Assembly (NCBI GenBank): GCA_900553815.1
Contig: USEY01000004.1
Location: 1-64,000, forward strand
Direction: 5' to 3'
Length of the DNA: 64,000 bases
DNA from: an uncultured Bacteroides sp.
GTDB taxonomy: Bacteria > Bacteroidota > Bacteroidia > Bacteroidales > Bacteroidaceae
Position numbers and translations under genes: made by a program. The notes under the pieces were generated by a model that did no database searches, was not told the DNA's origin, and saw only the letters and a list, made by a program, of their open reading frames with translations. Numbering within the stretch: the stretch's first letter is position 1; each line of letters starts with the position of its first letter. This document shows positions 1-64,000 of the stretch, piece by piece.

Positions 1-39
1 AGAAGTGGGTGGGGGAATTATGTGCCTTTATCTAAGCTT

Positions 40-79
40 AAATGAAAGAGCCGTGCCTTCGGACACGGCTCTTTCATTT
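40..79. terminator. Strong bidirectional hairpin terminator
   Basis: Two 16-bp arms (40-55 and 64-79) are perfect reverse complements around a short TTCG-containing loop. The outer part of the stem is A-rich on one side and T-rich on the other, so it could end transcription from both directions. It lies about 190 bp past the stop of the minus-strand permease gene. Part of the left arm recurs with one mismatch at 246-260. Confidence 0.8.
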
Positions 80-87
80 AATAGTAA

Positions 88-164
88 GGTTTCAGATTGG
101 TTTCAAGGCGTGAAACTATTGGTTTCTCCGTATGAAACCATCAGTTTCAAGGCATGAAACTAAA
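88..164. repeat. Intergenic array of seven 11-bp half-units (22-bp period)
   Basis: Seven consecutive 11-bp blocks start at 88, 99, 110, 121, 132, 143 and 154. Each carries GTTTC or its complement GAAAC, giving three 22-bp units at 99, 121 and 143, each an inverted repeat such as GTTTCA-n5-TGAAAC. It is 3' of the permease gene ending at 266. No ORF uses it. Confidence 0.8.
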
Positions 165-265
165 ATGTCCTGACGGATTTTGTCAGACGAAGCTAGACTG
201 CTTGTTTCTCTTTTCAGCTTGATGACAATAGACTGAAACTGTACTTTAAATGAAAGAACCTTGGG

Positions 266-1483
266 TTATTCATAACGGATGGCTTCTATCGGATCGAGGT
301 CGGCTGCTTTCTTGGCTGGATACCATCCGAAGAAGATACCTGTCACGGTGCAGACCGCAAACGAGAGAAATACACTCCATGGTTGGATATAAATGGGCCA
401 GTGTGCCACGTTCTTTACAATAAACGAAGCTCCACAGCCAATAACTACACCTATCAGACCACCGGTGATACTGATGAGAATTGCCTCGATGAGGAATTGT
501 GACAAGATATCAATGCCACGTGCTCCTACTGACATACGCAAACCTATTTCGCGAGTACGTTCGGTAACTGATACATACATAATGTTCATGATGCCGATGC
601 CACCCACAACCAGTGAGATACCGGCAATGCAGGCCAGCAGTGTAGTCATCAGATCGGTGGTCGAATTCAGCATGGAACTCAGTTCTTGTTGTGAGCGGAT
701 AGTAAAATCGTCATCGTCACTTTCTTTCAGCTTATGATTGCGGCGCAATATTTCGCTAATCTCTTCAGTGGCCTTGTCTGTCATATCTTCGGTCAGAGCA
801 GAAGCGAATATACCTTGTAGGTAGGTTTGTGCCAGTAGTCGTTTCATGACAGTGGTGTAAGGAGCCAGTACTACATCGTCCTGGTCCATACCCATGGAGT
901 TGTAGCCTTTGGATTTTAATACACCTACAACTCGGAAAGGAACCTGGTTGAAACGAATAATTTTGCCAATAGGGTCCTGGTTCGGAAACAGGTTGTCAAC
1001 AATGGTCTTTCCGATGACGCATACTTTAGCTGATACCTGAATGTCAGCTTCCGTAAACATTTCACCTTCTTCTACGTTCAGCTGTCTGATTTCGAGGTAG
1101 TCAATTCCTACGCCACTCACAGAAGAAGGGTAGTTGTTATTGCCTGCAATGAGCTGGCCTGATGAGGATACCTCCGGACTGACGGCTGACACGAAGTTCG
1201 TTTCATCTCGTAGCGATTCATAGTCAGTCAGTTTCAGTGTCTGCATGGAGCTTGGGTCTTGCCGAACGCCACCACGCATATCAGCACCGGGATGAATCAT
1301 AATCATGTTTGAACCCATTTCTGAAATTTGTGCCTGGATGCTTTTCTTCGACCCTTGTCCGATGGCTAACATGGTGATGACCGAAGCTACACCAATGATG
1401 ATGCCAAGCATGGTGAGAAAGGCACGAAGCTTGTTGTTGGCCAGGGCTCTCAAGGCTATTTTGAATAGGTTTGTTCCGTTCAT
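266..1483 (-). CDS. MacB/FtsX-type ABC transporter permease
   Basis: This 405-aa inner-membrane permease belongs to the MacB/LolC/FtsX superfamily. One N-terminal membrane helix (about residues 17-42) is followed by a large periplasmic MacB_PCD-like domain. Three C-terminal helices begin near residue 283, with the family motif around VTERTREIGLR. It lacks an ATPase domain, which the next gene upstream supplies. Family members act as mechanotransmitters that push substrate through a periplasmic adaptor and outer-membrane channel rather than carrying it through the inner membrane. It is the last gene of the tolC-macA-ATPase-permease operon. The substrate (drug, peptide or lipid) cannot be read from sequence. 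Confidence 0.92.
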   Translation of the reverse strand: MNGTNLFKIALRALANNKLRAFLTMLGIIIGVASVITMLAIGQGSKKSIQAQISEMGSNMIMIHPGADMRGGVRQDPSSMQTLKLTDYESLRDETNFVSAVSPEVSSSGQLIAGNNNYPSSVSGVGIDYLEIRQLNVEEGEMFTEADIQVSAKVCVIGKTIVDNLFPNQDPIGKIIRFNQVPFRVVGVLKSKGYNSMGMDQDDVVLAPYTTVMKRLLAQTYLQGIFASALTEDMTDKATEEISEILRRNHKLKESDDDDFTIRSQQELSSMLNSTTDLMTTLLACIAGISLVVGGIGIMNIMYVSVTERTREIGLRMSVGARGIDILSQFLIEAILISITGGLIGVVIGCGASFIVKNVAHWPIYIQPWSVFLSFAVCTVTGIFFGWYPAKKAADLDPIEAIRYE

Positions 1484-1518
1484 AATATTTTGTTTATAAA
1501 TCGTTTATTGTCCCTTCC

Positions 1519-2271
1519 TTAATCTTCGTCGCTCTTAGGCAAAGCTGCCAGGGCTTCGGCTGCCGACAGAATATGGGTGTTTTCTTTGTCTTCAATCACA
1601 TGACCGTCACGCAGTCGTATGTTTCGGCTGCTATATTGTGACAAGTCAGGATTGTGTGTGACAAAAATGATAGTTCTTCCTTCGGCATGCAATTTCTGGA
1701 AAAGAACTAGAATTTCAAAGGATGTTCGGGTATCCAAATTACCTGTAGCTTCATCAGCCAGAATAACAGATGGATTGTTTACCAAGGCGCGTGCGATGGC
1801 TACTCGTTGCATCTGTCCACCTGACATCTGATTGGACTTGTGCTCCAGTCTATCTCCCAAGCCTACGGCTATCAACGCTTCAACGGCACGTTTTCTACGT
1901 TCGGCTGCTGAGACGGACGAATTATACATCAGTGGAAGCTCTACATTCTCAACGGCTGTCGTCTTAGGCAACAGATTGTAGTTTTGGAAGACAAAACCAA
2001 TTTTTCTGTTGCGCAATATGGCTCGTTGGGGCTTAGACATGGTGCGTACTGAAACGCCGTCCAGCAGGTATTCACCAGAAGTTGGCGTATCCAGGCATCC
2101 TAAGGTGTTCAGCAGCGTAGACTTGCCAGACCCGGATGTTCCCATGATGGTGACGAATTCACCTTCGTGAATGACGAATGATATCCCACGCAAGGCATGT
2201 ACTACCTCGTCACCTACCAGGAAATTACGCTTTATATTCTGTAGTTCTATTACAACTTTCTTATCGTTCAT
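1519..2271 (-). CDS. MacB/LolD-type ABC transporter ATP-binding protein
   Basis: This 250-aa cytoplasmic ATPase powers the adjacent permease. Walker A is at residues 44-52 (GTSGSGKST), the signature is MSGGQ at 149-153 and Walker B VILADE is at 169-174, followed by the TGNLD segment typical of the MacB/LolD group. In E. coli MacB the ATPase and permease are fused; here they are separate genes 35 bp apart, as is usual in Bacteroidales. Only 3 bp separate its start from the stop of the adaptor gene upstream, which indicates one transcript. Confidence 0.93.
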   Translation of the reverse strand: MNDKKVVIELQNIKRNFLVGDEVVHALRGISFVIHEGEFVTIMGTSGSGKSTLLNTLGCLDTPTSGEYLLDGVSVRTMSKPQRAILRNRKIGFVFQNYNLLPKTTAVENVELPLMYNSSVSAAERRKRAVEALIAVGLGDRLEHKSNQMSGGQMQRVAIARALVNNPSVILADEATGNLDTRTSFEILVLFQKLHAEGRTIIFVTHNPDLSQYSSRNIRLRDGHVIEDKENTHILSAAEALAALPKSDED

Positions 2272-2274
2272 AAC

Positions 2275-3510
2275 TTATTTCGCGTTTTTCTTTTTGTTTT
2301 TATCGGGTGGGCCTGGCATGAACGGGCTTCGTTCGCTTTGTCCACTGTTGGGCATCATTTCATTGCCAGGTATGGCACCTTGGCCGATGGTAGCTTCAGT
2401 TACGACTTCAGTGCCTTCGGCAATACCATCAAGTATTTCGGTATTTATACCATTGGATATACCAATCTTGACAGCATGTGCAGTAAAAGTATTTTCTTGA
2501 CGAGTCCAGACCTTATGTTCGGCTTCGCAATCGTTTACAATGGCTTCTTTGCCAATCAGCTCTGGGTCGGGATTGAAGCGCAGTGCCCGTGCCGGCACGC
2601 AGAGTACGTCTTTACGGTCCAAGGTATAGATATTGACATTGGCAGTCAAACGAGGTTTCAGTTTCAGTTCGGGGTTGGGAGCTGAGATGACAACTTCGTA
2701 TGTTACAACCGTACTTGATGTAGAAGATGAACTTGACGAAGATGTTGAGGATGCATCGCCCAGGCGGATTTGTGTTACTACACCTTCAAATGTATCGTTG
2801 GGATAGGCATCAACTGTAAAGGTTGCACGTTGTCCTTCTTCTACACCGCCTATGTCTGCTTCATCCACGTCTGCCACTACTTGCATTTGAGTCAGGTCGG
2901 CAGCAATGGTGAAAAGGGTAGGTGTTTCAAATCCAGAAGCTACAGTTTGTCCTTCTTCTACATCCTTGCTGATGACAACTCCGTCGATGGGTGAAGTAAT
3001 GGTGGCATATGACAGGTTACGTTCAGCCTTGGCTAAGGCTGCTTGGCTACTTTCATAGTTGCTTTTGGCCATCTTATAGTTATAAAGCGACTGCTCATAG
3101 TCTGTATCGGCTATCAGTTGTTTCTTATGCAGTCCTTCATTACGTTCGTATAATTTCTTCTGGTATTCATATTCAGCCTTGGCACCATTGTAGGCTGCTT
3201 GCTGAGTAGCCACTTCTGTTTGCAAAGTGACGCGGTCCATTTCGGCTATAAGTTGGCCTTTAGTTACTACCGAGTTATAGTCAACATAAATTTTATCGAT
3301 AATACCTGACACCTGTGTTCCGACCTCAACTTCTGTTACAGGTTCAATGGTTCCTGTGGCTGTAACCGACTCGGAGATTTCTCCTTTGTTGGCTTTAGCC
3401 GTCAAGTAGCTGATTTGGTGTTTGGCTTTTGCTCCGCTGAAAAGCCAGATGCCTCCACCTACCACAATGATTGCGGCAGTGGCAATGAAAATCATTTTTT
3501 TCTTGTTCAT
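2275..3510 (-). CDS. MacA/HlyD-type periplasmic adaptor subunit
   Basis: This 411-aa membrane-fusion protein links the inner-membrane pump to the TolC channel. An N-terminal membrane anchor (residues 6-25) precedes a barrel-sandwich half with VSGIIDKIYV (about 68-77), a coiled-coil hairpin (about 95-165) and the returning lipoyl half ITSPIDGVV (171-179). I chose the ATG at 3510; an in-frame ATG 69 bp upstream would overlap tolC and add a non-signal-like leader. Residues 254-267 are almost pure Ser/Thr in the beta-barrel region, using mixed codons, and probably form a flexible loop. Confidence 0.92.
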   Translation of the reverse strand: MNKKKMIFIATAAIIVVGGGIWLFSGAKAKHQISYLTAKANKGEISESVTATGTIEPVTEVEVGTQVSGIIDKIYVDYNSVVTKGQLIAEMDRVTLQTEVATQQAAYNGAKAEYEYQKKLYERNEGLHKKQLIADTDYEQSLYNYKMAKSNYESSQAALAKAERNLSYATITSPIDGVVISKDVEEGQTVASGFETPTLFTIAADLTQMQVVADVDEADIGGVEEGQRATFTVDAYPNDTFEGVVTQIRLGDASSTSSSSSSSTSSTVVTYEVVISAPNPELKLKPRLTANVNIYTLDRKDVLCVPARALRFNPDPELIGKEAIVNDCEAEHKVWTRQENTFTAHAVKIGISNGINTEILDGIAEGTEVVTEATIGQGAIPGNEMMPNSGQSERSPFMPGPPDKNKKKNAK

Positions 3511-3541
3511 GACAATCGTTATATGAATGTTTGTTTTTCTA

Positions 3542-4990
3542 TTAATTATTCTCCCAGTTTCCCATTTCCTGGCCTTCATAGAATCTCAGTAGCTGTGCGT
3601 TGAGTAGTGCCATGTATTTGGCTTGCAATGTTTCTTGCTGTGCGCTGAGCATGTTGTTCTTTTCGGTCAGCAATTCTACGGTATTCTTCATGCCAAGGTT
3701 GAATTGCTCTTGAAGTAGTTCATAGCTGGTCTGAGTACTTTTTAGCTTTTCTTGTGCGGCTATGTATTGTTGTTGGGCAGAGTTGGCATCCAGCCACAAT
3801 CCTTCAATCGTTTTGTAGAGATTCTTTTGTTCGTCGAGTAGGGAGAGCTCAGAGGTCATCTTTTGTATTTTGGCCTTTTCTACAGCGCTTTTAGTTTGTC
3901 GGTTATTGAAAATAGGAATGCTGATGGTTATACCTAGCGAGTTATTCCAGTTTTGTTTCACCTGTTCGGCAAAAGTGAAGTCTGAACCATTGGCATTGGT
4001 GCTACCAATACCAGCACTCAGGCTGAGCGAAGGCAGGTAGCCGGCGCGTGCCTTTTTTATTTCAAGGTCGGATGCTTCGATGTCCAGTCGGCTTGCTTCG
4101 ATTTCCGGTCGTAGGCTAAGTGCTGCTCTGTATACATCTGCTTTAGTAGGCAGAGGTGACAGAATGTGTTCATCTCCTGGTAAGGACAATTGTAGTTGCA
4201 TTTCTTCGTCACCGTCAAGCTCAAGTAGTTGTTTCAGTTGTAGTTTGTAATCTTGTAAAGTGGCTTTTGCTGTCACCAGTTGGTATTTGTCCGTGCTTAC
4301 TTGGGCTTCCAGTTGGGCTAGGTCAGCACGTGATATACTTCCGGCTGCCATCAGTTCCTTTCCTCGTTCGTATTGTGCTTGACTCACTTCTAAGGTACCT
4401 TCGTTTATCTTCACCGCTTCGGTGGCATATAATATTTGTATATATGTTTGTGCTATACTTTCTTCTATGCTGTTTTCACTTTCGGCTACTGCCAGTTCAG
4501 CAATACGGTTGTTAAGGTCTTGTTGTTTGATGTTGTTAAGTCGTTGCCCACCGTTATATAGTGTCCAGTTGGCATCAATACCATAACTTCCGTTGTACGA
4601 TGTCTTACTTTGGCTACTGGTAATGTTATCGCCTGTGATAATGGTTCCTGTTTCACTGTTGGGGCGGTTTACGATACGTTGACCGATACTTGCTGACAAA
4701 CTTGGAAACAAAGCGGCCTTCGCTGTTTTTACATCAACTTGTGCACTCTCTGCACTGAGCTTGTTTCGGCGGATAGTAATGTTTTGTTTTAACGCATAGT
4801 CAATGCACGAGCGCAAATCCCATTGTGCAGGCAATTCGGCATTTTCGCCCGTACCTACAGCTATCTCATTAGCAGTCTGTAGGGAATCGGTTAGCAGATG
4901 AGTGTCAACCGATTGCGCAAGAATGGAGTTGGGCCATAGTGTACCAGACAGGCACAGAGTAATGGCTGTTAATCCTTTTACTTTCTTCAT
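3542..4990 (-). CDS. TolC-family outer-membrane efflux protein
   Basis: This 482-aa protein has a signal peptide (cleavage after SILAQ, about residue 26) and two repeated helical OEP modules. The modules include the DLRSCIDYALKQN segment near residue 60 and the late segment around QEQFNLGMKNTVELL that typifies TolC homologues. It forms the trimeric outer-membrane and periplasmic duct for the MacAB-like pump encoded downstream. It is the first gene of the four-gene operon and sits behind a well-matched Bacteroides-type promoter. Confidence 0.93.
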   Translation of the reverse strand: MKKVKGLTAITLCLSGTLWPNSILAQSVDTHLLTDSLQTANEIAVGTGENAELPAQWDLRSCIDYALKQNITIRRNKLSAESAQVDVKTAKAALFPSLSASIGQRIVNRPNSETGTIITGDNITSSQSKTSYNGSYGIDANWTLYNGGQRLNNIKQQDLNNRIAELAVAESENSIEESIAQTYIQILYATEAVKINEGTLEVSQAQYERGKELMAAGSISRADLAQLEAQVSTDKYQLVTAKATLQDYKLQLKQLLELDGDEEMQLQLSLPGDEHILSPLPTKADVYRAALSLRPEIEASRLDIEASDLEIKKARAGYLPSLSLSAGIGSTNANGSDFTFAEQVKQNWNNSLGITISIPIFNNRQTKSAVEKAKIQKMTSELSLLDEQKNLYKTIEGLWLDANSAQQQYIAAQEKLKSTQTSYELLQEQFNLGMKNTVELLTEKNNMLSAQQETLQAKYMALLNAQLLRFYEGQEMGNWENN

Positions 4991-5342
4991 AATTGTCTAT
5001 CTAATATGGTTTTTCCGCTTCAAAGGTACATGCCTTTCTTTTTACAGTCAAAACGAATGGACGTATGTGTCGTTTTATTCGTCAAATCCGCTCTTTTTGT
5101 CGATATTCCCAGCATCATTCGTAGGGTAAAGTTTGTATAGAAAGAAGACAATCAGCATTTGGTAGTACATAGAAATATAAGAATGAATAGGAAGTTTTCT
5201 GAACCATCATTTTTTTGCTATAAACTATTAATGAGGAGAATATCAAGGCGTAAAAGACGGATTTTAGATATTATTTAGACTTCAATAGGAAACTAATTCA
5301 AATAAAATAGTTTTCTTTGCACGCTCATTTCACTGATTGAAT
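4991..5342. other. Divergent intergenic region
   Basis: This AT-rich stretch separates the minus-strand efflux operon from the plus-strand barrel gene. It holds the efflux promoter. I see no clear -7 box for the rightward gene, only a weak candidate near 5309-5320, and no small gene or repeat. Confidence 0.6.
5021..5052 (-). promoter_or_regulatory. Promoter of the tolC-macAB-like operon
   Basis: On the minus strand TACCTTTG (5021-5028) matches the Bacteroides -7 consensus TAnnTTTG, and TTTG (5049-5052) sits 20 bp further upstream where the -33 element belongs. This would give a leader of about 25 nt. The match is by eye. Confidence 0.7.
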
Positions 5343-6551
5343 ATGCAGAAATACATTTTTTTTATTATAATTCTTTTGTCGGTATTTGAAATGTCCGCAG
5401 TGGCGCAGACAGATAGCTTGCCGGCAGTAGTCAATGATACAGTACATGCGCTGACCAAAAAAGAGTTGCATAAGCAGAAGGTTGCACGTCGTAATCTTCA
5501 TTATAATATATTGGGCGGTCCTAGTTATACCCCTGATTTTGGCGCCCTCATAGGAGGAAGCGCATTACTGACTTTTCGCATGAATCCAAGCGACACAGCA
5601 CAGCATCGTTCGGTTATTCCTATGTCTGTGGCATTGATGTTTAATGGAGGAATTAATATATTGTCTAAACCTCAGTTGTTTTTTAAAGGTGATCGTTTTC
5701 GTATCTTTGGTAAGTTTGCATATAAAAATACGCAGGATAATTTTTACGGGGTAGGATATGATACGAATAAGAATTATGTACGAAGTGATTCTACTAGCCA
5801 GTATCGTTATAGTGGCATACAAGTCAATCCTTGGTTTCTGTTTAGATTGGGTAACAGTAATGTTTTCGCTGGCCCTCAAGTAGATATCAATTATGATAAA
5901 TTGACAGAGCCTGGCAAATATTTGGCAGAAGAACCTTCCTTTGTTGCGGCAGGGGGAGATGCTAGTGGTTACACCAATTTTAATGTAGGTTTAGGCTTCT
6001 TGCTTACTTATGATAGTCGTGATGTACCAGCCAATCCTTATAAAGGTGTTTATTTGGATTTACGAGGAATGGCTTACTCCAAATTGATAGGCAGTGATTG
6101 CAATTTCTACAGGCTGGAGGTGGATTATCGACAATATAAGCAGGTTGGGCGTCGTAAGGTGATAGCTTGGACTGCTCAGACCAAGAACGTATTCGGAGAT
6201 ATTCCTTTGACACAATATTCACTTACCGGTACTCCTTTTGATTTACGGGGCTACTATATGGGGCAGTACCGTGACAAGTCATCGCATGTAGTATTGGCAG
6301 AATATCGCCAAATGATTAATACCGACCAAAGTACAACGTTGAAACGCATTCTTCATCGTTTGGGTTTTGTGGCTTGGGCCGGATGCGGTTTCATGGGACC
6401 AACTATGGGGAAGATCGAAGGTGTATTGCCTAACTATGGACTTGGTCTACGCATCGAGGTCCAGCCGCGTATGAATGTGCGGTTGGACCTCGGAAAGAAC
6501 ACCGTCAATAACCAGACGCTGTTTTATTTCAATATGACAGAGGCTTTTTGA
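5343..6551 (+). CDS. BamA/TamA-like outer-membrane beta-barrel protein
   Basis: A signal peptide (MQKYIFFIIILLS..., ending about VAQ) is followed by roughly 380 residues of alternating aromatic strands. These include GGPSYTPDFGALIGGS, LTYDSRDVPANPYKG and a C-terminal strand ending FYFNMTEAF, which is the aromatic-terminated signature of Omp85-type barrels. No POTRA domains are present, so it resembles the barrel-only 'BamA/TamA family' (surface-antigen D15-like) proteins common in Bacteroidetes; its client is unknown. I start it at the ATG at 5343; a TTG at 5337 is in frame but less likely. It stops 11 bp before the convergent carboxyltransferase gene. Confidence 0.85.
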   Translation: MQKYIFFIIILLSVFEMSAVAQTDSLPAVVNDTVHALTKKELHKQKVARRNLHYNILGGPSYTPDFGALIGGSALLTFRMNPSDTAQHRSVIPMSVALMFNGGINILSKPQLFFKGDRFRIFGKFAYKNTQDNFYGVGYDTNKNYVRSDSTSQYRYSGIQVNPWFLFRLGNSNVFAGPQVDINYDKLTEPGKYLAEEPSFVAAGGDASGYTNFNVGLGFLLTYDSRDVPANPYKGVYLDLRGMAYSKLIGSDCNFYRLEVDYRQYKQVGRRKVIAWTAQTKNVFGDIPLTQYSLTGTPFDLRGYYMGQYRDKSSHVVLAEYRQMINTDQSTTLKRILHRLGFVAWAGCGFMGPTMGKIEGVLPNYGLGLRIEVQPRMNVRLDLGKNTVNNQTLFYFNMTEAF

Positions 6552-6562
6552 GCCTGTGATAA

Positions 6563-8338
6563 TTATGCCGGTTCTTCTACTCGCTCTATGTAGGCCAACA
6601 CATCACCTTTGTTGACAAGGGCTCCTTGCTTGGCGCATACCTCAATAATGCGCCCGCTGAAATTGGCCGTTATTCGCTCATGGCTTCCCCATGGGGTAGT
6701 GATGTAGCAGAAGGTATCTTCTGGTTCATACTTGTGTCCTACTGCAGGTGGCATAGATGGGTTTTCTACATCAATTTCCCAGATGATGCGTCCTTTCTCA
6801 CGTGCAGTAATAGGTTCAGCTTTGGCACGCTTCAGCTTCTTTACATCTTCGTCAGAGAAACCTTTGCTCAACAGAGCCGATTCCTTAGCGCGTTGCAGGT
6901 CTGCCTCAAAGCGTTTCTTGGCTATGCCTGACTTATAGTCGCGATACTGACGGTCATGCATGGCCAGTTCAAACAGTTCTTCATCGTCCTCGCCCATATC
7001 CCAGTTGTTTTCCTTCATTTCCTTACGGTATTCATCAAGTTGGTCGGGATAGTAAGACTGCGGGTCTTTTTCGGTAAATTCAAATCCATTTTTCTTGGCC
7101 AGTTCTATAATTTCAGGTGCCAGTTTGCCAGGTAGTCGTCCGCTCTTGCCCAGTATCATGCCCCATGTATTATTATCTATCATACTCCAGCGCTCTTCAC
7201 CTTTTACTAGCGACATGACATTCATCAGCGCCACATTTTTCACATATTGGCTGAATGGTGTTACCAATGGTGGATAACCCAACTTTGGCCATACATATTC
7301 TACTTCATCGAATAGCATCACCAATAGGTCATCAATACTCATCTCAGGTTTACCTTTCCCTTTCAAGATAAGGTTTATGCCCGAATGTACGCCTTTCAAG
7401 TCTGCCATCATAGATCCCATCATACCACCTGGCAATCCGCACTTCAGCAAGAGTGATGACATGTGTTTGTTGGTAGGATCCATGAAGTAACCCAAAAAGT
7501 CGTCAATGAATTCCTGAGTAAGGGCACGAGCCTTCATATAGGCTTTCATGTTAATTTCAGGTACTTGGAATCCCTTATCCTTTAACATTGCCTGCACGGA
7601 AATAACATCGGGATGTACTTTGCCCCATGACAGTGGTTCCATGGCTACGTCAATGATGTCAGCACCGTTTTCGCATACCTCGAGTATGGAAGCCATAGAT
7701 AGTCCCGGCCCGCTATGTCCATGATATTGTATGATGATGTCGGGGTGTTTATCCTTAATGGCTTTAGTCAATTGCCCTAGCATACCTGGGCGTCCTATAC
7801 CGGCCATATCTTTCAGACAGATTTCTGGTGCTCCGGCTTCTATCAGTTTGTCGGCTATCTCTGTATAGTATTCTACTGTATGTACGGGAGAGTGAGTGAT
7901 ACAGAGAGTTGCCTGTGGAATCATGCCGGCCTCAAGCGCATACTTGATGGAAGGAATGATGTTACGAGTTTCATTCAGGCCACAGAAAATACGGGTAATG
8001 TCTACTCCCTGAGCATGCTTAACCTTATACATCAGTTTGCGGACATCGGCCGGAACAGGGAACATGCGCAGTGCATTCAGTCCGCGGTCGAGCATGTGGG
8101 TCTGTATACCGGCCTCGTTGAATGGTTTGGTAAAGGCACGAACAGCTTTGTTAGGATTCTCGCCGTATAGCAGGTTGACTTGTTCGAAAGCACCTCCATT
8201 TGTTTCCACACGGGAGAAACACCCCATTTCAATAATGACAGGGGCGATGCGGACCAATTGGTCAAGGCGTGGCTGATACTTACCAGAAGATTGCCACATG
8301 TCACGGTAGACAAGGCTGAATTTGATTTCCTTCTTCAT
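6563..8338 (-). CDS. Pyruvate carboxylase subunit B / oxaloacetate decarboxylase alpha-type carboxyltransferase
   Basis: This 591-aa protein has a DRE-TIM-like carboxyltransferase barrel: RDMWQSSGKYQPR near residue 13, CLKDMAGIGRPG and QYHGHSGPG with metal-binding His residues. A conserved PYC/OADA domain follows. The enzyme moves CO2 between biotin and pyruvate/oxaloacetate. The C-terminal hammerhead-like segment (ITANFSGRIIEVCAKQG, then NKGDVLAYIE) aligns with a biotinyl domain, but the MKM biotinylation site is replaced by WGSHER, so it cannot be biotinylated there. A separate carrier protein, not in this window, would be needed. I start it at 8338 rather than the ATG 72 bp upstream because homology begins at KKEIKFSLVYRD. 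Confidence 0.9.
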   Translation of the reverse strand: MKKEIKFSLVYRDMWQSSGKYQPRLDQLVRIAPVIIEMGCFSRVETNGGAFEQVNLLYGENPNKAVRAFTKPFNEAGIQTHMLDRGLNALRMFPVPADVRKLMYKVKHAQGVDITRIFCGLNETRNIIPSIKYALEAGMIPQATLCITHSPVHTVEYYTEIADKLIEAGAPEICLKDMAGIGRPGMLGQLTKAIKDKHPDIIIQYHGHSGPGLSMASILEVCENGADIIDVAMEPLSWGKVHPDVISVQAMLKDKGFQVPEINMKAYMKARALTQEFIDDFLGYFMDPTNKHMSSLLLKCGLPGGMMGSMMADLKGVHSGINLILKGKGKPEMSIDDLLVMLFDEVEYVWPKLGYPPLVTPFSQYVKNVALMNVMSLVKGEERWSMIDNNTWGMILGKSGRLPGKLAPEIIELAKKNGFEFTEKDPQSYYPDQLDEYRKEMKENNWDMGEDDEELFELAMHDRQYRDYKSGIAKKRFEADLQRAKESALLSKGFSDEDVKKLKRAKAEPITAREKGRIIWEIDVENPSMPPAVGHKYEPEDTFCYITTPWGSHERITANFSGRIIEVCAKQGALVNKGDVLAYIERVEEPA

Positions 8339-8385
8339 CTTTAGTTGCGCTTTAATAGTTTTCCATATTGTTAACTTGCTAAACA

Positions 8386-8393
8386 CAAATATA
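8386..8393 (-). promoter_or_regulatory. Candidate -7 box for the carboxyltransferase gene
   Basis: TATATTTG on the minus strand matches TAnnTTTG exactly, about 48 bp upstream of the chosen ATG. A clear -33 TTTG is not visible. If used, transcription would start downstream of the rejected upstream ATG at 8410, which supports the 8338 start. Confidence 0.55.
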
Positions 8394-8517
8394 ATGGATA
8401 ATTCTGACATTAAGATAGATTTAGAGCTGAATTTTAAGGGTAAAAGATATGTTTTATATCATATTGTCATGCGTCTATAAGAGATATATGTAGCGAATTA
8501 GATTTTTTTGGAGAAAG

Positions 8518-8551
8518 TTGCCGGATATGTGAATTTAATTACTTACCTTTA
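8518..8551 (+). promoter_or_regulatory. Candidate promoter of the aldolase gene
   Basis: TACCTTTA (8544-8551) matches seven of eight -7 positions and a TTG (8518-8520) lies at about the -33 position. It would give a leader of about 55 nt before the ATG at 8615. Confidence 0.4.
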
Positions 8552-8614
8552 GACAGCGAATCGGCCTGTCTGAAAAGGGGCATGGCGTGGTTGAAACTTT
8601 AAAATCTATACAGT

Positions 8615-9268
8615 ATGAAGTTCTTTATTGACACAGCCAATCTGGCACAAATTAAGCAAGCCCAGGAAATGGGTATTTTGGACGGTGTTACTACCAATCC
8701 TAGCCTTATGGCTAAGGAAGGAGTGAAAGGAAAAGAGCAAATTATTGCACACTACAAAGCCATTTGCGAGATTGTGGATGGTCCGGTAAGTGCAGAGGTC
8801 TTTGCTACTGATTTTGAAGGAATGGTAGCCGAAGGTAAAGAGTTGGCTGCCATCGACCCTAAAATTACGGTGAAAGTACCTTGCATTAAGGAAGGAATTA
8901 AGGCTATCAAGTATTTGTCTGGTTTGGGTATTGCTACTAACTGTACATTGGTGTTTTCTGTGGGGCAGGCCTTATTGGCAGCCAAGGCAGGAGCAACATT
9001 CGTCAGTCCGTTTATTGGTCGTTTGGATGATATTTCTGAAGATGGTATTGAACTTGTGGCTAACATTGTAAAGGTGTACCGTACGTATGATTTTAAGACG
9101 CAGGTGCTGGCAGCTTCTATTCGCCATACCAATCATATTATACGCTGTCTTGATGCTGGCGCTGATGTGGCCACATGTCCATTGGCTGCCATCGAAGGCC
9201 TGTTGAGACACCCTCTGACCGACAAGGGACTGGATACCTTCTTGAAAGATGTGGCAAAAATGCAGTAA
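8615..9268 (+). CDS. fsa: Fructose-6-phosphate aldolase / transaldolase-like protein
   Basis: This 217-aa TIM-barrel protein belongs to the short MipB/TalC/FSA branch of class I transaldolases. Diagnostic segments are MKFFIDTANL at the N-terminus, DGVTTNPSL (23-31) and TVKVP with the Schiff-base lysine K87. The late segment ASIRHTNHI ends in the phosphate-binding region. The length equals E. coli FsaA/FsaB. Members cleave fructose 6-phosphate to dihydroxyacetone and glyceraldehyde 3-phosphate or act as true transaldolases; sequence alone does not decide. It is monocistronic, followed by a repeat array and a terminator. Confidence 0.9.
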   Translation: MKFFIDTANLAQIKQAQEMGILDGVTTNPSLMAKEGVKGKEQIIAHYKAICEIVDGPVSAEVFATDFEGMVAEGKELAAIDPKITVKVPCIKEGIKAIKYLSGLGIATNCTLVFSVGQALLAAKAGATFVSPFIGRLDDISEDGIELVANIVKVYRTYDFKTQVLAASIRHTNHIIRCLDAGADVATCPLAAIEGLLRHPLTDKGLDTFLKDVAKMQ

Positions 9269-9322
9269 CGGATATTGATAGGCTGGAAATATCATCGTTG
9301 GCGTTGGTTTGCATTTGGGTTA

Positions 9323-9406
9323 GCTAACTGTGGATATTAGCGGGCTAACTATGGACTTTGGAACTCTAAAGAGGGACTTTAGCGAGCTAAAGAGGGATAT
9401 TAGCGA
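9323..9406. repeat. Intergenic array: four 21-bp units
   Basis: Units start at 9323, 9344, 9365 and 9386, exactly 21 bp apart. Each follows the pattern gCTAA...GGA..TTAGCg. Unit 3 is an inverted repeat (CTAAAG-n5-CTTTAG), and units 1 and 4 have GCTAA/TTAGC arms. The array lies 3' of the aldolase gene, between convergent genes. Confidence 0.8.
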
Positions 9407-9444
9407 TGATAATAACGGTGTCAGGAATATCGTATATGGAAAAA

Positions 9445-9503
9445 CGGACTACATGTATGGATACACTTCTTGGGGTGTTCGTATATGTAGTCCGTCTCTT
9501 TTT
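9445..9503. terminator. Hairpin terminator between convergent genes
   Basis: CGGACTACAT (9445-9454) pairs perfectly with ATGTAGTCCG (9485-9494), with further partial pairing inside. TCTCTTTTT follows on the plus strand and AAAA precedes, so it can serve fsa and possibly the convergent epimerase gene. Confidence 0.75.
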
Positions 9504-9539
9504 AGGGGCTCAGTAGAAATTCAGGTTCGTGTAAGGCTA

Positions 9540-10409
9540 TCAGTGTATTTCGATACTGTAGCCTCCCTCGAATGTTTGACCGGGTTGCAAATGTTGCATC
9601 CAGTCTTTATTTTTGAATTCACCACCATAGTGTGCACGGTCGCAACGTCCGTACCACGGTTCGATGCAGACAAAAGGGGCATTTTTGCCGGGAGGTGACC
9701 ACAGTCCGACAAGGGGGGTATGGAAATTCAGCGAGAGCCATGGCTGCCGGTCAGGAGTATAAAGGGTTACTGAATTGACTTGGTTGTCTTCCAGAATGAG
9801 AGCATCCTGGTCGAAGGTGTGTATGTCGAGCGGCAGAAGTCCGTCTATAAGTTTCAAGTCGTAATGTTGCGATGGTTCGGCACAGCCTTTTTCGGAGATA
9901 AGTATGTAGTTCAGCCCTTCATGTTTGTCGAAGCCGAAGAAGCCACGTTTAGCTTTTTCTGCGTCGTAATGAGGGAAATAAAAGGCAGGATGGGCACCTA
10001 TCTGGAAGTGCATTTCTTCGTTGCCGGTATTTTTTACTTTCCACATCACATCAATTCGTTTTCCTTCGATGCGATAACCTATACGTAGTAGGAAGGGGAA
10101 AGGGAATTTGGCATGGGTTTCTTCGTTGTCTGTCAACTGGTAGCACAGTTCATTGTCGCTTTCATCTGTTAGCAGGAAATCCATGTCGCGGGCAAAACCG
10201 TGCTGGGTAAGGAGGTAGGTATGTCCGTTATGGCGGTACTGGTTTTCCCATACACTTCCTACAATGGGAAATAATACAGGCGAATGCCGTTTCCAATAGA
10301 CTGGGTCGGCCTGCCAAAGGTATTCACGGTTGTTACATTTGATACTGCACAGCTCGGCACCATGTTCAGATACTTGTATGCTTAGTTGCTGATTGGATAG
10401 TGTTTTCAT
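9540..10409 (-). CDS. LacX-like aldose 1-epimerase family protein
   Basis: This 289-aa cytoplasmic beta-sandwich protein is of the galactose-mutarotase superfamily, LacX/YeaD-like branch. It shows the N-terminal ELCSIKCNNREYLWQADP motif, FPIVGSVWEN and QHGFARDM, where the His is the likely catalytic residue. IGAHPAFYFP and CIEPWYGRCD follow near the C-terminus. It probably interconverts sugar anomers, but the substrate is unknown. The start is the second of two adjacent ATGs (10412/10409). A longer in-frame start at 10475 would read into the upstream hairpin and has no homology support. Confidence 0.85.
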   Translation of the reverse strand: MKTLSNQQLSIQVSEHGAELCSIKCNNREYLWQADPVYWKRHSPVLFPIVGSVWENQYRHNGHTYLLTQHGFARDMDFLLTDESDNELCYQLTDNEETHAKFPFPFLLRIGYRIEGKRIDVMWKVKNTGNEEMHFQIGAHPAFYFPHYDAEKAKRGFFGFDKHEGLNYILISEKGCAEPSQHYDLKLIDGLLPLDIHTFDQDALILEDNQVNSVTLYTPDRQPWLSLNFHTPLVGLWSPPGKNAPFVCIEPWYGRCDRAHYGGEFKNKDWMQHLQPGQTFEGGYSIEIH

Positions 10410-10459
10410 CATTGTCGTTCTTTTGGGTTGGTTATTAATATTATAGAGGTATATGCAGC

Positions 10460-10524
10460 AGAGGTCTGACTTCACCGGCTATTTCCTGTTCTTATGAAAT
10501 GGGAAAAGGTGTAGTCAGACCTCT
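10460..10524 (-). repeat. Hairpin with flanking copies, 3' of gcvP
   Basis: AGAGGTCTGAC (10460-10470) pairs perfectly with GTCAGACCTCT (10514-10524), and the stem extends inward with one mismatch. Further direct copies of the right arm, GTCAGGCCT at 10533 and GTCAGGCTT at 10551, run into the gcvP stop codon. No T-run follows on the minus strand, so it is not a classical terminator. Confidence 0.65.
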
Positions 10525-10551
10525 AGTCTTGTGTCAGGCCTGAGTTATATG

Positions 10552-13407
10552 TCAGGCTTCGTCAAAGGTATGGTTGCGTGTCGGCAGTAACTTGCGGTCG
10601 CCCAACGTATTGTCCACACGTGCCACATTCACCCAGAATTTATTGTCTCGTACGCTTTGTATGGGATATATCGCTTTCTCGCGTGTATAACTATGTTCCC
10701 ATTCGTTAGCGACGGCTTCATATTCGGGGTGGGGAGCATTGACTAGCACATTGTCGTTCTTATCGGCTGTTCCATTTTTTACTTCCTCTATTTCTTTCCA
10801 AATGTTTAGCATTACGTCTACAAAGTTATCCAACTCTGCCAGACTTTCGCTCTCGGTCGGTTCAATCATTAAAGTACCGTGTACAGGGAAGGAAAGGGTA
10901 GGAGCGTGGTAACCATAGTCCATGAGGCGTTTGGCAATGTCGTTTTCGCTGATGCCTGTTTCCTCGTGCACTTTGCGGCATTCCAATATCATTTCGTGAC
11001 CAACAAAGCCGTTGGCTCCGCGATATACAATGCCATAGGTATCCTTGAGACAGGCAGCCAGATAGTTGGCATTTAGGATGGCCACTTTGGTTGCTCTGGT
11101 CAGACCTTCGGTGCCCATCATGCGGATGTATCCATAGGTAATAGGCAAGATGCCGGCACTGCCGAACGGAGCAGCAGATACTTCGTTGGCAGCATTGCCA
11201 AATAAATTGTGTCCTGGCAGGAACGGAACGAGGTGTTTGGCCACGCAAATGGGGCCTACGCCTGGACCACCTCCACCGTGGGGAGAAGCAAAGGTTTTGT
11301 GCAAATTCAGGTGACATACGTCAGCGCCAATGAAACCAGGATTGGTCAATCCTACCTGGGCATTCATATTGGCACCATCCATATAAACCTGTGCGCCGCA
11401 GCTGTGTATAATCTTGCAGATTTCAACGATTTCTGTCTCGAAAATACCATGCGTAGACGGATAGGTAATCATCAGGGCTGCCAAGTCGTCCTTGTTCTCT
11501 TCGGCTTTCTGTCGGAGGCCGTTCATGTCTACGTTACCATGCTCATCGCATGCACAAGTAACAGTGGTAAATCCTGCCTGTACGGCGCTGGCTGGGTTGG
11601 TGCCGTGGGCCGATGCCGGAATCAGAATTTTGTTACGGTGCCCCTGTCCAATGCTTTCCAAGTAAGCTCTGATGACGCGTAGACCTGTATATTCACCAGC
11701 TGCGCCAGAGTTGGGTTGCAGGCTGATGCCATCAAATCCTGTGATGATTTTTAATTCCTCGCTCAGGTTATGTATAAGTTCGCGATAGCCTTCTGCCTGA
11801 TCTTCGGGTACCAGTGGATGGATGTTCATGAATTCAGGACGGCTGAGAGGGAGCATTTCGGCGGCTGCGTTCAGTTTCATTGTACACGAACCCAGTGAAA
11901 TCATGGAGTGTGCCAGTGAAATGTCCTTACGGTCGAGACGCTTGATGTAACGCATCATGTCAGTTTCCGTATGGTAACTGTTAAACACTTCGTGGGTGAG
12001 GTATGGTGACTGGCGTTTGAAGCATTTCTTGATGGTGCAAGTGTCAGGTATGGCTGTTGCTTTGGGACAGTCCTGGCCAACAGCGATAGCGAAGATAGAC
12101 AGTAACACGTTGACAGCCTGTAAGTCAGTAGTTTCATCAATGCTTATACCTACGTCTCCGTTGTCAAAGTAGCGCAGGTTGACACATTTGCTCAGTGAAA
12201 TGGTACGGATTTGTTGTGCAGATACATTATCGGGCAGAATGAAACGCAGTGTGTCGAAATATTGTTCGTTCGCCTGCTTGTAGCCAAGTTTGCAAATGGT
12301 TTTCTCCAAATAGGCTGTGATACAGTGTATACGTTCGGCTATGTTGCGTATGCCTTCCTGTCCGTGATAGACGGCATAGAAGCCAGCCATTGTGGCCAGC
12401 AGAGCTTGGGCTGTACAGATGTTTGAGGTGGCTTTTTCACGCTTGATGTGCTGTTCGCGTGTTTGTAGAGCCATGCGGTAACAGAGTTTTCCGTACTTGT
12501 CTTTTGACCAGCCAATGATACGTCCCGGCATGTTGCGCTTGTATTCGTCTCGTGTAGCGAAATAAGCGGCCGATGGGCCACCATAGAACATGGGTGTTCC
12601 CAGTCGTTGGGTAGAACCGAAAACAATGTCAGCTCCCCATTCACCGGGAGGTGTAAGGAGTGCCAGACTCAAGATGTCGGCAGCAACGGCAACTTTACAT
12701 TCAGCCGCATGAGCTTTTTCTACAAAGGCGCGATAATCTTCTATATTTCCATTTGAGTTTGGATATTGAAGTACGCAAGCAAAAACATCAGGAGTCAGTT
12801 CGGTTTCTGTGTATTTACCCACGCGCAGAACGATGCCCTGCGGGATGGCACGTGTTGTCATGACAGCCAGTGTCTGGGGAAATATATTTTCATCCACAAA
12901 CACAACATTAGCTCCGGTTTTTTGCATGGTGCGTGGACGGAGGGCGTACATCATGGTTACAGCTTCGGCAGCAGCTGTTGCTTCGTCTAGTAGCGAACAG
13001 TTTGCCAGTGGCATACCGGTCAAATCGCAAACTGCTGTTTGGAAGTTCATAAGAGCTTCCAATCTTCCTTGTGACACCTCTGTCTGATAAGGAGTATAGG
13101 AAGTATACCATACGGGATTCTCAAATACGTTGCGCTGTATGACGGCAGGTGTAATGGTACCATACCAACCTGTTCCAATATAGGTGGTATAGATTTTGTT
13201 TTTGGCAGCCAGTTGGGCAATGTGCTGTCCGTATTCATATTCTGTCATGGGAGCGGGCAACTCCAAAGGCTTTTTCAGTCTGATATTGGCTGGGATGGTT
13301 TTGTCTATCAGTTCATCCAGACTGTTTACTCCAATTTTACGGAGCATGGCTGCCTCGTCTTTTGGTGAAATGCCGATATGACGTTCGGCTAACAGGTCAT
13401 TTTTCAT
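10552..13407 (-). CDS. gcvP: Glycine dehydrogenase (decarboxylating), P protein of glycine cleavage
   Basis: This 951-aa pyridoxal-phosphate enzyme decarboxylates glycine and passes the aminomethyl group to the lipoylated H protein. It is the full-length, single-chain form. The N-terminal half carries ERHIGISPKDEAAML and YTPYQTEVSQGRLE. The C-terminal half carries the PLP lysine in LNLHKTFASPHGGGGPG and the segment SCTMKLNAAAEM. GcvT and GcvH are not in this window. It lies 38 bp downstream of the MBL hydrolase gene with its own weak -7-like box, so it may be separately expressed. Confidence 0.97.
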   Translation of the reverse strand: MKNDLLAERHIGISPKDEAAMLRKIGVNSLDELIDKTIPANIRLKKPLELPAPMTEYEYGQHIAQLAAKNKIYTTYIGTGWYGTITPAVIQRNVFENPVWYTSYTPYQTEVSQGRLEALMNFQTAVCDLTGMPLANCSLLDEATAAAEAVTMMYALRPRTMQKTGANVVFVDENIFPQTLAVMTTRAIPQGIVLRVGKYTETELTPDVFACVLQYPNSNGNIEDYRAFVEKAHAAECKVAVAADILSLALLTPPGEWGADIVFGSTQRLGTPMFYGGPSAAYFATRDEYKRNMPGRIIGWSKDKYGKLCYRMALQTREQHIKREKATSNICTAQALLATMAGFYAVYHGQEGIRNIAERIHCITAYLEKTICKLGYKQANEQYFDTLRFILPDNVSAQQIRTISLSKCVNLRYFDNGDVGISIDETTDLQAVNVLLSIFAIAVGQDCPKATAIPDTCTIKKCFKRQSPYLTHEVFNSYHTETDMMRYIKRLDRKDISLAHSMISLGSCTMKLNAAAEMLPLSRPEFMNIHPLVPEDQAEGYRELIHNLSEELKIITGFDGISLQPNSGAAGEYTGLRVIRAYLESIGQGHRNKILIPASAHGTNPASAVQAGFTTVTCACDEHGNVDMNGLRQKAEENKDDLAALMITYPSTHGIFETEIVEICKIIHSCGAQVYMDGANMNAQVGLTNPGFIGADVCHLNLHKTFASPHGGGGPGVGPICVAKHLVPFLPGHNLFGNAANEVSAAPFGSAGILPITYGYIRMMGTEGLTRATKVAILNANYLAACLKDTYGIVYRGANGFVGHEMILECRKVHEETGISENDIAKRLMDYGYHAPTLSFPVHGTLMIEPTESESLAELDNFVDVMLNIWKEIEEVKNGTADKNDNVLVNAPHPEYEAVANEWEHSYTREKAIYPIQSVRDNKFWVNVARVDNTLGDRKLLPTRNHTFDEA

Positions 13408-13427
13408 GATGGTATGTTTTTACGATA

Positions 13428-13435
13428 TAAAGTTA
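13428..13435 (-). promoter_or_regulatory. Weak -7-like box before gcvP
   Basis: TAACTTTA on the minus strand matches seven of eight TAnnTTTG positions, about 21 bp from the gcvP ATG. No clear -33 element is seen. Confidence 0.35.
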
Positions 13436-13445
13436 ATATCAGTTG

Positions 13446-14084
13446 TTAACGGAAGAAAGGATTTTCGGCTTTTTCTATACCGATAGTGGTGGGGGCACCA
13501 TGACCTGGGTAAACAGTCGTCTCATTGGGAAGAACGAACAGTCTGCTGCAAATGCTGTCAATGAGTTGGTCAAAGTTTCCACCAGCTAAATCGGCGCGGC
13601 CTATGCTGCCTTGAAATAGTACGTCGCCCGAAAACATACATTGCTCGGATGCGCAATAATAAACCAAGCTGCCTGGTGAATGCCCGGGTACGTGTATGGC
13701 TTCCAGTTTGGTATTGCCAAAGCTGATGATGTCGCCGTCGTGCAAGTAGTTGCCTAGCGGCACCAGAGGTTCGGGCAGCTTGAATCCGAACATGCGGCTT
13801 TGCTTTGGGGCCTCATCAATCCAAAATTCGTCAGCTTGGTTGGCTTCAGCTTTCAGATTGAATTCTCTAAGCATGAAAGGATTTCCAAAAATATGGTCAA
13901 GGTGTAGATGGGTATTTAGCAAATGTTTTACATTTAGCTTGAAATCCAGTATGAAATTCTTCAGCGCCTGTTTTTCTTCTTCGTAGTAACAGCCGGGGTC
14001 GATGACGACAGCTTCATTTGTTTCATCCCACAGAACATAGCAGTTCACGGGAAACATATTAAATTCAAATCGCTTGATTTTCAT
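13446..14084 (-). CDS. MBL-fold metallo-hydrolase (glyoxalase II-like)
   Basis: This 212-aa cytoplasmic hydrolase has the metallo-beta-lactamase metal motif in LNTHLHLDHIFGN (about residues 57-69). The downstream ligands appear in HVPGHSPGSLVYYC, MFSGDVLFQ and VYPGHG. The layout matches small hydroxyacylglutathione-hydrolase-like proteins; the physiological thioester is unknown. It sits between rsmG and gcvP on the same strand, with gaps of 81 and 38 bp, and may share a transcript with rsmG. Confidence 0.88.
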   Translation of the reverse strand: MKIKRFEFNMFPVNCYVLWDETNEAVVIDPGCYYEEEKQALKNFILDFKLNVKHLLNTHLHLDHIFGNPFMLREFNLKAEANQADEFWIDEAPKQSRMFGFKLPEPLVPLGNYLHDGDIISFGNTKLEAIHVPGHSPGSLVYYCASEQCMFSGDVLFQGSIGRADLAGGNFDQLIDSICSRLFVLPNETTVYPGHGAPTTIGIEKAENPFFR

Positions 14085-14165
14085 GGTTTAATTATTTAAA
14101 TAGGCTATGGGTCGTCTGTATGTAATGGGTATTATTACGGATAATTGTTTGCCTTGTTTGTAGTG

Positions 14166-14795
14166 CTATTTTTTATTTATAGTGACGTATACCACCTTTT
14201 TAGTCTCAAAAAAGTCTTCCGTAAAGTAGTCTTTCAAGTCCCAGATAGTGGTCAAGTGTTTGAATGGCATTGCTTCGTTTTCCAATTCGCCTCCTTTCAA
14301 ACAGATGAGTCCGTTGGGGAGGGCATTGTGCTGTGTCACAGCAATATTCTTGCGAATGACTTTAAGTAGGTCGGACAGCGGCATGACGGCACGGCTTACT
14401 ATAAAGTCAAACAGCTGTTTTTCGTCTTCGGCTCGTTCGTGACAGAAGGTGACATTTTTCAAACCGATGCTTTCTGCTACAGCTGATGCTACGCGTAGTT
14501 TCTTTCCAATGCTGTCCACCAGATGAAACTTGACATCGGGGAAAAGAATAGCTAGCGGAATTCCAGGAAAACCTCCACCTGTACCCAAGTCCATGATATG
14601 ACTACCGGGACTGAACCGAATGATTTTGGCAATTCCCAACGAATGCAGTACATGATGTTCGTAGAGGTTTTCAATATCTTTGCGTGAAATGACATTAATT
14701 TTGGCATTCCAGTCTGTATAGAGCTCATAGAGCTTGCCAAACTGTATCTTTTGTTCTTCGGTTAATTCCGGAAAATATTTTAGAATGATTTCCAT
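14166..14795 (-). CDS. rsmG: 16S rRNA (guanine527-N7)-methyltransferase RsmG
   Basis: This 209-aa SAM-dependent methyltransferase is formerly GidB. It has the SAM-binding motif IMDLGTGGGFPGIPLA (about residues 67-82), followed by VDSIGKKLRVA and the conserved SRAVMPL segment. It methylates G527 in the 530 loop of 16S rRNA; loss gives low-level streptomycin resistance in other bacteria. The length is typical. It lies 78 bp downstream of the lipoprotein gene. Confidence 0.95.
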   Translation of the reverse strand: MEIILKYFPELTEEQKIQFGKLYELYTDWNAKINVISRKDIENLYEHHVLHSLGIAKIIRFSPGSHIMDLGTGGGFPGIPLAILFPDVKFHLVDSIGKKLRVASAVAESIGLKNVTFCHERAEDEKQLFDFIVSRAVMPLSDLLKVIRKNIAVTQHNALPNGLICLKGGELENEAMPFKHLTTIWDLKDYFTEDFFETKKVVYVTINKK

Positions 14796-14873
14796 ACATT
14801 TTATATGTTAAGTATTAACTGTATGCTAAATGATTCGGATATTAGTGCATTGCAGTTAGGGTTATTCATTATA

Positions 14874-15734
14874 TTATCCTCTTATTTCTTTAACGATATA
14901 GGCTTCGTCATTCAACAGATGCTGCATCATATCATAAGGAATAGTAATGTCTACGGCTCCCATTATATAAGGAGTTATTTCGTATACATTGTAGTGAAAA
15001 GTTAATCCCTCTTTGCTTATGTAGAAGTTTTCAGTAGGTTCCAAGTTGCCGGTACTGCAATATCCCATCTCTTCCAGTTCCTGATGGGTCGTTACGCGGT
15101 TGTCTGCCATTAGTTGGTTCCAGAGAAGGTCAGTCAAAGCTTCTTTATAATTGCTTACGAAAAGGTCGTCCAGGTGGATAGGAGCCATTGTCTTGAGGTT
15201 TAGATTCAAATAATTGGTTTTATATATTCCTTGTGCCCCTCCAGTATATTCTTCGTATCGACAACGGTATATAAGTAGGTTGCCTTCGTAGAACTGTATG
15301 TGGCTGCTTATATATTTATAATAGGAATACCAAGCATCAATGTCTGTACCGTCTTCTTTTCGAGTATCTTTTTGGTCTTGAAGAAATGCCGGTTCCAAAT
15401 CTTCTCGGTATTCACGGATATAACTATCTGTATATTGTTTGACTGCTTCCTTGGGTGTCAGGTCTTTGTAGTTGTTTCCAAGACTAGTGGCTATGAAATA
15501 TTTATTTAGGCTGTCTTTTATTAGCGAGTCGGATGATTGACTAATATATGTGAAGTTAACAATTAGGTTGCACGCAGGTTTAGCTGTATCGCTAAAGAGG
15601 TGGACTGTTTCATTTACTTGTATACTGTCAAACTCAAACATGCCTGTATGCTTATTCATATTGTTGCCGCATGACAGCAAAAAGTTACTCATCGAAATCA
15701 GAACAACAAGTAACATGACAGTTTGTTTTTTCAT
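14874..15734 (-). CDS. DUF3298-like (PdaC/RsiV-type) lipoprotein
   Basis: This 286-aa protein has a lipoprotein signal (MKKQTVMLLVVLISMSNFLL, then SCG), so it is predicted to be exported and lipidated. The rest resembles the DUF4163/DUF3298 pair found in PdaC and RsiV. Residues around GGAQGIYKTNYLNLNLKTM and the C-terminal YEITPYIMGAVDITIPY are the recognisable segments. The role is unknown; related domains bind lysozyme or sit beside peptidoglycan deacetylases. ATGs at 15734 and 15743 are both plausible; the one at 15785 precedes the predicted transcription start. Confidence 0.75.
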   Translation of the reverse strand: MKKQTVMLLVVLISMSNFLLSCGNNMNKHTGMFEFDSIQVNETVHLFSDTAKPACNLIVNFTYISQSSDSLIKDSLNKYFIATSLGNNYKDLTPKEAVKQYTDSYIREYREDLEPAFLQDQKDTRKEDGTDIDAWYSYYKYISSHIQFYEGNLLIYRCRYEEYTGGAQGIYKTNYLNLNLKTMAPIHLDDLFVSNYKEALTDLLWNQLMADNRVTTHQELEEMGYCSTGNLEPTENFYISKEGLTFHYNVYEITPYIMGAVDITIPYDMMQHLLNDEAYIVKEIRG

Positions 15735-15782
15735 ATAGTTCATTGCTTGTATTTCTGTATTGAATATGTTTTTTGTCTTGGA

Positions 15783-15790
15783 CAAATATA
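15783..15790 (-). promoter_or_regulatory. -7 box for the DUF3298-like lipoprotein gene
   Basis: TATATTTG on the minus strand matches the Bacteroides TAnnTTTG box exactly, about 40-50 bp upstream of the plausible ATGs. Confidence 0.55.
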
Positions 15791-15855
15791 ATGTATATTT
15801 GGGAACTCACGCATAAAAAATTAAAAAATAATCCGAATGAAAGTCTGAAACTTCT

Positions 15856-15863
15856 TATCTTTG
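15856..15863 (+). promoter_or_regulatory. -7 box for the C1 peptidase gene
   Basis: TATCTTTG matches TAnnTTTG exactly. It would give a leader of about 75 nt before the ATG at 15945. The divergent lipoprotein box lies only about 65 bp away. Confidence 0.5.
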
Positions 15864-15944
15864 TCAGGGCAGGAACAACACATGTAGGGTATTTCTGTCT
15901 GTCAGGTTGCTATTTTTCTTTTTTAAACCTAAATATATCCATTC

Positions 15945-17348
15945 ATGATGAAAAGACACTTTTTGTTTGTGGCTCTGATGAGCACAACCTTGTTTGCTGC
16001 GAATGCGCAGAAGAATGACGACGGTGCCATAACGACAAATATGCTTGATAAAATCAGGCAGAGTTATCAGGAAACACCGGCCGACAAAGCATTGCGTAAC
16101 GCTATAGGTAGTAATGACATTCGTAAATTAACCCTTAATCAAGATAACCAGAAGGGGATGGATACACATTTTTCCATCAAGGTTGAATCGAAAGGTATTA
16201 CTGACCAGAAATCATCAGGTCGATGCTGGCTTTTTACCGGATTAAATGTGATGCGTGCCAAGACGATAGCACAAAATGGCTTTCAAGAATTTGAGTTCTC
16301 ACAAACATATTCTTTTTTCTGGGACCAGTTGGAAAAGGCTAACTTGTTTTTGCAGGGTGTCATTGAGACTGCAGACAAGCCTATGGAAGACAAAACTGTA
16401 GAATGGTTGTTCAAGCATCCGTTGAGTGATGGTGGTACATTTACCGGTGTGGCCGATATTGTATCAAAATATGGTTTGGTTCCCAAAGAAGCAATGCCCG
16501 AAACATATAGTAGTGAGAATACTCGGATGATGTCTTCGCTTATTGGCTTAAAGTTGAAAGAGTATGGTTTGAAATTGCGTGAAATGGTAGCTCAGAAAGC
16601 TGTTAAGGATAAGATTGAGAAAGAGAAAACTGAAATGTTGAGTACTGTTTATCGCATGCTTGTGTTGAATTTAGGTGTACCTCCTACAGAGTTTGATTAT
16701 GTGCGCAAGGATGCTAACGGTAATCCAATTGCTACAGAACATCATACCCCTATGTCTTTCTTAGAAAAGTATGGTGACAAGCAGTTGCTGACAAATTATG
16801 TAATGGTGATGAATGATCCAAGTCGTGAATATTATAAATGTTATGAGATTTCCTATGACCGTCATCGTTATGATGGTAAGAATTGGAAATATGTGAATTT
16901 ACCTGTAGAAGACATCAAGCAGATGGCCATTGCTTCGTTGAAGGATAATACACGGATGTATTTCTCCAGTGATGTTACGCAGCTGGATTCCAAACGTGGA
17001 CTCCTCGATGTGAACAATTATGACTATGGCTCATTGCTGGGTACAACCTTTAATATGGACAAAAAACAGCGTATTCAGACTTTTGCCAGTGGTTCGGCTC
17101 ACGCCATGACTTTGATGGCCGTAGATTTAGATCAGAATGGAAAGCCGGTCAAATGGATGGTAGAGAATAGTTGGGGGGCTGACAGCGGCTACAAGGGACA
17201 TTTGATTATGACCGATGAATGGTTCAATGAATATATGTTCCGTTTGGTAGTAGAGACCAAATATGTACCAGAAAAAGTAAAGAAGCTATTTGAACAGGAC
17301 CCCATTCTGTTGCCGGCATGGGACCCTATGTTTATGGAAGAAGAATAA
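15945..17348 (+). CDS. C1-family aminopeptidase (PepC/bleomycin-hydrolase-like), exported
   Basis: This 467-aa papain-fold cysteine peptidase of the PepC/bleomycin hydrolase type has its catalytic Cys94 in SSGRCWLFTGLN. The active-site His is in GSAHAMTLMAVD and the Asn in VENSWGADSGYKG. Unlike cytoplasmic PepC, it starts with a signal peptide (KRHFLFVALMSTTLFAANAQ), so it probably acts in the periplasm on peptides. Two tandem ATGs (15945 and 15948) make the exact start ambiguous. It is monocistronic and followed by a strong terminator. Confidence 0.9.
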   Translation: MMKRHFLFVALMSTTLFAANAQKNDDGAITTNMLDKIRQSYQETPADKALRNAIGSNDIRKLTLNQDNQKGMDTHFSIKVESKGITDQKSSGRCWLFTGLNVMRAKTIAQNGFQEFEFSQTYSFFWDQLEKANLFLQGVIETADKPMEDKTVEWLFKHPLSDGGTFTGVADIVSKYGLVPKEAMPETYSSENTRMMSSLIGLKLKEYGLKLREMVAQKAVKDKIEKEKTEMLSTVYRMLVLNLGVPPTEFDYVRKDANGNPIATEHHTPMSFLEKYGDKQLLTNYVMVMNDPSREYYKCYEISYDRHRYDGKNWKYVNLPVEDIKQMAIASLKDNTRMYFSSDVTQLDSKRGLLDVNNYDYGSLLGTTFNMDKKQRIQTFASGSAHAMTLMAVDLDQNGKPVKWMVENSWGADSGYKGHLIMTDEWFNEYMFRLVVETKYVPEKVKKLFEQDPILLPAWDPMFMEEE

Positions 17349-17432
17349 TGAGTGAAAACAGGTCTTATAGGGGTAATAAGTGTAATTTAGACGTTACATA
17401 GTACCTCTATTTACTTGTCGTGCTCGTTAACG

Positions 17433-17474
17433 GAAAGGAATTAAGGAAATATCTCTTTAATTCCTTTCTTTTTT
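17433..17474 (+). terminator. Rho-independent terminator after the C1 peptidase gene
   Basis: GAAAGGAATTAA (17433-17444) pairs perfectly with TTAATTCCTTTC (17457-17468) and is followed at once by six T residues. Confidence 0.88.
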
Positions 17475-17499
17475 CCTCTTTATTCATATTATTATTTAT

Positions 17500-17507
17500 T
17501 AATTTTG
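17500..17507 (+). promoter_or_regulatory. -7 box of the nqr operon
   Basis: TAATTTTG matches TAnnTTTG exactly and lies just after the preceding gene's terminator. It would give a leader of about 40-45 nt before nqrA. No good -33 TTTG is present. Confidence 0.6.
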
Positions 17508-17556
17508 CACACAATTTTTAGTGAAAACCATATTTTTATAATTATCTAATAAACAC

Positions 17557-18906
17557 ATGGCAAATGTAATTAAGTTACGTAAAGGCCTTGACATTAACCT
17601 GAAGGGAAAAGCTGCTGAGGAGTACTTTTCTGTGAAAGAACCGGGGTTCTATTCATTGGTACCCGATGATTTTACGGGTGTGACTCCGAAAGTAGTGGTA
17701 AAAGAGCAGGAATATGTGATGGCCGGGGGACCCTTGTTCATTGACAAGAATCATCCTGAAGTGAAATTTGTGTCGCCTGTCAGCGGCGTTGTGACCAGTG
17801 TTGAACGTGGTGCGCGTCGTAAGGTAATGAACATCGTTGTCGAAGCTGCCAAGGAGCAGGACTATGAAGAGTTCGGCAAGATGGACCCGTCTAAAATGAG
17901 TGCACAGGAGGTAAAAGATGCTCTTCTGAATGCAGGTATGTTCGCTTTCGTGCGTCAGCGTCCGTATGATGTGATTGCAGATCCTACGGTGACTCCGAGA
18001 GCGATTTTTGTGTCTGCTTTCGATAGCAATCCGCTGGCTCCCAATTTTGAGTTTGCTCTGAAAGGCGAGGAAGCTAATTTCCAGACAGGACTTGATGCCT
18101 TATCTAAGATGGCCAAGACTTATCTGAGCATCAGCGTGAAACAGAAAGCCACGGCTCTAACACAAGCCAAAAATGTGACAGTAACTGTCTTCGATGGTCC
18201 TCATCCTGCAGGCAATGTAGGCGTGCAGATTAACCATATTGCGCCTATTGCAAAAGGTGAGACGGTATGGACCATCAGCCCCGAGGCTGTTATCTTTATC
18301 GGACGTCTGATGAACACAGGACGTGTGGATTTCACTCGTACAGTGGCAGTGACAGGCTCCGAAGTATTGAAACCCGCTTATTGCAAGCTGAAAGTCGGTG
18401 CTTTGCTAACCAACGTCTTCAAAGGCAATGTAACTACCGATAAAGACCTGCGCTACATCAGCGGCAATGTGCTCACCGGTAAGAAGGTGTCTCCTAATGG
18501 TTATCTGGGAGCATTCGACAGTCAGCTGACAGTAATTCCTGAAGGCGACGAGGTTCACGAGATGCTGGGTTGGATTATGCCTCGTTTCAAGCAGTTCAGC
18601 GTCAACCATTCTTATTTCAGCTGGTTGATGGGTAAGAAGGAGTTTGTGTTCGATGCACGTATCAAGGGTGGCGAACGTCACATGATTATGTCTAACGAGT
18701 ACGACCGCGTGTTCCCTATGGACATCTATCCTGAATACCTGGTTAAGGCCATCATCGCCGGAGATATTGACCGCATGGAGGCACTGGGTATTTATGAAGT
18801 AGCTCCCGAAGACTTCGCTTTGTGTGAGTTTGTATGTTCGTCCAAAGTAGAGGTACAGCGCATCGTTCGTGCCGGACTTGACATGTTGCGTGCTGAAATG
18901 GCATGA
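17557..18906 (+). CDS. nqrA: Na+-translocating NADH:quinone reductase subunit A
   Basis: This 449-aa cytoplasmic-face subunit of the six-subunit Na+-NQR has the NqrA start LRKGLDINLKGKA and GDFTGVTPK-like PDDFTGVTPK. The barrel-sandwich segment SPVSGVVTSVERGARR and QRPYDVIADP follow. NqrA is associated with quinone binding. It is the first of six colinear genes nqrA-F with gaps of 38 bp or less, so one transcript is expected. The complex oxidises NADH, reduces menaquinone and pumps Na+. Confidence 0.97.
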   Translation: MANVIKLRKGLDINLKGKAAEEYFSVKEPGFYSLVPDDFTGVTPKVVVKEQEYVMAGGPLFIDKNHPEVKFVSPVSGVVTSVERGARRKVMNIVVEAAKEQDYEEFGKMDPSKMSAQEVKDALLNAGMFAFVRQRPYDVIADPTVTPRAIFVSAFDSNPLAPNFEFALKGEEANFQTGLDALSKMAKTYLSISVKQKATALTQAKNVTVTVFDGPHPAGNVGVQINHIAPIAKGETVWTISPEAVIFIGRLMNTGRVDFTRTVAVTGSEVLKPAYCKLKVGALLTNVFKGNVTTDKDLRYISGNVLTGKKVSPNGYLGAFDSQLTVIPEGDEVHEMLGWIMPRFKQFSVNHSYFSWLMGKKEFVFDARIKGGERHMIMSNEYDRVFPMDIYPEYLVKAIIAGDIDRMEALGIYEVAPEDFALCEFVCSSKVEVQRIVRAGLDMLRAEMA

Positions 18907-18944
18907 TAAATTAAATCGTAACTCGTTAAATTGTAATTATATTA

Positions 18945-20114
18945 ATGAAAGCGTTAAGAAATTATCTCGATAAGATAAAGCCGAACTTTGAAGAGGGAGG
19001 CAAATTCCACGCGTTTCGGTCGGTGTTTGATGGCTTTGAAACATTCTTGTTCGTGCCCAACACCACTTCGAAATCAGGAACGCATATCCACGACGCCATC
19101 GACAGCAAGCGCATTATGTCTATGGTGGTCATTGCGTTGATGCCGGCGCTATTGTTCGGTATGTACAACGTAGGCTATCAGCATTTCCATGCAACGGGTG
19201 CTACTGGTAGCTTCATTGAAATGTTTGCTTACGGATTCCTGGCCGTCCTGCCTAAAATCATCGTATCCTATGTGGTAGGTCTGGGTATCGAATTCGTAGT
19301 GGCACAGTGGAAGAAGGAAGAGATTCAGGAAGGTTTCCTGGTTTCTGGTATATTGATTCCTATGATTGTGCCGGTTGACTGTCCGTTGTGGATTTTGGCC
19401 ATAGCAACAGCATTCTCTGTAATTTTTGCCAAGGAAGTATTTGGAGGTACAGGTATGAACGTATTCAACGTGGCTCTGATTACACGTGCGTTCCTGTTCT
19501 TTGCTTATCCTACCAAGATGTCGGGTGATGCCGTATGGGTATCGGGCGACAGCATTTGTGGACTGGGACAGACCGTTGACGGACTGACAGTAGCCACCCC
19601 GTTGGGTATTGCCGCTACTTCGGCTACAGCTCCTGAGTTCTCTTGGGATATGGTGACAGGTCTTATTCCGGGTTCTATCGGTGAGACCAGTGTGATTGCC
19701 ATTGCTCTGGGTGCTATCCTGCTGTTGTGGACTGGTATTGCCAGCTGGAAGACCATGCTTTCAGTATTTGTGGGCGGTGCCTTCATGGCATGGGTGTTCA
19801 ATGTAGCCGGTCCTGACACTGCCATGGCTCACATGCCTTGGTACGAACATCTGGTTGTGGGTGGTTTCTGCTTCGGTGCCGTATTTATGGCTACCGACCC
19901 TGTTACTTCTGCCCGTACAGAGACCGGTAAGTACATCTTTGGTTTCCTGATTGGTGTGATGGCTATTATCATCCGTGTCCTGAATCCCGGTTATCCCGAA
20001 GGTATGATGTTGGCTATCCTGCTGATGAATATCTTTGCACCGCTGATTGACTATTGTGTAGTACAGCGCAATATCACCCGCCGTGCCAAACGTGCTGTTA
20101 AGTCTAACAATTAA
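18945..20114 (+). CDS. nqrB: Na+-translocating NADH:quinone reductase subunit B
   Basis: This 389-aa polytopic membrane subunit carries a covalent FMN. The flavinylation site is Thr218 in DGLTVATPLG, which fits the D-x-x-[ST]-x-A-T pattern recognised by the flavin transferase ApbE. The usual Gly of SGAT is Val here. It also has the family start KNYLDKIKPNFEEGGKF (here RNYLDKIKPNFEEGGKF) and about ten hydrophobic segments. NqrB is a main part of the Na+ path. ApbE itself is not in this window. Confidence 0.97.
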   Translation: MKALRNYLDKIKPNFEEGGKFHAFRSVFDGFETFLFVPNTTSKSGTHIHDAIDSKRIMSMVVIALMPALLFGMYNVGYQHFHATGATGSFIEMFAYGFLAVLPKIIVSYVVGLGIEFVVAQWKKEEIQEGFLVSGILIPMIVPVDCPLWILAIATAFSVIFAKEVFGGTGMNVFNVALITRAFLFFAYPTKMSGDAVWVSGDSICGLGQTVDGLTVATPLGIAATSATAPEFSWDMVTGLIPGSIGETSVIAIALGAILLLWTGIASWKTMLSVFVGGAFMAWVFNVAGPDTAMAHMPWYEHLVVGGFCFGAVFMATDPVTSARTETGKYIFGFLIGVMAIIIRVLNPGYPEGMMLAILLMNIFAPLIDYCVVQRNITRRAKRAVKSNN

Positions 20115-20126
20115 AACCGAAAGAAA

Positions 20127-20819
20127 ATGAATACCAATAGTAACAGTTATACTATCATTTATGCTTCGGTAATGGTTGTTATCGTTGCATTCTTGCTGGC
20201 TTTCGTCAGCTCTTCTCTCCGCGCCACTCAGAACAAGAATGTGGAACTGGATACGAAGAAGCAGATTCTGGCTGCCCTCAACGTGAAGGACGTGAAGGAT
20301 GCCGAAGCCGAATATAATAAATATGTAAAGAAGGACATGTTGCTCAATGCCGACGGCACACTGAGTGAAAACACCGGTGCCTTTGCCACTGCCTACGAGA
20401 AGGAAGCAAAGGAAAACAACCGTCTGCACGTCTTTGTATGCGAAGTCAACGGTGAAGAGAAATATGTATTCCCTGTTTACGGTGCCGGTCTTTGGGGCGC
20501 TATCTGGGGATATGTAGCCCTCGATGCTGATAAGAACACGGTATATGGCGTATATTTCTCACATGCCAGCGAAACTCCGGGTCTGGGTGCCGAAATTGCA
20601 GGCGAACATTTCCAGGGTGAATTCACCGGTAAAAAGACCATCGAAAATGGCGAGATTGCCCTTGGTGTAGTGAAGAACGGTAAGGTAGAGAAAGCCGACT
20701 ATCAGGTCGACGGAATCTCCGGCGGTACTATCACATCGGTAGGTGTTGACGCCATGCTGAAGAATAGTTTGAGTAATTACAAGAGTTTTTTAACCAATAA
20801 TGAGGAGGATAAGGAATAA
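20127..20819 (+). CDS. nqrC: Na+-translocating NADH:quinone reductase subunit C
   Basis: This 230-aa subunit has one N-terminal membrane helix (about residues 7-27) and a periplasmic FMN_bind domain. The FMN-linked residue is expected to be Thr201 in [10 protein letters not shown], matching the flavinylation motif. PGLGAEI near residue 153 is the other conserved element. It passes electrons between NqrB/NqrD-E and the rest of the complex. Its stop overlaps the nqrD start by one base (TAATG). Confidence 0.96.
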
Positions 20820-21454
20820 TGGGACAGCTGTTTTCTAAGAAGAATAAGGAAGTATTCTCTACTCCGTTGGGTATGAACAACCCCGTTACCGTGCAGGTGC
20901 TGGGTATCTGTTCAGCACTGGCCGTAACAGCCAAACTGGAGCCTGCCATCGTGATGGGACTTTCAGTGACGGTGATTACCGCTTTCTCCAACGTAGTTAT
21001 TTCACTTTTGCGTAAGACTATCCCCAACCGTATCCGCATCATTGTACAGTTGGTAGTCGTTGCCGCATTGGTGACCATTGTAAGTGAGATTTTGAAAGCG
21101 TTTGCCTACGATGTCAGCGTTCAGCTTTCGGTTTACGTAGGTCTGATTATTACAAACTGTATCCTGATGGGACGTCTCGAGGCTTTCGCCATGCAGAACG
21201 GTCCGTGGGAGTCATTCCTCGACGGCATCGGCAACGGTCTGGGCTATGCCAAGATTCTGGTCATCGTGGCTTTCTTCCGCGAGCTGCTCGGTTCGGGTAC
21301 ACTGTTTGGAATTAATATTCTGAATTACGACTGGCTAAAGAATATCGGTTATGTGAACAACGGTCTGATGTTGATGCCGCCCATGGCATTGATTATCGTT
21401 GCCTGCATCATCTGGTATCAGCGTGCCCGTCATAAAGAATTGCAAGATAAATAA
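20819..21454 (+). CDS. nqrD: Na+-translocating NADH:quinone reductase subunit D
   Basis: This 211-aa integral membrane subunit has six predicted helices, homologous to NqrE and RnfE. Conserved segments are [17 protein letters not shown] near residue 20 and [14 protein letters not shown] with the conserved Cys that, with NqrE, holds an intramembrane iron centre. It is coupled to nqrC by a one-base overlap. Confidence 0.96.
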
Positions 21455-21474
21455 CTTATTAAGGTAATCGATTT

Positions 21475-22101
21475 ATGGAACATTTATTAAGTTTGTTCGT
21501 CCGCTCCATTTTTGTGGACAATATGATATTTGCATTCTTCCTGGGTATGTGTTCTTATCTGGCCGTATCGAAGAATGTAAAAACAGCCATGGGTCTGGGT
21601 ATTGCCGTTACGTTTGTGCTGGTAGTTACGCTCCCTGTCAACTACCTGTTGCAGACCAAGGTGCTGGGACCCAATGCCATTGTCGAGGGAGTCGATTTGA
21701 GCTTCCTTAGCTTTATTCTTTTCATTGCCGTTATTGCGGCCATCGTTCAGTTGGTAGAGATGGTGGTGGAGCGTTTCAGCCCCTCGCTCTATGCTTCGCT
21801 GGGTATCTTCCTGCCGCTGATTGCCGTTAACTGTGCCATCATGGGTGCCTCTCTGTTCATGCAGCAGCGCATCAATCTGGGCGAAAGCGACCCGAAGTTC
21901 ATTGGCAACGTAGCCGACGCCATTTCCTATGCTCTGGGTTCAGGAATTGGTTGGTTGCTGGCCATCGTGGGCTTGGCTGCCATTCGCGAGAAGATGGCCT
22001 ACTCCGATGTTCCCGCTCCGCTGAGGGGACTGGGCATCACTTTCATCACCGTAGGTCTGATGGCAATGGCTTTTATGTGTTTCTCTGGTTTGAACATCTA
22101 A
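21475..22101 (+). CDS. nqrE: Na+-translocating NADH:quinone reductase subunit E
   Basis: This 208-aa integral membrane subunit is a paralogue of NqrD with inverted topology. Recognisable features are [21 protein letters not shown] near the N-terminus, which has the first conserved Cys, and [14 protein letters not shown] with the second. Both cysteines are retained, so the iron site shared with NqrD should be intact. There is a 20-bp gap after nqrD and 19 bp before nqrF. Confidence 0.96.
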
Positions 22102-22120
22102 TAAAAGAAAGGAATAAACA

Positions 22121-23392
22121 ATGGATATGAATTTAATATTGGCAAGCATTGGAGTATTCCTTGTGGTTGTTCTTCTGCTTGTAATCATCCTGTTGGTTGC
22201 CAAGAAGTTCTTGGTTCCCTCGGGTAACGTAAAGATTTCTATCAATGGCGAGAAGGAACTCGATGTAGCTTCCGGCTCAACATTGCTCAACACACTGTCT
22301 GTCAATGGCGTCTTCCTGCCTTCTGCCTGCGGTGGCAAGGGTTCGTGCGGACAGTGCAAGTGCCAGGTCGTTGAAGGTGGTGGCGAAATCCTGCCTTCCG
22401 AAGTATCTCACTTCAGCCGCAAGCAGCAGCAGAACCACTGGCGTCTGGGCTGTCAGGTTAAGGTAAAAGGCAACATGGCCATCAAGGTGCCCGAAAGCGT
22501 ATTGGGCGTGAAGGAATGGGAATGCGAGGTTATCTCCAACAAGAACGTCGCTACCTTCATCAAGGAGTTCATCGTGGCATTGCCCAAGGGCGAGCACATG
22601 GACTTTATCCCCGGTTCGTATGCACAGATTAAGATTCCTAAATACGAGATGGACTACAACAAGGACATCGACAAGAGTCTTATTGGCGAAGAATACCTGC
22701 CCGCATGGGAGAAATTCGGTCTGTTTGGTCTGAAGTGTAAGAACGAGGAAGAAACCATTCGTGCTTACTCTATGGCCAACTATCCGGCCGAGGGCGACCG
22801 CATCATGCTGACCGTACGTATTGCTACGCCTCCCTTCAAGCCGAAACCTCAGGTAGGCTTCCAGGATGTAATGCCGGGTATTGCATCGTCTTACATCTTC
22901 ACTCTGAAGCCGGGCGACAAGGTAATCATGAGTGGCCCTTACGGTGATTTCCATCCTATCTTCGACTCCAAGCGCGAGATGATGTGGGTAGGTGGTGGTG
23001 CCGGTATGGCTCCGTTGCGTGCACAGATTATGCACATGACCAAGACGCTCCACACTACCGACCGCAAGATGTCTTATTTTTACGGTGCCCGTGCCTTGAA
23101 CGAAGTATTCTACCTTCAGGACTTCCTGCAACTGGAAAAGGAATTCCCCAACTTCTCGTTCCACCTGGCACTCGATCGTCCCGACCCCGCAGCCGACGCT
23201 GCCGGCGTGAAGTATACTCCGGGCTTCGTTCATCAGGTTATCTACGAGACTTACCTGAAGAACCACGAGGCTCCCGAAGACATTGAATACTACATGTGTG
23301 GCCCCGGCCCCATGTCGAAGGCTGTAGAGAAGATGCTCGACGATCTGGGCGTGCCTATGCAGAACCTGATGTTCGATAACTTCGGCGGATAA
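22121..23392 (+). CDS. nqrF: Na+-translocating NADH:quinone reductase subunit F (NADH dehydrogenase)
   Basis: This 423-aa NADH-oxidising subunit has an N-terminal membrane anchor (residues 4-26). A ferredoxin-type 2Fe-2S domain follows, with CGGKGSCGQC (Cys x5 Cys x2 Cys) and a fourth Cys in RLGCQV. The FAD motif is RAYSMANYP and the nucleotide-binding segment is GGGAGMAPLR. The C-terminus YYMCGPGPM...DNFGG is typical. All redox ligands are present. It is the last gene of the operon, followed by a strong terminator. Confidence 0.97.
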   Translation: MDMNLILASIGVFLVVVLLLVIILLVAKKFLVPSGNVKISINGEKELDVASGSTLLNTLSVNGVFLPSACGGKGSCGQCKCQVVEGGGEILPSEVSHFSRKQQQNHWRLGCQVKVKGNMAIKVPESVLGVKEWECEVISNKNVATFIKEFIVALPKGEHMDFIPGSYAQIKIPKYEMDYNKDIDKSLIGEEYLPAWEKFGLFGLKCKNEEETIRAYSMANYPAEGDRIMLTVRIATPPFKPKPQVGFQDVMPGIASSYIFTLKPGDKVIMSGPYGDFHPIFDSKREMMWVGGGAGMAPLRAQIMHMTKTLHTTDRKMSYFYGARALNEVFYLQDFLQLEKEFPNFSFHLALDRPDPAADAAGVKYTPGFVHQVIYETYLKNHEAPEDIEYYMCGPGPMSKAVEKMLDDLGVPMQNLMFDNFGG

Positions 23393-23465
23393 TCATTTAT
23401 TCCCCTAAGCGAGGGGCTATTGCAAGTTCTTTTTCTGCGATAGCCTCTTCGCGTAAGGATATAGT

Positions 23466-23512
23466 TGGCATGTGAAAATGGTTGAGGAAACCATTTCACA
23501 TGCCATTTTTTT
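23466..23512 (+). terminator. Strong terminator of the nqr operon
   Basis: A 17-18-bp arm beginning TGGCATGTGAAA (23466) pairs with its complement ending TTTCACATGCCA (23505) with one bulged A, a short loop, and seven T residues after the stem. Confidence 0.9.
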
Positions 23513-23677
23513 GCAGTCTGCATATCGGTCCCGGATAACTTTGTCGGCGCCATGATGTTCAGCCCGTCGCCCTTATGTTCTAACTGTTACCGGATTCACC
23601 TCTGTTTCTTACCTTTCTTTTCTGTGTTCGGAGGATAGTGTCTTATGAAAAGCAAACCGCCTCTCTGTTGCAATCTC

Positions 23678-23807
23678 GAAAAAGACGCGCGTCTTTGCAG
23701 AAAAACACAGGCGTCTTTCGATAGAAACACAGGCGTCTTTGGGGTAGAAACACGGGCGTCTTTTGGTAGAAACACAGGCGTCTTTCAGTGAAAACACAGG
23801 CGTCTTT
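23678..23807 (+). repeat. 22-bp-period array with inverted cap (copy 1 of a dispersed element)
   Basis: It begins with the perfect 16-bp palindrome AAAGACGCGCGTCTTT (23681-23696). Five direct copies of ACACAGGCGTCTTT follow at 23705, 23727, 23750, 23772 and 23794, with steps of 22, 23, 22 and 22 bp. The capping arm AAAGACGC can pair with any of the downstream GCGTCTTT ends. It lies between convergent nqrF and the CbiL gene, and copy 2 is at 46941-47072. Confidence 0.88.
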
Positions 23808-24023
23808 GGGGGACCTGATAGCTGTGGTTTGATAATATGCTGATTATTAGCTTATTATTATTTTAGTATCAATGGTTAATGATTAATGATAAGAAGGGGG
23901 AGGCGCAGGAGCGTTCTCCTCTTTTTTATGGTGGCTTGGTAGAAACGTGGCATGCCGCACGGCTCCCCGTCCGCATGGTCGTCCCGCACTCACCGCGGGC
24001 TCTGAAGTATTGCGCAGCCCTTC

Positions 24024-24289
24024 ATCATCTGTGTGCCCCTCCCTTAGGGCCCGCATCGGGGTGCGAGGTGACGGCCTGATGGCCTTAGCAGCGTCGTTTA
24101 TCTTCCTACCACCCCGGCCTTTGGCCACTCCTCCTTCCCGATGAAGGGGAGTGGGCTGCGCGGTATAACGGTACGTACATACAGTGTCGCAGACCTTTTT
24201 TTATCTGTGGTCATCCATCCCATCCGTGTCATCTGTGTGCTTTTCTCTTAGACCCCGCATCGGGTGCGGAGTGACGGCCTTGGCTGCGC
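24024..24289. repeat. Degenerate direct repeat, two copies of about 65 bp
   Basis: A segment with ATCTGTGTGC, CTTAG, CCCGCATCGGG, GTGACGGCCT and a GC-rich end occurs at about 24024-24092 and again, diverged, at about 24229-24289. No gene is associated with it. Confidence 0.55.
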
Positions 24290-24299
24290 TGTCTGTAGT

Positions 24300-25007
24300 C
24301 TATCTGTTAGCCATGATAATCATCAGCGAGAAGTAGGGGAAGCGCAGGTTGGCGAGTGTTTGCGGGTCGGTGAGCAGATATTCCTGTTCCGTCCCCACGT
24401 TTTCAAAATACTTGTAGGTGTATTCGGGGTGCAGCCTGATGCAACGGTGTATTTCGTCGGTGCATTGCGACAGCTTCATGATGACCACGGTGCCTCCTTC
24501 GCCGAGCAACTGCTCGATGTCTTCGGTGGTGGCCAGGCCGGGAATGACGGTGAGCCGTTGTTGCTGGCTGACGAGGTGCAGCCCGGCGCGTGCGCCGGAG
24601 GCAATGAATGCCGGAATGCCGGGTATTTGCTCTACGGGGTAGCCTTCACTGTGGAGCCGGTCATATATATAATGTATGGAAGCATAGAGCCCGGCATCGC
24701 CTTCGGCCACGATGCAGACGCGGCGGTTGTCGGCGCAGAGCGTGCGTATCTGCAGGAAGGCCTGGTCGTAGGCGGCCATGGCCTGCTGCCTGTCCTTGCT
24801 CATGGGCAGGTGGAAGCGCTCAATCTTGTTGTCGGGTATGTGTAGCTGCGCCAGTATATGTGCGGCGCGCGAGCAGGCGGGTGCTCCCTGGCGGGTGGCC
24901 GTCTCGGGGCAGAAGATGCAGTCAGCCTCTTGCAGTGTTCTTAGTCCTTTCAGTGTGATAAGTTCGGGGTCGCCCGGACCCAGTGATACGAGTGTGACGG
25001 GATACAT
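24300..25007 (-). CDS. cbiL: Precorrin-2 / cobalt-factor II C20-methyltransferase
   Basis: This 235-aa SAM-dependent tetrapyrrole methylase has the family start VSLGPGDPELITLKGLRTL (residues 7-25). EGDAGLYAS near 100 and EQIPGIPAFIASGA near 128 follow; these are the C20-type (CbiL/CobI) loops. It adds the C20 methyl group early in corrin ring formation. It stands alone on the minus strand, divergent from the BtuFCD-like genes, about 7 kb from the other corrin genes. An anaerobic (Cbi) route is inferred from CbiD and CbiG domains elsewhere in the window. Confidence 0.9.
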   Translation of the reverse strand: MYPVTLVSLGPGDPELITLKGLRTLQEADCIFCPETATRQGAPACSRAAHILAQLHIPDNKIERFHLPMSKDRQQAMAAYDQAFLQIRTLCADNRRVCIVAEGDAGLYASIHYIYDRLHSEGYPVEQIPGIPAFIASGARAGLHLVSQQQRLTVIPGLATTEDIEQLLGEGGTVVIMKLSQCTDEIHRCIRLHPEYTYKYFENVGTEQEYLLTDPQTLANLRFPYFSLMIIMANR

Positions 25008-25116
25008 GCTGTTTCAGTTGTTATAGTGGTGCAAAAATGGGAAAATAATCTGAGAGAGTTTGCGTATTTGCGTAAAAATAGCGAATATTGCGCCGAAATT
25101 ATGAAAAATAGTCAAT

Positions 25117-26295
25117 ATGATTCGATATTCCCTGACTACAGTAGCTCTTTTCTGTCTTTTTGCTATGACAGCTTGTGGCTTTAAATCTAAATCGTCGTCT
25201 GTCGTTGAGGGGCAAACGTTTGCTGCCATTGCCGGGAAGGCTGATTCTGTGATGATGCCGTCGTATGCCAAAGGTTATCGTGTGAAATGTTTGTCGCAGG
25301 GCGTCCGCCTGCTTGAGATACAAGACCCTCAGAGTCCTGAGAGCCCTGTGTACCGCTATGCCCTGGTGCCCAGGGGGATGGATGGCAGCAAGGCGAAGGA
25401 GGGTGTTCCGGCAGACTATGTCAGGCTGGAGGTGCCTATAGGGCAGGCCATCTGTATGACGTCGTTGCAGCTGTCCAACTTCATCAGGCTGGGGGCCTGC
25501 GACCGTGTGGCGGGCATCACGAGCACGCGCCATTTGTTCAACAAGGAAATGAACGAACGGCTGAAGTCGGGTAAGACCGTCAAGATAGGCATAGAGGGAA
25601 ACTTCGACAGTGAGTTGATAATGAGCATCAATCCTGATATCATCTTTATCTCTCCCTTCAAGCGCGGGGGCTACGATGCCTTGCGTGAGACGGACATCCC
25701 GCTGGTGCCCCACCTGGGCTACAAGGAGCTGACCCCGCTGGGGCAGGCCGAATGGATAAAGCTGGTGGGCATGTTTCTGGGCATGGAGGAGAAGGCTGCG
25801 CAGGAGTTTGGCGCCATTGAGGCGCGCTATAAGGAACTGAGGCAGCTTGCCGAGGGGGTGAAGAGCCGCCCGGTGGTGTTCAGCGGCGAGATTCGTGGGG
25901 GCAACTGGTATGCCGTGGGCGGCAGGAGCTTCCTGGCCGAGCTGTTCCGCGATGCGGGTGCCGACTACTTCCTGAAGGACGACCCTCGCTCGGGTGGGGT
26001 GACGCTCGACTTCGAGACGGTGTACAGCATGGCGGCCGATGCGGATTACTGGCGCATAGTCAACAGCTATCCTGACGATTTCTCGTACGGGGCTTTGAAG
26101 TCGCTCGACCCACGCTATGCTGATTTTAAGGCGTTCAAGGAGAAGCAGGTGGTGTATTGCAACATGCGGCAGAAGCCTTTCTACGAGAGCATGCCCATGG
26201 AGCCCGAGGTGGTGCTGGCCGATTTGATTCACGCCTTCCATCCGTCTTTGTTACCCGATTATCAACCTGTATATTACGCCCGACTGACTGAATGA
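25117..26295 (+). CDS. BtuF-like corrinoid/iron-siderophore substrate-binding lipoprotein
   Basis: This 392-aa ABC solute-binding protein has a lipoprotein signal (TVALFCLFAMTACG). The class III fold shows in ACDRVAGITSTRHLFN (near residue 127), INPDIIFISPFKRGG (near 170) and the C-terminal half around GGNWYAVGGRSFLAELF. It overlaps the permease start by ATGA. The family covers BtuF, FhuD and FecB types; corrinoid is favoured only because corrin genes flank it on both sides. No cobalamin riboswitch fits in the 109-bp upstream gap. Confidence 0.85.
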   Translation: MIRYSLTTVALFCLFAMTACGFKSKSSSVVEGQTFAAIAGKADSVMMPSYAKGYRVKCLSQGVRLLEIQDPQSPESPVYRYALVPRGMDGSKAKEGVPADYVRLEVPIGQAICMTSLQLSNFIRLGACDRVAGITSTRHLFNKEMNERLKSGKTVKIGIEGNFDSELIMSINPDIIFISPFKRGGYDALRETDIPLVPHLGYKELTPLGQAEWIKLVGMFLGMEEKAAQEFGAIEARYKELRQLAEGVKSRPVVFSGEIRGGNWYAVGGRSFLAELFRDAGADYFLKDDPRSGGVTLDFETVYSMAADADYWRIVNSYPDDFSYGALKSLDPRYADFKAFKEKQVVYCNMRQKPFYESMPMEPEVVLADLIHAFHPSLLPDYQPVYYARLTE

Positions 26296-27329
26296 AACGC
26301 CCCGTCTTGCTCCTGATATTGCTTTTGCTGGCCGCTATCTTCCTGCTTTTCATGCTGAACTTGCTGCTGGGCTCGGTGTCCATTCCCTTTGGCAGCGTGT
26401 GGCAGGTGTTGTGGGGAGAGGATTGCGGCAATCCGGTGTGGCAGAATATCGTGTGGAAGTCGCGGGTGCCTCAGGCGTTGACAGCCTTGGTGGCCGGTGC
26501 CGGCCTTTCGGTCAGCGGCTTGCAGATGCAGACGGTGTTTCGCAACCCGTTGGCCGACCCGTCGGTCTTGGGCGTCAGTGCCGGTGCCAGTCTGGGCGTG
26601 GCCTGCGTGGTGTTGCTGTCGGGCAGCTTGGGGGGCGTGGCACTGAGTCGGTTGGGATACATTGGCGAGGTGTCCATGTCGGTAGCCGCCATTGTGGGCG
26701 CCATGTCGGTCATGGCTCTGATAGCCTACGTGTCGATGAAGGTGCGCGGCACGGTGACGCTGCTTATCATTGGTGTGATGATAGGCTACGTGACCAGCGC
26801 CATTATCGGTGTGCTGAAGTTCTTCAGTGTGGAGGAGGATATCCGTGCTTATGTTATCTGGGGGCTGGGCAGCTTTGCCCGGGTGTCGGGCGACCAGGTG
26901 GGGCTGTTCATTGCCATCATGGGTGTGCTGCTGCCCCTGTCGTTTCTGCTCATCAAGACCATGAACCTTCTGTTGCTGGGCAATAGCTATGCCCGCAACC
27001 TGGGTCTGAATATCAGGCGTGCCCGCCTGCTGGTGATAACGAGTGCCGGGGTGCTGGTGGCCATCGTGACGGCTTATTGCGGTCCCATCATGTTTATCGG
27101 TCTGGCCGTGCCCCATTTGTGCCGTGCCCTGTTTCGGACTTCGGACCATCGCATCCTCATGCCCGCTACGCTGCTGGTAGGGGCTGCTTTGGCCTTGGTG
27201 TGCAACCTGGTGGCCCGCATGCCGGGGTTTGAGGGCGCTTTGCCGGTCAACTCAGTGACGGCACTGATAGGTGCGCCGGTCGTGGCGTCTGTATTGTTCA
27301 ACAAGAGAAAAGGAGAAATCAATGAATAG
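26292..27329 (+). CDS. BtuC/FecCD-type ABC transporter permease
   Basis: This 345-aa permease has about ten hydrophobic helices. The family signature is in AGAGLSVSGLQMQTVFRNPLADPSVLGVSAGASLG (split as AGLSVSGLQMQ and NPLADPSVLGVS, residues 69-95). GPIMFIGLAVPHLCR near residue 263 contacts the ATPase. It forms the inner-membrane channel of the corrinoid- or siderophore-type importer. Its start overlaps the binding-protein stop by 4 bp and its end overlaps the ATPase gene by 8 bp, so the three are one operon. Confidence 0.92.
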   Translation: MKRPVLLLILLLLAAIFLLFMLNLLLGSVSIPFGSVWQVLWGEDCGNPVWQNIVWKSRVPQALTALVAGAGLSVSGLQMQTVFRNPLADPSVLGVSAGASLGVACVVLLSGSLGGVALSRLGYIGEVSMSVAAIVGAMSVMALIAYVSMKVRGTVTLLIIGVMIGYVTSAIIGVLKFFSVEEDIRAYVIWGLGSFARVSGDQVGLFIAIMGVLLPLSFLLIKTMNLLLLGNSYARNLGLNIRRARLLVITSAGVLVAIVTAYCGPIMFIGLAVPHLCRALFRTSDHRILMPATLLVGAALALVCNLVARMPGFEGALPVNSVTALIGAPVVASVLFNKRKGEINE

Positions 27330-28332
27330 GGAAACTATAAATATACGCAATCTGTCCATCGGCTATCCCGGCAAGAAGGGTACCAGGGTGGTGGCTACCG
27401 GCATCAATGCCAGCATCAATAACGGTGAGCTGACTTGCCTGTTGGGGGCTAACGGAGTGGGGAAGTCTACGCTGCTGCGCACACTTTCCGCTTTTCAGCC
27501 CAAGCTGAGGGGAGAAATCTATATCGAAGGCAAGGAGATTGGCGACTACTCGGACAAGCAGCTGTCTCATGTCATCAGTGTGGTGCTGACCGACAAGTGC
27601 GACATACGCAATATGTATGTGACCGAGCTTGTAGGCCTTGGGCGCAGCCCTTATACCGGCTTCTGGGGCAGTCTGACCCGGGAGGACAAGAAGGTGGTGG
27701 AGCATGCCATTGGGCTGGTGGGCATATCGCACCTGGCAGACAGGATGGTGCATACGCTGAGCGACGGCGAGCGGCAGAAGGTGATGATAGCCAAGGCATT
27801 GGCGCAGGAAACTCCGGTCATCTATCTGGATGAACCTACGGCTTTTCTTGATTTCCCCAGCAAGGTGGAGATGATGCAGCTGTTGCATCACCTGAGCCGG
27901 CAGACGGACAAAACCATCTTCCTGTCTACGCACGACCTGGAGCTGGCACTTCAGATTGCCGACCGCATTTGGCTGATGGACAAGAACAACGGACTGACAA
28001 TAGGTACGCCCGAGGACTTGTCGCTGGATGGCAGCCTGAGCCAGTTCTTTGCCCGCAAAGGCATCGCTTTCGACTTGGAGACAGGGTTGTTCAGGGTAGA
28101 AAACGAATATACTTCGAGCATCAGGCTGGCCGGGCACGGACAACGTTATGCCATGGTAAGGAAGGCCTTGCAGCGGAATGGCATCCTGGCCAACAGGAAT
28201 GTGGAGTCGGAGGTATATATCGAAACCGGTGACCTGAAGGGCGATGGGGCTTTCGTGTTGCATCTGAAGAACGGCGATACGGTATGTGCCACGAGCATAG
28301 CACGCCTGCTGGAGGCTGTCAAGGAACTATAA
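27322..28332 (+). CDS. BtuD/FecE-type ABC transporter ATP-binding protein
   Basis: This 336-aa ATPase pairs with the upstream permease. It shows Walker A GANGVGKST (about 41-49), signature LSDGERQKVMIAKAL (about 143-157) and Walker B VIYLDEP. An extension of about 80 residues past the normal end carries a small unrecognised domain. The ATG at 27322 has a real Shine-Dalgarno, AAGGAGAAATCA, which is uncommon here and decides the start over an ATG 51 bp upstream. Confidence 0.92.
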   Translation: MNRETINIRNLSIGYPGKKGTRVVATGINASINNGELTCLLGANGVGKSTLLRTLSAFQPKLRGEIYIEGKEIGDYSDKQLSHVISVVLTDKCDIRNMYVTELVGLGRSPYTGFWGSLTREDKKVVEHAIGLVGISHLADRMVHTLSDGERQKVMIAKALAQETPVIYLDEPTAFLDFPSKVEMMQLLHHLSRQTDKTIFLSTHDLELALQIADRIWLMDKNNGLTIGTPEDLSLDGSLSQFFARKGIAFDLETGLFRVENEYTSSIRLAGHGQRYAMVRKALQRNGILANRNVESEVYIETGDLKGDGAFVLHLKNGDTVCATSIARLLEAVKEL

Positions 28333-28367
28333 GTCAGGACGAACGAAGGAACAAGCATACAGATACC

Positions 28368-29762
28368 ATGATACATCTATATCATCATGACCACCGACAT
28401 AAAGATAATTTTGAATATCTGACCACGGCACCAGTGTCGCGGGTCATCATATCGCTTTCCGTGCCTACGATTATCAGCATGTTGGTAACTTCTTTTTATA
28501 ACATAGCCGATACGTACTTTGTGGGGCAGATTGATACCCAGTCGACGGCGGCGGTGGGCATTGTTTTCTCGGTCATGTCCATCATTCAGGCCATGGGCTT
28601 CTTTTTCGGTCATGGGTCGGGAAATTACATTTCGCGCAAGCTGGGTGCCAAGGAGAAGGAGAATGCGGAGCGGATGGCGTCTACGGGGTTCTTCTATGCC
28701 CTGTTTATCGGCATCGTGCTGGCCGTACTGGGGCAGATATTCCTCACACCGTTGTCTAAGGCTTTGGGGTCAACGCCTACCATTTTGCCCTACACGGAGC
28801 GTTATCTGGGCATCATCTTGCTTGGAGCACCGTTTATGACGTCGTCGCTGGTGCTGAACAATCAGATTCGCTTTCAGGGAAATGCGGTTTATGGCATGAT
28901 AGGCATTGTCACGGGGGCTGTCATCAATGTGGTGCTTGACCCTATTTTGATATTCGTGTACGACCTGGGGGTTACCGGGGCGGCCCTGGCCACGGTTATC
29001 AGCCAGTTTTGCAGCTTTGTGCTGCTGCTGTGCATGAGCCACCATGGCGGCAATATTCCTATCCGTTATCGCAACTTCACTCCTTCGTGGACGTTTGTGA
29101 AGGAAATAATAAGTGGGGGTACGCCTTCGTTGGCACGTCAGGGGTTGCTTAGCCTGTCTACGATTCTGCTGAATGTGGCTGCCGGTGTCTATGGTGATGC
29201 AGCCATTGCAGGCATGTCTATCGTGTCGCGCATAGGCATGTTTATCAATGCGTTCCTTATCGGCTTCGGGCAGGGGTTCCAGCCTTTGTGTGGCTTCAAT
29301 TATGGTGCGGAGCTGTATGGACGCGTACGCCAGGGCTTTTGGTTTTGCGTCAAGGTGGGGAGTATCTTTCTGCTTGTTTGCTCCGTGTGTGGAATGGGCT
29401 ATGCCGAGGAGATTGTGTCTCTCTTCCGTAAGGGCGACCCTGATGTCATTGCGGTAGGGGCCGATGCCCTGCGCTGGCAGTTTATCACTTATCCGCTGGG
29501 TGCGTGGGTCATTGTGAGCAATATGATGTTGCAGACCATCCGTAAGCCGGTGCGGGCTACCATCCTGTCATCGGGACGGCAAGGGCTGTTCTTTATTCCG
29601 TTGATATTTATTCTGCCTCATTTCTTTGGACTTACAGGGGTAGAGATGTGTCAGGCCATGTCAGACTTGCTGACGTTCTTCCTGGCTATACCATTGACCT
29701 GCGGTGTGTTGCAGGAGATGAAACACAAGGAAGAGGCTTTGCGTGGTATGTTGGCCCGTTAG
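28368..29762 (+). CDS. MATE-family multidrug/metabolite efflux transporter
   Basis: This 464-aa inner-membrane exporter has twelve predicted helices in two MatE repeats. Family segments are LSVPTIISMLVTSFYNIADTYFVG (split as LSVPTIISMLVTSFYN, residues 24-39) and GTPSLARQGLLSLSTILLN in the second half. It probably exports a cationic or amphipathic compound using Na+ or H+. I use the ATG at 28368 because the ATG at 28284 lies inside the ATPase gene. It is 35 bp downstream of btuD-like on the same strand, so it may be co-transcribed; whether it handles corrinoids is unknown. Confidence 0.9.
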   Translation: MIHLYHHDHRHKDNFEYLTTAPVSRVIISLSVPTIISMLVTSFYNIADTYFVGQIDTQSTAAVGIVFSVMSIIQAMGFFFGHGSGNYISRKLGAKEKENAERMASTGFFYALFIGIVLAVLGQIFLTPLSKALGSTPTILPYTERYLGIILLGAPFMTSSLVLNNQIRFQGNAVYGMIGIVTGAVINVVLDPILIFVYDLGVTGAALATVISQFCSFVLLLCMSHHGGNIPIRYRNFTPSWTFVKEIISGGTPSLARQGLLSLSTILLNVAAGVYGDAAIAGMSIVSRIGMFINAFLIGFGQGFQPLCGFNYGAELYGRVRQGFWFCVKVGSIFLLVCSVCGMGYAEEIVSLFRKGDPDVIAVGADALRWQFITYPLGAWVIVSNMMLQTIRKPVRATILSSGRQGLFFIPLIFILPHFFGLTGVEMCQAMSDLLTFFLAIPLTCGVLQEMKHKEEALRGMLAR

Positions 29763-29848
29763 TGTGTGCGGAGGTTACGCAGCTTCCTTTTCCTATTGCC
29801 AAAGGGGGACTTGGGAGTGCTTGAATATGGACTTTACATGCCTGCAAA

Positions 29849-29927
29849 AACAGATACGGCTGCGTGAGCTCACGCAGCCGTATCTGTTGGTCAACGCAGC
29901 CGTATCCGTAAGCCGATGCAGCCGTAT
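29849..29927. repeat. 40-bp perfect palindrome plus 22-bp direct copies
   Basis: 29849-29888 is a perfect palindrome centred at 29868/29869. Its right-arm core CGCAGCCGTAT (29873) recurs at 29895 and, with one change, at 29917, exactly 22 bp apart. The plan is one inverted arm followed by direct copies, as in the 23.7-kb array, but with an unrelated sequence. It lies between the convergent MATE and choloylglycine hydrolase genes. Confidence 0.88.
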
Positions 29928-29943
29928 GTGTAAATGATAGCGG

Positions 29944-31038
29944 TTATTCTATCGTAATGGGGACAACGGGCTGGCGTTTGACCTTATCGAGTGGAACTGC
30001 ACGGTACTTTACAGTGGCAAAGTCTATGCTTTTGAGGTCGATGCTGCGGATGGCGCTGTTGTACATGGTGCGGTAATAGATAATCCGGTTGGCCATGTCG
30101 GTGGCCGAGGTCCACTGTGTGGCGCTTGGAATGTCGGCAGGTATCTGGCCGACAGGGAATTCAACGCCTACGGGTATGTCGAAGTTATTCAGTATCTGGA
30201 AGCATTGCAGTACGGTCGATTCAGCATTGGGTTGCTGCGGTGCAGTGCTCTGGTAGAAGGCAGCACGGACAAAGCGTGAGGGAGGGGTTACGTCGCCCGG
30301 TATGCCCAGGAAGCCGCTGCCGGCACCGAATGAGGCAAGGCGTGTCTGACCCAGTTGTTGGGGCGAGGCTGAGCCGGGGTACAGGTTGACGTAGTTGTTG
30401 AGGTTGGTCATTTGCCATTCGAATCCGGGCGAATTGGTCAGTACGCCCAAGTTGTTCTCGTAGAAACATACCTTTCCGTCGACAATTTCAAGCACAATCT
30501 GCCGGCCGCTTGTATCAGCAAAACGCCAGTGTACGGTAGAGGCACGCGGGTCGATGGCTACCACATGAATGGTTTGCAAGGCTTGTTTCACTTCGTCAAT
30601 AGTGGAAAAGTTGCCCAATATCCAGGAAACCAGTTGCAGGTCGGCAATGCTGGTCGATTTCAGTGCGGGGTCGTAGGTTTCGTAGCGTCCGTAGTTGGGG
30701 AAGTAGAACAGTCCGGCAGAAAGTCCGGCCTCGTTCAGTCCTTCGGCTACAAATTCCTTCTGTTCTACGGCCAAGCCTACATATCCATAGCGTGCAGTGA
30801 ACTCCATGCCGTCTTGTGCCCCTCCCTGCGGAGTATAGGAGCGTTGCTTGTATCCGCGCGGGACAATGACGTACTGGCTGTTGAGTTCGCTGCCTCCCCA
30901 TTCTATAGTGCGTGCCAGGATGCGGGTACTATCCTGGGCTGTCAGGGTGATGCCTGTGCAGGCATCGGCATTCGATGGTAAGAAGATGGTGGCACTGAGG
31001 GCCATCAGCAAGGCTGTGGTTTTCTTCATCTTTTTCAT
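29944..31038 (-). CDS. Choloylglycine hydrolase family protein (bile salt hydrolase / penicillin V acylase-like)
   Basis: This 364-aa N-terminal-nucleophile hydrolase has a signal peptide ending ...SNADA. Cleavage exposes Cys27, the expected catalytic nucleophile (C-T-G). Arg43 in LARTIEWG matches the conserved active-site Arg. The usual Asp three residues on is Glu46. GLNEAGL (Asn102), LTNSPGFEWQ and FVRAAF supply the other active-site elements. It probably deconjugates bile salts in the periplasm; penicillin V acylase or N-acyl-lactonase activity cannot be excluded. It follows the small barrel gene by 163 bp. Confidence 0.88.
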   Translation of the reverse strand: MKKMKKTTALLMALSATIFLPSNADACTGITLTAQDSTRILARTIEWGGSELNSQYVIVPRGYKQRSYTPQGGAQDGMEFTARYGYVGLAVEQKEFVAEGLNEAGLSAGLFYFPNYGRYETYDPALKSTSIADLQLVSWILGNFSTIDEVKQALQTIHVVAIDPRASTVHWRFADTSGRQIVLEIVDGKVCFYENNLGVLTNSPGFEWQMTNLNNYVNLYPGSASPQQLGQTRLASFGAGSGFLGIPGDVTPPSRFVRAAFYQSTAPQQPNAESTVLQCFQILNNFDIPVGVEFPVGQIPADIPSATQWTSATDMANRIIYYRTMYNSAIRSIDLKSIDFATVKYRAVPLDKVKRQPVVPITIE

Positions 31039-31201
31039 ATAATCTTTTTTAGGTAGTTATACATAGTTTTTTCTCAGGCAGGGGAATTATGGAATGAATC
31101 CGAATGCCTTTGCTCAATATAACAACGCAGCCTGCTTGTATGTTTACAAAAGTAGCCATGAATTTTATGACTGCTGAAATAAAAATGGCTTGTTCGCCTT
31201 T

Positions 31202-31864
31202 TTACAGGAAACGATAGGCCAATGTAAAGAAGGCTGAAAAGTTCTTTGGGCAGTAAGGACGGGCTGTTTGCAACATAATCAGCTGTTCCAGCTGTTTGTT
31301 TACTTGCATACATCCCATTTGGGCTTCCGCACTTAAGATGAAACGGTGGTATTCAAGTCCCACAGTGAAGGCTGCTCCTACGTCGAAACGACGGTAGCCC
31401 ATATTGCCGTCTATTATGTTGCCGAAAGTATTAGCCTTGAAAGGAGAGGATGAAGAGCTGCTTTCGCTTATGGTGCTGCCTGTCGTTGTTCCGCCGAGGC
31501 CAATGGATATGTATGGACCGATACCAATGAAGCCGTGGATGTCCTTCTGTAAGGGGAAACTGAGGGTGGGCATGAGTGACAGTTCCAGATAGATGGCATG
31601 TATGTCGGCTTGTCCTAATCCGTCTATCTGGTCGTTGCCTCCTTTCTGTACCACATCCAGGCCTGAACGAATGGACCACCAGCTGTTAAAATTGTACTCG
31701 GCACCTATGCCAGCCTTCCAGGCAATATTGGTATCGCTTGATGCCTGCTTGCCCCAGAAGTGGGAAGTGCCTATACCTGCTTTGACTGTGAAGTGAAAGG
31801 GGCTCTGTGCACTGGCAGCCAGTGATGAAAAGAGTATGGTAAATATCAGAAATGTCTTTTTCAT
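31202..31864 (-). CDS. Small outer-membrane beta-barrel protein (PorT/OmpA-barrel type)
   Basis: This 220-aa protein has a signal peptide (KKTFLIFTILFSSLAASAQ). Eight to ten short amphipathic strands follow, such as WKAGIGAEYNFNSWWSIRSGLD (22 residues, near 48-69) and FIGIGPYISIGLGG. The C-terminal strand ends in aromatic-rich FFTLAYRFL. This matches the outer-membrane beta-barrel (OMP_b-brl_2-like) families of Bacteroidetes. The function is unknown. Only 12 bp separate it from the CbiJ-CbiD gene, so it is probably in the corrin transcript. Confidence 0.8.
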   Translation of the reverse strand: MKKTFLIFTILFSSLAASAQSPFHFTVKAGIGTSHFWGKQASSDTNIAWKAGIGAEYNFNSWWSIRSGLDVVQKGGNDQIDGLGQADIHAIYLELSLMPTLSFPLQKDIHGFIGIGPYISIGLGGTTTGSTISESSSSSSPFKANTFGNIIDGNMGYRRFDVGAAFTVGLEYHRFILSAEAQMGCMQVNKQLEQLIMLQTARPYCPKNFSAFFTLAYRFL

Positions 31865-31876
31865 TGCTTTTCTCTG

Positions 31877-33754
31877 TTATTGAAGGGAATATGTATTTAT
31901 ATCTTCAGTGATGTTACCCTGTTCGTCAATGAGCAGGATGGTCAGTTGTCCGTTGGGCAGTAGTGGGTCGCAGTGGCGGTGGCAATAATGCAATATCCGG
32001 TTGCAGAAGGGTTGTATATCGCAGGCTGGAAGATTGCTCCACAGTTCGCGTGCCAGTGTTGTTTGTTCTATTACTTCTGTGGCAAGGGAACTGCATCCGG
32101 CTTCTTGGGCTACTTGGGTCAGGAAGGTTTTGTTCATGACCACTTGTTTGCTGTGGGTATTCAAATGCCCTTCGGCCAGCTTTACGGCCTTGCCCAGCAT
32201 CAGGCCCAGTGTTATTCTCTCCAGTTTGAGCTCGGCAGCCATCTTCAGTGTATCGCCAATGAAGTTGCCATAGTGCACGAAGGCCTGCAGAGGCAGGTCG
32301 GGATATCGATTTCGCAGGAAACGTTCGCTACGGGCACCCGAGTTGATGACTACCCGTTCACTGCCTGTTGCTTTGGCTACTTCCAGCGCCTTGCGTATGC
32401 TGGCTATAAAGGCATCGGTAGAGAATGGGCGCACGATGCCTGACGTGCCGATGATGGATATGCCCCCCACAACGCCAATGCGGGGATTGAAAGTCTGTGC
32501 GGCCAACTTTTCACCGTCGGGCACGCTGATGCTGATGCGATAACCAACGGCGTTGTGCATTGTGCTATGCCGACGAAGTATTTCATGCAGATTGTGGATA
32601 ATCATTTGTCGGGGGCCGTTGTTGATGGCAGCCTGCCCAACTGCTAATCCAAGACCGGGCAGGCTGACCCGTCCTACGCCTTTACCACCTTCAATCAGGA
32701 AAAGTTCATCATTGTCAGATAACGGGTAAGGAACAACGGTGGTGCAGATGTCATGCCCGTGGGTGACATCGGCATCGTCGCCTCCGTCCTTGGTTACGGT
32801 GGCGGTATAGCCTTGTCCCTCGGTATTGGCAGGGCGTATGCTTTTTATGGCTATACGGACACTCTCACCATTGGGCAAGAGGACAGGAACGTCAGGGCGG
32901 TTATAGCCGCCGCAAAGCAGAGCGCGCAGGGCGGCGCAGGCGCCAGCTGTAGCACACGTTCCGGTGGTGATGCCTGTTCGCAGGTCGAAGAAGCCGGGTA
33001 ACAGGGATTCTGTTTCACGCCGCAATCCGTGCGGGCCGTTCACTGTTATAAAGTCATCTGGCAGAGGAGGGCGGCGTATTACTAGGAGTGGTATACCCCG
33101 GCTTGCTGTTGCGGCTGATTTCTGTTCGAATCCGCCACTTATTCCACTTTCTTTGGTCAGCACGAGGTCGGGATGGAATTTGTCGAGTAATCCGCTTACC
33201 TGTCCGGCATCTTCCTCATGGTTAAGGTCATAATAGCACAGATAATCTTCGGGAAAACCTTCCTTCTGTGCAATAGCTTGTGATGAAGGGCGGTGCAAGA
33301 TGCGGAAGTAGCATTCGCATTTGCCTTGCCACAGCGGCCTTAGTTTGCCGATGGTTTGTACACCGGTCAGGGCCAATATGCGGTGGTAATTAGAGGTAGA
33401 TATTAAACGGGCGGCATCATCATAGTCATTGGCAAAGAGGGTTTGGGCATCGTAATCAGGATAGATACGCTCGTAGCGGATAACGGGTATCTGCATACAT
33501 TGGGATACATGATGAATGGTGGTATGAAGGAGGGTAGCAAAGGGGTGGGCTGCGTCAATCAGCAGTCTGATGTCTTTGCTACGGCAGAAATCTTCCATTT
33601 GACTGGCATTCATGCTTCCGCAGAGTCTGATGCCATGATGCAAGGTCACTTCCTGTTCGTCACCGCGAGTGGAATAATAGAAAGTCTTTCCAGCCTCTTC
33701 AAGCACAGTGGCAGCCAAGCGTCCTTCGGTAGTTCCTCCAAATATCAAAACCAT
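31877..33754 (-). CDS. cbiJD: Fused precorrin-6A reductase (CbiJ) and cobalt-precorrin-5B C1-methyltransferase (CbiD)
   Basis: This 625-aa protein has two enzyme domains. Residues 1 to about 235 are CbiJ-like (VLIFGGTTEGR at 2-12, LIDAAHPFA at 65-73, LALTGVQTIGKL), an NAD(P)H-dependent corrin reductase. Residues from about 255 are CbiD, marked by LRTGITTGTCATAGACAA (258-275), which installs the C1 methyl group after ring contraction. The two steps are near neighbours in the anaerobic route, so fusion may channel intermediates. It is the last corrin gene of the operon cbiHC-cbiET-cbiGF-cbiJD. Confidence 0.9.
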   Translation of the reverse strand: MVLIFGGTTEGRLAATVLEEAGKTFYYSTRGDEQEVTLHHGIRLCGSMNASQMEDFCRSKDIRLLIDAAHPFATLLHTTIHHVSQCMQIPVIRYERIYPDYDAQTLFANDYDDAARLISTSNYHRILALTGVQTIGKLRPLWQGKCECYFRILHRPSSQAIAQKEGFPEDYLCYYDLNHEEDAGQVSGLLDKFHPDLVLTKESGISGGFEQKSAATASRGIPLLVIRRPPLPDDFITVNGPHGLRRETESLLPGFFDLRTGITTGTCATAGACAALRALLCGGYNRPDVPVLLPNGESVRIAIKSIRPANTEGQGYTATVTKDGGDDADVTHGHDICTTVVPYPLSDNDELFLIEGGKGVGRVSLPGLGLAVGQAAINNGPRQMIIHNLHEILRRHSTMHNAVGYRISISVPDGEKLAAQTFNPRIGVVGGISIIGTSGIVRPFSTDAFIASIRKALEVAKATGSERVVINSGARSERFLRNRYPDLPLQAFVHYGNFIGDTLKMAAELKLERITLGLMLGKAVKLAEGHLNTHSKQVVMNKTFLTQVAQEAGCSSLATEVIEQTTLARELWSNLPACDIQPFCNRILHYCHRHCDPLLPNGQLTILLIDEQGNITEDINTYSLQ

Positions 33755-33788
33755 ATCCGTAATATCTTGTTTGTGTGTATTTTAGAAA

Positions 33789-35609
33789 CTATTTCCTAAA
33801 CAAATGCTTGAATTCGTCCGCATACAATCTGGATAATCCCTGTCGGTTGCCTATGGCTTCTCCTACAACAATCAGAGTCGTCAATGTAAGGTGGTTGTCC
33901 TTGACAATAGCGGCAAGATCCTTTAGTTCTCCTCTGAAAATGCGTTGGTCTTTCCATGTCAGTTTGTAGCATACGGCTACAGGTGTATGAGGTGGATATT
34001 CTTTCAGAAGTTCTTGTTGCACCTCCTCGGCAATGCCTGCGCTCAGGAAGATGCACATGGTGCTTTGAGAGCGGGCCAGCAGATGAAGCTGTTCGCGTTC
34101 GGGCATGGGGGTACGTCCCTCGCCACGGGTCAGGATAATGGTTTGCACACGTTCAGGGATAGTGAACTGTGATTGCAACTCGGCTGCTGCTGCCAGGAAT
34201 GATGAGATGCCTGGGGTTATGTGATAGCGCATGCCATAATGGTCGAACCAATTCATCTGTTCTTGGATGGCACCGTAGATACACGGATCTCCGGTATGTA
34301 GGCGGACTACCAGTTTTCCACGGTCGTAGAAGTCCTTCATCAGGGCTATCTGTTCTTCCAGGTTCATGGAGGCTGAACTGCGTACGGTGGCTCCCGGCTT
34401 GGCACAGAGGGTTAGTTCGCGTGGAACCAAGCTGCCTGCATAGAGGATGAGGTCGGCTTTTTCCAACATGTGGCGGCCACGCAAAGAGATGAGCTCAGGG
34501 TCGCCAGGACCGGCTCCTACGATTTCAATGTGACCACCGAGGGCATGGGCGGCATCCACTGCAATGGCTAACGTATAGTTGCTTCCCTTCACTTTGGGCA
34601 GTATAAGTGGCCCACCCCCGGAAGAGAGAATAGCGGCTGCTTCACTTACGCTGCCGGTTCCGGTATGTTTCCTTACAGTGTCGCTGGGCGAAGGTACGTT
34701 GATGGTGTCCAGTTCTGCTGCTGTATAGAAATGAACGTGGTAGTGTTCTGCGAGGCGGTGCAGTACAGGTTCTTCGCGTTTCAGGTCGATGCTGGCAATA
34801 GAAGCAATAGCCTGGGGTAGCAAATGGGCCTTCTCCAGTTCTTGATAGAGATGGCCGGTTACTTCGTCTGTGGGCGAGGCTTGATGGGCGAGGCCGATGC
34901 CTATGTGGAGCACTTGCGGTATGTAATAGAGCACAGCCGTCTGTGGGCTGACAAGGTGGCTATAGTCGCGATAGCCTACAGCGATGAGCAGTCGGCAGTC
35001 GGCAGGTATGTCTTCAACCTTCTTGTATGCCTTTACATGCGGTGGCAGGCTGCGTTCCAGGTAGTCTGTGCCGCGGTCGCGAATGTCGAACAGCAGGGCG
35101 GTAGGTTCGCCGTTGACGAAGCGGGCAATCACTTCGTTCATCGTGGTGCCTGTGCCGGGCTGACATGCCCATCCATATTGCTTGCCCAACGTATCGAGTG
35201 CCCAAAGTCCGTTGCGGTCGCTTTGGGTGGTGATGACAGCTTCTGCGCCCAATATGGCGGCTACCATGCGGGTCAATTCGTTGGCGCCACCTACATGGCC
35301 GGACAGTACTGATATGGCAAAGTGTCCCGTGCTGTCTACGCATACTACGGCCGGGTCGGTATGCTTGTCGTGCAGGTAGGGAGCAATGGTACGTACACAG
35401 ATACCTATGGCACCGATGAATATCCATGCTTCGCACTGGTTGAAGTGTTCGCCCAGATAGGCCTCGTAGGAATCGGTGTGCAGGCAACCGGATGCCTGAG
35501 TGGTAGTAAGGATGAAGCTGCCTGGCAGTTCCTGCTGCAAGGTTTGTGCCAAGGACAGGCTGCTTTCAGAGATAAGCAGCAATCCGATGTTATTCTGTTG
35601 TTCTTTCAT
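33789..35609 (-). CDS. cbiGF: Fused cobalt-precorrin-5A hydrolase (CbiG) and precorrin-4 C11-methyltransferase (CbiF)
   Basis: This 606-aa protein has two enzyme domains. Residues 1 to about 350 are CbiG: IFIGAIGICVRTIAP near 63-77, LSGHVGGANELT near 102-113, and a C-terminal CbiG half around VLHIGIGL. CbiG opens the lactone ring, releasing acetaldehyde. Residues from about 360 are the CbiF methylase (VGAGPGDPELISLRG, LYAGSLVPREL, RLHTGDPCIYGA). The order matches consecutive reactions, C11 methylation then ring opening. Its ATG overlaps the cbiET stop (ATGA). CbiG marks the oxygen-independent pathway. Confidence 0.92.
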   Translation of the reverse strand: MKEQQNNIGLLLISESSLSLAQTLQQELPGSFILTTTQASGCLHTDSYEAYLGEHFNQCEAWIFIGAIGICVRTIAPYLHDKHTDPAVVCVDSTGHFAISVLSGHVGGANELTRMVAAILGAEAVITTQSDRNGLWALDTLGKQYGWACQPGTGTTMNEVIARFVNGEPTALLFDIRDRGTDYLERSLPPHVKAYKKVEDIPADCRLLIAVGYRDYSHLVSPQTAVLYYIPQVLHIGIGLAHQASPTDEVTGHLYQELEKAHLLPQAIASIASIDLKREEPVLHRLAEHYHVHFYTAAELDTINVPSPSDTVRKHTGTGSVSEAAAILSSGGGPLILPKVKGSNYTLAIAVDAAHALGGHIEIVGAGPGDPELISLRGRHMLEKADLILYAGSLVPRELTLCAKPGATVRSSASMNLEEQIALMKDFYDRGKLVVRLHTGDPCIYGAIQEQMNWFDHYGMRYHITPGISSFLAAAAELQSQFTIPERVQTIILTRGEGRTPMPEREQLHLLARSQSTMCIFLSAGIAEEVQQELLKEYPPHTPVAVCYKLTWKDQRIFRGELKDLAAIVKDNHLTLTTLIVVGEAIGNRQGLSRLYADEFKHLFRK

Positions 35610-36814
35610 ATCGTAGCTTTCATTATGTCAATTGGGTTGTAATCGTTGATGCAAACGTGCATGGAGGGTTGCAGTGTGAAACCATGCAGGCATGCTCCTT
35701 CCTCAAACAGCTTACGGCTGTGTTCGCTGACAGCGTTCAGCACTACACATCCACCTGGTAACATCCATTCCTTCAGTCTTCCCATCATTTCTACCAGCCT
35801 GCCACCATGTCCGCCAATGAATACGGCATCGGGGCGGGGAAGAGACTCCAAGTCTGTAGTCAGGAAGTTGCCAATAAGCGCCCTGATGCCCGGCGCCCCC
35901 AACTGACGGGCATTCTGTTGCATCAATGCCTCGCCTTCGGGCCTTATCTCAAAGGAGGTCACTGTCAGGTGGGGGAAGCGGATACGAGCCTCGATGGACA
36001 CCGAACCCGTGCAGAAGCCAATGTCCCAGAAGGAGTGGCGGCGCTCCAGCTCCAAGGCCTGCAAGGTAAGCAGCCTGAGTGGTGCCTTGGTTATCATGCC
36101 GGTTCTCCCGTTGAGGGGGCGGAAGGCCTCGTCGGGAATGCCGAAGGGGCGCACTGACGCCGCCAGTTGTTGCCGGTCGGCTACCAGCAGGAGGTTGTTG
36201 GGGTGCTCGAACTTGCGTTGCGAGGCCTCCTCGGGTGTCAGCCGGCTGATGCGTTCACGTTGCGGGTTGCCCAGGTGTTCGCCTATATATAAAGTATAGT
36301 AGGTGTAGCCATAGTCCATCATGCGTCGGGCTATGGCGTCGGGGGTATGTTCGCGGTCGGTCAGCACACCGATTTTAGGTGCCCGTTCTATCAAGGCGCG
36401 GTCGAACTCCTGCCAAGGGCGTCCGGTCAGCGACACGGTGCGCATGTCGTCGTAGGGCATCACCAGCCGGTGGGCCAGCGTTTGCAGCGAGTTGAACGAG
36501 GGGTAGAGACGGATGTCGGCCTCGGGCAGCTTGCGCTTCAAGGTATTGGCAAAGCCGAAGAAGAGCGGGTCGCCGGAGGCAAACACGATGATCGTGTGCC
36601 GCTCGTCGAGTTCGAGGTATTGGCGGAACACGTTGTCGAGGGGGACGCTGACCGGTATCCAGCGGGCATCGGCAGGCAGCAGCGGGGCCACTATGCTGTG
36701 GTGACGCTCGCCGCCTGAGAAGATGCGTCCCTGGCGGATAATCTGCTGCACTTCGGGCGGGAAGTAGGGCATAGGGGCGTCGCTGATGCCGATGATGATG
36801 AAATGGGGGGACAT
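35606..36814 (-). CDS. cbiET: Fused precorrin-6B C5,15-methyltransferase and C12-decarboxylase (CbiE-CbiT)
   Basis: This 402-aa CobL-type protein has a CbiE tetrapyrrole methylase N-terminus (about 1-205), with VFASGDPLFFGFANTL and PSFNSLQTLAHRL. A Rossmann CbiT domain begins near 215 (GMITKAPLRLLTLQAL, DIGFCTGSVSIEA, FIGGHGG). It methylates C5 and C15 and removes the C12 acetate carboxyl. The true start is the ATG at 36814 (MSPHFIIIG); the 86 residues in front in the longer ORF are Arg/Pro/His-rich read-through from the upstream gene's other frame. Confidence 0.92.
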   Translation of the reverse strand: MSPHFIIIGISDAPMPYFPPEVQQIIRQGRIFSGGERHHSIVAPLLPADARWIPVSVPLDNVFRQYLELDERHTIIVFASGDPLFFGFANTLKRKLPEADIRLYPSFNSLQTLAHRLVMPYDDMRTVSLTGRPWQEFDRALIERAPKIGVLTDREHTPDAIARRMMDYGYTYYTLYIGEHLGNPQRERISRLTPEEASQRKFEHPNNLLLVADRQQLAASVRPFGIPDEAFRPLNGRTGMITKAPLRLLTLQALELERRHSFWDIGFCTGSVSIEARIRFPHLTVTSFEIRPEGEALMQQNARQLGAPGIRALIGNFLTTDLESLPRPDAVFIGGHGGRLVEMMGRLKEWMLPGGCVVLNAVSEHSRKLFEEGACLHGFTLQPSMHVCINDYNPIDIMKATI

Positions 36815-36846
36815 GATGGGTAATATGATAATGTGGGGAATTGGGG

Positions 36847-38259
36847 TTATACGTCGCGTCCGGGGCGCAGCTTTTCTGCGTCGTTGTAGCACAAGATGGC
36901 GTTGACCAGTGTGGCTGCCAGGTTGCTGCCTCCTTTCCGTCCTTCCACTATCAGCTTGGGAATGGAGGTGAAGGGCTTGACGCTGTGTTTGGACTCTTGC
37001 ACGTGGACGAAGCCTACAGGAGCGGCAATGATGCCGGCAGGATGGGCATGGCCCTTGCGGATGAGGTCGCACAACTCCATGAGCGCAGTAGGAGCATTGC
37101 CAAAGACGTAGAGCGCATCGGGATGTTCCTCAACAGCCAGTCTGATGCCGGCCTGCGTGCGGGTAATGCCTTTGTCGGCTGCCAACCGGGCCGTGCGTTC
37201 GTCGTTCAGGTAGCACTTCACTTCCACGCCAAGCCGTTGCAGGGCGCCTTTGCGTATGCCGCTGGCCGCCATGGTGACGTCGGTGATGATGGTTTTCAAC
37301 TGTCCACCAGCCAAGGCTTCGTAGAGGGTTTCCACCGCTCCACTGTCCACCCGGAGTAGCTGCTCCATTTCGAAGTCAGCCGTGGTATGAATGGCATGAA
37401 GCAGTGCCCATTTGTGACCAAGGGGGAGGTCGGGATTGCGCAGTTCGCCCTCGATGGTGCGGAAGCTGCGTATCATGATGTCCTGCCCGATGTGGCCGGT
37501 CGCCTGTCCCTGCTGTTCGCTGTAGTAGCCGCGGGGCGTGATGAGGTGGCGGTTCCATTCGTAGGACTGCGAGTTGCCGATGATGATGACGGTGAACATG
37601 TCCACTTCCTCGGGGTTGAAGGCATCGAGGGTTGTGAGGTTTACAGTCTGTTCAGTTCGTCCGGCCTGGCGCACATAGCCTACCGGGGTCTGGGGCGAGC
37701 GTCCGGCTTGCAGGAACAGTTCCTTCAGCCGGTAGAGCTGCCAATAGCGTTCCTTGCTCTTGGGGTTGTAGACGGCTGTCACGAAGTCAGCCTCGGCAGC
37801 CGCGCGGATGCGCCGTTCTATCTTTTCCCACGGTGTGAGGAGGTCGCTCAGGGAGATGACGCAGAAGTCGTGTCCCACGGGGGCACCCAGTAGCGACGCC
37901 GCCTTCTGGAAGGCACTGATGCCGGGCAGCACCTCGATGTCTACCTGGCTGCCGCGTTCGCGCTTCATTTCGTATATCAGCGGCGCCATGCCATAGATGC
38001 CGGCATCGCCCGAGCTGATGACGCAGACGCTCTGACCCTGTTCGGCCAGGCTGAAAGCTTGCTCGGCGCGGTCGCGCTCGCGCTTCATGCCACTGTCTAT
38101 GCAAGGTGTGCCGGGGCGCAGGAAGGGTTGGATGAACTGAAAGTAGTATTTGTAGCCCACTACGACGTCGGCTTCTCCGATGGCTTGGGCTACGGCGGGC
38201 GTGATGTCTTGCTCGCCTCCCGGGCCTATGCCGGCCACGGTTATCTTGGATTGTTTCAT
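36847..38259 (-). CDS. cbiHC: Fused precorrin-3B C17-methyltransferase (CbiH) and precorrin-8X methylmutase (CbiC)
   Basis: This 470-aa protein has two enzyme domains. Residues 1 to about 245 are CbiH/CobJ (VAGIGPGGEQDITP, SSGDAGIYGMA, EVLPGISAFQKAASLLGAP), which methylates C17 and contracts the ring. Residues from about 262 are CbiC/CobH with the catalytic His291 in HAIHTTADFE and IITDVTMAASGI, which moves the methyl from C11 to C12. These steps are several reactions apart, so channelling is less obvious. I use the ATG at 38259. It is the first gene of the four-gene corrin run. Confidence 0.92.
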   Translation of the reverse strand: MKQSKITVAGIGPGGEQDITPAVAQAIGEADVVVGYKYYFQFIQPFLRPGTPCIDSGMKRERDRAEQAFSLAEQGQSVCVISSGDAGIYGMAPLIYEMKRERGSQVDIEVLPGISAFQKAASLLGAPVGHDFCVISLSDLLTPWEKIERRIRAAAEADFVTAVYNPKSKERYWQLYRLKELFLQAGRSPQTPVGYVRQAGRTEQTVNLTTLDAFNPEEVDMFTVIIIGNSQSYEWNRHLITPRGYYSEQQGQATGHIGQDIMIRSFRTIEGELRNPDLPLGHKWALLHAIHTTADFEMEQLLRVDSGAVETLYEALAGGQLKTIITDVTMAASGIRKGALQRLGVEVKCYLNDERTARLAADKGITRTQAGIRLAVEEHPDALYVFGNAPTALMELCDLIRKGHAHPAGIIAAPVGFVHVQESKHSVKPFTSIPKLIVEGRKGGSNLAATLVNAILCYNDAEKLRPGRDV

Positions 38260-38347
38260 GTCTCGTAAGGTTTTAAAACCTTGCAAAGATAAGATATTCC
38301 TCGGCTTCGGCAAAGAGGATGGAGGTCGATTGAGGGGGATTTCTTGC

Positions 38348-38503
38348 GCACCGCTCGGATACAGGGTATGTGTACCGCTCGGATACAGGGTACGTGCACC
38401 GCTCGGATACAGGGTATGTGTACCGCTCGGATACAGGGTAGGTGTACCGCTCGGATACAGGGTACGTGCACCGATCGGCTTCAGGGTAGGTGCACCGATC
38501 GAC
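38348..38503. repeat. 24-bp tandem array, six units plus partial
   Basis: Units begin at 38348, 38372, 38396, 38420, 38444, 38468 and (partial) 38492, exactly 24 bp apart, with core CCGCTCGGATACAGGGTA. The last two units diverge towards CCGATCGG(C). The array starts 3 bp past the lptG stop codon and runs towards the cbiHC start. The unit length is a multiple of three with no stops, so several frames stay open across it. Confidence 0.93.
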
Positions 38504-38505
38504 GT

Positions 38506-39678
38506 TTATTTCGGCGCCTTTTTATATAGGTAGAATGCTATGAAAGCATATAGCACGTTGGGAATCCAGACGGCAATGACGGGCGGCATGTTGCCGTTGA
38601 CGGCAAAGGTGGAGGCTATGGTCTGGAACAGGATGTAGGAGAAACTGAGTGCCAGTCCGATGCCCAGGTAGAGGCCCATGCCTCCCTTGCGCTTGCGCGA
38701 GGATAGGGATACGCCGATGAGGGTCAGGATGAAGGAGGCGAAGGACATGGCGATGCGCTTGTGGTATTCTATTTCAAACTCCTTGATGTTGGCAAACCCG
38801 CGCTGCCGCTGCCGGTCGATGTATTCGCTCAACTGGGGGCTGGTCATCATTTCCTGTTGGTTCTTCATGATGAGGAAGTCGGCAGGCTCCATGAAGAGGG
38901 TGGTGTCTATGCGGCTACCCTTGGTGATGCTCTCGCGCATGCCGTCCATTTGTCTTATCATGTAGTCCTTGATAATCCAGCGGTGTACGGCGGTGGTGTC
39001 ATAGGTAATGGAGCGGGCGGTGAGGTGCGAGACGAGTTGCTTGTCCTTGAACTTGTCCAGGGAGAAACGGTAGCCGGTCTGGCTGTAGTTCTCGAAGCGG
39101 TCGATGTAGGCAATGACGCCCGAGTCAACCTCCAGTTGGATGTTGCGGGCAGAGTTGGCCTTACGCTGTTTGTAGTATTTGTCCTCGAAGTTGATTCGTG
39201 TGACACTGCCTTTGGGAATGACGTATGAACCTAGGCAGAAAGTAGTAATGGAGATGACGGCAGCCGATACCATGTAGGGCCTGAGCATGCGTTTGAAGCT
39301 CATGCCGGTTGAGAACATGGCAATGATTTCAGAATTCTCGGCCAACTTCGATGTGAAGAAGATGACAGCGATGAAGACGAACAGGGGGCTGAACAGGTTG
39401 GCAAAGTAGGGGATGAAGTTGAGGTAGTAGTCGAAAATGATGGCACTCCACGGCGCTTCGTGCGACATGAAGCGGTCCATCTTCTCATTGAAGTCGAAGA
39501 CGACGGCAATGGATATGATGAGGGCGATGGCAAACACGTAGGTTCCTAGGAACTTCTTGATGATATACCAGTCCAGTCGTTTGAGGAACTTGCGGCTTCT
39601 GTGTCCGCGCGGGGCACCTTCTCCCTCGGTTCTATTCCTTTTTATCAATCCCTTTATGTCAAGTCCTATCTTTCTCAT
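38506..39678 (-). CDS. LptF/LptG-family (YjgP/YjgQ) lipopolysaccharide export permease
   Basis: This 390-aa inner-membrane protein of the LPS transport ABC complex is LptG-like. It has six membrane helices in two groups (three near residues 35-130, three near 300-385) around a periplasmic beta-jellyroll domain. Family elements are LDWYIIKKFLGTYVFAI and FSTGMSFKRMLRPY near residue 125. Its ATG overlaps the tgt stop (ATGA), so translation is coupled. It is the last gene of lon-tgt-lptG, and its stop abuts the 24-bp array. Confidence 0.9.
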   Translation of the reverse strand: MRKIGLDIKGLIKRNRTEGEGAPRGHRSRKFLKRLDWYIIKKFLGTYVFAIALIISIAVVFDFNEKMDRFMSHEAPWSAIIFDYYLNFIPYFANLFSPLFVFIAVIFFTSKLAENSEIIAMFSTGMSFKRMLRPYMVSAAVISITTFCLGSYVIPKGSVTRINFEDKYYKQRKANSARNIQLEVDSGVIAYIDRFENYSQTGYRFSLDKFKDKQLVSHLTARSITYDTTAVHRWIIKDYMIRQMDGMRESITKGSRIDTTLFMEPADFLIMKNQQEMMTSPQLSEYIDRQRQRGFANIKEFEIEYHKRIAMSFASFILTLIGVSLSSRKRKGGMGLYLGIGLALSFSYILFQTIASTFAVNGNMPPVIAVWIPNVLYAFIAFYLYKKAPK

Positions 39679-40805
39679 AATCTTGTGGAGAGTCGTTTTA
39701 CCATGGCCGGTTTCCAAGTGGCGAAATCACCGGCAATGATGTGCTTTCGTGCTTCGCCCACGAGCCACAGGTAGAAGGCCAGGTTGTGTACGGAGGCTAT
39801 CTGCAGGGCCAGCAACTCTTGTGCATGGAAGAGGTGTCTGAGGTAAGCTTTGGTGTAGAGGGTGTCCACGTAGGAGGCACCGTCGGCTTCGATGGGCGAG
39901 AAGTCGGTCTCCCACTTCTTGTTGCGCATGTTGATGATGCCGTCTTTGGTGAAGAGCATGCCGTTGCGTCCGTTGCGTGTAGGCATTACGCAGTCAAACA
40001 TGTCCACGCCACGTTCTATGCCTTCCAGTATGTTGACGGGAGTACCTACGCCCATGAGGTAACGGGGCTTGTCCTTGGGCAGGATGCCGTTGACAAGCTC
40101 TATCATTTCATACATCTTCTCTACCGGTTCGCCCACAGCCAGTCCGCCGATGGCGTTGCCGTCGGCGTTTTTGGCAGCCACATACTCGGCAGCCTGGGTG
40201 CGCAGGTCGCGGTAGACACATCCTTGCACGATGGGGAAGAGTGACTGAGAGTAACCATACTTGGGCTCTGTCTCGTTGAAGCGCTGGATGCAACGGTCGA
40301 GCCAGCGTTGGGTCAGGAGGAGCGACTTCTTGGCATATTCGTAGTCGGAGTCACCGGGAGGGCACTCGTCGAAGGCCATCATGATGTCGGCGCCGATTGT
40401 ACGCTCTATGTCCATCACCTTTTCAGGTGTAAAAATGTGCTTGCTGCCGTCAATGTGTGAGCGAAACTCGGCTCCTTCCTCGCGCAGCTTTCGGATTCCT
40501 GATAAAGAGAATACCTGAAAACCTCCACTGTCAGTCAACATGGGGCGACTGAATCCGTTGAACTTGTGCAGACCGCCTGCTTTCTCTATCACGTCCAGTC
40601 CCGGTCGCAGGTAGAGGTGGTAGGTGTTGCCCAAGATGATTTGAGCTTTGATATCGTTGTTCAGTTCAGTCAGATGTACCCCCTTCACTGTGCCCAGTGT
40701 GCCTACGGGCATGAAGATTGGAGTCTCTATCTGCCCGTGGTCGGTCGTGATGAGACCGGCACGGGCATTGGTCTTGCTGTCGGTATATTGCAGTTCAAAT
40801 GTCAT
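39675..40805 (-). CDS. tgt: tRNA-guanine (queuine/preQ1) transglycosylase
   Basis: This 376-aa TIM-barrel enzyme swaps guanine 34 of GUN-anticodon tRNAs for preQ1. Catalytic elements are present: MLTDSGGFQVFSL near residue 88, GGLAVGEP, and FDCVMPTRNGRNG with the nucleophilic Asp. The zinc site is unusual. Canonical Tgt has a CxCxxC motif before KAYLRHLF; here that stretch reads GASYVDTLYTKAYLRHL with no cysteine, and only the distal His (SVHNLAF) is kept. Its start overlaps the lon stop (ATGA). Confidence 0.95.
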   Translation of the reverse strand: MTFELQYTDSKTNARAGLITTDHGQIETPIFMPVGTLGTVKGVHLTELNNDIKAQIILGNTYHLYLRPGLDVIEKAGGLHKFNGFSRPMLTDSGGFQVFSLSGIRKLREEGAEFRSHIDGSKHIFTPEKVMDIERTIGADIMMAFDECPPGDSDYEYAKKSLLLTQRWLDRCIQRFNETEPKYGYSQSLFPIVQGCVYRDLRTQAAEYVAAKNADGNAIGGLAVGEPVEKMYEMIELVNGILPKDKPRYLMGVGTPVNILEGIERGVDMFDCVMPTRNGRNGMLFTKDGIINMRNKKWETDFSPIEADGASYVDTLYTKAYLRHLFHAQELLALQIASVHNLAFYLWLVGEARKHIIAGDFATWKPAMVKRLSTRL

Positions 40806-43276
40806 TGCTCGTCTTTCTTTTCTTTTTTGACAGACAGGTCGATGGCATCGGCTACTTTCTCCTGAGTCAGTGCGATAGCCAGTACTTCCTTAATGTCGTT
40901 GACATAGTGGAAGGTAAGTCCTCTCAGATATATTTCTTGTATCTCTTCAATGTTCTTTCTGTTCTCTTCACACAGTATTATCTCCTTGATACCTGCACGC
41001 TTGGCAGCCAGTATCTTTTCCTTGATGCCGCCCACAGGGAGAACCTTTCCACGGAGGGTTATTTCGCCTGTCATGGCCAGGTTGGCTTTGACTTTGCGTT
41101 GGGTCAGTGCGGAAGCCAGCGAAGTTACCATCGTAATACCGGCAGAAGGACCGTCTTTGGGAATGGCTCCTTCGGGCACGTGGATGTGTATGTTCCAGTT
41201 GTCGAAGATTTCTTCATCGAGGTTCAGCAGTGAAGCATGTGCTTTGATATACTCCAGTGCCAACATGGCCGATTCCTTCATCACGTCACCCAGGTTTCCC
41301 GTCAGTGTCAACTTGCCGCCCTTGCCTCGGCTCAAGCTGGTTTCTACGAAGAGAATCTCACCTCCCACGGCAGTCCAAGCCAATCCGGTCACTACGCCAG
41401 CGTAGTCGTTGCCCTGATATTTGTCACGAGTGTACTCAGGTGAGCCCAGTAGTTCCTGCAAGTCGGCAGGCTTGATTTCCGTCTTCAGGAAATAGCCGTC
41501 GGTGGCATATTGGCGTGCAATCTTGCGCAGTATCTTGCTGATTTTCTTCTCCAGTTCTCTGACGCCGCTTTCACGGGTGTAGGATTCTATGATGGTTTCC
41601 AATGTATTTTTGGGGAACTTGATGGCATTCTTCTTCATTCCGTTAGCCTCCAGTTCCTTGGGTACCAAGTGACGGCGTGCTATTTCTATTTTCTCTTCCG
41701 TGATGTAACCGCTAACTTCTATCAACTCCATACGGTCGAGCAGGGGACCGGGTATGGTATTCAGGTTGTTGGCGGTAGCTATGAACATCACTTTTGAGAG
41801 GTCATAGTCTACGTCAAGGTAATTATCGTGGAAAGTACCGTTCTGCTCGGGGTCAAGCACTTCAAGCAGGGCTGATGAAGGGTCACCTTGTCGGTCGGCA
41901 CTTACTTTGTCTATCTCGTCGAGAATAAATACCGGATTGGAAGAACCAGCCTTGATAAGACTCTTGATAATACGACCCGGCATGGCACCGATGTATGTCT
42001 TGCGGTGTCCTCTGATTTCTGCTTCATCGTGTACACCACCTAGAGACATGCGGATGTATTTCCGCTTCAGTGCGGCTGCAATAGAACGTCCGAGTGATGT
42101 TTTACCTACTCCCGGAGGTCCATAAAGGCAGATGATAGGCGACTTCATGTCCCCCTTCAATTTAAGCACGGCCAAGTGTTCAAGAATACGCTCCTTTACC
42201 TTCTCCAGACCGTAGTGGTCCTTGTTCAACGTTTTTTCTGCGTTGGTCAAGTTTAAGTTGTCCGTTGTATAAATACCCCACGGCAGGTTGAGCATGGTTT
42301 GCAGGTAATTGAGTTGTACGCTGTAGTCGGGCGACTGCGGATGTGTACGCTCCAGCTTATTGACTTCTTTCAGAAATGTTTCTTTTACTTCGGCACTCCA
42401 TTTCATCGTCTCAGCCTTTTGCCTCATCTCTTCAATCTCTTGCTCCTGTCCACTTCCACCCAATTCATCCTGAATGGTTTTGATTTGCTGCTGGAGGAAG
42501 TATTCACGCTGCTGCTGGTCTATGTCTTCACGAGCCCTCATCTGGATAGACTCCTTGATTTCGGCTAATTGCACTTCGCGGTTCAATATTTCCAGCAGGC
42601 GATAGGTACGCGAACGCAAGGATTCGATACCGAGCAACTCCACTTTCTCCTCTTTGTTGAAAGGCATGTTGGTGCAGATAAAGTTCACCATAAACATCGT
42701 ATTGCTGATGTTCTTAATGGCGAAAGCTGAATCTTGTGGGAAAGCATCAGAAGTTTTGATGTAGCGTACAGTCAAGTCCTTCACTGTATCTACCAACGCC
42801 TGGAATTCTTTGTCGTCCTTCGGCGGAAGCTCTTCCTCTAATGTCTGTATTTTTCCTGTCAGATACGGTTCAATGCTGACAATGTCTTTCAGTTCCATAC
42901 GTTTGGAACCTTGCAGGATGACAGTAGTTGTCTGGTCGGGCATCTCGAAGATGCGTACAACTTTGGCCACTGTTCCTATATTGTGCAAGTCATTGAATAG
43001 CGGATGTTCCGTTTCAGCGTTTTTCTGGCATACTACTCCAATATATTGACTTTTCCTTTCTGCATCGCGAATCAGCTTGAGCGATGATTTCCGTCCTACC
43101 GATATCGGCATGAATACGCCGGGAAACAATACCATGTTTCGTAGGGGAAGTATAGGAAGCGTGTCGTCCACTTCGATGTTCATCAGCTGTTCTTCGTTTC
43201 CCTCAAAGTCGGCAATCACAGAAAAGGCATTTCTGTTTTTTTCTTCTATATCACTCAGGTAATTTCTTTTCTTCAT
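40802..43276 (-). CDS. lon: ATP-dependent protease La (Lon)
   Basis: This 824-aa AAA+ serine protease degrades misfolded and regulatory proteins in the cytoplasm. It has an N-terminal LON substrate domain (LPILPLRNMVLFPG at 40-53) and a coiled-coil linker near 240-300. Walker A is GPPGVGKT (386-393) and Walker B is VFILDEIDK. The protease domain has Ser in PKDGPSAGITM and Lys in GGIKEKILAA. I start at 43276; an ATG 36 bp upstream gives no added homology. It is the first gene of a coupled operon with tgt and lptG. Confidence 0.97.
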   Translation of the reverse strand: MKKRNYLSDIEEKNRNAFSVIADFEGNEEQLMNIEVDDTLPILPLRNMVLFPGVFMPISVGRKSSLKLIRDAERKSQYIGVVCQKNAETEHPLFNDLHNIGTVAKVVRIFEMPDQTTTVILQGSKRMELKDIVSIEPYLTGKIQTLEEELPPKDDKEFQALVDTVKDLTVRYIKTSDAFPQDSAFAIKNISNTMFMVNFICTNMPFNKEEKVELLGIESLRSRTYRLLEILNREVQLAEIKESIQMRAREDIDQQQREYFLQQQIKTIQDELGGSGQEQEIEEMRQKAETMKWSAEVKETFLKEVNKLERTHPQSPDYSVQLNYLQTMLNLPWGIYTTDNLNLTNAEKTLNKDHYGLEKVKERILEHLAVLKLKGDMKSPIICLYGPPGVGKTSLGRSIAAALKRKYIRMSLGGVHDEAEIRGHRKTYIGAMPGRIIKSLIKAGSSNPVFILDEIDKVSADRQGDPSSALLEVLDPEQNGTFHDNYLDVDYDLSKVMFIATANNLNTIPGPLLDRMELIEVSGYITEEKIEIARRHLVPKELEANGMKKNAIKFPKNTLETIIESYTRESGVRELEKKISKILRKIARQYATDGYFLKTEIKPADLQELLGSPEYTRDKYQGNDYAGVVTGLAWTAVGGEILFVETSLSRGKGGKLTLTGNLGDVMKESAMLALEYIKAHASLLNLDEEIFDNWNIHIHVPEGAIPKDGPSAGITMVTSLASALTQRKVKANLAMTGEITLRGKVLPVGGIKEKILAAKRAGIKEIILCEENRKNIEEIQEIYLRGLTFHYVNDIKEVLAIALTQEKVADAIDLSVKKEKKDEQ

Positions 43277-43323
43277 GTTGTTCTTTTCGTTTATGTCATA
43301 TTGGCAGGTCACTAAAGCGCCTG

Positions 43324-43331
43324 CAAAGTTA
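43324..43331 (-). promoter_or_regulatory. -7 box of the lon-tgt-lptG operon
   Basis: TAACTTTG on the minus strand matches TAnnTTTG exactly, about 48 bp from the lon ATG. I see no classical heat-shock (CIRCE-type) operator nearby. Confidence 0.55.
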
Positions 43332-43391
43332 AGCTATTTTTCCTTATTACTCCATTATTCCTTCGCTTAAAAAGACAAAAACAGTGCCATT

Positions 43392-43425
43392 TTTGCGTGA
43401 GATATGGAGACAATGCTTACTTTTG
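43392..43425 (+). promoter_or_regulatory. Promoter of trmN
   Basis: TTTG (43392-43395) and TACTTTTG (43418-43425) match the Bacteroides -33 and -7 elements with a 22-bp spacer, about 24 bp upstream of the ATG. Confidence 0.68.
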
Positions 43426-43448
43426 AGACAAATTAAGAAAACAGGAAG

Positions 43449-44156
43449 ATGTCTAATCATTACTTTAAGTTTAAACAATTTACCGTGTGGCAAGACCGTT
43501 GTGCCATGAAGGTAGGTACTGATGGCGTATTGCTGGGTGCTTGGGTATCGGTGGAGGGATGCCGACGATTATTGGACGTAGGAACAGGCACCGGATTGAT
43601 AGCCTTGCTGTTGGCACAGCGCGCACCGCAGGCTGAAATTACGGCCGTAGAGATAGATGAAGCGGCTGCCGGACAGGCGGCAGAGAATGTAGCAGCCTCT
43701 CCCTGGCAAGAGCGTGTCAAAATTGTATGCGAAAATTTCAGAACTTTTGCCCCCGGACAAGCATTTGACCTTATAGTGTCCAACCCACCTTATTTTGTAG
43801 ATGCGCTAAAATGTCCGGATGAGCAGCGGAGTCTGGCACGACACACGGGCGACCTGAACTACGAGCTCCTTTTCGGTGGCGCACGCCGCCTGCTGACCGA
43901 GGACGGCGGGATAGCTGTGATAGTGCCGGCAGAACTGGGAAAGCTGGTGACGGATACTGCATGGAACTATGGCTTCCATCCTACCCACAGGACCGAGGTT
44001 TATACCAAACCCGGAAAGCCTTGCCGCAGGTTGCTGATACGCTTTGGCAGGCAGTACGCGCCGTGTACCGAAGACAAACTGTATATTGAATCCTCCACGG
44101 GTGGCTATTCGCCTGAGTTTGCTGCTTTGGTGCGTGACTTTTATCTGGATAAATAG
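43449..44156 (+). CDS. trmN: tRNA1(Val) adenine37-N6 methyltransferase (TrmN6/YfiC-like)
   Basis: This 235-aa SAM-dependent N6-adenine methyltransferase has N-terminal KFKQFTVWQDRCAMKVGTDGVLLG (split as FKQFTVWQDRCAMKVGTDG, residues 8-26). The SAM motif is LLDVGTGTGLIALLLA (41-56) and the catalytic NPPY is at 112-115. This arrangement is that of TrmN6, which modifies A37 of tRNA1(Val). It is divergent from lon and ends in a convergent, hairpin-containing gap. Confidence 0.9.
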   Translation: MSNHYFKFKQFTVWQDRCAMKVGTDGVLLGAWVSVEGCRRLLDVGTGTGLIALLLAQRAPQAEITAVEIDEAAAGQAAENVAASPWQERVKIVCENFRTFAPGQAFDLIVSNPPYFVDALKCPDEQRSLARHTGDLNYELLFGGARRLLTEDGGIAVIVPAELGKLVTDTAWNYGFHPTHRTEVYTKPGKPCRRLLIRFGRQYAPCTEDKLYIESSTGGYSPEFAALVRDFYLDK

Positions 44157-44175
44157 GTCACCCATTAAAGATAAT

Positions 44176-44270
44176 AGGCCTGTGTGCAGAGAGGACCGGG
44201 CTTAAATTCAAAGATAAACGAGCCTGGTTGCAGGGACTAACCGGCCTAATGGAATAAATGAATGAGTCTG
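44176..44270. repeat. Degenerate 22-bp-period array, five copies
   Basis: A 7-bp motif of the form RRGYYTR (AGGCCTG, GGGCTTA, GAGCCTG, CGGCCTA, GAGTCTG) recurs at 44176, 44198, 44220, 44242 and 44264, each exactly 22 bp apart. The intervening bases vary. It lies between convergent trmN and the GH9 gene, just before a hairpin terminator. Confidence 0.55.
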
Positions 44271-44279
44271 AATACAAAT

Positions 44280-44317
44280 CCGGCTGCCTGTTTCCTTGTC
44301 GGGATGCAGGCAGCCGG
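44280..44317. terminator. Hairpin between convergent trmN and GH9 genes
   Basis: CCGGCTGCCTG (44280-44290) pairs perfectly with CAGGCAGCCGG (44307-44317). A short T-containing tail follows on the plus strand and ATTTG follows on the minus strand, so it may act in both directions. Confidence 0.75.
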
Positions 44318-44322
44318 ACTGT

Positions 44323-46854
44323 TTATTCTTGGCTTTGTCCGTAGCCGAGAGCCTCGGTCAGCGGCACAAACCGGTAGCCTTTGCGCTGTAGTTGCCTGAT
44401 GAGCTGTTCAAGCGGGCGTTTATAGAACTTGTCGGTGCGGCGGTCGTCGGTACCGAAGTGAACAAGCATCAAATGGCCGTTCATCCCCTCTTTCTTCTCT
44501 ACTTCCATCACTTTGTTCAGGATTTCCTTGCTGCTCCGATAGTTTTTCATGTCGGGCGTGGTATAATCGGCATTGGTCAGGGTGCCGGGAGTGAAGTTGA
44601 TGAGTTGCAGGCCCATGGCTTGTGCCCAGGCCGACACTTGCCGGTTGTAGTACTCATAGGGTGGGATGAAGAAGGGAGCTTCCTGCGGGGTGATGCCAAA
44701 AGGACGCATGACCTCAAAGCTGCGACGCAGGTCGTCCTCAAATTCCTGACGGTTGACGAGTAGCGAGTCGCGGTCTTCCCACGAGGCATAGAGCAGGTGT
44801 CCGTAGCTGTGGCTGCTGACATAATGTCCGTCGGCCTTTAGTTGTTTCACTACGTCGGGATAGAGTTCGAAGAAGCGGCCGGTGAAGAAGAATGCTCCCT
44901 TGATGCGATACTTTTTCAGTGTGCGCAGGATGTCGGCAGCCCCGTCGGCCTTGTCGTGGGCGGTGAAGACAAGGGTGAGCTGCTTCTTGGCAGGGTCGGT
45001 GCGCGTGATGCAGCCGTCGTGGTAGACGTTGCGGCTTATATTGCCTCCGCCTTGCCTCATGCCTTCCTTCTGCATAGCCGACAGGTAGTAGGTAAGGCTG
45101 GCCGTGCCGTCCATGGTAGGTTCGTTGGTGGAGTAGTCGTGCAAGGCGTCGTGATAGACCATGAGGTCGGGTTGGAAACGCTCATAGTCCTGACCGGGCA
45201 CACCGGGTATGCCGGTCATGTTGACCCCGCGCAGGCTTTCAAAGATGCTGCGATAGACAGGGCCGTCGACCAGTCCGCCGGTGGTGTTGCCCGCCCCGGC
45301 ATTGAGCAGCGAGGAGTGGGGCTGCGACGGATAGTCGCCATGCAGGGGCAGCTCAACTATCATGCTCGTGCCCCATGGATTGCACCCCAGCAGCCAGTCG
45401 AGCAGAGCGGTCTCCATTTCCAGGTAAGTGCTGTCGGCCGTCAGTTCGCGATAGAGCCTGCACTGGGTCAGCATGGCCGACGTCAGGTTGTTGGAGCACC
45501 AGATGTAGGGGATGCCATGCAGGAAAGGACTTTCCACGGCTTTCTCATGTGTACGTACGATGCCGGCCCGCAGATTGCGGATGAACTCGCGGCTGATGCG
45601 CTCGTTGCCCGAACGGGCCAGCCAGTAGTGGCCCATGTTCATGAACGGATACCACTGGTAGTGGCGCGCACTGTCGGCTCCCATCCAAGGGGTCACGGGT
45701 TCGCGCCGCCCGTACTCCAGTGCCTGTTTGAGGTAAGCCTCGTTGCCCGTCTTGTGATATAGCTCCATGGCTCCCAATTCCATGTCGTCCGTCCAGTTGT
45801 CTTCTTCATATATATAAGGAGAGAGGACGGAGGCCGTCTGGCAGACGCCGGGATGCTTCACGCCCTCCTCGTAGGCATCGGCAGCCTTGCGGCCTATTTC
45901 TTCGGCAAACTCGGGGTAGAAATCTTTCAGGATGGACGCGCCCAGTGCAAAGCAGGAGGCAAACTTGCCTGCCGTACTGGCCACGCCGGTGGTGGCGTTG
46001 GTGTACTTGCCACGCTGCTGGGGCTCGCCGCTACAGAAGTAGACCGGGCGTCCGTTGCCAGGGCCGTAGCCATAGTCCACCTTGTCCTTGTTGGGCAGGC
46101 GCATGCCGGCATGGTCGCGGTCGTCGGCTATCTGGTTGTGGAGTTCACCCTTGGCCGGGTTCATGCGGTTGAGCCAGTCGAGTCCCCACTTTATCTCGTC
46201 CACGATGTCGGGGATGCCGTTGGCGCCCGGCTTGCCGTCGGCACCGTATGCGTCGGCAAACGATTCGGGATTCTGCTGGTAGGCAAACATCATCTGGTAG
46301 ATGGCGTTGGCCGATGTGGTGGTGTATTGCAGGTAGTCGGTGGCATCGTGCCAGCCGCCGCGCACGTCGATGTGCTGTCCTGTCTTGGTGGGGTGGTAGA
46401 CGATGTAGCCGTCGTGCACGTGGCAGCTGTCCTTCAGGTAGGGATTGTAGCCGCAACGCTGCTGGCGCATGTAGTTGAGCAGGAAGTCGGCCGTGCCGTC
46501 GTAGACGCGGGTGTTGATGGGGAAGCTGGGGGAGAGGGCTTCTCCGGCCTTCAGACGGTAGGTGCCCGGGCGGGTGAACTGGCTGAAGTTGAGCCGGTAG
46601 GTAGACTGCATGTTGCCATAGCGGCCGGTGGGCTGGGGGGCATGAAAGGTTTCTACCACCTGGCCGGTGTAGTCGTCTATCAGACTGTACTCGTGCAGGT
46701 CTACAGCCTCTTCGCTCATGAATACGGCCACCTTGACCGACTGGGGCAGGTAGCCAAGCTGGTTGATGCGTATCCACTCGTCGGCGTTGGCCGTCAGTGC
46801 CAGGCACAAGGCCGACAGGGCCAAAAGCGTTTTTCTGTTCTTCATGTTTTTCAT
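44323..46854 (-). CDS. Secreted GH9 glycoside hydrolase fused to a polysaccharide deacetylase (CE4-like) domain
   Basis: This 843-aa protein has a signal peptide (to about TANA, residue 24) and a CelD-type Ig-like N-domain (about 27-115). A GH9 (alpha/alpha)6 domain follows, with the catalytic-base motif GGWHDATDY (D170, D173) and the acid in YSTNEPTMDG. A NodB-like deacetylase domain ends the protein. There, motif 2 HSYGH is intact and VHFGTDD is present, but the usual TFDDGP is replaced by FTAHDKADGA and motif 3 lacks its Arg (PPYEYYN). The domain pair suggests a beta-glucan or amino-sugar glycan as substrate; this is inference. No SusC/D genes are adjacent. Confidence 0.9.
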   Translation of the reverse strand: MKNMKNRKTLLALSALCLALTANADEWIRINQLGYLPQSVKVAVFMSEEAVDLHEYSLIDDYTGQVVETFHAPQPTGRYGNMQSTYRLNFSQFTRPGTYRLKAGEALSPSFPINTRVYDGTADFLLNYMRQQRCGYNPYLKDSCHVHDGYIVYHPTKTGQHIDVRGGWHDATDYLQYTTTSANAIYQMMFAYQQNPESFADAYGADGKPGANGIPDIVDEIKWGLDWLNRMNPAKGELHNQIADDRDHAGMRLPNKDKVDYGYGPGNGRPVYFCSGEPQQRGKYTNATTGVASTAGKFASCFALGASILKDFYPEFAEEIGRKAADAYEEGVKHPGVCQTASVLSPYIYEEDNWTDDMELGAMELYHKTGNEAYLKQALEYGRREPVTPWMGADSARHYQWYPFMNMGHYWLARSGNERISREFIRNLRAGIVRTHEKAVESPFLHGIPYIWCSNNLTSAMLTQCRLYRELTADSTYLEMETALLDWLLGCNPWGTSMIVELPLHGDYPSQPHSSLLNAGAGNTTGGLVDGPVYRSIFESLRGVNMTGIPGVPGQDYERFQPDLMVYHDALHDYSTNEPTMDGTASLTYYLSAMQKEGMRQGGGNISRNVYHDGCITRTDPAKKQLTLVFTAHDKADGAADILRTLKKYRIKGAFFFTGRFFELYPDVVKQLKADGHYVSSHSYGHLLYASWEDRDSLLVNRQEFEDDLRRSFEVMRPFGITPQEAPFFIPPYEYYNRQVSAWAQAMGLQLINFTPGTLTNADYTTPDMKNYRSSKEILNKVMEVEKKEGMNGHLMLVHFGTDDRRTDKFYKRPLEQLIRQLQRKGYRFVPLTEALGYGQSQE

Positions 46855-46940
46855 TTGTTTTGTTATAAAATAATACTATGTGTTAAGTGTGTTCGCTGTC
46901 TCATGCGCGTCGGCCTGAAAGTGCTTGCTCGTCCGGTCGG

Positions 46941-47072
46941 AAAAAGACGCCTGTGTTTTCACTGAAAGACGCCCGTGTTTCCACTGAAAGACGCCTGTGT
47001 TTATACCCCAAAGACGCCTGTGTTTTGACTGAAAGACGCTCGTGTTTGTCCAGCAACACAGGCGTCTTTTTC
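46941..47072 (-). repeat. 22-bp-period array with inverted cap (copy 2 of a dispersed element)
   Basis: AAAGACGC starts at 46943, 46965, 46987, 47010 and 47032 (steps 22, 22, 23, 22). The inverted arm AACACAGGCGTCTTT is at 47055-47069. Read on the minus strand it has the same plan as the 23.7-kb array: inverted cap, five copies of ACACAGGCGTCTTT-like core, and the 23-bp step between copies 2 and 3 with a GGGGTA spacer. It lies 3' of the fimbrillin operon and 5' of the GH9 gene. Confidence 0.88.
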
Positions 47073-47273
47073 AAATGCCCCTCCGGCCTCCTCTTGGCAG
47101 GTCTCCCGAGTAAGTCGCATTTCTTGGCATATCTTTCTTATATACAGTGTATTACGCTGATTTTCCGATGCTCTTGTTTCATAGGCCTCCGTACGGCTAC
47201 AAAAATAGGAAATAATGGCTTTCGGCCGAAGAAATCGGGGTAAAACTTCGGCTTTCGACCCCTGAAAAATGAA

Positions 47274-47311
47274 GCAGGCACCGGTCTGCGTGGAGCATGA
47301 CCGATGCCTGC
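47274..47311 (-). terminator. Terminator of the fimbrillin-like operon
   Basis: Arms of 13 bp (GCAGGCACCGGTC at 47274-47286 and GACCGATGCCTGC at 47299-47311) pair with one mismatch. On the minus strand the stem is followed by TTCATTTTT. It lies 24 bp past the last stop codon of the operon. Confidence 0.78.
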
Positions 47312-47334
47312 GAGATGACGAATATGTAAAATTT

Positions 47335-49569
47335 TCAGTAAATGAACTCGACGTCGGACTTGACAAAGCGCAGGATGCGCGTGTCCTTGGGGCCTCCACC
47401 GTTGAACTGTAGCCCCCACTGCCCGTTGTACCAACCGCTGCCGTTGGCCGCATAGCAGGCAAAGAGCAGCTTGTTGTGGTTGATGCCGGCCGTGCTCCAT
47501 TGCGCGCCGGGGCCGTAGAAGGTGACCGATTCGTCCTTCAGGCCGTTGTGCTTGTTGTAGACCTCGAAGTGGAAGGTCTGGGGCAGGGTGATGGTGCCGA
47601 GGCTGATGTCGCTGCGGCTGCCCGACTCCACGAACACCTGCTTGTTGCCCTCCCAGGGGCTGTAGACGTTGTAGGGGCCTCCGCTGCGGTCGATGTACAT
47701 CCACCATTCCTGGAAGATGCGGTTGTAGTATTCGATGGGTGGAAGCTCGTAGCCGTCAGGGGCCAGCAGATGAGGGTCGAGCTGGTTGGTGTTCGATATG
47801 CCACCCGCTACAAATCCGTCGTGCGTGGCCACTCCGTCCTTTTCCACTACGCGCATCATCTTGTTGCCCTGGCACGACCATGGCCACAGCTCAAGATACT
47901 CCTCGGGCGTGCATTGGTTGAGGTACTCCAGCACGCTGAGACCTTGCTGTGCGGCGGGGTCGCTGACGGGCGACACTTGGTCGTCGAAGTTGCGCGAGTC
48001 GCCGCGGGCATTGTACTTGCACCAGTAGACACCGTTCATCAGAGTGACGGGCAGCCCGTAGTTGCGTCTGATGATGGTATATTCCTCGCGTCCGGTGCCA
48101 TCGGGGTTGCTCAGTACGATGCGCGCCCACTGCTTGCGTCCGTCGGCCTGCTGGTCGTTGGGGCGCCATCCGGCTACGATGCGCCAAGTGCCCGGTGTTT
48201 CGTCAGACTCCATAGCCTTGAGCCAGGGTGAGTTGGGGTCTTCGTACTCTATGCTCACCTGTTTGCCGGCTACGGGCGTCAGGGTGCCCAGTTCGTTGTC
48301 TATGTAGCGGTCGAAGTCGCAGGTCAGGCCGTCGGTGAAGGTCAGCTGTCCGCCAAACTGGTTTTCATTGGGCTTCAGGCGGAATTTGATGCGGTCGGCA
48401 TAGACGTTGTCCAGCTGCTTGAACTTGATGGGGCAGGTCACTTCGGTTACCGCCTTGCCGGGTGTGCGCAGGGGGGTGCTGATGCGGAAGCTGTTGTTCA
48501 GGTATCCGTTGCTGCCGTCGGTCAGCGGCTCGATGCTGATGCCTTGTGCGGCTGCCTCCTGTGTCAGGAGCTCCACGTCGGTGTCGGCGGCAAGGGCAAG
48601 GAGTAGCTGTGTTGCGGTGTAGGGTATCTCGACGATATCGAAGCTGTCTTCCTGGATGACGTTGACGCCGCTGGGCAGTTGCGAGCGGTCGCGGTCGACG
48701 CGCACCACGCCCGACAGGTCGGCTGTCGCTCCGGGCTTGTCGCCCTCGTTCCATTCTTCTATTTCCATTTTCAGCTCAATGTCGTTGCCGGTGAGCTTGA
48801 TGGTATAGACGGCGTTGCGCTTGATGGTGGCTGGCAACATGCCGGTCAGGGGTTTGGATTGCCCGTTCACCGTGGTGTGGATGGTCACTTCCAGCTGCTC
48901 GTTTTGTTGTTCGCACAGATAAAAGAGGCCGTTGACACTGGTGGCCTGGGGCGTGTCGAATTTCTTGTTCAGGTCTTCGTAGGTGGTTTGAGGAGCTGTT
49001 TGCACGTCGGCTTTTTCGTAGAGGTAGCCGCTTTGTGCCACGTGGGCAATGTTGATGCTGTTGACCGCAGCCATGTTGGTGGCCATCAGCAGGTCGACGC
49101 GTGCCACCCCGTGTTTCATGTCGAGGCTCACGGCCCGTTCATTGCCTTGCAGGGTGGTTCGTCCGGTCATGAAGCACGAGGGCGCCTTGCCGGGCTCCGA
49201 GGTCAGCTCCAGGAAGTCGTCTTCGGCCATGCCGGCGTAGATTGGCTGCTTGTTCACGGCTTCACGGCTGTTGGCCATGAAGTAGACGTTGCCCTTCATG
49301 CCGGTCACGTCCAGTTGGAACTTGTTGCCTTCGTAGGGAGTAAGTTCGGTGAACAGGTGCTTCAGTTTGCCGCCTTCAAAGTGGTAAGCCGACATTTCGT
49401 TCAGTACGTTTTCTCCGGGCAGGTCCGATGGCGAGCCTTCGAGGTTGTATGATTTGGGCGACAGGGCCACGGTGGTGGTGCCTTCGGGCAGCGCAGGTTC
49501 ATCATGTTTGTCCGAGCAGGCACCGAGAGCAAGGCCCAGCAGCAGTGTGAGTGCAAGATTCTTTTTCAT
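47335..49569 (-). CDS. Fimbrillin-like lipoprotein with C-terminal lectin-fold (FISUMP-like) domain, presumed tip adhesin
   Basis: This 744-aa protein has a lipoprotein signal (LLLGLALGACSD). The first half reads like a FimB/Mfa2-type two-domain fimbrillin fold. The second half has a block of the kind found in FISUMP/C-type-lectin-fold domains (NGVYWCKYN, then APDGYELPPIEYYNRIF). It is a paralogue of the next gene upstream: both share GKQ(V/L), VAGWRPND, RNYGLP/LNYGLP, WCKYN-RGDSRNF and a matching C-terminus SDVEFIY. The RGDS tetrapeptide and the terminal strand are notable. The role as surface tip protein is inference from family and operon. Confidence 0.72.
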   Translation of the reverse strand: MKKNLALTLLLGLALGACSDKHDEPALPEGTTTVALSPKSYNLEGSPSDLPGENVLNEMSAYHFEGGKLKHLFTELTPYEGNKFQLDVTGMKGNVYFMANSREAVNKQPIYAGMAEDDFLELTSEPGKAPSCFMTGRTTLQGNERAVSLDMKHGVARVDLLMATNMAAVNSINIAHVAQSGYLYEKADVQTAPQTTYEDLNKKFDTPQATSVNGLFYLCEQQNEQLEVTIHTTVNGQSKPLTGMLPATIKRNAVYTIKLTGNDIELKMEIEEWNEGDKPGATADLSGVVRVDRDRSQLPSGVNVIQEDSFDIVEIPYTATQLLLALAADTDVELLTQEAAAQGISIEPLTDGSNGYLNNSFRISTPLRTPGKAVTEVTCPIKFKQLDNVYADRIKFRLKPNENQFGGQLTFTDGLTCDFDRYIDNELGTLTPVAGKQVSIEYEDPNSPWLKAMESDETPGTWRIVAGWRPNDQQADGRKQWARIVLSNPDGTGREEYTIIRRNYGLPVTLMNGVYWCKYNARGDSRNFDDQVSPVSDPAAQQGLSVLEYLNQCTPEEYLELWPWSCQGNKMMRVVEKDGVATHDGFVAGGISNTNQLDPHLLAPDGYELPPIEYYNRIFQEWWMYIDRSGGPYNVYSPWEGNKQVFVESGSRSDISLGTITLPQTFHFEVYNKHNGLKDESVTFYGPGAQWSTAGINHNKLLFACYAANGSGWYNGQWGLQFNGGGPKDTRILRFVKSDVEFIY

Positions 49570-49602
49570 GTTGTTACGGTTTTTGATGCAAAAAGGTTTA
49601 GG

Positions 49603-51831
49603 TTAATAAATATATTCCACTTCCGACTTGATACAGAATTTCACTCGAGTGTGGCGGTTGTCTCTTGATACATGCCAGTACTCTCCACGGTTGGCTTTCT
49701 TTTCTATCAGCCAATTGTCGTTAGCGCTGCCGGTGTAGGTGGCGTAGATGACGTAGTTGTCTACAATGGCCGATGCGTCGTTAGGCTGGTAGCCGGGGCC
49801 GTAGAGGGTGATGGACTGTCCGGCACTGTTGGTAAGCTCGTAGTGATAAACTTCGGGCAGGGTGTATCCGTCTACCTCAATGTCGGTACGTCTGTGAGGA
49901 ATGGCAACGATGGGGTTGCCGCTGTCCGAGGTGTACGAACTTTGGGCACGGTCGTAGTAGATGGCTGCTCCGTTGCGCATGATAGCCTTGAACTCATTTA
50001 CCGAGGGTATGCGGTAGCCGTCGGGGCAATGCTGGCTGTGGGGTAAGGCCGACATGTTTTGCCCTACGTTATTGTTATATCCGCTGTATTGCAGCATATC
50101 ATTCACGTAGACGGGCTTCAGGCCTTGCGTATTGGCTCCCTGATATCCGTCGCCCCACACGGCCAGATATTCCTGCGGAGTGCAGGCATCCAGATACTGG
50201 GTCATGGACAGTCCTGCCTTGGCTGCCGGGTCGTTGGCCGGAGACACTTGGTCTGCAAAGTTGCGCGAGTCGCCCCTCAGGTTGTACTTGCACCACCAGT
50301 ATCCGTTCATTTCGACCACGGGCAAGCCATAGTTCAGGCGCGAAACAATATAAGTTTCTGCAACGCTGCCGTCATTGTTGGCAATGACCAGGCTGACTGC
50401 CTGGTGGCGTCCGTTGGCTGTGATGTCGTTGGGGCGCCATCCGGCCACTACGCGGTAGCGGCCGTCTTCCTCAGCTACCAGGGTTGCCCACGGGTCCTCG
50501 CCTTCGTCAAAACGGAGGGTTAGTTGCTTGCCTGCTGCCGGTGTGACGTAGCCTAAGGTGCCGTCGATGTAGCGGTCGTAGTGGGCCTTGTAAGTCTCAG
50601 GATCCCATTGCGGGAAGCCGCTGAACGTATTGGCATTTGCTGCGATGGAGATGACGATGCGGCCCGTATGGTCTTCCTGTCCGTCCTTGTCGCGCACATT
50701 CAGGTAGAGGTACTCATGCAGGGTTTGGGGAGCTCGCAACACTGAGGTGATGCGGAAGCGGTTGCCACCAACCTCGGTAGCACGGGTGCTTGCCTGCTCG
50801 GTCAGCTCTACGCCGTCTACATGACCTTCCAGGCTATAGGTGGTTTGCGCGTTGGTGTTCAGCACCAGGCTGACATCGCTTGGCGTGTAGGGCAGGTAGA
50901 GGGTATCGCCAGCAGGGCTGATGCGGGCACCTTGGCTCAGCTGCGACTGTTGGGCGTCTATGCGTATGAGCCCCACGGGGTCGGTTTGCACCTGGTCGCC
51001 GTTTTCCCAGTCAGTTTCTTCGCTGATGACGGTGGTCAGGCTACTGCCTTTGCCCAGCACCCTGATGGTGTAGCGGGTGTTGCGCTGTATGTCGGCAGGA
51101 AAGTAGGCATGCTGTATGTTCCTCACGCCGTTGACCTTCAGATAGATATTGGCCTGTACTTTTTCACCCTTCTGCTCGTAGAGGCGGAATAAGTCGGGGC
51201 GGCCTTCGGTCAGAGCCGTCGTGAAGTGCCGGCTCAGTGTGCCATAGCGTGCGTCGGGGGCATTGGCAATTTCCTCTCCTGCAAAGATGCGGCCCGAAAG
51301 GGCGACGTTGGTCAGCACAACGCTGTCTACCTCCAAGTGGTCGACAGCCAGCTCCAGGTCGACGCGCGCATGGCTTCGTTGCAGGCTGACGGTGTTTTGT
51401 GCCTGCGCCTGGCTCAGGTCGAACGAAGTAGAGAAGAAGCGGGCTGGCTCTTGTCCGTCAGTGACTGGGGCAGAGAGAGCCAGAAACTCGGCTTCGGTAG
51501 TGCTGCCCGGCTCAAGCGGGGTGGTGAGCACCTGGCTGCCATTGGCTAGGAAGTAGAGCGTGCCGGTCAGTTCGCGCAAGGTAAGCTGGTAAGACTGGCC
51601 GTTGGCAGGGCTCAAGTTCAGGTATTGCCCAGCCAGCATACCTCCTTGAAAAAGGTAGGCGTTGAGTTCGCTTATTTCGGTCGTGGTGCCTTCGCCGTTG
51701 GCCTGTCGGGTGGCGATTGTAAAGGTTCGTCTGTCTGCTTGTCCGTCGAGGGCATCCATAGGGTCGCTGCAACTGTAGGTGGCAGGAAGCAGGGCAAGCA
51801 GGGAGAGGTATATATAGGTTGTTTGTTTCAT
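49603..51831 (-). CDS. Fimbrillin-like lipoprotein, paralogue of the downstream presumed tip adhesin
   Basis: This 742-aa protein has a lipoprotein signal (LLALLPATYSCSD). Its domain plan matches its downstream neighbour. An N-terminal fimbrillin-like half has the conserved RSHARVDLEL segment, and a middle beta-domain includes VAGWRPNDITANGRH. The C-terminal FISUMP-like block reads NGYWWCKYNLRGDSRNF and CPDGYRIPSVNEFKAIM. The last residues, SEVEYIY, mirror the paralogue's SDVEFIY. The 33-bp gap to the next gene and shared order suggest local duplication. It is probably exported to the outer surface; the ligand is unknown. Confidence 0.72.
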   Translation of the reverse strand: MKQTTYIYLSLLALLPATYSCSDPMDALDGQADRRTFTIATRQANGEGTTTEISELNAYLFQGGMLAGQYLNLSPANGQSYQLTLRELTGTLYFLANGSQVLTTPLEPGSTTEAEFLALSAPVTDGQEPARFFSTSFDLSQAQAQNTVSLQRSHARVDLELAVDHLEVDSVVLTNVALSGRIFAGEEIANAPDARYGTLSRHFTTALTEGRPDLFRLYEQKGEKVQANIYLKVNGVRNIQHAYFPADIQRNTRYTIRVLGKGSSLTTVISEETDWENGDQVQTDPVGLIRIDAQQSQLSQGARISPAGDTLYLPYTPSDVSLVLNTNAQTTYSLEGHVDGVELTEQASTRATEVGGNRFRITSVLRAPQTLHEYLYLNVRDKDGQEDHTGRIVISIAANANTFSGFPQWDPETYKAHYDRYIDGTLGYVTPAAGKQLTLRFDEGEDPWATLVAEEDGRYRVVAGWRPNDITANGRHQAVSLVIANNDGSVAETYIVSRLNYGLPVVEMNGYWWCKYNLRGDSRNFADQVSPANDPAAKAGLSMTQYLDACTPQEYLAVWGDGYQGANTQGLKPVYVNDMLQYSGYNNNVGQNMSALPHSQHCPDGYRIPSVNEFKAIMRNGAAIYYDRAQSSYTSDSGNPIVAIPHRRTDIEVDGYTLPEVYHYELTNSAGQSITLYGPGYQPNDASAIVDNYVIYATYTGSANDNWLIEKKANRGEYWHVSRDNRHTRVKFCIKSEVEYIY

Positions 51832-51905
51832 GTGTGCGAATTATTTGTTGCTAATCAGTTTGTATTTTTTCTCCGTTGGGAAAGTATTTTTCTCTCGTTG
51901 GATGG

Positions 51906-53768
51906 TTATTTGTACAACGTTGGGTTTTGCGAACTGTTCAGGTACTTGGACGAATCGATGGGAAACTTATTCAGGTTGTTCACGTAGAAGTTGTTCATCA
52001 ATTGTTCGGCCCAAGGTCCGTAAGTGAATGCGCTGCTATGTCCGTAGCCCATGACGTGTCCCAATTCGTGAAACATCAGGTTGCAGGAGTAAGCATTGGT
52101 GTAGTGTTGTAAATAAGCCTGCTGGTAAACACCCCATGTAGAGCCTCCTCCCAATCCAAGGACACCGTTGCCCGGATAGACAAGGCCTACAATCAGTGTC
52201 CGTTCGATGCGCATCTGCTGCAATACCCTTTCGGGGGTGACAGGGTTCTTGTTGTCATCATACAGCTTGTCTACATTGTCGGCCAGGATTTGCTCGTGTT
52301 CGGGCATGTCTATCATGTAGGTAAAGTTGATGAGTACGGCCACCGCTTCGCGGCAATGCACTGGTCGTATGCCCATCCAGTTGCCATTAGGACCTCCATC
52401 AGGCAGGTCGGGGTCGCCGCCGTAGAGCCCGAAGCTGATATTCCATCCGTGCTTGATTTTCTGCAATTTCGCCCAGTATTCATCGTCCGACACCAGCTTG
52501 AATTCAGCGTCGGCCAGCAACTCGGGGCGCATGGGCGGGATTTGAATAATCTTTCCCGACTCGGTGCGATAGGTTGCCGCGCGGCTGCTGAAGGGCACGT
52601 CGTTATAGAAGTCGGCAAATGCCGGTATGGAGTCGAAATAGGCAAGGTCGAAGAACTCATTGCTTAAGGCCGGTATGCGAGTCATGATTTTCATGCGGCT
52701 GACACTGCGGGGCGAGTAGAAGCGTACGTGCAACTGGCCGTTGTCGGTAAACTTGGTTTGCAGCGTACGACCCGTATGAAACGACCGTTGCTTGGAGTCG
52801 GCGTAGACGGTTTTCGGCTCATCGTCTTGCAATATCTTGGCATAGTTCCCCTCGTCGTAAGCCATGGTGGTGACGAAAAGCGTACCCAGGTTGTCGTCAG
52901 GGTGTGAGACGTGTGTACCTATGTTGGTTATGTGGTTGGGGCGTATGCTGATTTGCTCGAATCCATACGTCTGCTTTTGTCCTTCTCCCTCGTAGCTTCG
53001 TGTGCGCAGTTCGATGTTGCCTTCCAGTGCTTCGTCCTCTCGTGTAGGCATGAACATGCAGGAGGATGAGCGCAGGAGGTCTTCTTCGCGAATGACTCCG
53101 TCGCTGCTTCCGGCAAAGACACTGTCGGCTGCAAAGGAGGTGTAGAAACGTCCGCCTTGCCAGTGCACCTTGTTGGACGATACTGCCGTGCGCACGTAGG
53201 GATTGTTGTAGCTGAAGCTGAAGTCTGCCCGACCAATAATGCGTCGCTGCACGATGGTTTGCTGGATGTGTGCCACTTCTTCGCGTCCGCTGCCTGCGTC
53301 GGTTACTGTCACGCTGAAGGGAGTGCGTGAGTAGAAGTATTCGGCCTGTAGCGGGCGTTGCAAGTCTTCGGGGAAACTCAGCCAGGTGTCAGAGGCGCGT
53401 GTCAGGGTGTGGATGGTGGCCTGGTCGTCGGCGGCATTGCCTTTCACTCCCAGCACCAGCAGCTGGTAGTCGCCTTCGTGCAGGCCCTCTACTGATATTT
53501 CCGCAGTGGCCGGATTGTAGGCTACGCGCATGTTGGTCACCAGGCGTCCGTCGGGATAGGCTATGTAGTAGGCCACTTGGTCGAAGCGTGCGTCTTGCGT
53601 ATCGTCGTCGGCAGCACGTGTGCCGATGCCGTCGTAGGGTTGGCACTTCAACCTGAAGGTGGCTGTGTTGTCGTTTCTTGTTGCGTTGGGGCTTTCCCAA
53701 TCATCGTTGCTGCACGAGGCGGCCAGCATGGTGCAGGCAGCGATGGCTAATAGTTTCAGATGCTTCAT
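51906..53768 (-). CDS. Lipoprotein with fimbrillin-like N-terminus and C-terminal metzincin-type zinc protease site
   Basis: This 620-aa protein has a lipoprotein signal ending LAASCSND. The N-terminal part (about 30-330) resembles FimB/Mfa2 fimbrial anchor proteins (FRLKCQPYDG, YYIAYPDGRLV, SIRPNHITNI). The C-terminal part carries HELGHVMGYGH at residues 567-577, an exact HExxHxxGxxH metzincin zinc motif, preceded by SCNLMF and followed by Met-containing QLMNNF. A secreted fimbrial-type protein with a protease site could process fimbrillins or host proteins, but neither is shown. It is the second gene of the operon. Confidence 0.78.
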   Translation of the reverse strand: MKHLKLLAIAACTMLAASCSNDDWESPNATRNDNTATFRLKCQPYDGIGTRAADDDTQDARFDQVAYYIAYPDGRLVTNMRVAYNPATAEISVEGLHEGDYQLLVLGVKGNAADDQATIHTLTRASDTWLSFPEDLQRPLQAEYFYSRTPFSVTVTDAGSGREEVAHIQQTIVQRRIIGRADFSFSYNNPYVRTAVSSNKVHWQGGRFYTSFAADSVFAGSSDGVIREEDLLRSSSCMFMPTREDEALEGNIELRTRSYEGEGQKQTYGFEQISIRPNHITNIGTHVSHPDDNLGTLFVTTMAYDEGNYAKILQDDEPKTVYADSKQRSFHTGRTLQTKFTDNGQLHVRFYSPRSVSRMKIMTRIPALSNEFFDLAYFDSIPAFADFYNDVPFSSRAATYRTESGKIIQIPPMRPELLADAEFKLVSDDEYWAKLQKIKHGWNISFGLYGGDPDLPDGGPNGNWMGIRPVHCREAVAVLINFTYMIDMPEHEQILADNVDKLYDDNKNPVTPERVLQQMRIERTLIVGLVYPGNGVLGLGGGSTWGVYQQAYLQHYTNAYSCNLMFHELGHVMGYGHSSAFTYGPWAEQLMNNFYVNNLNKFPIDSSKYLNSSQNPTLYK

Positions 53769-53837
53769 AATTAGTTAAATATCAGTATTTATGTTTGTTA
53801 TTCCTGTTTGTCAGTGAAAATATTTTTTTCTTGGTTG

Positions 53838-54842
53838 TCAGTTGACAGGGATTTCGACTGTCTCTCCTTCTTGCCAGCCAACCATGTTGTCCATATCCCA
53901 TATCAGGTCGCTCTCTTTCAGGCTGAGGTTGAACAGATAGTAGTAGGAAGCTGTAAAATCGTGCTTCCCGTTGCCGTCTGCATCGCCCACTTCCTCTCCA
54001 TTGAGGGTGAAGGAGTTTAGCTCGCCCGTAGGAGTTTCAATTACGACATTCAGCATGGCTCCCTGGAGGTCTGCCGTAGGCAATATGGGCAGATAGGCCA
54101 TGTAGGTTTTCTTGTCGGCCGGCAACTCCAATCCTCCGTTGCCCAACTTCAGGCTGACGGTTGATACTGCACCCGATGTTTGCGTGGCAGTCTCGCTGCC
54201 GGCGTCGCACTGTCCTTGGGTGTAAAATGTGGGGCGGGTACTTTCTATCCGTATGGCAGAAATGGTGTGAGGTCGCTCTCCGTTGTTGGTTAGGCGAAAG
54301 ATAAGCAGCCCAGTGAGTTGGCGGAAACGCAGGTTGGGCAATGTGGCAGAACTTTCGGCTCGATTGACGACGTTGGATGCCATGGCCCGGTAGTGGTGCA
54401 AGTGCCTTGACTGGTTGAAGTCTGCTTGCACGATGCCTGTGGCAGGCACTTCCCAGGTCAGCGTGTGGCCTGTCAGCTGTCCGTTTGCCGGATAGAGGGC
54501 AAAACAAGTGCGGTTGTCTGTCTTCGGGCCTGTGTACTTGAAATGTGCACTGCCCATGCCGCCGTCGGCTGTGCTGAAGGCATAAGGTTGGGTAGTGTCA
54601 AAATCGCTTCCCATCCATACGGTTATCTGGTCGCCTGCATCCCAGCGGAAGCGGTAGCTGTTTTCGTCAACAGATACGCGTGTGGCGGCTGTGTCGTGGA
54701 GGTGTAATTCGTAAGTAGTGTGAGGCATGGCAGGTGGCGTTGCCATTGGGGTATCCTCTTGTGTGCATCCTTGCCAGGTGAGCGCTTGCGCGCATGCCAG
54801 GAGGATTATGAGGAATTGCAACGTCTTCCTTTCTTTTTTCAT
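53838..54842 (-). CDS. Fimbrillin-family lipoprotein
   Basis: This 334-aa protein has a lipoprotein signal (FLIILLACAQALTWQGC). It shows the fimbrillin N-domain pattern seen in Bacteroidales FimA/Mfa-like proteins: TRVSVDENSYRFRWDAGDQITVW, given here as RVSVDENSYRFRWDAGDQI, near residue 56. CFALYPANGQL and FRQLTGLLIFRL follow. It is the first gene of the four-gene surface operon and may be the structural or anchor subunit. Exact class is uncertain. Confidence 0.78.
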   Translation of the reverse strand: MKKERKTLQFLIILLACAQALTWQGCTQEDTPMATPPAMPHTTYELHLHDTAATRVSVDENSYRFRWDAGDQITVWMGSDFDTTQPYAFSTADGGMGSAHFKYTGPKTDNRTCFALYPANGQLTGHTLTWEVPATGIVQADFNQSRHLHHYRAMASNVVNRAESSATLPNLRFRQLTGLLIFRLTNNGERPHTISAIRIESTRPTFYTQGQCDAGSETATQTSGAVSTVSLKLGNGGLELPADKKTYMAYLPILPTADLQGAMLNVVIETPTGELNSFTLNGEEVGDADGNGKHDFTASYYYLFNLSLKESDLIWDMDNMVGWQEGETVEIPVN

Positions 54843-54875
54843 GTCTTTTTGTTCCTATAAATTACTTTTGTGAAA

Positions 54876-54901
54876 GCCTCCGCCCAACTACCGGGGGAGG
54901 C
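54876..54901 (-). terminator. Hairpin between the glycosyltransferase and fimbrillin operons
   Basis: GCCTCC (54876-54881) pairs with GGAGGC (54896-54901), with additional CCC/GGG pairing inside. On the minus strand only TTTC follows, so it is a weak terminator. A second, 8-bp stem (AAGGAAAC/GTTTCCTT, 54969-54998) lies nearer the glycosyltransferase stop. Confidence 0.5.
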
Positions 54902-55031
54902 ATTGTTATCCTAAAAACTATGCTCATAACAATGTTTCACCGGCAATGTTTTGGCATTAGCTTTTTTTAAGGAAACAGGACGCTGAAGGAGTTTCCTTGC
55001 GGACAAGTTATCTGCACTGTTGCCAAGAAAT

Positions 55032-56213
55032 TCAGGGCTGGTAGATTTTTAGGATTTCATCCAAGTATCGTTGTCCGCTGAAGTGTTGAAGAGCTTCGCC
55101 GGCTATGCGTGAGTAGTCGAAAGAAGTATCCCAGGCCTGCGCAATGGCCTGCTGAAGGTCGTCGGCATTGCCCGGTTGCACAAGCAGGCCGTTGGCTTCT
55201 GTCAGCAGTTCGGGTATGCCGCCCATGCGGCTGCCTACTACAGGTGTGCCATGCGCCAGGGCTTCTATGAGGCTGAGCGGGTTGTTTTCATACCACACCG
55301 AAGGGATGACAAGCATGCGGGCCCCAACCATCAGCTCATCGACTTTCTGCGGAGTGCATTGCCCCAGGAAGCGGATGTGCGCATGTTGGCCGAAACGTTG
55401 GCGCAGGGCATCTTCCTGAGGGCCTGTCCCGGCAATGAGCAGCGGGAGGTGGGGCAGGCGTGTGGCTGCATTGAGCAAGGTGTCCACACCCTTCTCGGGC
55501 GAGAGGCGGCCGACGTAGAGACAATAGTTTCTGGCCTCACGGGGTTGTGGCGGTGTGGCTGGCGCGGTGGTAAAATTATGCACAACGTGCAGTTTGGATG
55601 CAGGAAATCCGCCTTGCTCCATTTTTTGCTTCATAAAGTGGCTGGGGCAAACGAAGGCGTCGGTCAGGCCCTGTAGGTGCGGGCGACTCCATCGGTTGGC
55701 CTCCAGATAAGCCAGCAGGCTGGCGGGCAGGCTTTGCTTCATGCAGCGGTGGCGCACTACGGGCCATTTTCCCGTGAGGCAGGCCTCGCAGGGTTGCGAC
55801 TTGCGCAGGAAGTTGTAGGTGGGGCAGAGCAACTTATAGTCGTGCAGCGTCCACACCACGCGGATGCCCCGTTGGCGAGCCAACTGCGCCAGGTGGGGCG
55901 ACAGGTAGGAGTGTATGTTGTGCAGATGCACTACATCGGGGCGAAAATCATGGAGCAGGCGGATAAAGCCCTTGTCGGTGCCTTGGCCGAAAAGGGTGCG
56001 CCCGGCTGCACGCAGCAATGCCCCCAAACCGCCAGAGAAACTGACAGCAGGGGCAAAGTAAGCCTCGTCGGCACAGGGCAGGTTGTCGGGATAGCTCATG
56101 GCATAATACCTGACCTCATGTCCGGCTTCTGCCAACAGGCGGCCTACAGACAGGGCGTGGATGCAATCGCCACCCCGCGGATACAAGAACTTATTGACAA
56201 TGAGAATCTTCAT
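55032..56213 (-). CDS. Glycosyltransferase family 4 protein
   Basis: This 393-aa GT-B fold enzyme has an N-terminal acceptor domain (KFLYPRGGDCIHALSVGRLLAEAGHEV, given as FLYPRGGDCIHALSVGRLL, residues 9-27). The GT4 donor domain has YVGRLSPEKGVDTLLNAA, IAGTGPQEDAL and ENNPLSLIEALAHGTPVVGS, with the conserved Glu-x7-Glu region. It adds a sugar during surface polysaccharide synthesis; donor and acceptor are unknown. Its ATG overlaps the flippase stop (ATGA). It is the last gene of wzz-wzy-wzx-GT. Confidence 0.9.
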   Translation of the reverse strand: MKILIVNKFLYPRGGDCIHALSVGRLLAEAGHEVRYYAMSYPDNLPCADEAYFAPAVSFSGGLGALLRAAGRTLFGQGTDKGFIRLLHDFRPDVVHLHNIHSYLSPHLAQLARQRGIRVVWTLHDYKLLCPTYNFLRKSQPCEACLTGKWPVVRHRCMKQSLPASLLAYLEANRWSRPHLQGLTDAFVCPSHFMKQKMEQGGFPASKLHVVHNFTTAPATPPQPREARNYCLYVGRLSPEKGVDTLLNAATRLPHLPLLIAGTGPQEDALRQRFGQHAHIRFLGQCTPQKVDELMVGARMLVIPSVWYENNPLSLIEALAHGTPVVGSRMGGIPELLTEANGLLVQPGNADDLQQAIAQAWDTSFDYSRIAGEALQHFSGQRYLDEILKIYQP

Positions 56214-57565
56214 GGCTGTTGCTCTTTGGATGAGGAAAAGGAGGCTGAGGGATAAAGGCGTGTGTTGCCTTTATCTCGCCGCAGGCAGACGAGGACTGCC
56301 AGCAGTATCAGCACTTCGGTGCCTACCGACACGGCGGCAAACCCATTTTCCTGCCACAGGTCGATGGCTATGTAGTAGGCGACGCAGGCCAGCAGATTGG
56401 CACACGACATGATGCCCACGTAGAGGCGGATGCGCCGCTCGGTGAAGTAGACTCTGGTGTAGGCCATGCAGACGGCCGTGGCAGGCATGGCAAAAGACAG
56501 GATGCCAATCAGGTGCGACAATCTGTCGACGGCATCGAGTGGCATTTTCCCTAATCCGTAGAGCGTCTCGGCTATGAAATCGCGCAACAGGAAAATGGCG
56601 GCCGAGGTGCAGATGGCAAAGGCCAGCAAGTGCAGGGCCACGCGAAAGGTGGTGGCGTACATCTGGGCACGCAGGTGTCTGTGGTACAGATTATTGAGCT
56701 TCACCTGCAGCACGGCGGCTATCTGGGTAATGATGGATAGCGGCATTTGGGTGAATTTCTGGGCATAAACCACTACGGTGACAAGTCCCGGGTGGAGTTG
56801 CGACATGAAGTAGAGCGGCAGGGCATTGGACAGCAAGGTGATGAACTGATTGAACAGCAGCCCGCCTATGGCCTTCCATTCCCGGCGCAGCAATGCCAGG
56901 TTGACAGGCTTGAATTGCCAGTGCAGGCGGCGTTTCAAGAGGCCGAGGAAAACGGCGGCATTGAGCAGGCAACCCGTGCAGGCGGCATACATCAGCAGGG
57001 CTACGTCGCCCTTGCCTGGCCCCGCCAACAGGATGGCTACAACGCAGGCCAGGTTCATAGAGAAGTTGCACAGCAGGCCCAGGGTGAAGTATTTGAACGA
57101 TATCAGTATCTCGCCCAGGTAGAGGTTGAGAGTCAGCAGCAGGGTAAACGGAAAGAACAGGTAGTAGAGCGTCAGGTGCCGGGCGGTATCTTCGGGGCGG
57201 AAGTTCATCAGCAACGAAGGGGCATCGTGGCCCGCCACCAGATTGAACACAACCATGCTTGCCAGCAGCAGTAGCAGGACGGTGTAGAGAAACGAGTTGT
57301 GCAGGCTCATCTCGTCCGTGCACCGGTTGCGGCTGCGCAGCTCCATGGCGCGGGGCACAAGTATGGAGGTGCAAACCGTCTGCACCATGCCGGCAGTCAG
57401 GACGGCCAGGTTGAACAGGTAGAAATAGATGTCGGTGCCGACATTGGCGCCGAAGTGGTAGGCAATGAGCAACTGGAGCACGAAGGCCAGCCCCTTGCAC
57501 ATCACGCTGAAGGCTGACGACTTGAGCGCGCTCAGGGTATAGGTATCTGCCTTTATTAGCTTCAT
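56210..57565 (-). CDS. Wzx/MurJ-like polysaccharide flippase (MOP superfamily)
   Basis: This 451-aa inner-membrane protein has 12-14 hydrophobic helices in the MOP exporter pattern. The N-terminal KADTYTLSALKSSAFSVMCKG segment (given in part as YTLSALKSSAFSVMCKG) and AYHFGANVGTDIYFY resemble MurJ/MviN-type flippases. It probably flips an undecaprenyl-linked oligosaccharide. I start at the ATG at 57565, which overlaps the polymerase stop (ATGA); the longer ORF's leader is Cys/His/Arg-rich and has no membrane character. Confidence 0.85.
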   Translation of the reverse strand: MKLIKADTYTLSALKSSAFSVMCKGLAFVLQLLIAYHFGANVGTDIYFYLFNLAVLTAGMVQTVCTSILVPRAMELRSRNRCTDEMSLHNSFLYTVLLLLLASMVVFNLVAGHDAPSLLMNFRPEDTARHLTLYYLFFPFTLLLTLNLYLGEILISFKYFTLGLLCNFSMNLACVVAILLAGPGKGDVALLMYAACTGCLLNAAVFLGLLKRRLHWQFKPVNLALLRREWKAIGGLLFNQFITLLSNALPLYFMSQLHPGLVTVVVYAQKFTQMPLSIITQIAAVLQVKLNNLYHRHLRAQMYATTFRVALHLLAFAICTSAAIFLLRDFIAETLYGLGKMPLDAVDRLSHLIGILSFAMPATAVCMAYTRVYFTERRIRLYVGIMSCANLLACVAYYIAIDLWQENGFAAVSVGTEVLILLAVLVCLRRDKGNTRLYPSASFSSSKEQQP

Positions 57566-58767
57566 GCCGGCCTCCTTTCGCCTGTCTGTGGCTTGACCTG
57601 CCCCAATACCATGCCGGCCAGGGTAAGCACAAAGAAGCCCCGGTTGTGGGTGAAGGTGGCATCGGCAATGCCCTCGATAAGGAAAAACAAGAATACGCAC
57701 CAAGCCAGGTAGTAGCCCTTCAGGTCGCCCTGCCTCAGCAACGCAGGTGTGCGCCGCAGGAAAAGAAACCAGAAGAGGATATAAAGTCCTACGCCCACCA
57801 CGCCAAATTGGGCAAGCTCAGGATAAAACGCATCGCATACAAACACCGGATTGTCCTTGCTCAGCCCCCACAGCTTGTCGAGCCCATACTGCGCATAGAT
57901 GGACGAGTATTGCTCGGCCGAGGCGAACGTGCCGAAGCTGGCCAACCCGCTGCCCAAGGGGAAATAGTCGCCCAGGATACGGGCCGAAGCCAGCATCATG
58001 GCCGGGCGGCTCCACATTTCGCGCGAGTTCATCATGCCGTCCACGTAGTAAATCACAATCTTGTCGTAGGCCATCCATACGGCTCCGCCCAAGAGCAGGC
58101 AACCCAGCGCCAACGTAGTGAAGTTGAATCGCATGCGCAAGCCGCTCTTCAGGTAGACGAGCAGCAGCACACCCACCAGCCAGAAGCCGTAAAACTTGGA
58201 GCGCGTGGACAGGAAGCCAATGCTGAGCAGCAGTATAAAGGCGGCTATGTCGCTCCACGAGAAGTCGCTGCAATACAGCAGCAGCAAGGCAGTGGCCACG
58301 GCAGCCGTAGCCAGTCGCGAGGGATGGCCGAAAAAGACGTAGGTCAGCCCCGACACGCCAATAATCAGGATGAAAGCGCCCATGGCCAGGCAGAGGACGG
58401 ACAGGATGTGCTTCTGCCGCCCGTTCAGTTGGGGAGCCACGATGTAGGCGCCAAAGAAGCCAATGAAAGGCTTCAGCTGGATGACAAAGTCCTTCAGGAT
58501 GGCACTGGGCGTATTGGAGGCGATGAGCAGCGAATAGGCCACGTAGAAAACAAGGATGCCACCCACCACCAGCAGCGGCCGCAGGTGCAACAGGCTGCGG
58601 CGTTCGTAGGCCATCTGGGCGGCAAACAGCAGCAGCACCAGTGCCAGCAGTTCGTCCGTGAAGCTGAAGGGGAGGCAATCGTAGAAGATGACTCCAAACA
58701 CATAGCTGACTATCAGGTAGAGATAAAACAAGCTATTCTTCGACAAAGCCAGGGACGAGAGTTGCAC
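57562..58767 (-). CDS. O-antigen polymerase/ligase-like membrane protein (Wzy-like)
   Basis: This protein of about 400 aa has ten or more membrane helices and a large periplasmic loop near GSGLASFGTFASAEQYSS. The late segment FYPELAQFGVVGVGLY is typical of the O-antigen ligase/polymerase (Wzy_C) group. It is expected to join or transfer repeat units at the periplasmic face. The start is uncertain: the only ATG (58845) would overlap wzz by about 70 bp, so I favour a GTG at 58767, just past the wzz stop. Both leave all membrane helices intact. Confidence 0.8.
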   Translation of the reverse strand: MQLSSLALSKNSLFYLYLIVSYVFGVIFYDCLPFSFTDELLALVLLLFAAQMAYERRSLLHLRPLLVVGGILVFYVAYSLLIASNTPSAILKDFVIQLKPFIGFFGAYIVAPQLNGRQKHILSVLCLAMGAFILIIGVSGLTYVFFGHPSRLATAAVATALLLLYCSDFSWSDIAAFILLLSIGFLSTRSKFYGFWLVGVLLLVYLKSGLRMRFNFTTLALGCLLLGGAVWMAYDKIVIYYVDGMMNSREMWSRPAMMLASARILGDYFPLGSGLASFGTFASAEQYSSIYAQYGLDKLWGLSKDNPVFVCDAFYPELAQFGVVGVGLYILFWFLFLRRTPALLRQGDLKGYYLAWCVFLFFLIEGIADATFTHNRGFFVLTLAGMVLGQVKPQTGERRPA

Positions 58768-58774
58768 GGCAGAT

Positions 58775-60370
58775 TCAGGACTTTTCAGAGGGTGATGGAT
58801 GCGGACAGGCCGTATGCGGACGAAGCAGACGGACGGTGATGACACCGACCGACAAGATAAAGGCTACCAGCATGGCCACCAGCAGCGTGATGGACTTCTT
58901 GGGGAAGACGGGCTTGGCCGAGCAATAGGCGGCGTCGATGACACGGGCTGCCTGCTCGTCGGGCGAGCTGACCAGGATGTTTTCCTGCAGCTTCTGCATC
59001 AGGAAGAGATACATGGTTTCCTTCAGCTTCTGCTGGCGCTTCATTTCTATATACTGGCGTTCGATGGTAGGCAATACGTCGAGCTGGGCATCGAGTGAGC
59101 GGTTTTTCTTCAGAAACTCGTCGAGGCTGGCGCGCAGGCTGCTGCGGGTAGCGGCCAGGGCTTCGGCCAGCATTTTCTGCTGTTCGTCGAGCTGCTCCTC
59201 GGTGCGCACCAGGGCAGGGTTGCCGGCTTCCGACACCATCAGCAGCCTCCGGCGCTCCAATACCAGCTGGTTGTAGACGGCCACGGCTTCCTCGCCCACG
59301 CCCTCCAGGGCAGGTACCGAGGCATAGCGGTTGGCGGGATTCTTCAGGTAGTCTATCACGTAGTCGAGCATCTTCAGGCGCGCTTCCATTTCCAGCACCA
59401 GGGCTTCTACCTCCTGACGTCCGGTCACGGCTGCCTTGGCATAGAGGGTAGGCTCGGGCACGTTGTGTTGCTTCTGATAGGCTTCTATCTCCACTTCCAG
59501 CTGCGAGAGTTCGCGGCTCACGGTGTCCAGTTTCTGGCGGACAAAGCGGCTATTAAGCCCTGCTTCCTTTATTTTGGTAGACATTGACTGGCGGTTGAAG
59601 GCCTCCATCAGGGCGTTGAGCAGGTCGCGTCCCCGCTGCTTGCTTTCGTCGTCGACAGACAGCAGGATGATGTCGGACACCGTCTCTTCCAAGCCCACGA
59701 ACAGGTCGTCGGACAAGTCCTCGTAGACCTTCTGCAGGGGCGTGATGCGGACATGCAGGGTGTAGCTGCCCGCAGGCACGGCGGCCGAAGGACGGGCTGA
59801 CAAGACGAGCGTGTCGCCTCCCGGCAGGCCGATGCGGCAGGGCAGTGCCGAGCCTGCAACCTCCACGTCGTCGGCAAACAGCTTGCTCTTGGCCTTTACC
59901 CGGCTTACGCGTGTGCCGTCCATTTCGATGGTCAGCTTCAGCGTTTCGCTCAGCGTGTCGAGGTAGGAGGGTGGGAAAGCCACGTCGAGCGGCTGCGAGT
60001 CGCCATAGAGCAAAACGCGCTTCAGCCCCTGCCAGCGACGCATCTCTACCTGATAGCCCACCGCCCGGATGGCTTCGGTCATGCAGCGGCGCGACTTGAC
60101 CAGCAGCACCTCGTTGTCGGCATTCATGCCCCCGGCCATGCCTCCCAGCAAGCCTCCCAGGCCTGTGCTTTTCAGCATTTTCATTTCCGATGCCATGCCG
60201 TCTTTCTGCTCAATGAGCTGCATGCGTGCTATAAACTCGTATTGCCGGGGCGTCATCAGCAGGAAGACGATGGCTGCCACTAGGCAGACGGCCCCGATGG
60301 GCACGTAGCATCTCCACTGCGCCAGGTAGCGGCTCAACAAGGCTCCTATGTGTACGTTTTCGTCGTTCAT
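58775..60370 (-). CDS. Wzz-type chain length determinant / polysaccharide co-polymerase
   Basis: This 531-aa protein has two membrane helices (about residues 22-40 and 490-510) flanking a long periplasmic region. The region is rich in coiled coil (about 270-460), with the Wzz N-terminal domain RQYEFIARMQLIEQ near residue 42. The late segment SAKPVFPKKSITLLVAML is the proline-containing second transmembrane region. It has no C-terminal tyrosine kinase domain. It sets polymer length with Wzy. It is the first gene of the locus, 49 bp downstream of the rhlE-like gene. Confidence 0.9.
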   Translation of the reverse strand: MNDENVHIGALLSRYLAQWRCYVPIGAVCLVAAIVFLLMTPRQYEFIARMQLIEQKDGMASEMKMLKSTGLGGLLGGMAGGMNADNEVLLVKSRRCMTEAIRAVGYQVEMRRWQGLKRVLLYGDSQPLDVAFPPSYLDTLSETLKLTIEMDGTRVSRVKAKSKLFADDVEVAGSALPCRIGLPGGDTLVLSARPSAAVPAGSYTLHVRITPLQKVYEDLSDDLFVGLEETVSDIILLSVDDESKQRGRDLLNALMEAFNRQSMSTKIKEAGLNSRFVRQKLDTVSRELSQLEVEIEAYQKQHNVPEPTLYAKAAVTGRQEVEALVLEMEARLKMLDYVIDYLKNPANRYASVPALEGVGEEAVAVYNQLVLERRRLLMVSEAGNPALVRTEEQLDEQQKMLAEALAATRSSLRASLDEFLKKNRSLDAQLDVLPTIERQYIEMKRQQKLKETMYLFLMQKLQENILVSSPDEQAARVIDAAYCSAKPVFPKKSITLLVAMLVAFILSVGVITVRLLRPHTACPHPSPSEKS

Positions 60371-60419
60371 GGGCGTGCGTTTTGGTCTCTCCGATTGTTC
60401 GTTTTTCTTTGTTCAGGGC

Positions 60420-61649
<1,230 letters not shown>

Positions 61650-61668
61650 GTTTTTTCCTTTTTGGACG

Positions 61669-61676
61669 CAAATATA
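61669..61676 (-). promoter_or_regulatory. -7 box of the rhlE-like gene
   Basis: TATATTTG on the minus strand matches TAnnTTTG exactly, about 20 bp before the ATG, implying a very short leader. Confidence 0.55.
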
Positions 61677-61757
61677 CAATTTTTCAGCTACACAGTGGAT
61701 AATGGCGGGTAGTTTCTTGGGAAAGAATAGGCTCAAGTTTGGCGAAGTCAAACTTGC

Positions 61758-61812
61758 AGAAGTTACAGAAGTTAAAAGAAGTTATCGCCCGTCAAGGCGG
61801 GCTTAGAAGTTA
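61758..61812. repeat. AGAAGTTA repeats around a small hairpin
   Basis: AGAAGTTA occurs at 61758, 61767, 61777 and 61805. Between the third and fourth copies is the hairpin GCCCG/CGGGC (61787-61791, 61798-61802). It lies just upstream of the rhlE-like promoter. Confidence 0.75.
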
Positions 61813-61940
61813 AAGCCGATAGTTTGGGGTGTATGGCCGACATATTTTTCACAAAGATATTAGCTTAAATACATTTGAAGTTGACAAGGGGACGAGGGGG
61901 TGAGTAGGCGAGGGGCAGATTTTTCAAATCCATATTAAAG

Positions 61941-62070
61941 CCCTTATCACTCACCACTTACCACTTATCACTCACCGCTCACCACTTATCACTTACCACT
62001 CACCGCTAATAAACGCTGCTCACCACCGATGCCCTATACTTACCACTCACCACTTACCACTTATCACTGA
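61941..62070. repeat. Heptanucleotide tandem repeats (CACTTAC/CACTCAC/CACTTAT)
   Basis: Ten consecutive 7-bp units fill 61941-62010, a 33-bp interruption follows, and three more units fill 62044-62064 with a partial unit after. Three units make 21 bp, close to the period of the other arrays. It ends just before the stop of the second helicase gene (62076). Confidence 0.88.
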
Positions 62071-62075
62071 AAACC

Positions 62076-63389
62076 TTACCTCGCCTCTTCCACCACCGTC
62101 TTCATGCCTTTTATCTTCTCGTTGCGCACCAGCGTCAGCAGCTGCTTCAGCTTGCCGCGCTTGACGGCCACGTAGGCAAAGTGCTCCTTTACGTCAATCT
62201 GGCCAATGTCGTCGGCAGTCAGTGCTCCCTTCTTGCACAGGAAGCCCAGGATGTCTCCTTTGCCCACTTTGTCCTTCTTGCCTTTGCCTATATAGAGCGT
62301 GCCCCAGCGTGGCTTCACGGGCTTCAGCGGGCCTTCTGGCAGGTCGTAGGAGGGCAGGTCTTGGGGCAGGTAAGGCGGCAGGGTTTCCTCGGCGTGGAGC
62401 AGCAGGAAAGCGCTTCCTGTGGCCTCCCAGCGCGCCGTGCGTCCGTTGCGGTGGACGAAGGCCTCCTCGCTCGAAGGCAGGTGGTAGTGGACTACGTGCT
62501 CCAGCCCCGCTATGTCAAGCCCGCGGGCAGCCAGGTCGGTAGACACCAGCACGGGGCAGCTGCCGTTTCTGAACTTGTAGAGCGAGCGTTCGCGGTCGGG
62601 CTGCTCCATGCCGCCGTGGTAGGCCTCGGCAGGAAACTTCAGGCTGCGCAGGTAGGCCAGCACGCGGTCGGCGCTCTCGCGGTAGTTGACGAACACCAGC
62701 GTAGAACTGTTGCCCAGCCCGCAGAGCAGGCGATAGAGGGTCTCCAGCTTGTCTTTCTGGGGCGACAGCACGCGGTAGAGGCGCAGGCGGTCGGTGGGCT
62801 TGTCGGGTGTCAGGAAGTCCAGCCGGGTGACTTTGCCCAGCCCCGTGAAGCGGGGTATCTCTTCGGCATCGGTGGCCGACAGCAGCACGCGCTTGCGCAG
62901 CCTTGGCAGGCGGCTTACGAGGGCGGCCATTTCGTCGTGGAAGCCCAGCTCCAGGCTCTTGTCGAACTCGTCAATCACCAGCGTGGCCACCGTGCTTGCG
63001 TCGAAGTTCTGCTTGTCCAGGTGGTCATTCAGCCTGCCCGGCGTGCCCACGATGACGGCGGGATGCAGCTCCTTCATGGTGCGGTGCTCGTCCATGGCGG
63101 GGCGGCCGCCGTAGCAGCTCATGGCCTTGAATCCGGTGCCCATGGCCTTGAACACGGCTTCGGTCTGCAGGGCCAGTTCGCGCGAGGGCACCACTATCAG
63201 TGCCTGTACGCCTTCCTGTCCGTCGGTCAGCGCCTGTGCCAGGGGCAGCAGGTAGGCCAGTGTCTTGCCCGTGCCGGTGGGCGACAGCAGCACCAGGTCG
63301 TTGTCTTCGCGGTAGGCCTTGGCAGTGGCTATCTGCATGGGGTTCAGTTGGTCTATTTTCAGTTGGCGGAGGAGGTCGGCAGTGTTCAT
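62076..63389 (-). CDS. DEAD-box-type RNA helicase with DbpA-like RNA-binding domain
   Basis: This 437-aa helicase has motif I SPTGTGKT and motif II DEFD (in VIDEFDKSLELGF) instead of DEAD. Motif III is SAT and motif VI is HRNGRTAR, where the usual HRIGR Ile is Asn. The C-terminal 75 residues (GKKDKVGKGDILGFL, QIDVKEHFAYVAVK) form a DbpA/CsdA-type RRM that in DbpA binds 23S rRNA hairpin 92. A role in large-subunit assembly is therefore likely. I start at 63389; the ATG 30 bp upstream adds only ten residues without homology. Confidence 0.92.
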   Translation of the reverse strand: MNTADLLRQLKIDQLNPMQIATAKAYREDNDLVLLSPTGTGKTLAYLLPLAQALTDGQEGVQALIVVPSRELALQTEAVFKAMGTGFKAMSCYGGRPAMDEHRTMKELHPAVIVGTPGRLNDHLDKQNFDASTVATLVIDEFDKSLELGFHDEMAALVSRLPRLRKRVLLSATDAEEIPRFTGLGKVTRLDFLTPDKPTDRLRLYRVLSPQKDKLETLYRLLCGLGNSSTLVFVNYRESADRVLAYLRSLKFPAEAYHGGMEQPDRERSLYKFRNGSCPVLVSTDLAARGLDIAGLEHVVHYHLPSSEEAFVHRNGRTARWEATGSAFLLLHAEETLPPYLPQDLPSYDLPEGPLKPVKPRWGTLYIGKGKKDKVGKGDILGFLCKKGALTADDIGQIDVKEHFAYVAVKRGKLKQLLTLVRNEKIKGMKTVVEEAR

Positions 63390-64000
63390 TGTCTTGCTTA
63401 CGTTTTTTGGGGTTTTCAATGTTTAGTCAGTCTGTTCTCGGGCTGCTTCCGTGCGTCGTGGCGATGGCGGGGATTAGGCGGTCGGGGTGGAGCGGGCAGG
63501 GGAGGTCCGAACGCTGGGAGGGCGGAGCTGACGGAGGAAGCGAGCCTTGTGTAAGCAAAGATAATACATCAAAAGCCGAAAGTCAAGTATTCGGGGTATG
63601 TTTGTTTTTATTTAACCTTTATTTGCTACGTAATTACTTGATAATTAACTAGTTGCAAAAGATTTCGAGAGGGAGTTTTTGCCGCCTTGGGCGTGTTTGA
63701 AAAGGGCTTTTTCCTGTCGTCGGAGAAAAGTTTTTCTCTCGTCGGGCGTTGGCGAGCGTTTCGTTGTGCCCTGAATGATTGCTGTAATTTGCTGTGTATC
63801 AATACTCTGTCGTTTTAAGATTTTTTTGCTGTTTGCGCTCTTCTTTGCCGATGCCTTGCCGCTTTTCTGTAGCGGTCGTTTTCGTGTGGGGGTGTGGTCA
63901 GATAGTCAGATGGTCAGTTGTTTTTTGGCGATATGCAAAAGTGGCCCCCTTTAGGTAGAAAAGAAATTTATATTATATATATAAATATATATTTATATAT
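63390..64000. other. 611-bp gene-free region at the window end
   Basis: It holds the helicase leader and candidate promoter. The middle has no clear ORF or repeat. The last 40 bp (about 63961-64000) are nearly pure A/T with alternating TA steps, which suggests a promoter or an easily melted site for a gene beyond the window. Confidence 0.55.
63556..63586 (-). promoter_or_regulatory. Candidate promoter of the DbpA-like helicase gene
   Basis: On the minus strand TATCTTTG (63556-63563) matches the -7 box, and TTGAC (63582-63586) lies about where the -33 element belongs. The leader would be about 160 nt. Confidence 0.5.

Follow-up and report, generated by a model that had tools for sequence, protein, structure and literature searches.

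Intergenic arrays of unrelated sequence share a pitch of 21-23 bp in Bacteroides

Introduction

How do short tandem arrays along one stretch of bacterial DNA come to keep the same spacing while having no sequence in common? The question is raised by a contig of an uncultured Bacteroides sp. (GenBank assembly GCA_900553815.1, contig USEY01000004.1), of which the first 64,000 nucleotides, here called the window, were analysed. A first-pass annotation had listed eight arrays there, most with a period of 21-23 bp, and had placed them 3' of genes.

Arrays of the window

Autocorrelation of the stretches starting at 88, 9323, 23678, 29849, 38348, 44176, 46941 and 61941 gave top lags of 22, 21, 22, 22, 24, 22, 22 and 7, respectively, and in all eight the top lag reached p=0.002, the floor of 500 dinucleotide shuffles. 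Seven of the eight were also recovered by TRF, which returned only the final two copies (9366-9406) of the array at 9323-9406; the one missed at score 30, 44176-44270, is too degenerate, its identity at lag 22 being 51%. The arrays and their listed periods are thus borne out.

Six of them form the core set. Array A (96..162, plus strand, in the stretch 88-164) consists of three GTTTC-N7-GAAAC palindromes at a 22-bp pitch, the same motif that makes up the five-unit arrays of B. cellulosilyticus. Array B (9323..9406, plus) has four 21-bp units with imperfect GCTAA/CTAAAG palindromes (palindrome p=0.005). Array C (23678..23809, plus) opens with a short left arm, AAAGACGC, after which AAACACAGGCGTCTTT is repeated directly about five times at 22/23 bp. 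Array D (29849..29933, plus) is an inverted repeat of 18 bp, and two further copies of its right arm, ACGCAGCCGTATCTGT, come after it at 22 bp. Array E (44176..44270, plus) is a degenerate 22-bp array with no clear palindrome (p=0.80). Array F (46941..47072, minus) has a single left arm followed, at 22/23 bp, by five right arms (inverted-copy test p=0.01); it is an inverted copy of array C, the two forming a single family, and apart from this pair no common unit was recognised among the six.

The other two arrays, once put forward as possible members, were excluded, because the 24-bp period of the first (38348..38503, plus; palindrome p=0.53) does not fit the mode of 21-23 bp and the ACTYACC heptamer run (61941..62070, plus; lag 7) has no RNA fold (z -0.46). 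The former is probably a separate minisatellite, and palindromic arm pairs at 24 bp were absent from the scanned relatives. The window gave zero matches to Rfam and zero in a tRNA scan.

The pitch in relatives

A spacing of 21-23 bp corresponds to roughly two helical turns of DNA. In the intergenic DNA of B. fragilis, taken from 1.2 Mb of chromosome, TRF gave 32 arrays, of which 26 had a period of 21-23 bp or its double and 18 had exactly 22 bp, where shuffles gave 0.0. The pitch was also quantised in a TRF-free scan, in which repeated palindromic arm pairs in intergenic gaps were compared with shuffles: spacings of 21-23 or 41-48 bp accounted for 65/65 arm pairs in the B. fragilis group (17 gaps; shuffles 0.3), 21/21 in other Bacteroides loci (8 gaps; shuffles 0.1) and 10/10 in B. 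cellulosilyticus (2 gaps; shuffles 0.1). The 21-23 bp peak was not seen in the small samples from other Bacteroidales (55 kb intergenic; eight arm pairs in five gaps, at 18, 18, 25, 27, 31, 36, 38 and 44) or E. coli (30 kb intergenic; a single arm pair, at 52). The excess over shuffled intergenic DNA that the first-pass annotation had asked to see is therefore present in relatives, and its proposal of a conserved period with unrelated sequences recurs across Bacteroides; its statement that no core sequence is shared stands between families and fails within them, since families recur at many loci. Many Bacteroides indeed carry a class of intergenic elements whose pitch, 21, 22 or 23 bp, depends on the family.

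Palindrome families and fixed spacers

Many units consist of a palindrome of about 16-18 nt and a spacer of 4-6 nt; other arrays, such as C, D and F of the window, are direct repeats closed by a single inverted copy of the unit. An excess of palindromes was found in a set of 65 arrays with a pitch of 20-24 bp or doubles (38 from the B. fragilis group, 20 from other loci with the L030 duplicate dropped, and 7 from the window): 24 were palindromic beyond column-permuted controls at p<0.05, with a Fisher-combined value of 1e-16 that ignores same-family kinship, and 41 individually failed the test.

For the motif of array A, when spacers of 1-25 nt were permitted, the spacer was 5 nt in all 75 pairs listed of the 86 found (7/16 genomes), and the reversed-pattern control gave 0. 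B. cellulosilyticus holds 49 of these pairs, from 18 loci; its arrays have a 17-nt site at a 22-bp pitch, with five units in 14/18. The letters of the spacer are diverse, with 44 kinds of 5-nt sequence in the 18 arrays after strands were collapsed. In an unrelated family, ATCTT-N7-AAGAT, the pitch was 21 in five of six matches and 42 in the sixth (2/60 genomes; the reversed control matched in 1 genome). Since the length of the spacer is fixed while its letters vary, a constraint on spacing is indicated, which upholds the earlier suggestion of selection on spacing. Among 94 GTTTC units, the arm variants were 9 GTTTC/GGAAC, 5 GTTCC/GAAAC and 1 GTTCC/GGAAC; such mostly one-sided variation would be expected of independent half-sites. 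The AAACACAGGCGTCTTT family of array C, sought in 16 genomes, was found in none, and ACGCAGCCGTATCTGT of array D had one match elsewhere. The arrays do not qualify as CRISPRs, the spacers being only 4-5 nt in two families, against the unique spacers of tens of bp in a CRISPR, and Rfam being silent on the window.

A proposed model of phased sites

The reading that we favour, tentatively, is that the arrays are phased sites for dimeric DNA-binding proteins, resembling BIMEs but without RAYT. Each family, made up of tandem sites of about 16-18 bp that are palindromic or closed by an inverted copy, at a pitch of 21, 22 or 23 bp and hence two helical turns, would be the docking platform of a candidate dimeric protein, the dimers lying on one face of the helix. 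Because they would pack there side by side, the pitch and half-sites would be retained while the spacer letters drift, and differences between families would reflect different or co-diverging bound proteins. An array would then have, between genes, a mode of action comparable to that of iterons or of BIMEs in E. coli. In favour of this reading are the quantised pitch, the fixed spacer length in two unrelated families, the excess of palindromic units, the mostly one-sided arm changes, the slower change of core than of spacer between species (below) and the precedent of iterons. A wider version, which we regard as doubtful, is a diversified operator-array system, nucleoid-organising or insulating, in which unrelated palindrome families, each with its own protein, would all keep to one two-turn pitch as a result of their proteins polymerising alike on DNA. 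To our knowledge, no nucleoid-organising or insulating system of such kind has been described.

Gene context and RNA folding

Convergent gaps hold arrays B, C, D and E. Array F and the two excluded arrays lie between same-strand genes, array F being 3' of 47335-49569 (minus) and 5' of a GH9 gene at 44323-46854 (minus), and the stretch 88-164 is 3' of a minus-strand gene, 266-1483. On the chosen gene map, from which the antisense ORFs 37387-37893 and 62181-63554 were discarded by judgement, all four window convergent gaps of at least 60 bp contain an array and divergent gaps contain none, the latter as the first-pass annotation had it. The strict 3' placement that it described was not supported in relatives. 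In the B. fragilis group and 30 Bacteroides loci together, divergent gaps held 9/56 TRF arrays, one of them counted twice, against an expected fraction of 0.227 (p=0.27), and in another count 6/37 (p=0.55), so that there was no significant depletion; in tandem gaps, a mild bias was seen, with 24/34 arrays nearer the 3' end of the upstream gene (p=0.024). It is to be noted that the gene calls come from a longest-ORF heuristic with no annotation, which misses arrays within spurious ORFs. The gap downstream of GH9 was rejected as an array hotspot across species, as the neighbours differ and a TRF array of at least 20 bp was present in 1/26 loci, a count in which the gene caller shortens the L030 gap and TRF overlooks the degenerate window array downstream of GH9.

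Arrays in such places could act as RNA, in the form of serial stem-loops near gene 3' ends or between convergent genes that protect 3' ends or bring about weak or alternative termination; the single left arm of arrays C, D and F, with several right arms to pair with, would then make them multi-choice hairpins. The tandem-gap bias and the four occupied convergent gaps are consistent with this, as are the strong folds predicted for arrays A, D, F and C (z -7.7, -6.3, -4.9 and -3.6) and for two B. cellulosilyticus arrays (z -7.5 and -6.7). However, arrays B and E fold weakly (z -1.8 and -1.3), divergent gaps are not significantly depleted, and two-sided arm changes, at 1/94 units, are not in excess; moreover, hairpins have no obvious need for an exact 22-nt pitch, yet there were 0 departures from it among the GTTTC pairs listed. 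A local terminator scan of array C was near chance, and the G-U asymmetry of the arms relative to the gene strand, viewed by eye and uncounted, had no clear bias. RNA hairpins are thus a strong rival to the DNA-binding reading, a real possibility albeit on the unlikely side. The strong folding of the arrays is in itself an observation that speaks against phased binding, since binding to DNA does not require it.

Change of core, spacer and unit number between species

Conservation within the unit was measured in one family, on orthologous arrays of B. cellulosilyticus and B. timonensis; of 12 aligned array pairs, the count used the four in which both arrays were complete and in register. The palindromic core had 14/374 changes and the spacer 21/90 (p=3e-8), the spacer thus changing about six times more. 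When the badly aligned pair L273/L292 was left out (104/283 mismatches in its coding flanks, misaligned at a contig edge), the values were 11/306 and 17/75 (p=7e-7). With the same exclusion, the core changed at a rate similar to that of coding flanks (34/1436, p=0.23) and lower than that of non-coding flanks (33/363, p=0.005), although 21 of these 33 changes came from one pair; core conservation below the flank rate is not firmly shown. The spacer, in turn, changed faster than the non-coding flanks (17/75 vs 33/363, p=0.002), which the phased-binding model does not account for. A further complete pair, L275/L298, was omitted because it would have compared one array a second time (core 8/85, five of them in the inverted loop; spacer 1/20). 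Another test took 47 of the 65 arrays, those with a pitch of 21-23 and 2.3 or more units; only 32 of them had a core exceeding the spacer, although the choice of phase favours the core. Besides these results, the 41/65 palindrome failures, the direct-repeat make-up of arrays C, D and F and the seven altered or truncated pairs described next tell against phased binding, as does the weak contrast of core and flank.

Units also change locally. Seven of the 12 aligned pairs differed by unit loss, replacement or expansion or ran into contig ends; at one site L267 had five units and L294 one, and a unit was inverted in place between L275 and L298. Such changes, together with the carriage of families in MITEs, could be those of neutral minisatellites, functionless and MITE-spread, arising from a copying process whose inherent step is about 22 nt, such as hairpin-guided slippage or template switching. 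The varying copy number of the B. fragilis element F1 (below) fits this as well, and so does the lack of a firm difference between core and flank rates; a 23-bp B. fragilis locus, TR1, is indeed a published typing locus, highly diverse among 50 isolates (PMC7585543). On the other hand, the core of orthologous arrays changes far less than the spacer, spacer length is fixed despite diverse letters, five units are typical (14/18), and unit number was kept in four orthologous pairs (L270/L284, L266/L283, L273/L292 and L275/L286). A slippage process with a set step of 22 nt is not known to us, which also counts against the neutral reading, and we consider this reading rather doubtful.

Dispersal in MITEs

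Some array families are dispersed inside MITEs. In the window, array A is enclosed by a MITE-like element (64..263, plus) with terminal inverted repeats (TIRs) at 64-81, an exact CACGGCTCTTTCATTTAA, and at 246-263 on the minus strand with 2 mismatches; no target repeat was recognised at this element. Another exact copy of the TIR (38..55, minus) stands back to back with the copy at 64-81, 8 nt apart. The CACGGCTCTTTCATTTAA TIR was found in 8/16 Bacteroides genomes, and it bounds, on either side, an IS of 1530 bp whose transposase is of the ISAs1 type (NF033564, 197.7 bits against a cut-off of 70). Four aligned copies of the F1 element, with TIRs, have 5, 4, 4 and 3 units; a second element, F2, has other TIRs, and its site lacks the element in a sister genome.

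The position of F1, F2 and array A between TIRs, and the element-free sites in the sister genome, would suit subterminal repeats bound by a transposase and aiding MITE movement. However, of 11 ISAs1-TIR elements printed, only 3 had an array by TRF (a fourth, L218, had two F1 units by eye), and B. cellulosilyticus (G010), the genome richest in GTTTC arrays, had 0 copies of the TIR at up to one mismatch; by eye, no ISAs1-type TIR was found within 30 bp either side of its GTTTC arrays. This makes a transposase-site role improbable. RAYT-driven REP elements as in Proteobacteria, to which clustered intergenic palindromes, units in both orientations and the CGTC-tagged REPs reported in Bacteroidetes (PMC3733652, in the part consulted) might point, were rejected as next to negligible, because the Y1 transposase PF01797 was absent from three of four genomes searched (G010, G001 and G009; G008 had one 153-aa match), in a search positive in 5/14 control genomes, and the GTTTC family, with its 44 spacer kinds in 18 arrays, has no conserved tag by the palindrome.

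Comparison with known systems

Phased binding, the reading preferred here, makes two predictions through its pitch rule, namely that a shift of one unit by half a turn abolishes function and that the spacer letters are immaterial. The rule is independent of sequence and can therefore find new families directly. A positive outcome would point, in Bacteroides, to chromosome-binding proteins of one class or to an RNA device at 3' ends.

Iterons offer a precedent for the geometry: their repeats of 17-22 bp number about five at most, with helical phasing governing cooperative protein binding and half a helical turn abolishing the cooperativity (PMC4980987, as far as consulted). The likeness is one of geometry alone, in a site of 17 nt, a pitch of 22 bp and most often five units. 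Iterons belong to plasmid origins, whereas the Bacteroides arrays are chromosomal, palindromic, at 18 loci in one genome and of many unrelated families. REPs are intergenic palindromes, clustered and in taxon-specific families, and BIMEs are regularly spaced REPs in alternating orientation (PMC3733652 and PMC2817692, in the parts consulted). The Bacteroides arrays are likewise clustered intergenic palindromes, but without RAYT in 3/4 genomes and without the GTAG/CGTC tag in the GTTTC family; GTAG REP partners are, in the same parts, mostly 20-100 bp apart, in contrast to 21-23 bp over unrelated families here. PM2, a near-palindromic motif of B. thetaiotaomicron, was set aside as a promoter motif, tandem arrays being unmentioned in the portion consulted (PMC7366714).

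In a literature search at the level of titles and abstract openings, with subscription journals mostly outside its reach, the 22-bp pitch rule in Bacteroides was not recognised. The first-pass annotation knew of no named Bacteroidales element of this kind; this needs qualifying, as BrickBuilt of Porphyromonas gingivalis comes close. BrickBuilt is an intergenic MITE at 19 loci, with tandem 23-nt units, a leader, a tail and IS-shared TIRs; its units have a conserved and a non-conserved half and predicted stem-loops, default BLAST matched it only in P. gingivalis, homologues were reported in P. gulae, and repeats of 22, 23 and 41 nt are mentioned for strain W83 (PMC4596501, in the sections covered). 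The plan of F1 in B. fragilis is the same, units of about 23 nt lying between a leader and a tail in a TIR-bounded element, but BrickBuilt TIRs are IS5-type and the CACGGCTCTTTCATTTAA TIR of F1 and the window is ISAs1-type and not IS5-like; the GTTTC arrays of B. cellulosilyticus differ further in showing no ISAs1-type TIR and in having mostly five units. A pitch rule across unrelated sequences is absent from those sections (PMC4596501). TR1, an MLVA locus of B. fragilis YCH46, has four non-coding 23-bp units, AACATCCGGATGTTTTAATATAT, of the same palindrome family as the B. fragilis arrays found here, and serves as a typing marker, its pitch and palindrome unremarked in the passages on TR1 (PMC7585543). 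Should the pitch rule hold, the intergenic DNA of a major gut genus carries a whole class of regularly spaced sites, which the literature searched has so far recorded through a typing marker and, in a relative, through a single MITE family.

Anatomy of the array units

The eight tandem arrays of the window were confirmed at the places and with the periods assigned to them in the first-pass annotation. Arrays A (96-162) and B (9323-9406) are of the palindromic-unit kind, while C (23678-23809), D (29849-29933) and F (46941-47072) have a single left arm and, after it, several right arms, and E (44176-44270) is degenerate. In 24 of 65 arrays the units exceeded their column-permuted versions in palindromicity at p<0.05 (combined p of 1e-16 if independent), and an inverted copy of the unit lay within 60 bp in 22 of the 65 (p<0.05). 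The run at 61941-62070, kept outside this class, repeats the heptamer ACTYACC with a 21- and 28-bp higher order between two minus-strand DEAD-box helicase genes; 7- and 14-bp arrays are present also in other Bacteroidales. The GH9 protein encoded in the window is 80% identical to that of Bacteroides sp. SC0300 and 76-79% identical to those of most named species matched, which assigns the window to Bacteroides.

A fixed pitch in intergenic DNA of Bacteroides

The period was tested beyond the window on the DNA of relatives. TRF (score 50, periods 5-60), run on the intergenic part (117 kb) of a 1.2-Mb sample of B. fragilis Q1F2, returned 32 arrays, of which 18 had a period of 22 bp, three of 21, two of 23, one of 42, two of 44 and six of 13-17. 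Five dinucleotide shuffles of this DNA gave 0.0 arrays at 22 and 0.2 at 21, and the coding DNA, nine times larger, gave two at 22 and six at 21. Thirty Bacteroides/Bacteroidaceae loci (68 kb intergenic; two loci from the B. fragilis group) had 13 of 31 arrays at 22, three at 21, two at 23 and one at 44; other Bacteroidales (50 loci, 55 kb) had one at 22, three at 21, one at 23 and six at 14, and E. coli K-12, with 30 kb of intergenic DNA in 250 kb, yielded one array with a period of 20 and another with a period of 98. The proposal that unrelated arrays share a period holds, the 21-23-bp mode being common to relatives. Two TRF results stand by themselves: B. heparinolyticus has two arrays whose 23-bp units are nearly identical (L014, 2157-2579; 7.7 and 6.5 copies, 96-98% match), and a "92-bp array" of the B. 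fragilis group (L167, 2925-3187) consists of tRNA-Arg(acg) genes, three in tandem with a step of 92-96 bp.

A sharper pitch signal than that of TRF was obtained by scanning directly for identical palindromic arms (5+5 nt, span 13-19) recurring within 60 bp in the same gap, where pairs within one array are non-independent. The B. fragilis group, with 255 kb of gaps in 2.4 Mb, gave 65 pairs, 15 at 21, 22 at 22, three at 23, 24 at 41-46 and one at 48, with none at any other distance (shuffles, 0.3). All 21 pairs in other Bacteroides loci (63 kb) fell at 21-23 or 41-46. The ten pairs of B. cellulosilyticus, from 10 kb of gaps in 100 kb, were all spaced by 22 or 44. Eight pairs were seen in other Bacteroidales, at 18, 18, 25, 27, 31, 36, 38 and 44, and one in E. 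coli, at 52. Pairs came from 17 of 1051 gaps in the B. fragilis group, 8 of 267 in other Bacteroides loci, 2 of 43 in B. cellulosilyticus and 5 of 290 in other Bacteroidales, with 12, 11, 4 and 7 different arm 5-mers, respectively.

The clearest family is that of array A, GTTTC-N7-GAAAC. Allowing one mismatch, GGTTTCANGGCRTGAAAC was present in 6 of 16 Bacteroides genomes, with 21 copies in B. cellulosilyticus. A search of the same 16 for two units separated by 1-25 nt found 86 pairs in seven genomes, 49 of them from 18 loci of B. cellulosilyticus and 29 from B. timonensis, and none with the reversed pattern; the spacer was exactly 5 nt in 75 of 75 among the matches listed, and 14 of the 18 B. 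cellulosilyticus arrays have five units. Among 119 evenly drawn Bacteroidales, such pairs occurred in B. cellulosilyticus and in one further species, G180, where the three matches have steps of 21, 21 and 42, not 22; since the reversed control gave four matches in two other genomes, it is solely the uniform step that places G180 in the family. Among 60 genomes of the genus, two contain the unrelated ATCTT-N7-AAGAT (reversed control, one genome), with a pitch of 21 in five of six matches and 42 in the sixth.

Conservation of the palindromes and mobility of the arrays

In four orthologous arrays of B. cellulosilyticus and B. timonensis, changes had occurred at 5 of 220 arm, 9 of 154 loop and 21 of 90 spacer positions. 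A recount that omitted one pair, the flanks of which are misaligned, gave 11 of 306 for the core and 17 of 75 for the spacer (p=7e-7). Compared with the spacer, then, the palindrome is clearly conserved. Flanks had changed at 34 of 1436 coding and 33 of 363 non-coding positions, 21 of the latter from one pair; conservation of the palindrome below the neutral rate (p=0.005 against non-coding flanks) is therefore suggestive only. The spacer changes faster than these non-coding flanks (p=0.002; L266/L283, L270/L284, L275/L286), which the model proposed below cannot explain. By eye, two B. fragilis-group arrays also kept their palindromes against sister copies while the spacers drifted. An orthologous array in B. 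stercorirosoris has one unit inverted in place: between L275 and L298 this single unit's loop reads AAGCAAT in one species and ATTGCTT in the other, as if hairpins flip. Another site has five units in one copy and one in the other (L267, L294). The orthologue of L303 (L304, G003:C1:47780-53780) carries at about 3000-3400 an array well beyond six units of the drifted form GTTTTCCCCCTTTGGAAC.

Some arrays travel. F1 of B. fragilis is an element of ~560-580 bp with the unit GCCCGGGTATGCGGGCTCATCA and the terminal inverted repeat (TIR) CACGGCTCTTTCATTTAA; its four aligned copies hold between 3 and 5 units each. The F1 unit is limited to the two B. fragilis-group genomes among 16, and the element is absent from two corresponding sites of the sister species. 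F2 (~290 bp) has a different TIR and an element-free site in the sister genome. Eight of 16 genomes have the F1 TIR (none in the reversed control). In B. muris it bounds a 1530-bp insertion sequence that carries an ISAs1 transposase and has target repeats of 9 bp, and in the window it recurs around array A at 38-55, 64-81 and 246-263. Among 11 short elements bounded by the F1 TIR, TRF detected an array in only three. Given these mobility data, MITEs are one vehicle for the arrays, not their cause. An 892-bp element of B. timonensis with the ISAs1-type TIR (L224, 1501-2392) holds a 22-bp GGTGTAGCC array and apparent transposase remains, and its flanking repeat is ~18 bp versus 8-10 bp in others.

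Position relative to genes and possible function

The arrays had been described as lying 3' of genes and never in divergent gaps. Tandem gaps show a mild 3' bias, with 24 of 34 arrays nearer to the 3' end of the upstream gene (p=0.024). Divergent gaps, however, were not significantly depleted: the 37 B. fragilis-group arrays lay in 26 tandem, six divergent and five convergent gaps, against a background of 568, 214 and 188 (p=0.55), and 9 of 56 pooled arrays were divergent (p=0.27), so that equal occurrence there, which the first-pass annotation had named as grounds for refutation, remains compatible with the data, although the finding of a shared period is upheld. By our ORF calls, the 18 B. 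cellulosilyticus GTTTC arrays occupy 11 tandem, five convergent and two divergent gaps, mostly short.

Judged from sequence, the arrays may be DNA docking arrays for proteins, a reading we favor tentatively: dimers would bind one helix face at each palindrome, at a pitch of 21, 22 or 23 bp. Such dimers best fit the combination of fixed pitch, unrelated palindromes, fixed spacer length and free spacer letters, and one-sided arm changes fit half-sites. That the units act instead as RNA hairpins is somewhat less probable, but this reading is a strong rival given the strong predicted RNA folds and the 3' bias in tandem gaps. Neutral arrays made with a copying step are still less probable.

Comparison with known repeat systems

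No statement of the pitch rule in Bacteroides was recognized in the literature searched, as judged from titles and abstract openings. Among the array families of B. fragilis, one has as a member a locus already published for typing (PMC7585543). Parts of the arrays resemble both BrickBuilt (PMC4596501) and BIMEs. The REP/BIME tag was not found in the GTTTC family, a RAYT was not found in three of the four Bacteroides genomes searched (one hit in the fourth), and the TIR type differs from that of BrickBuilt.
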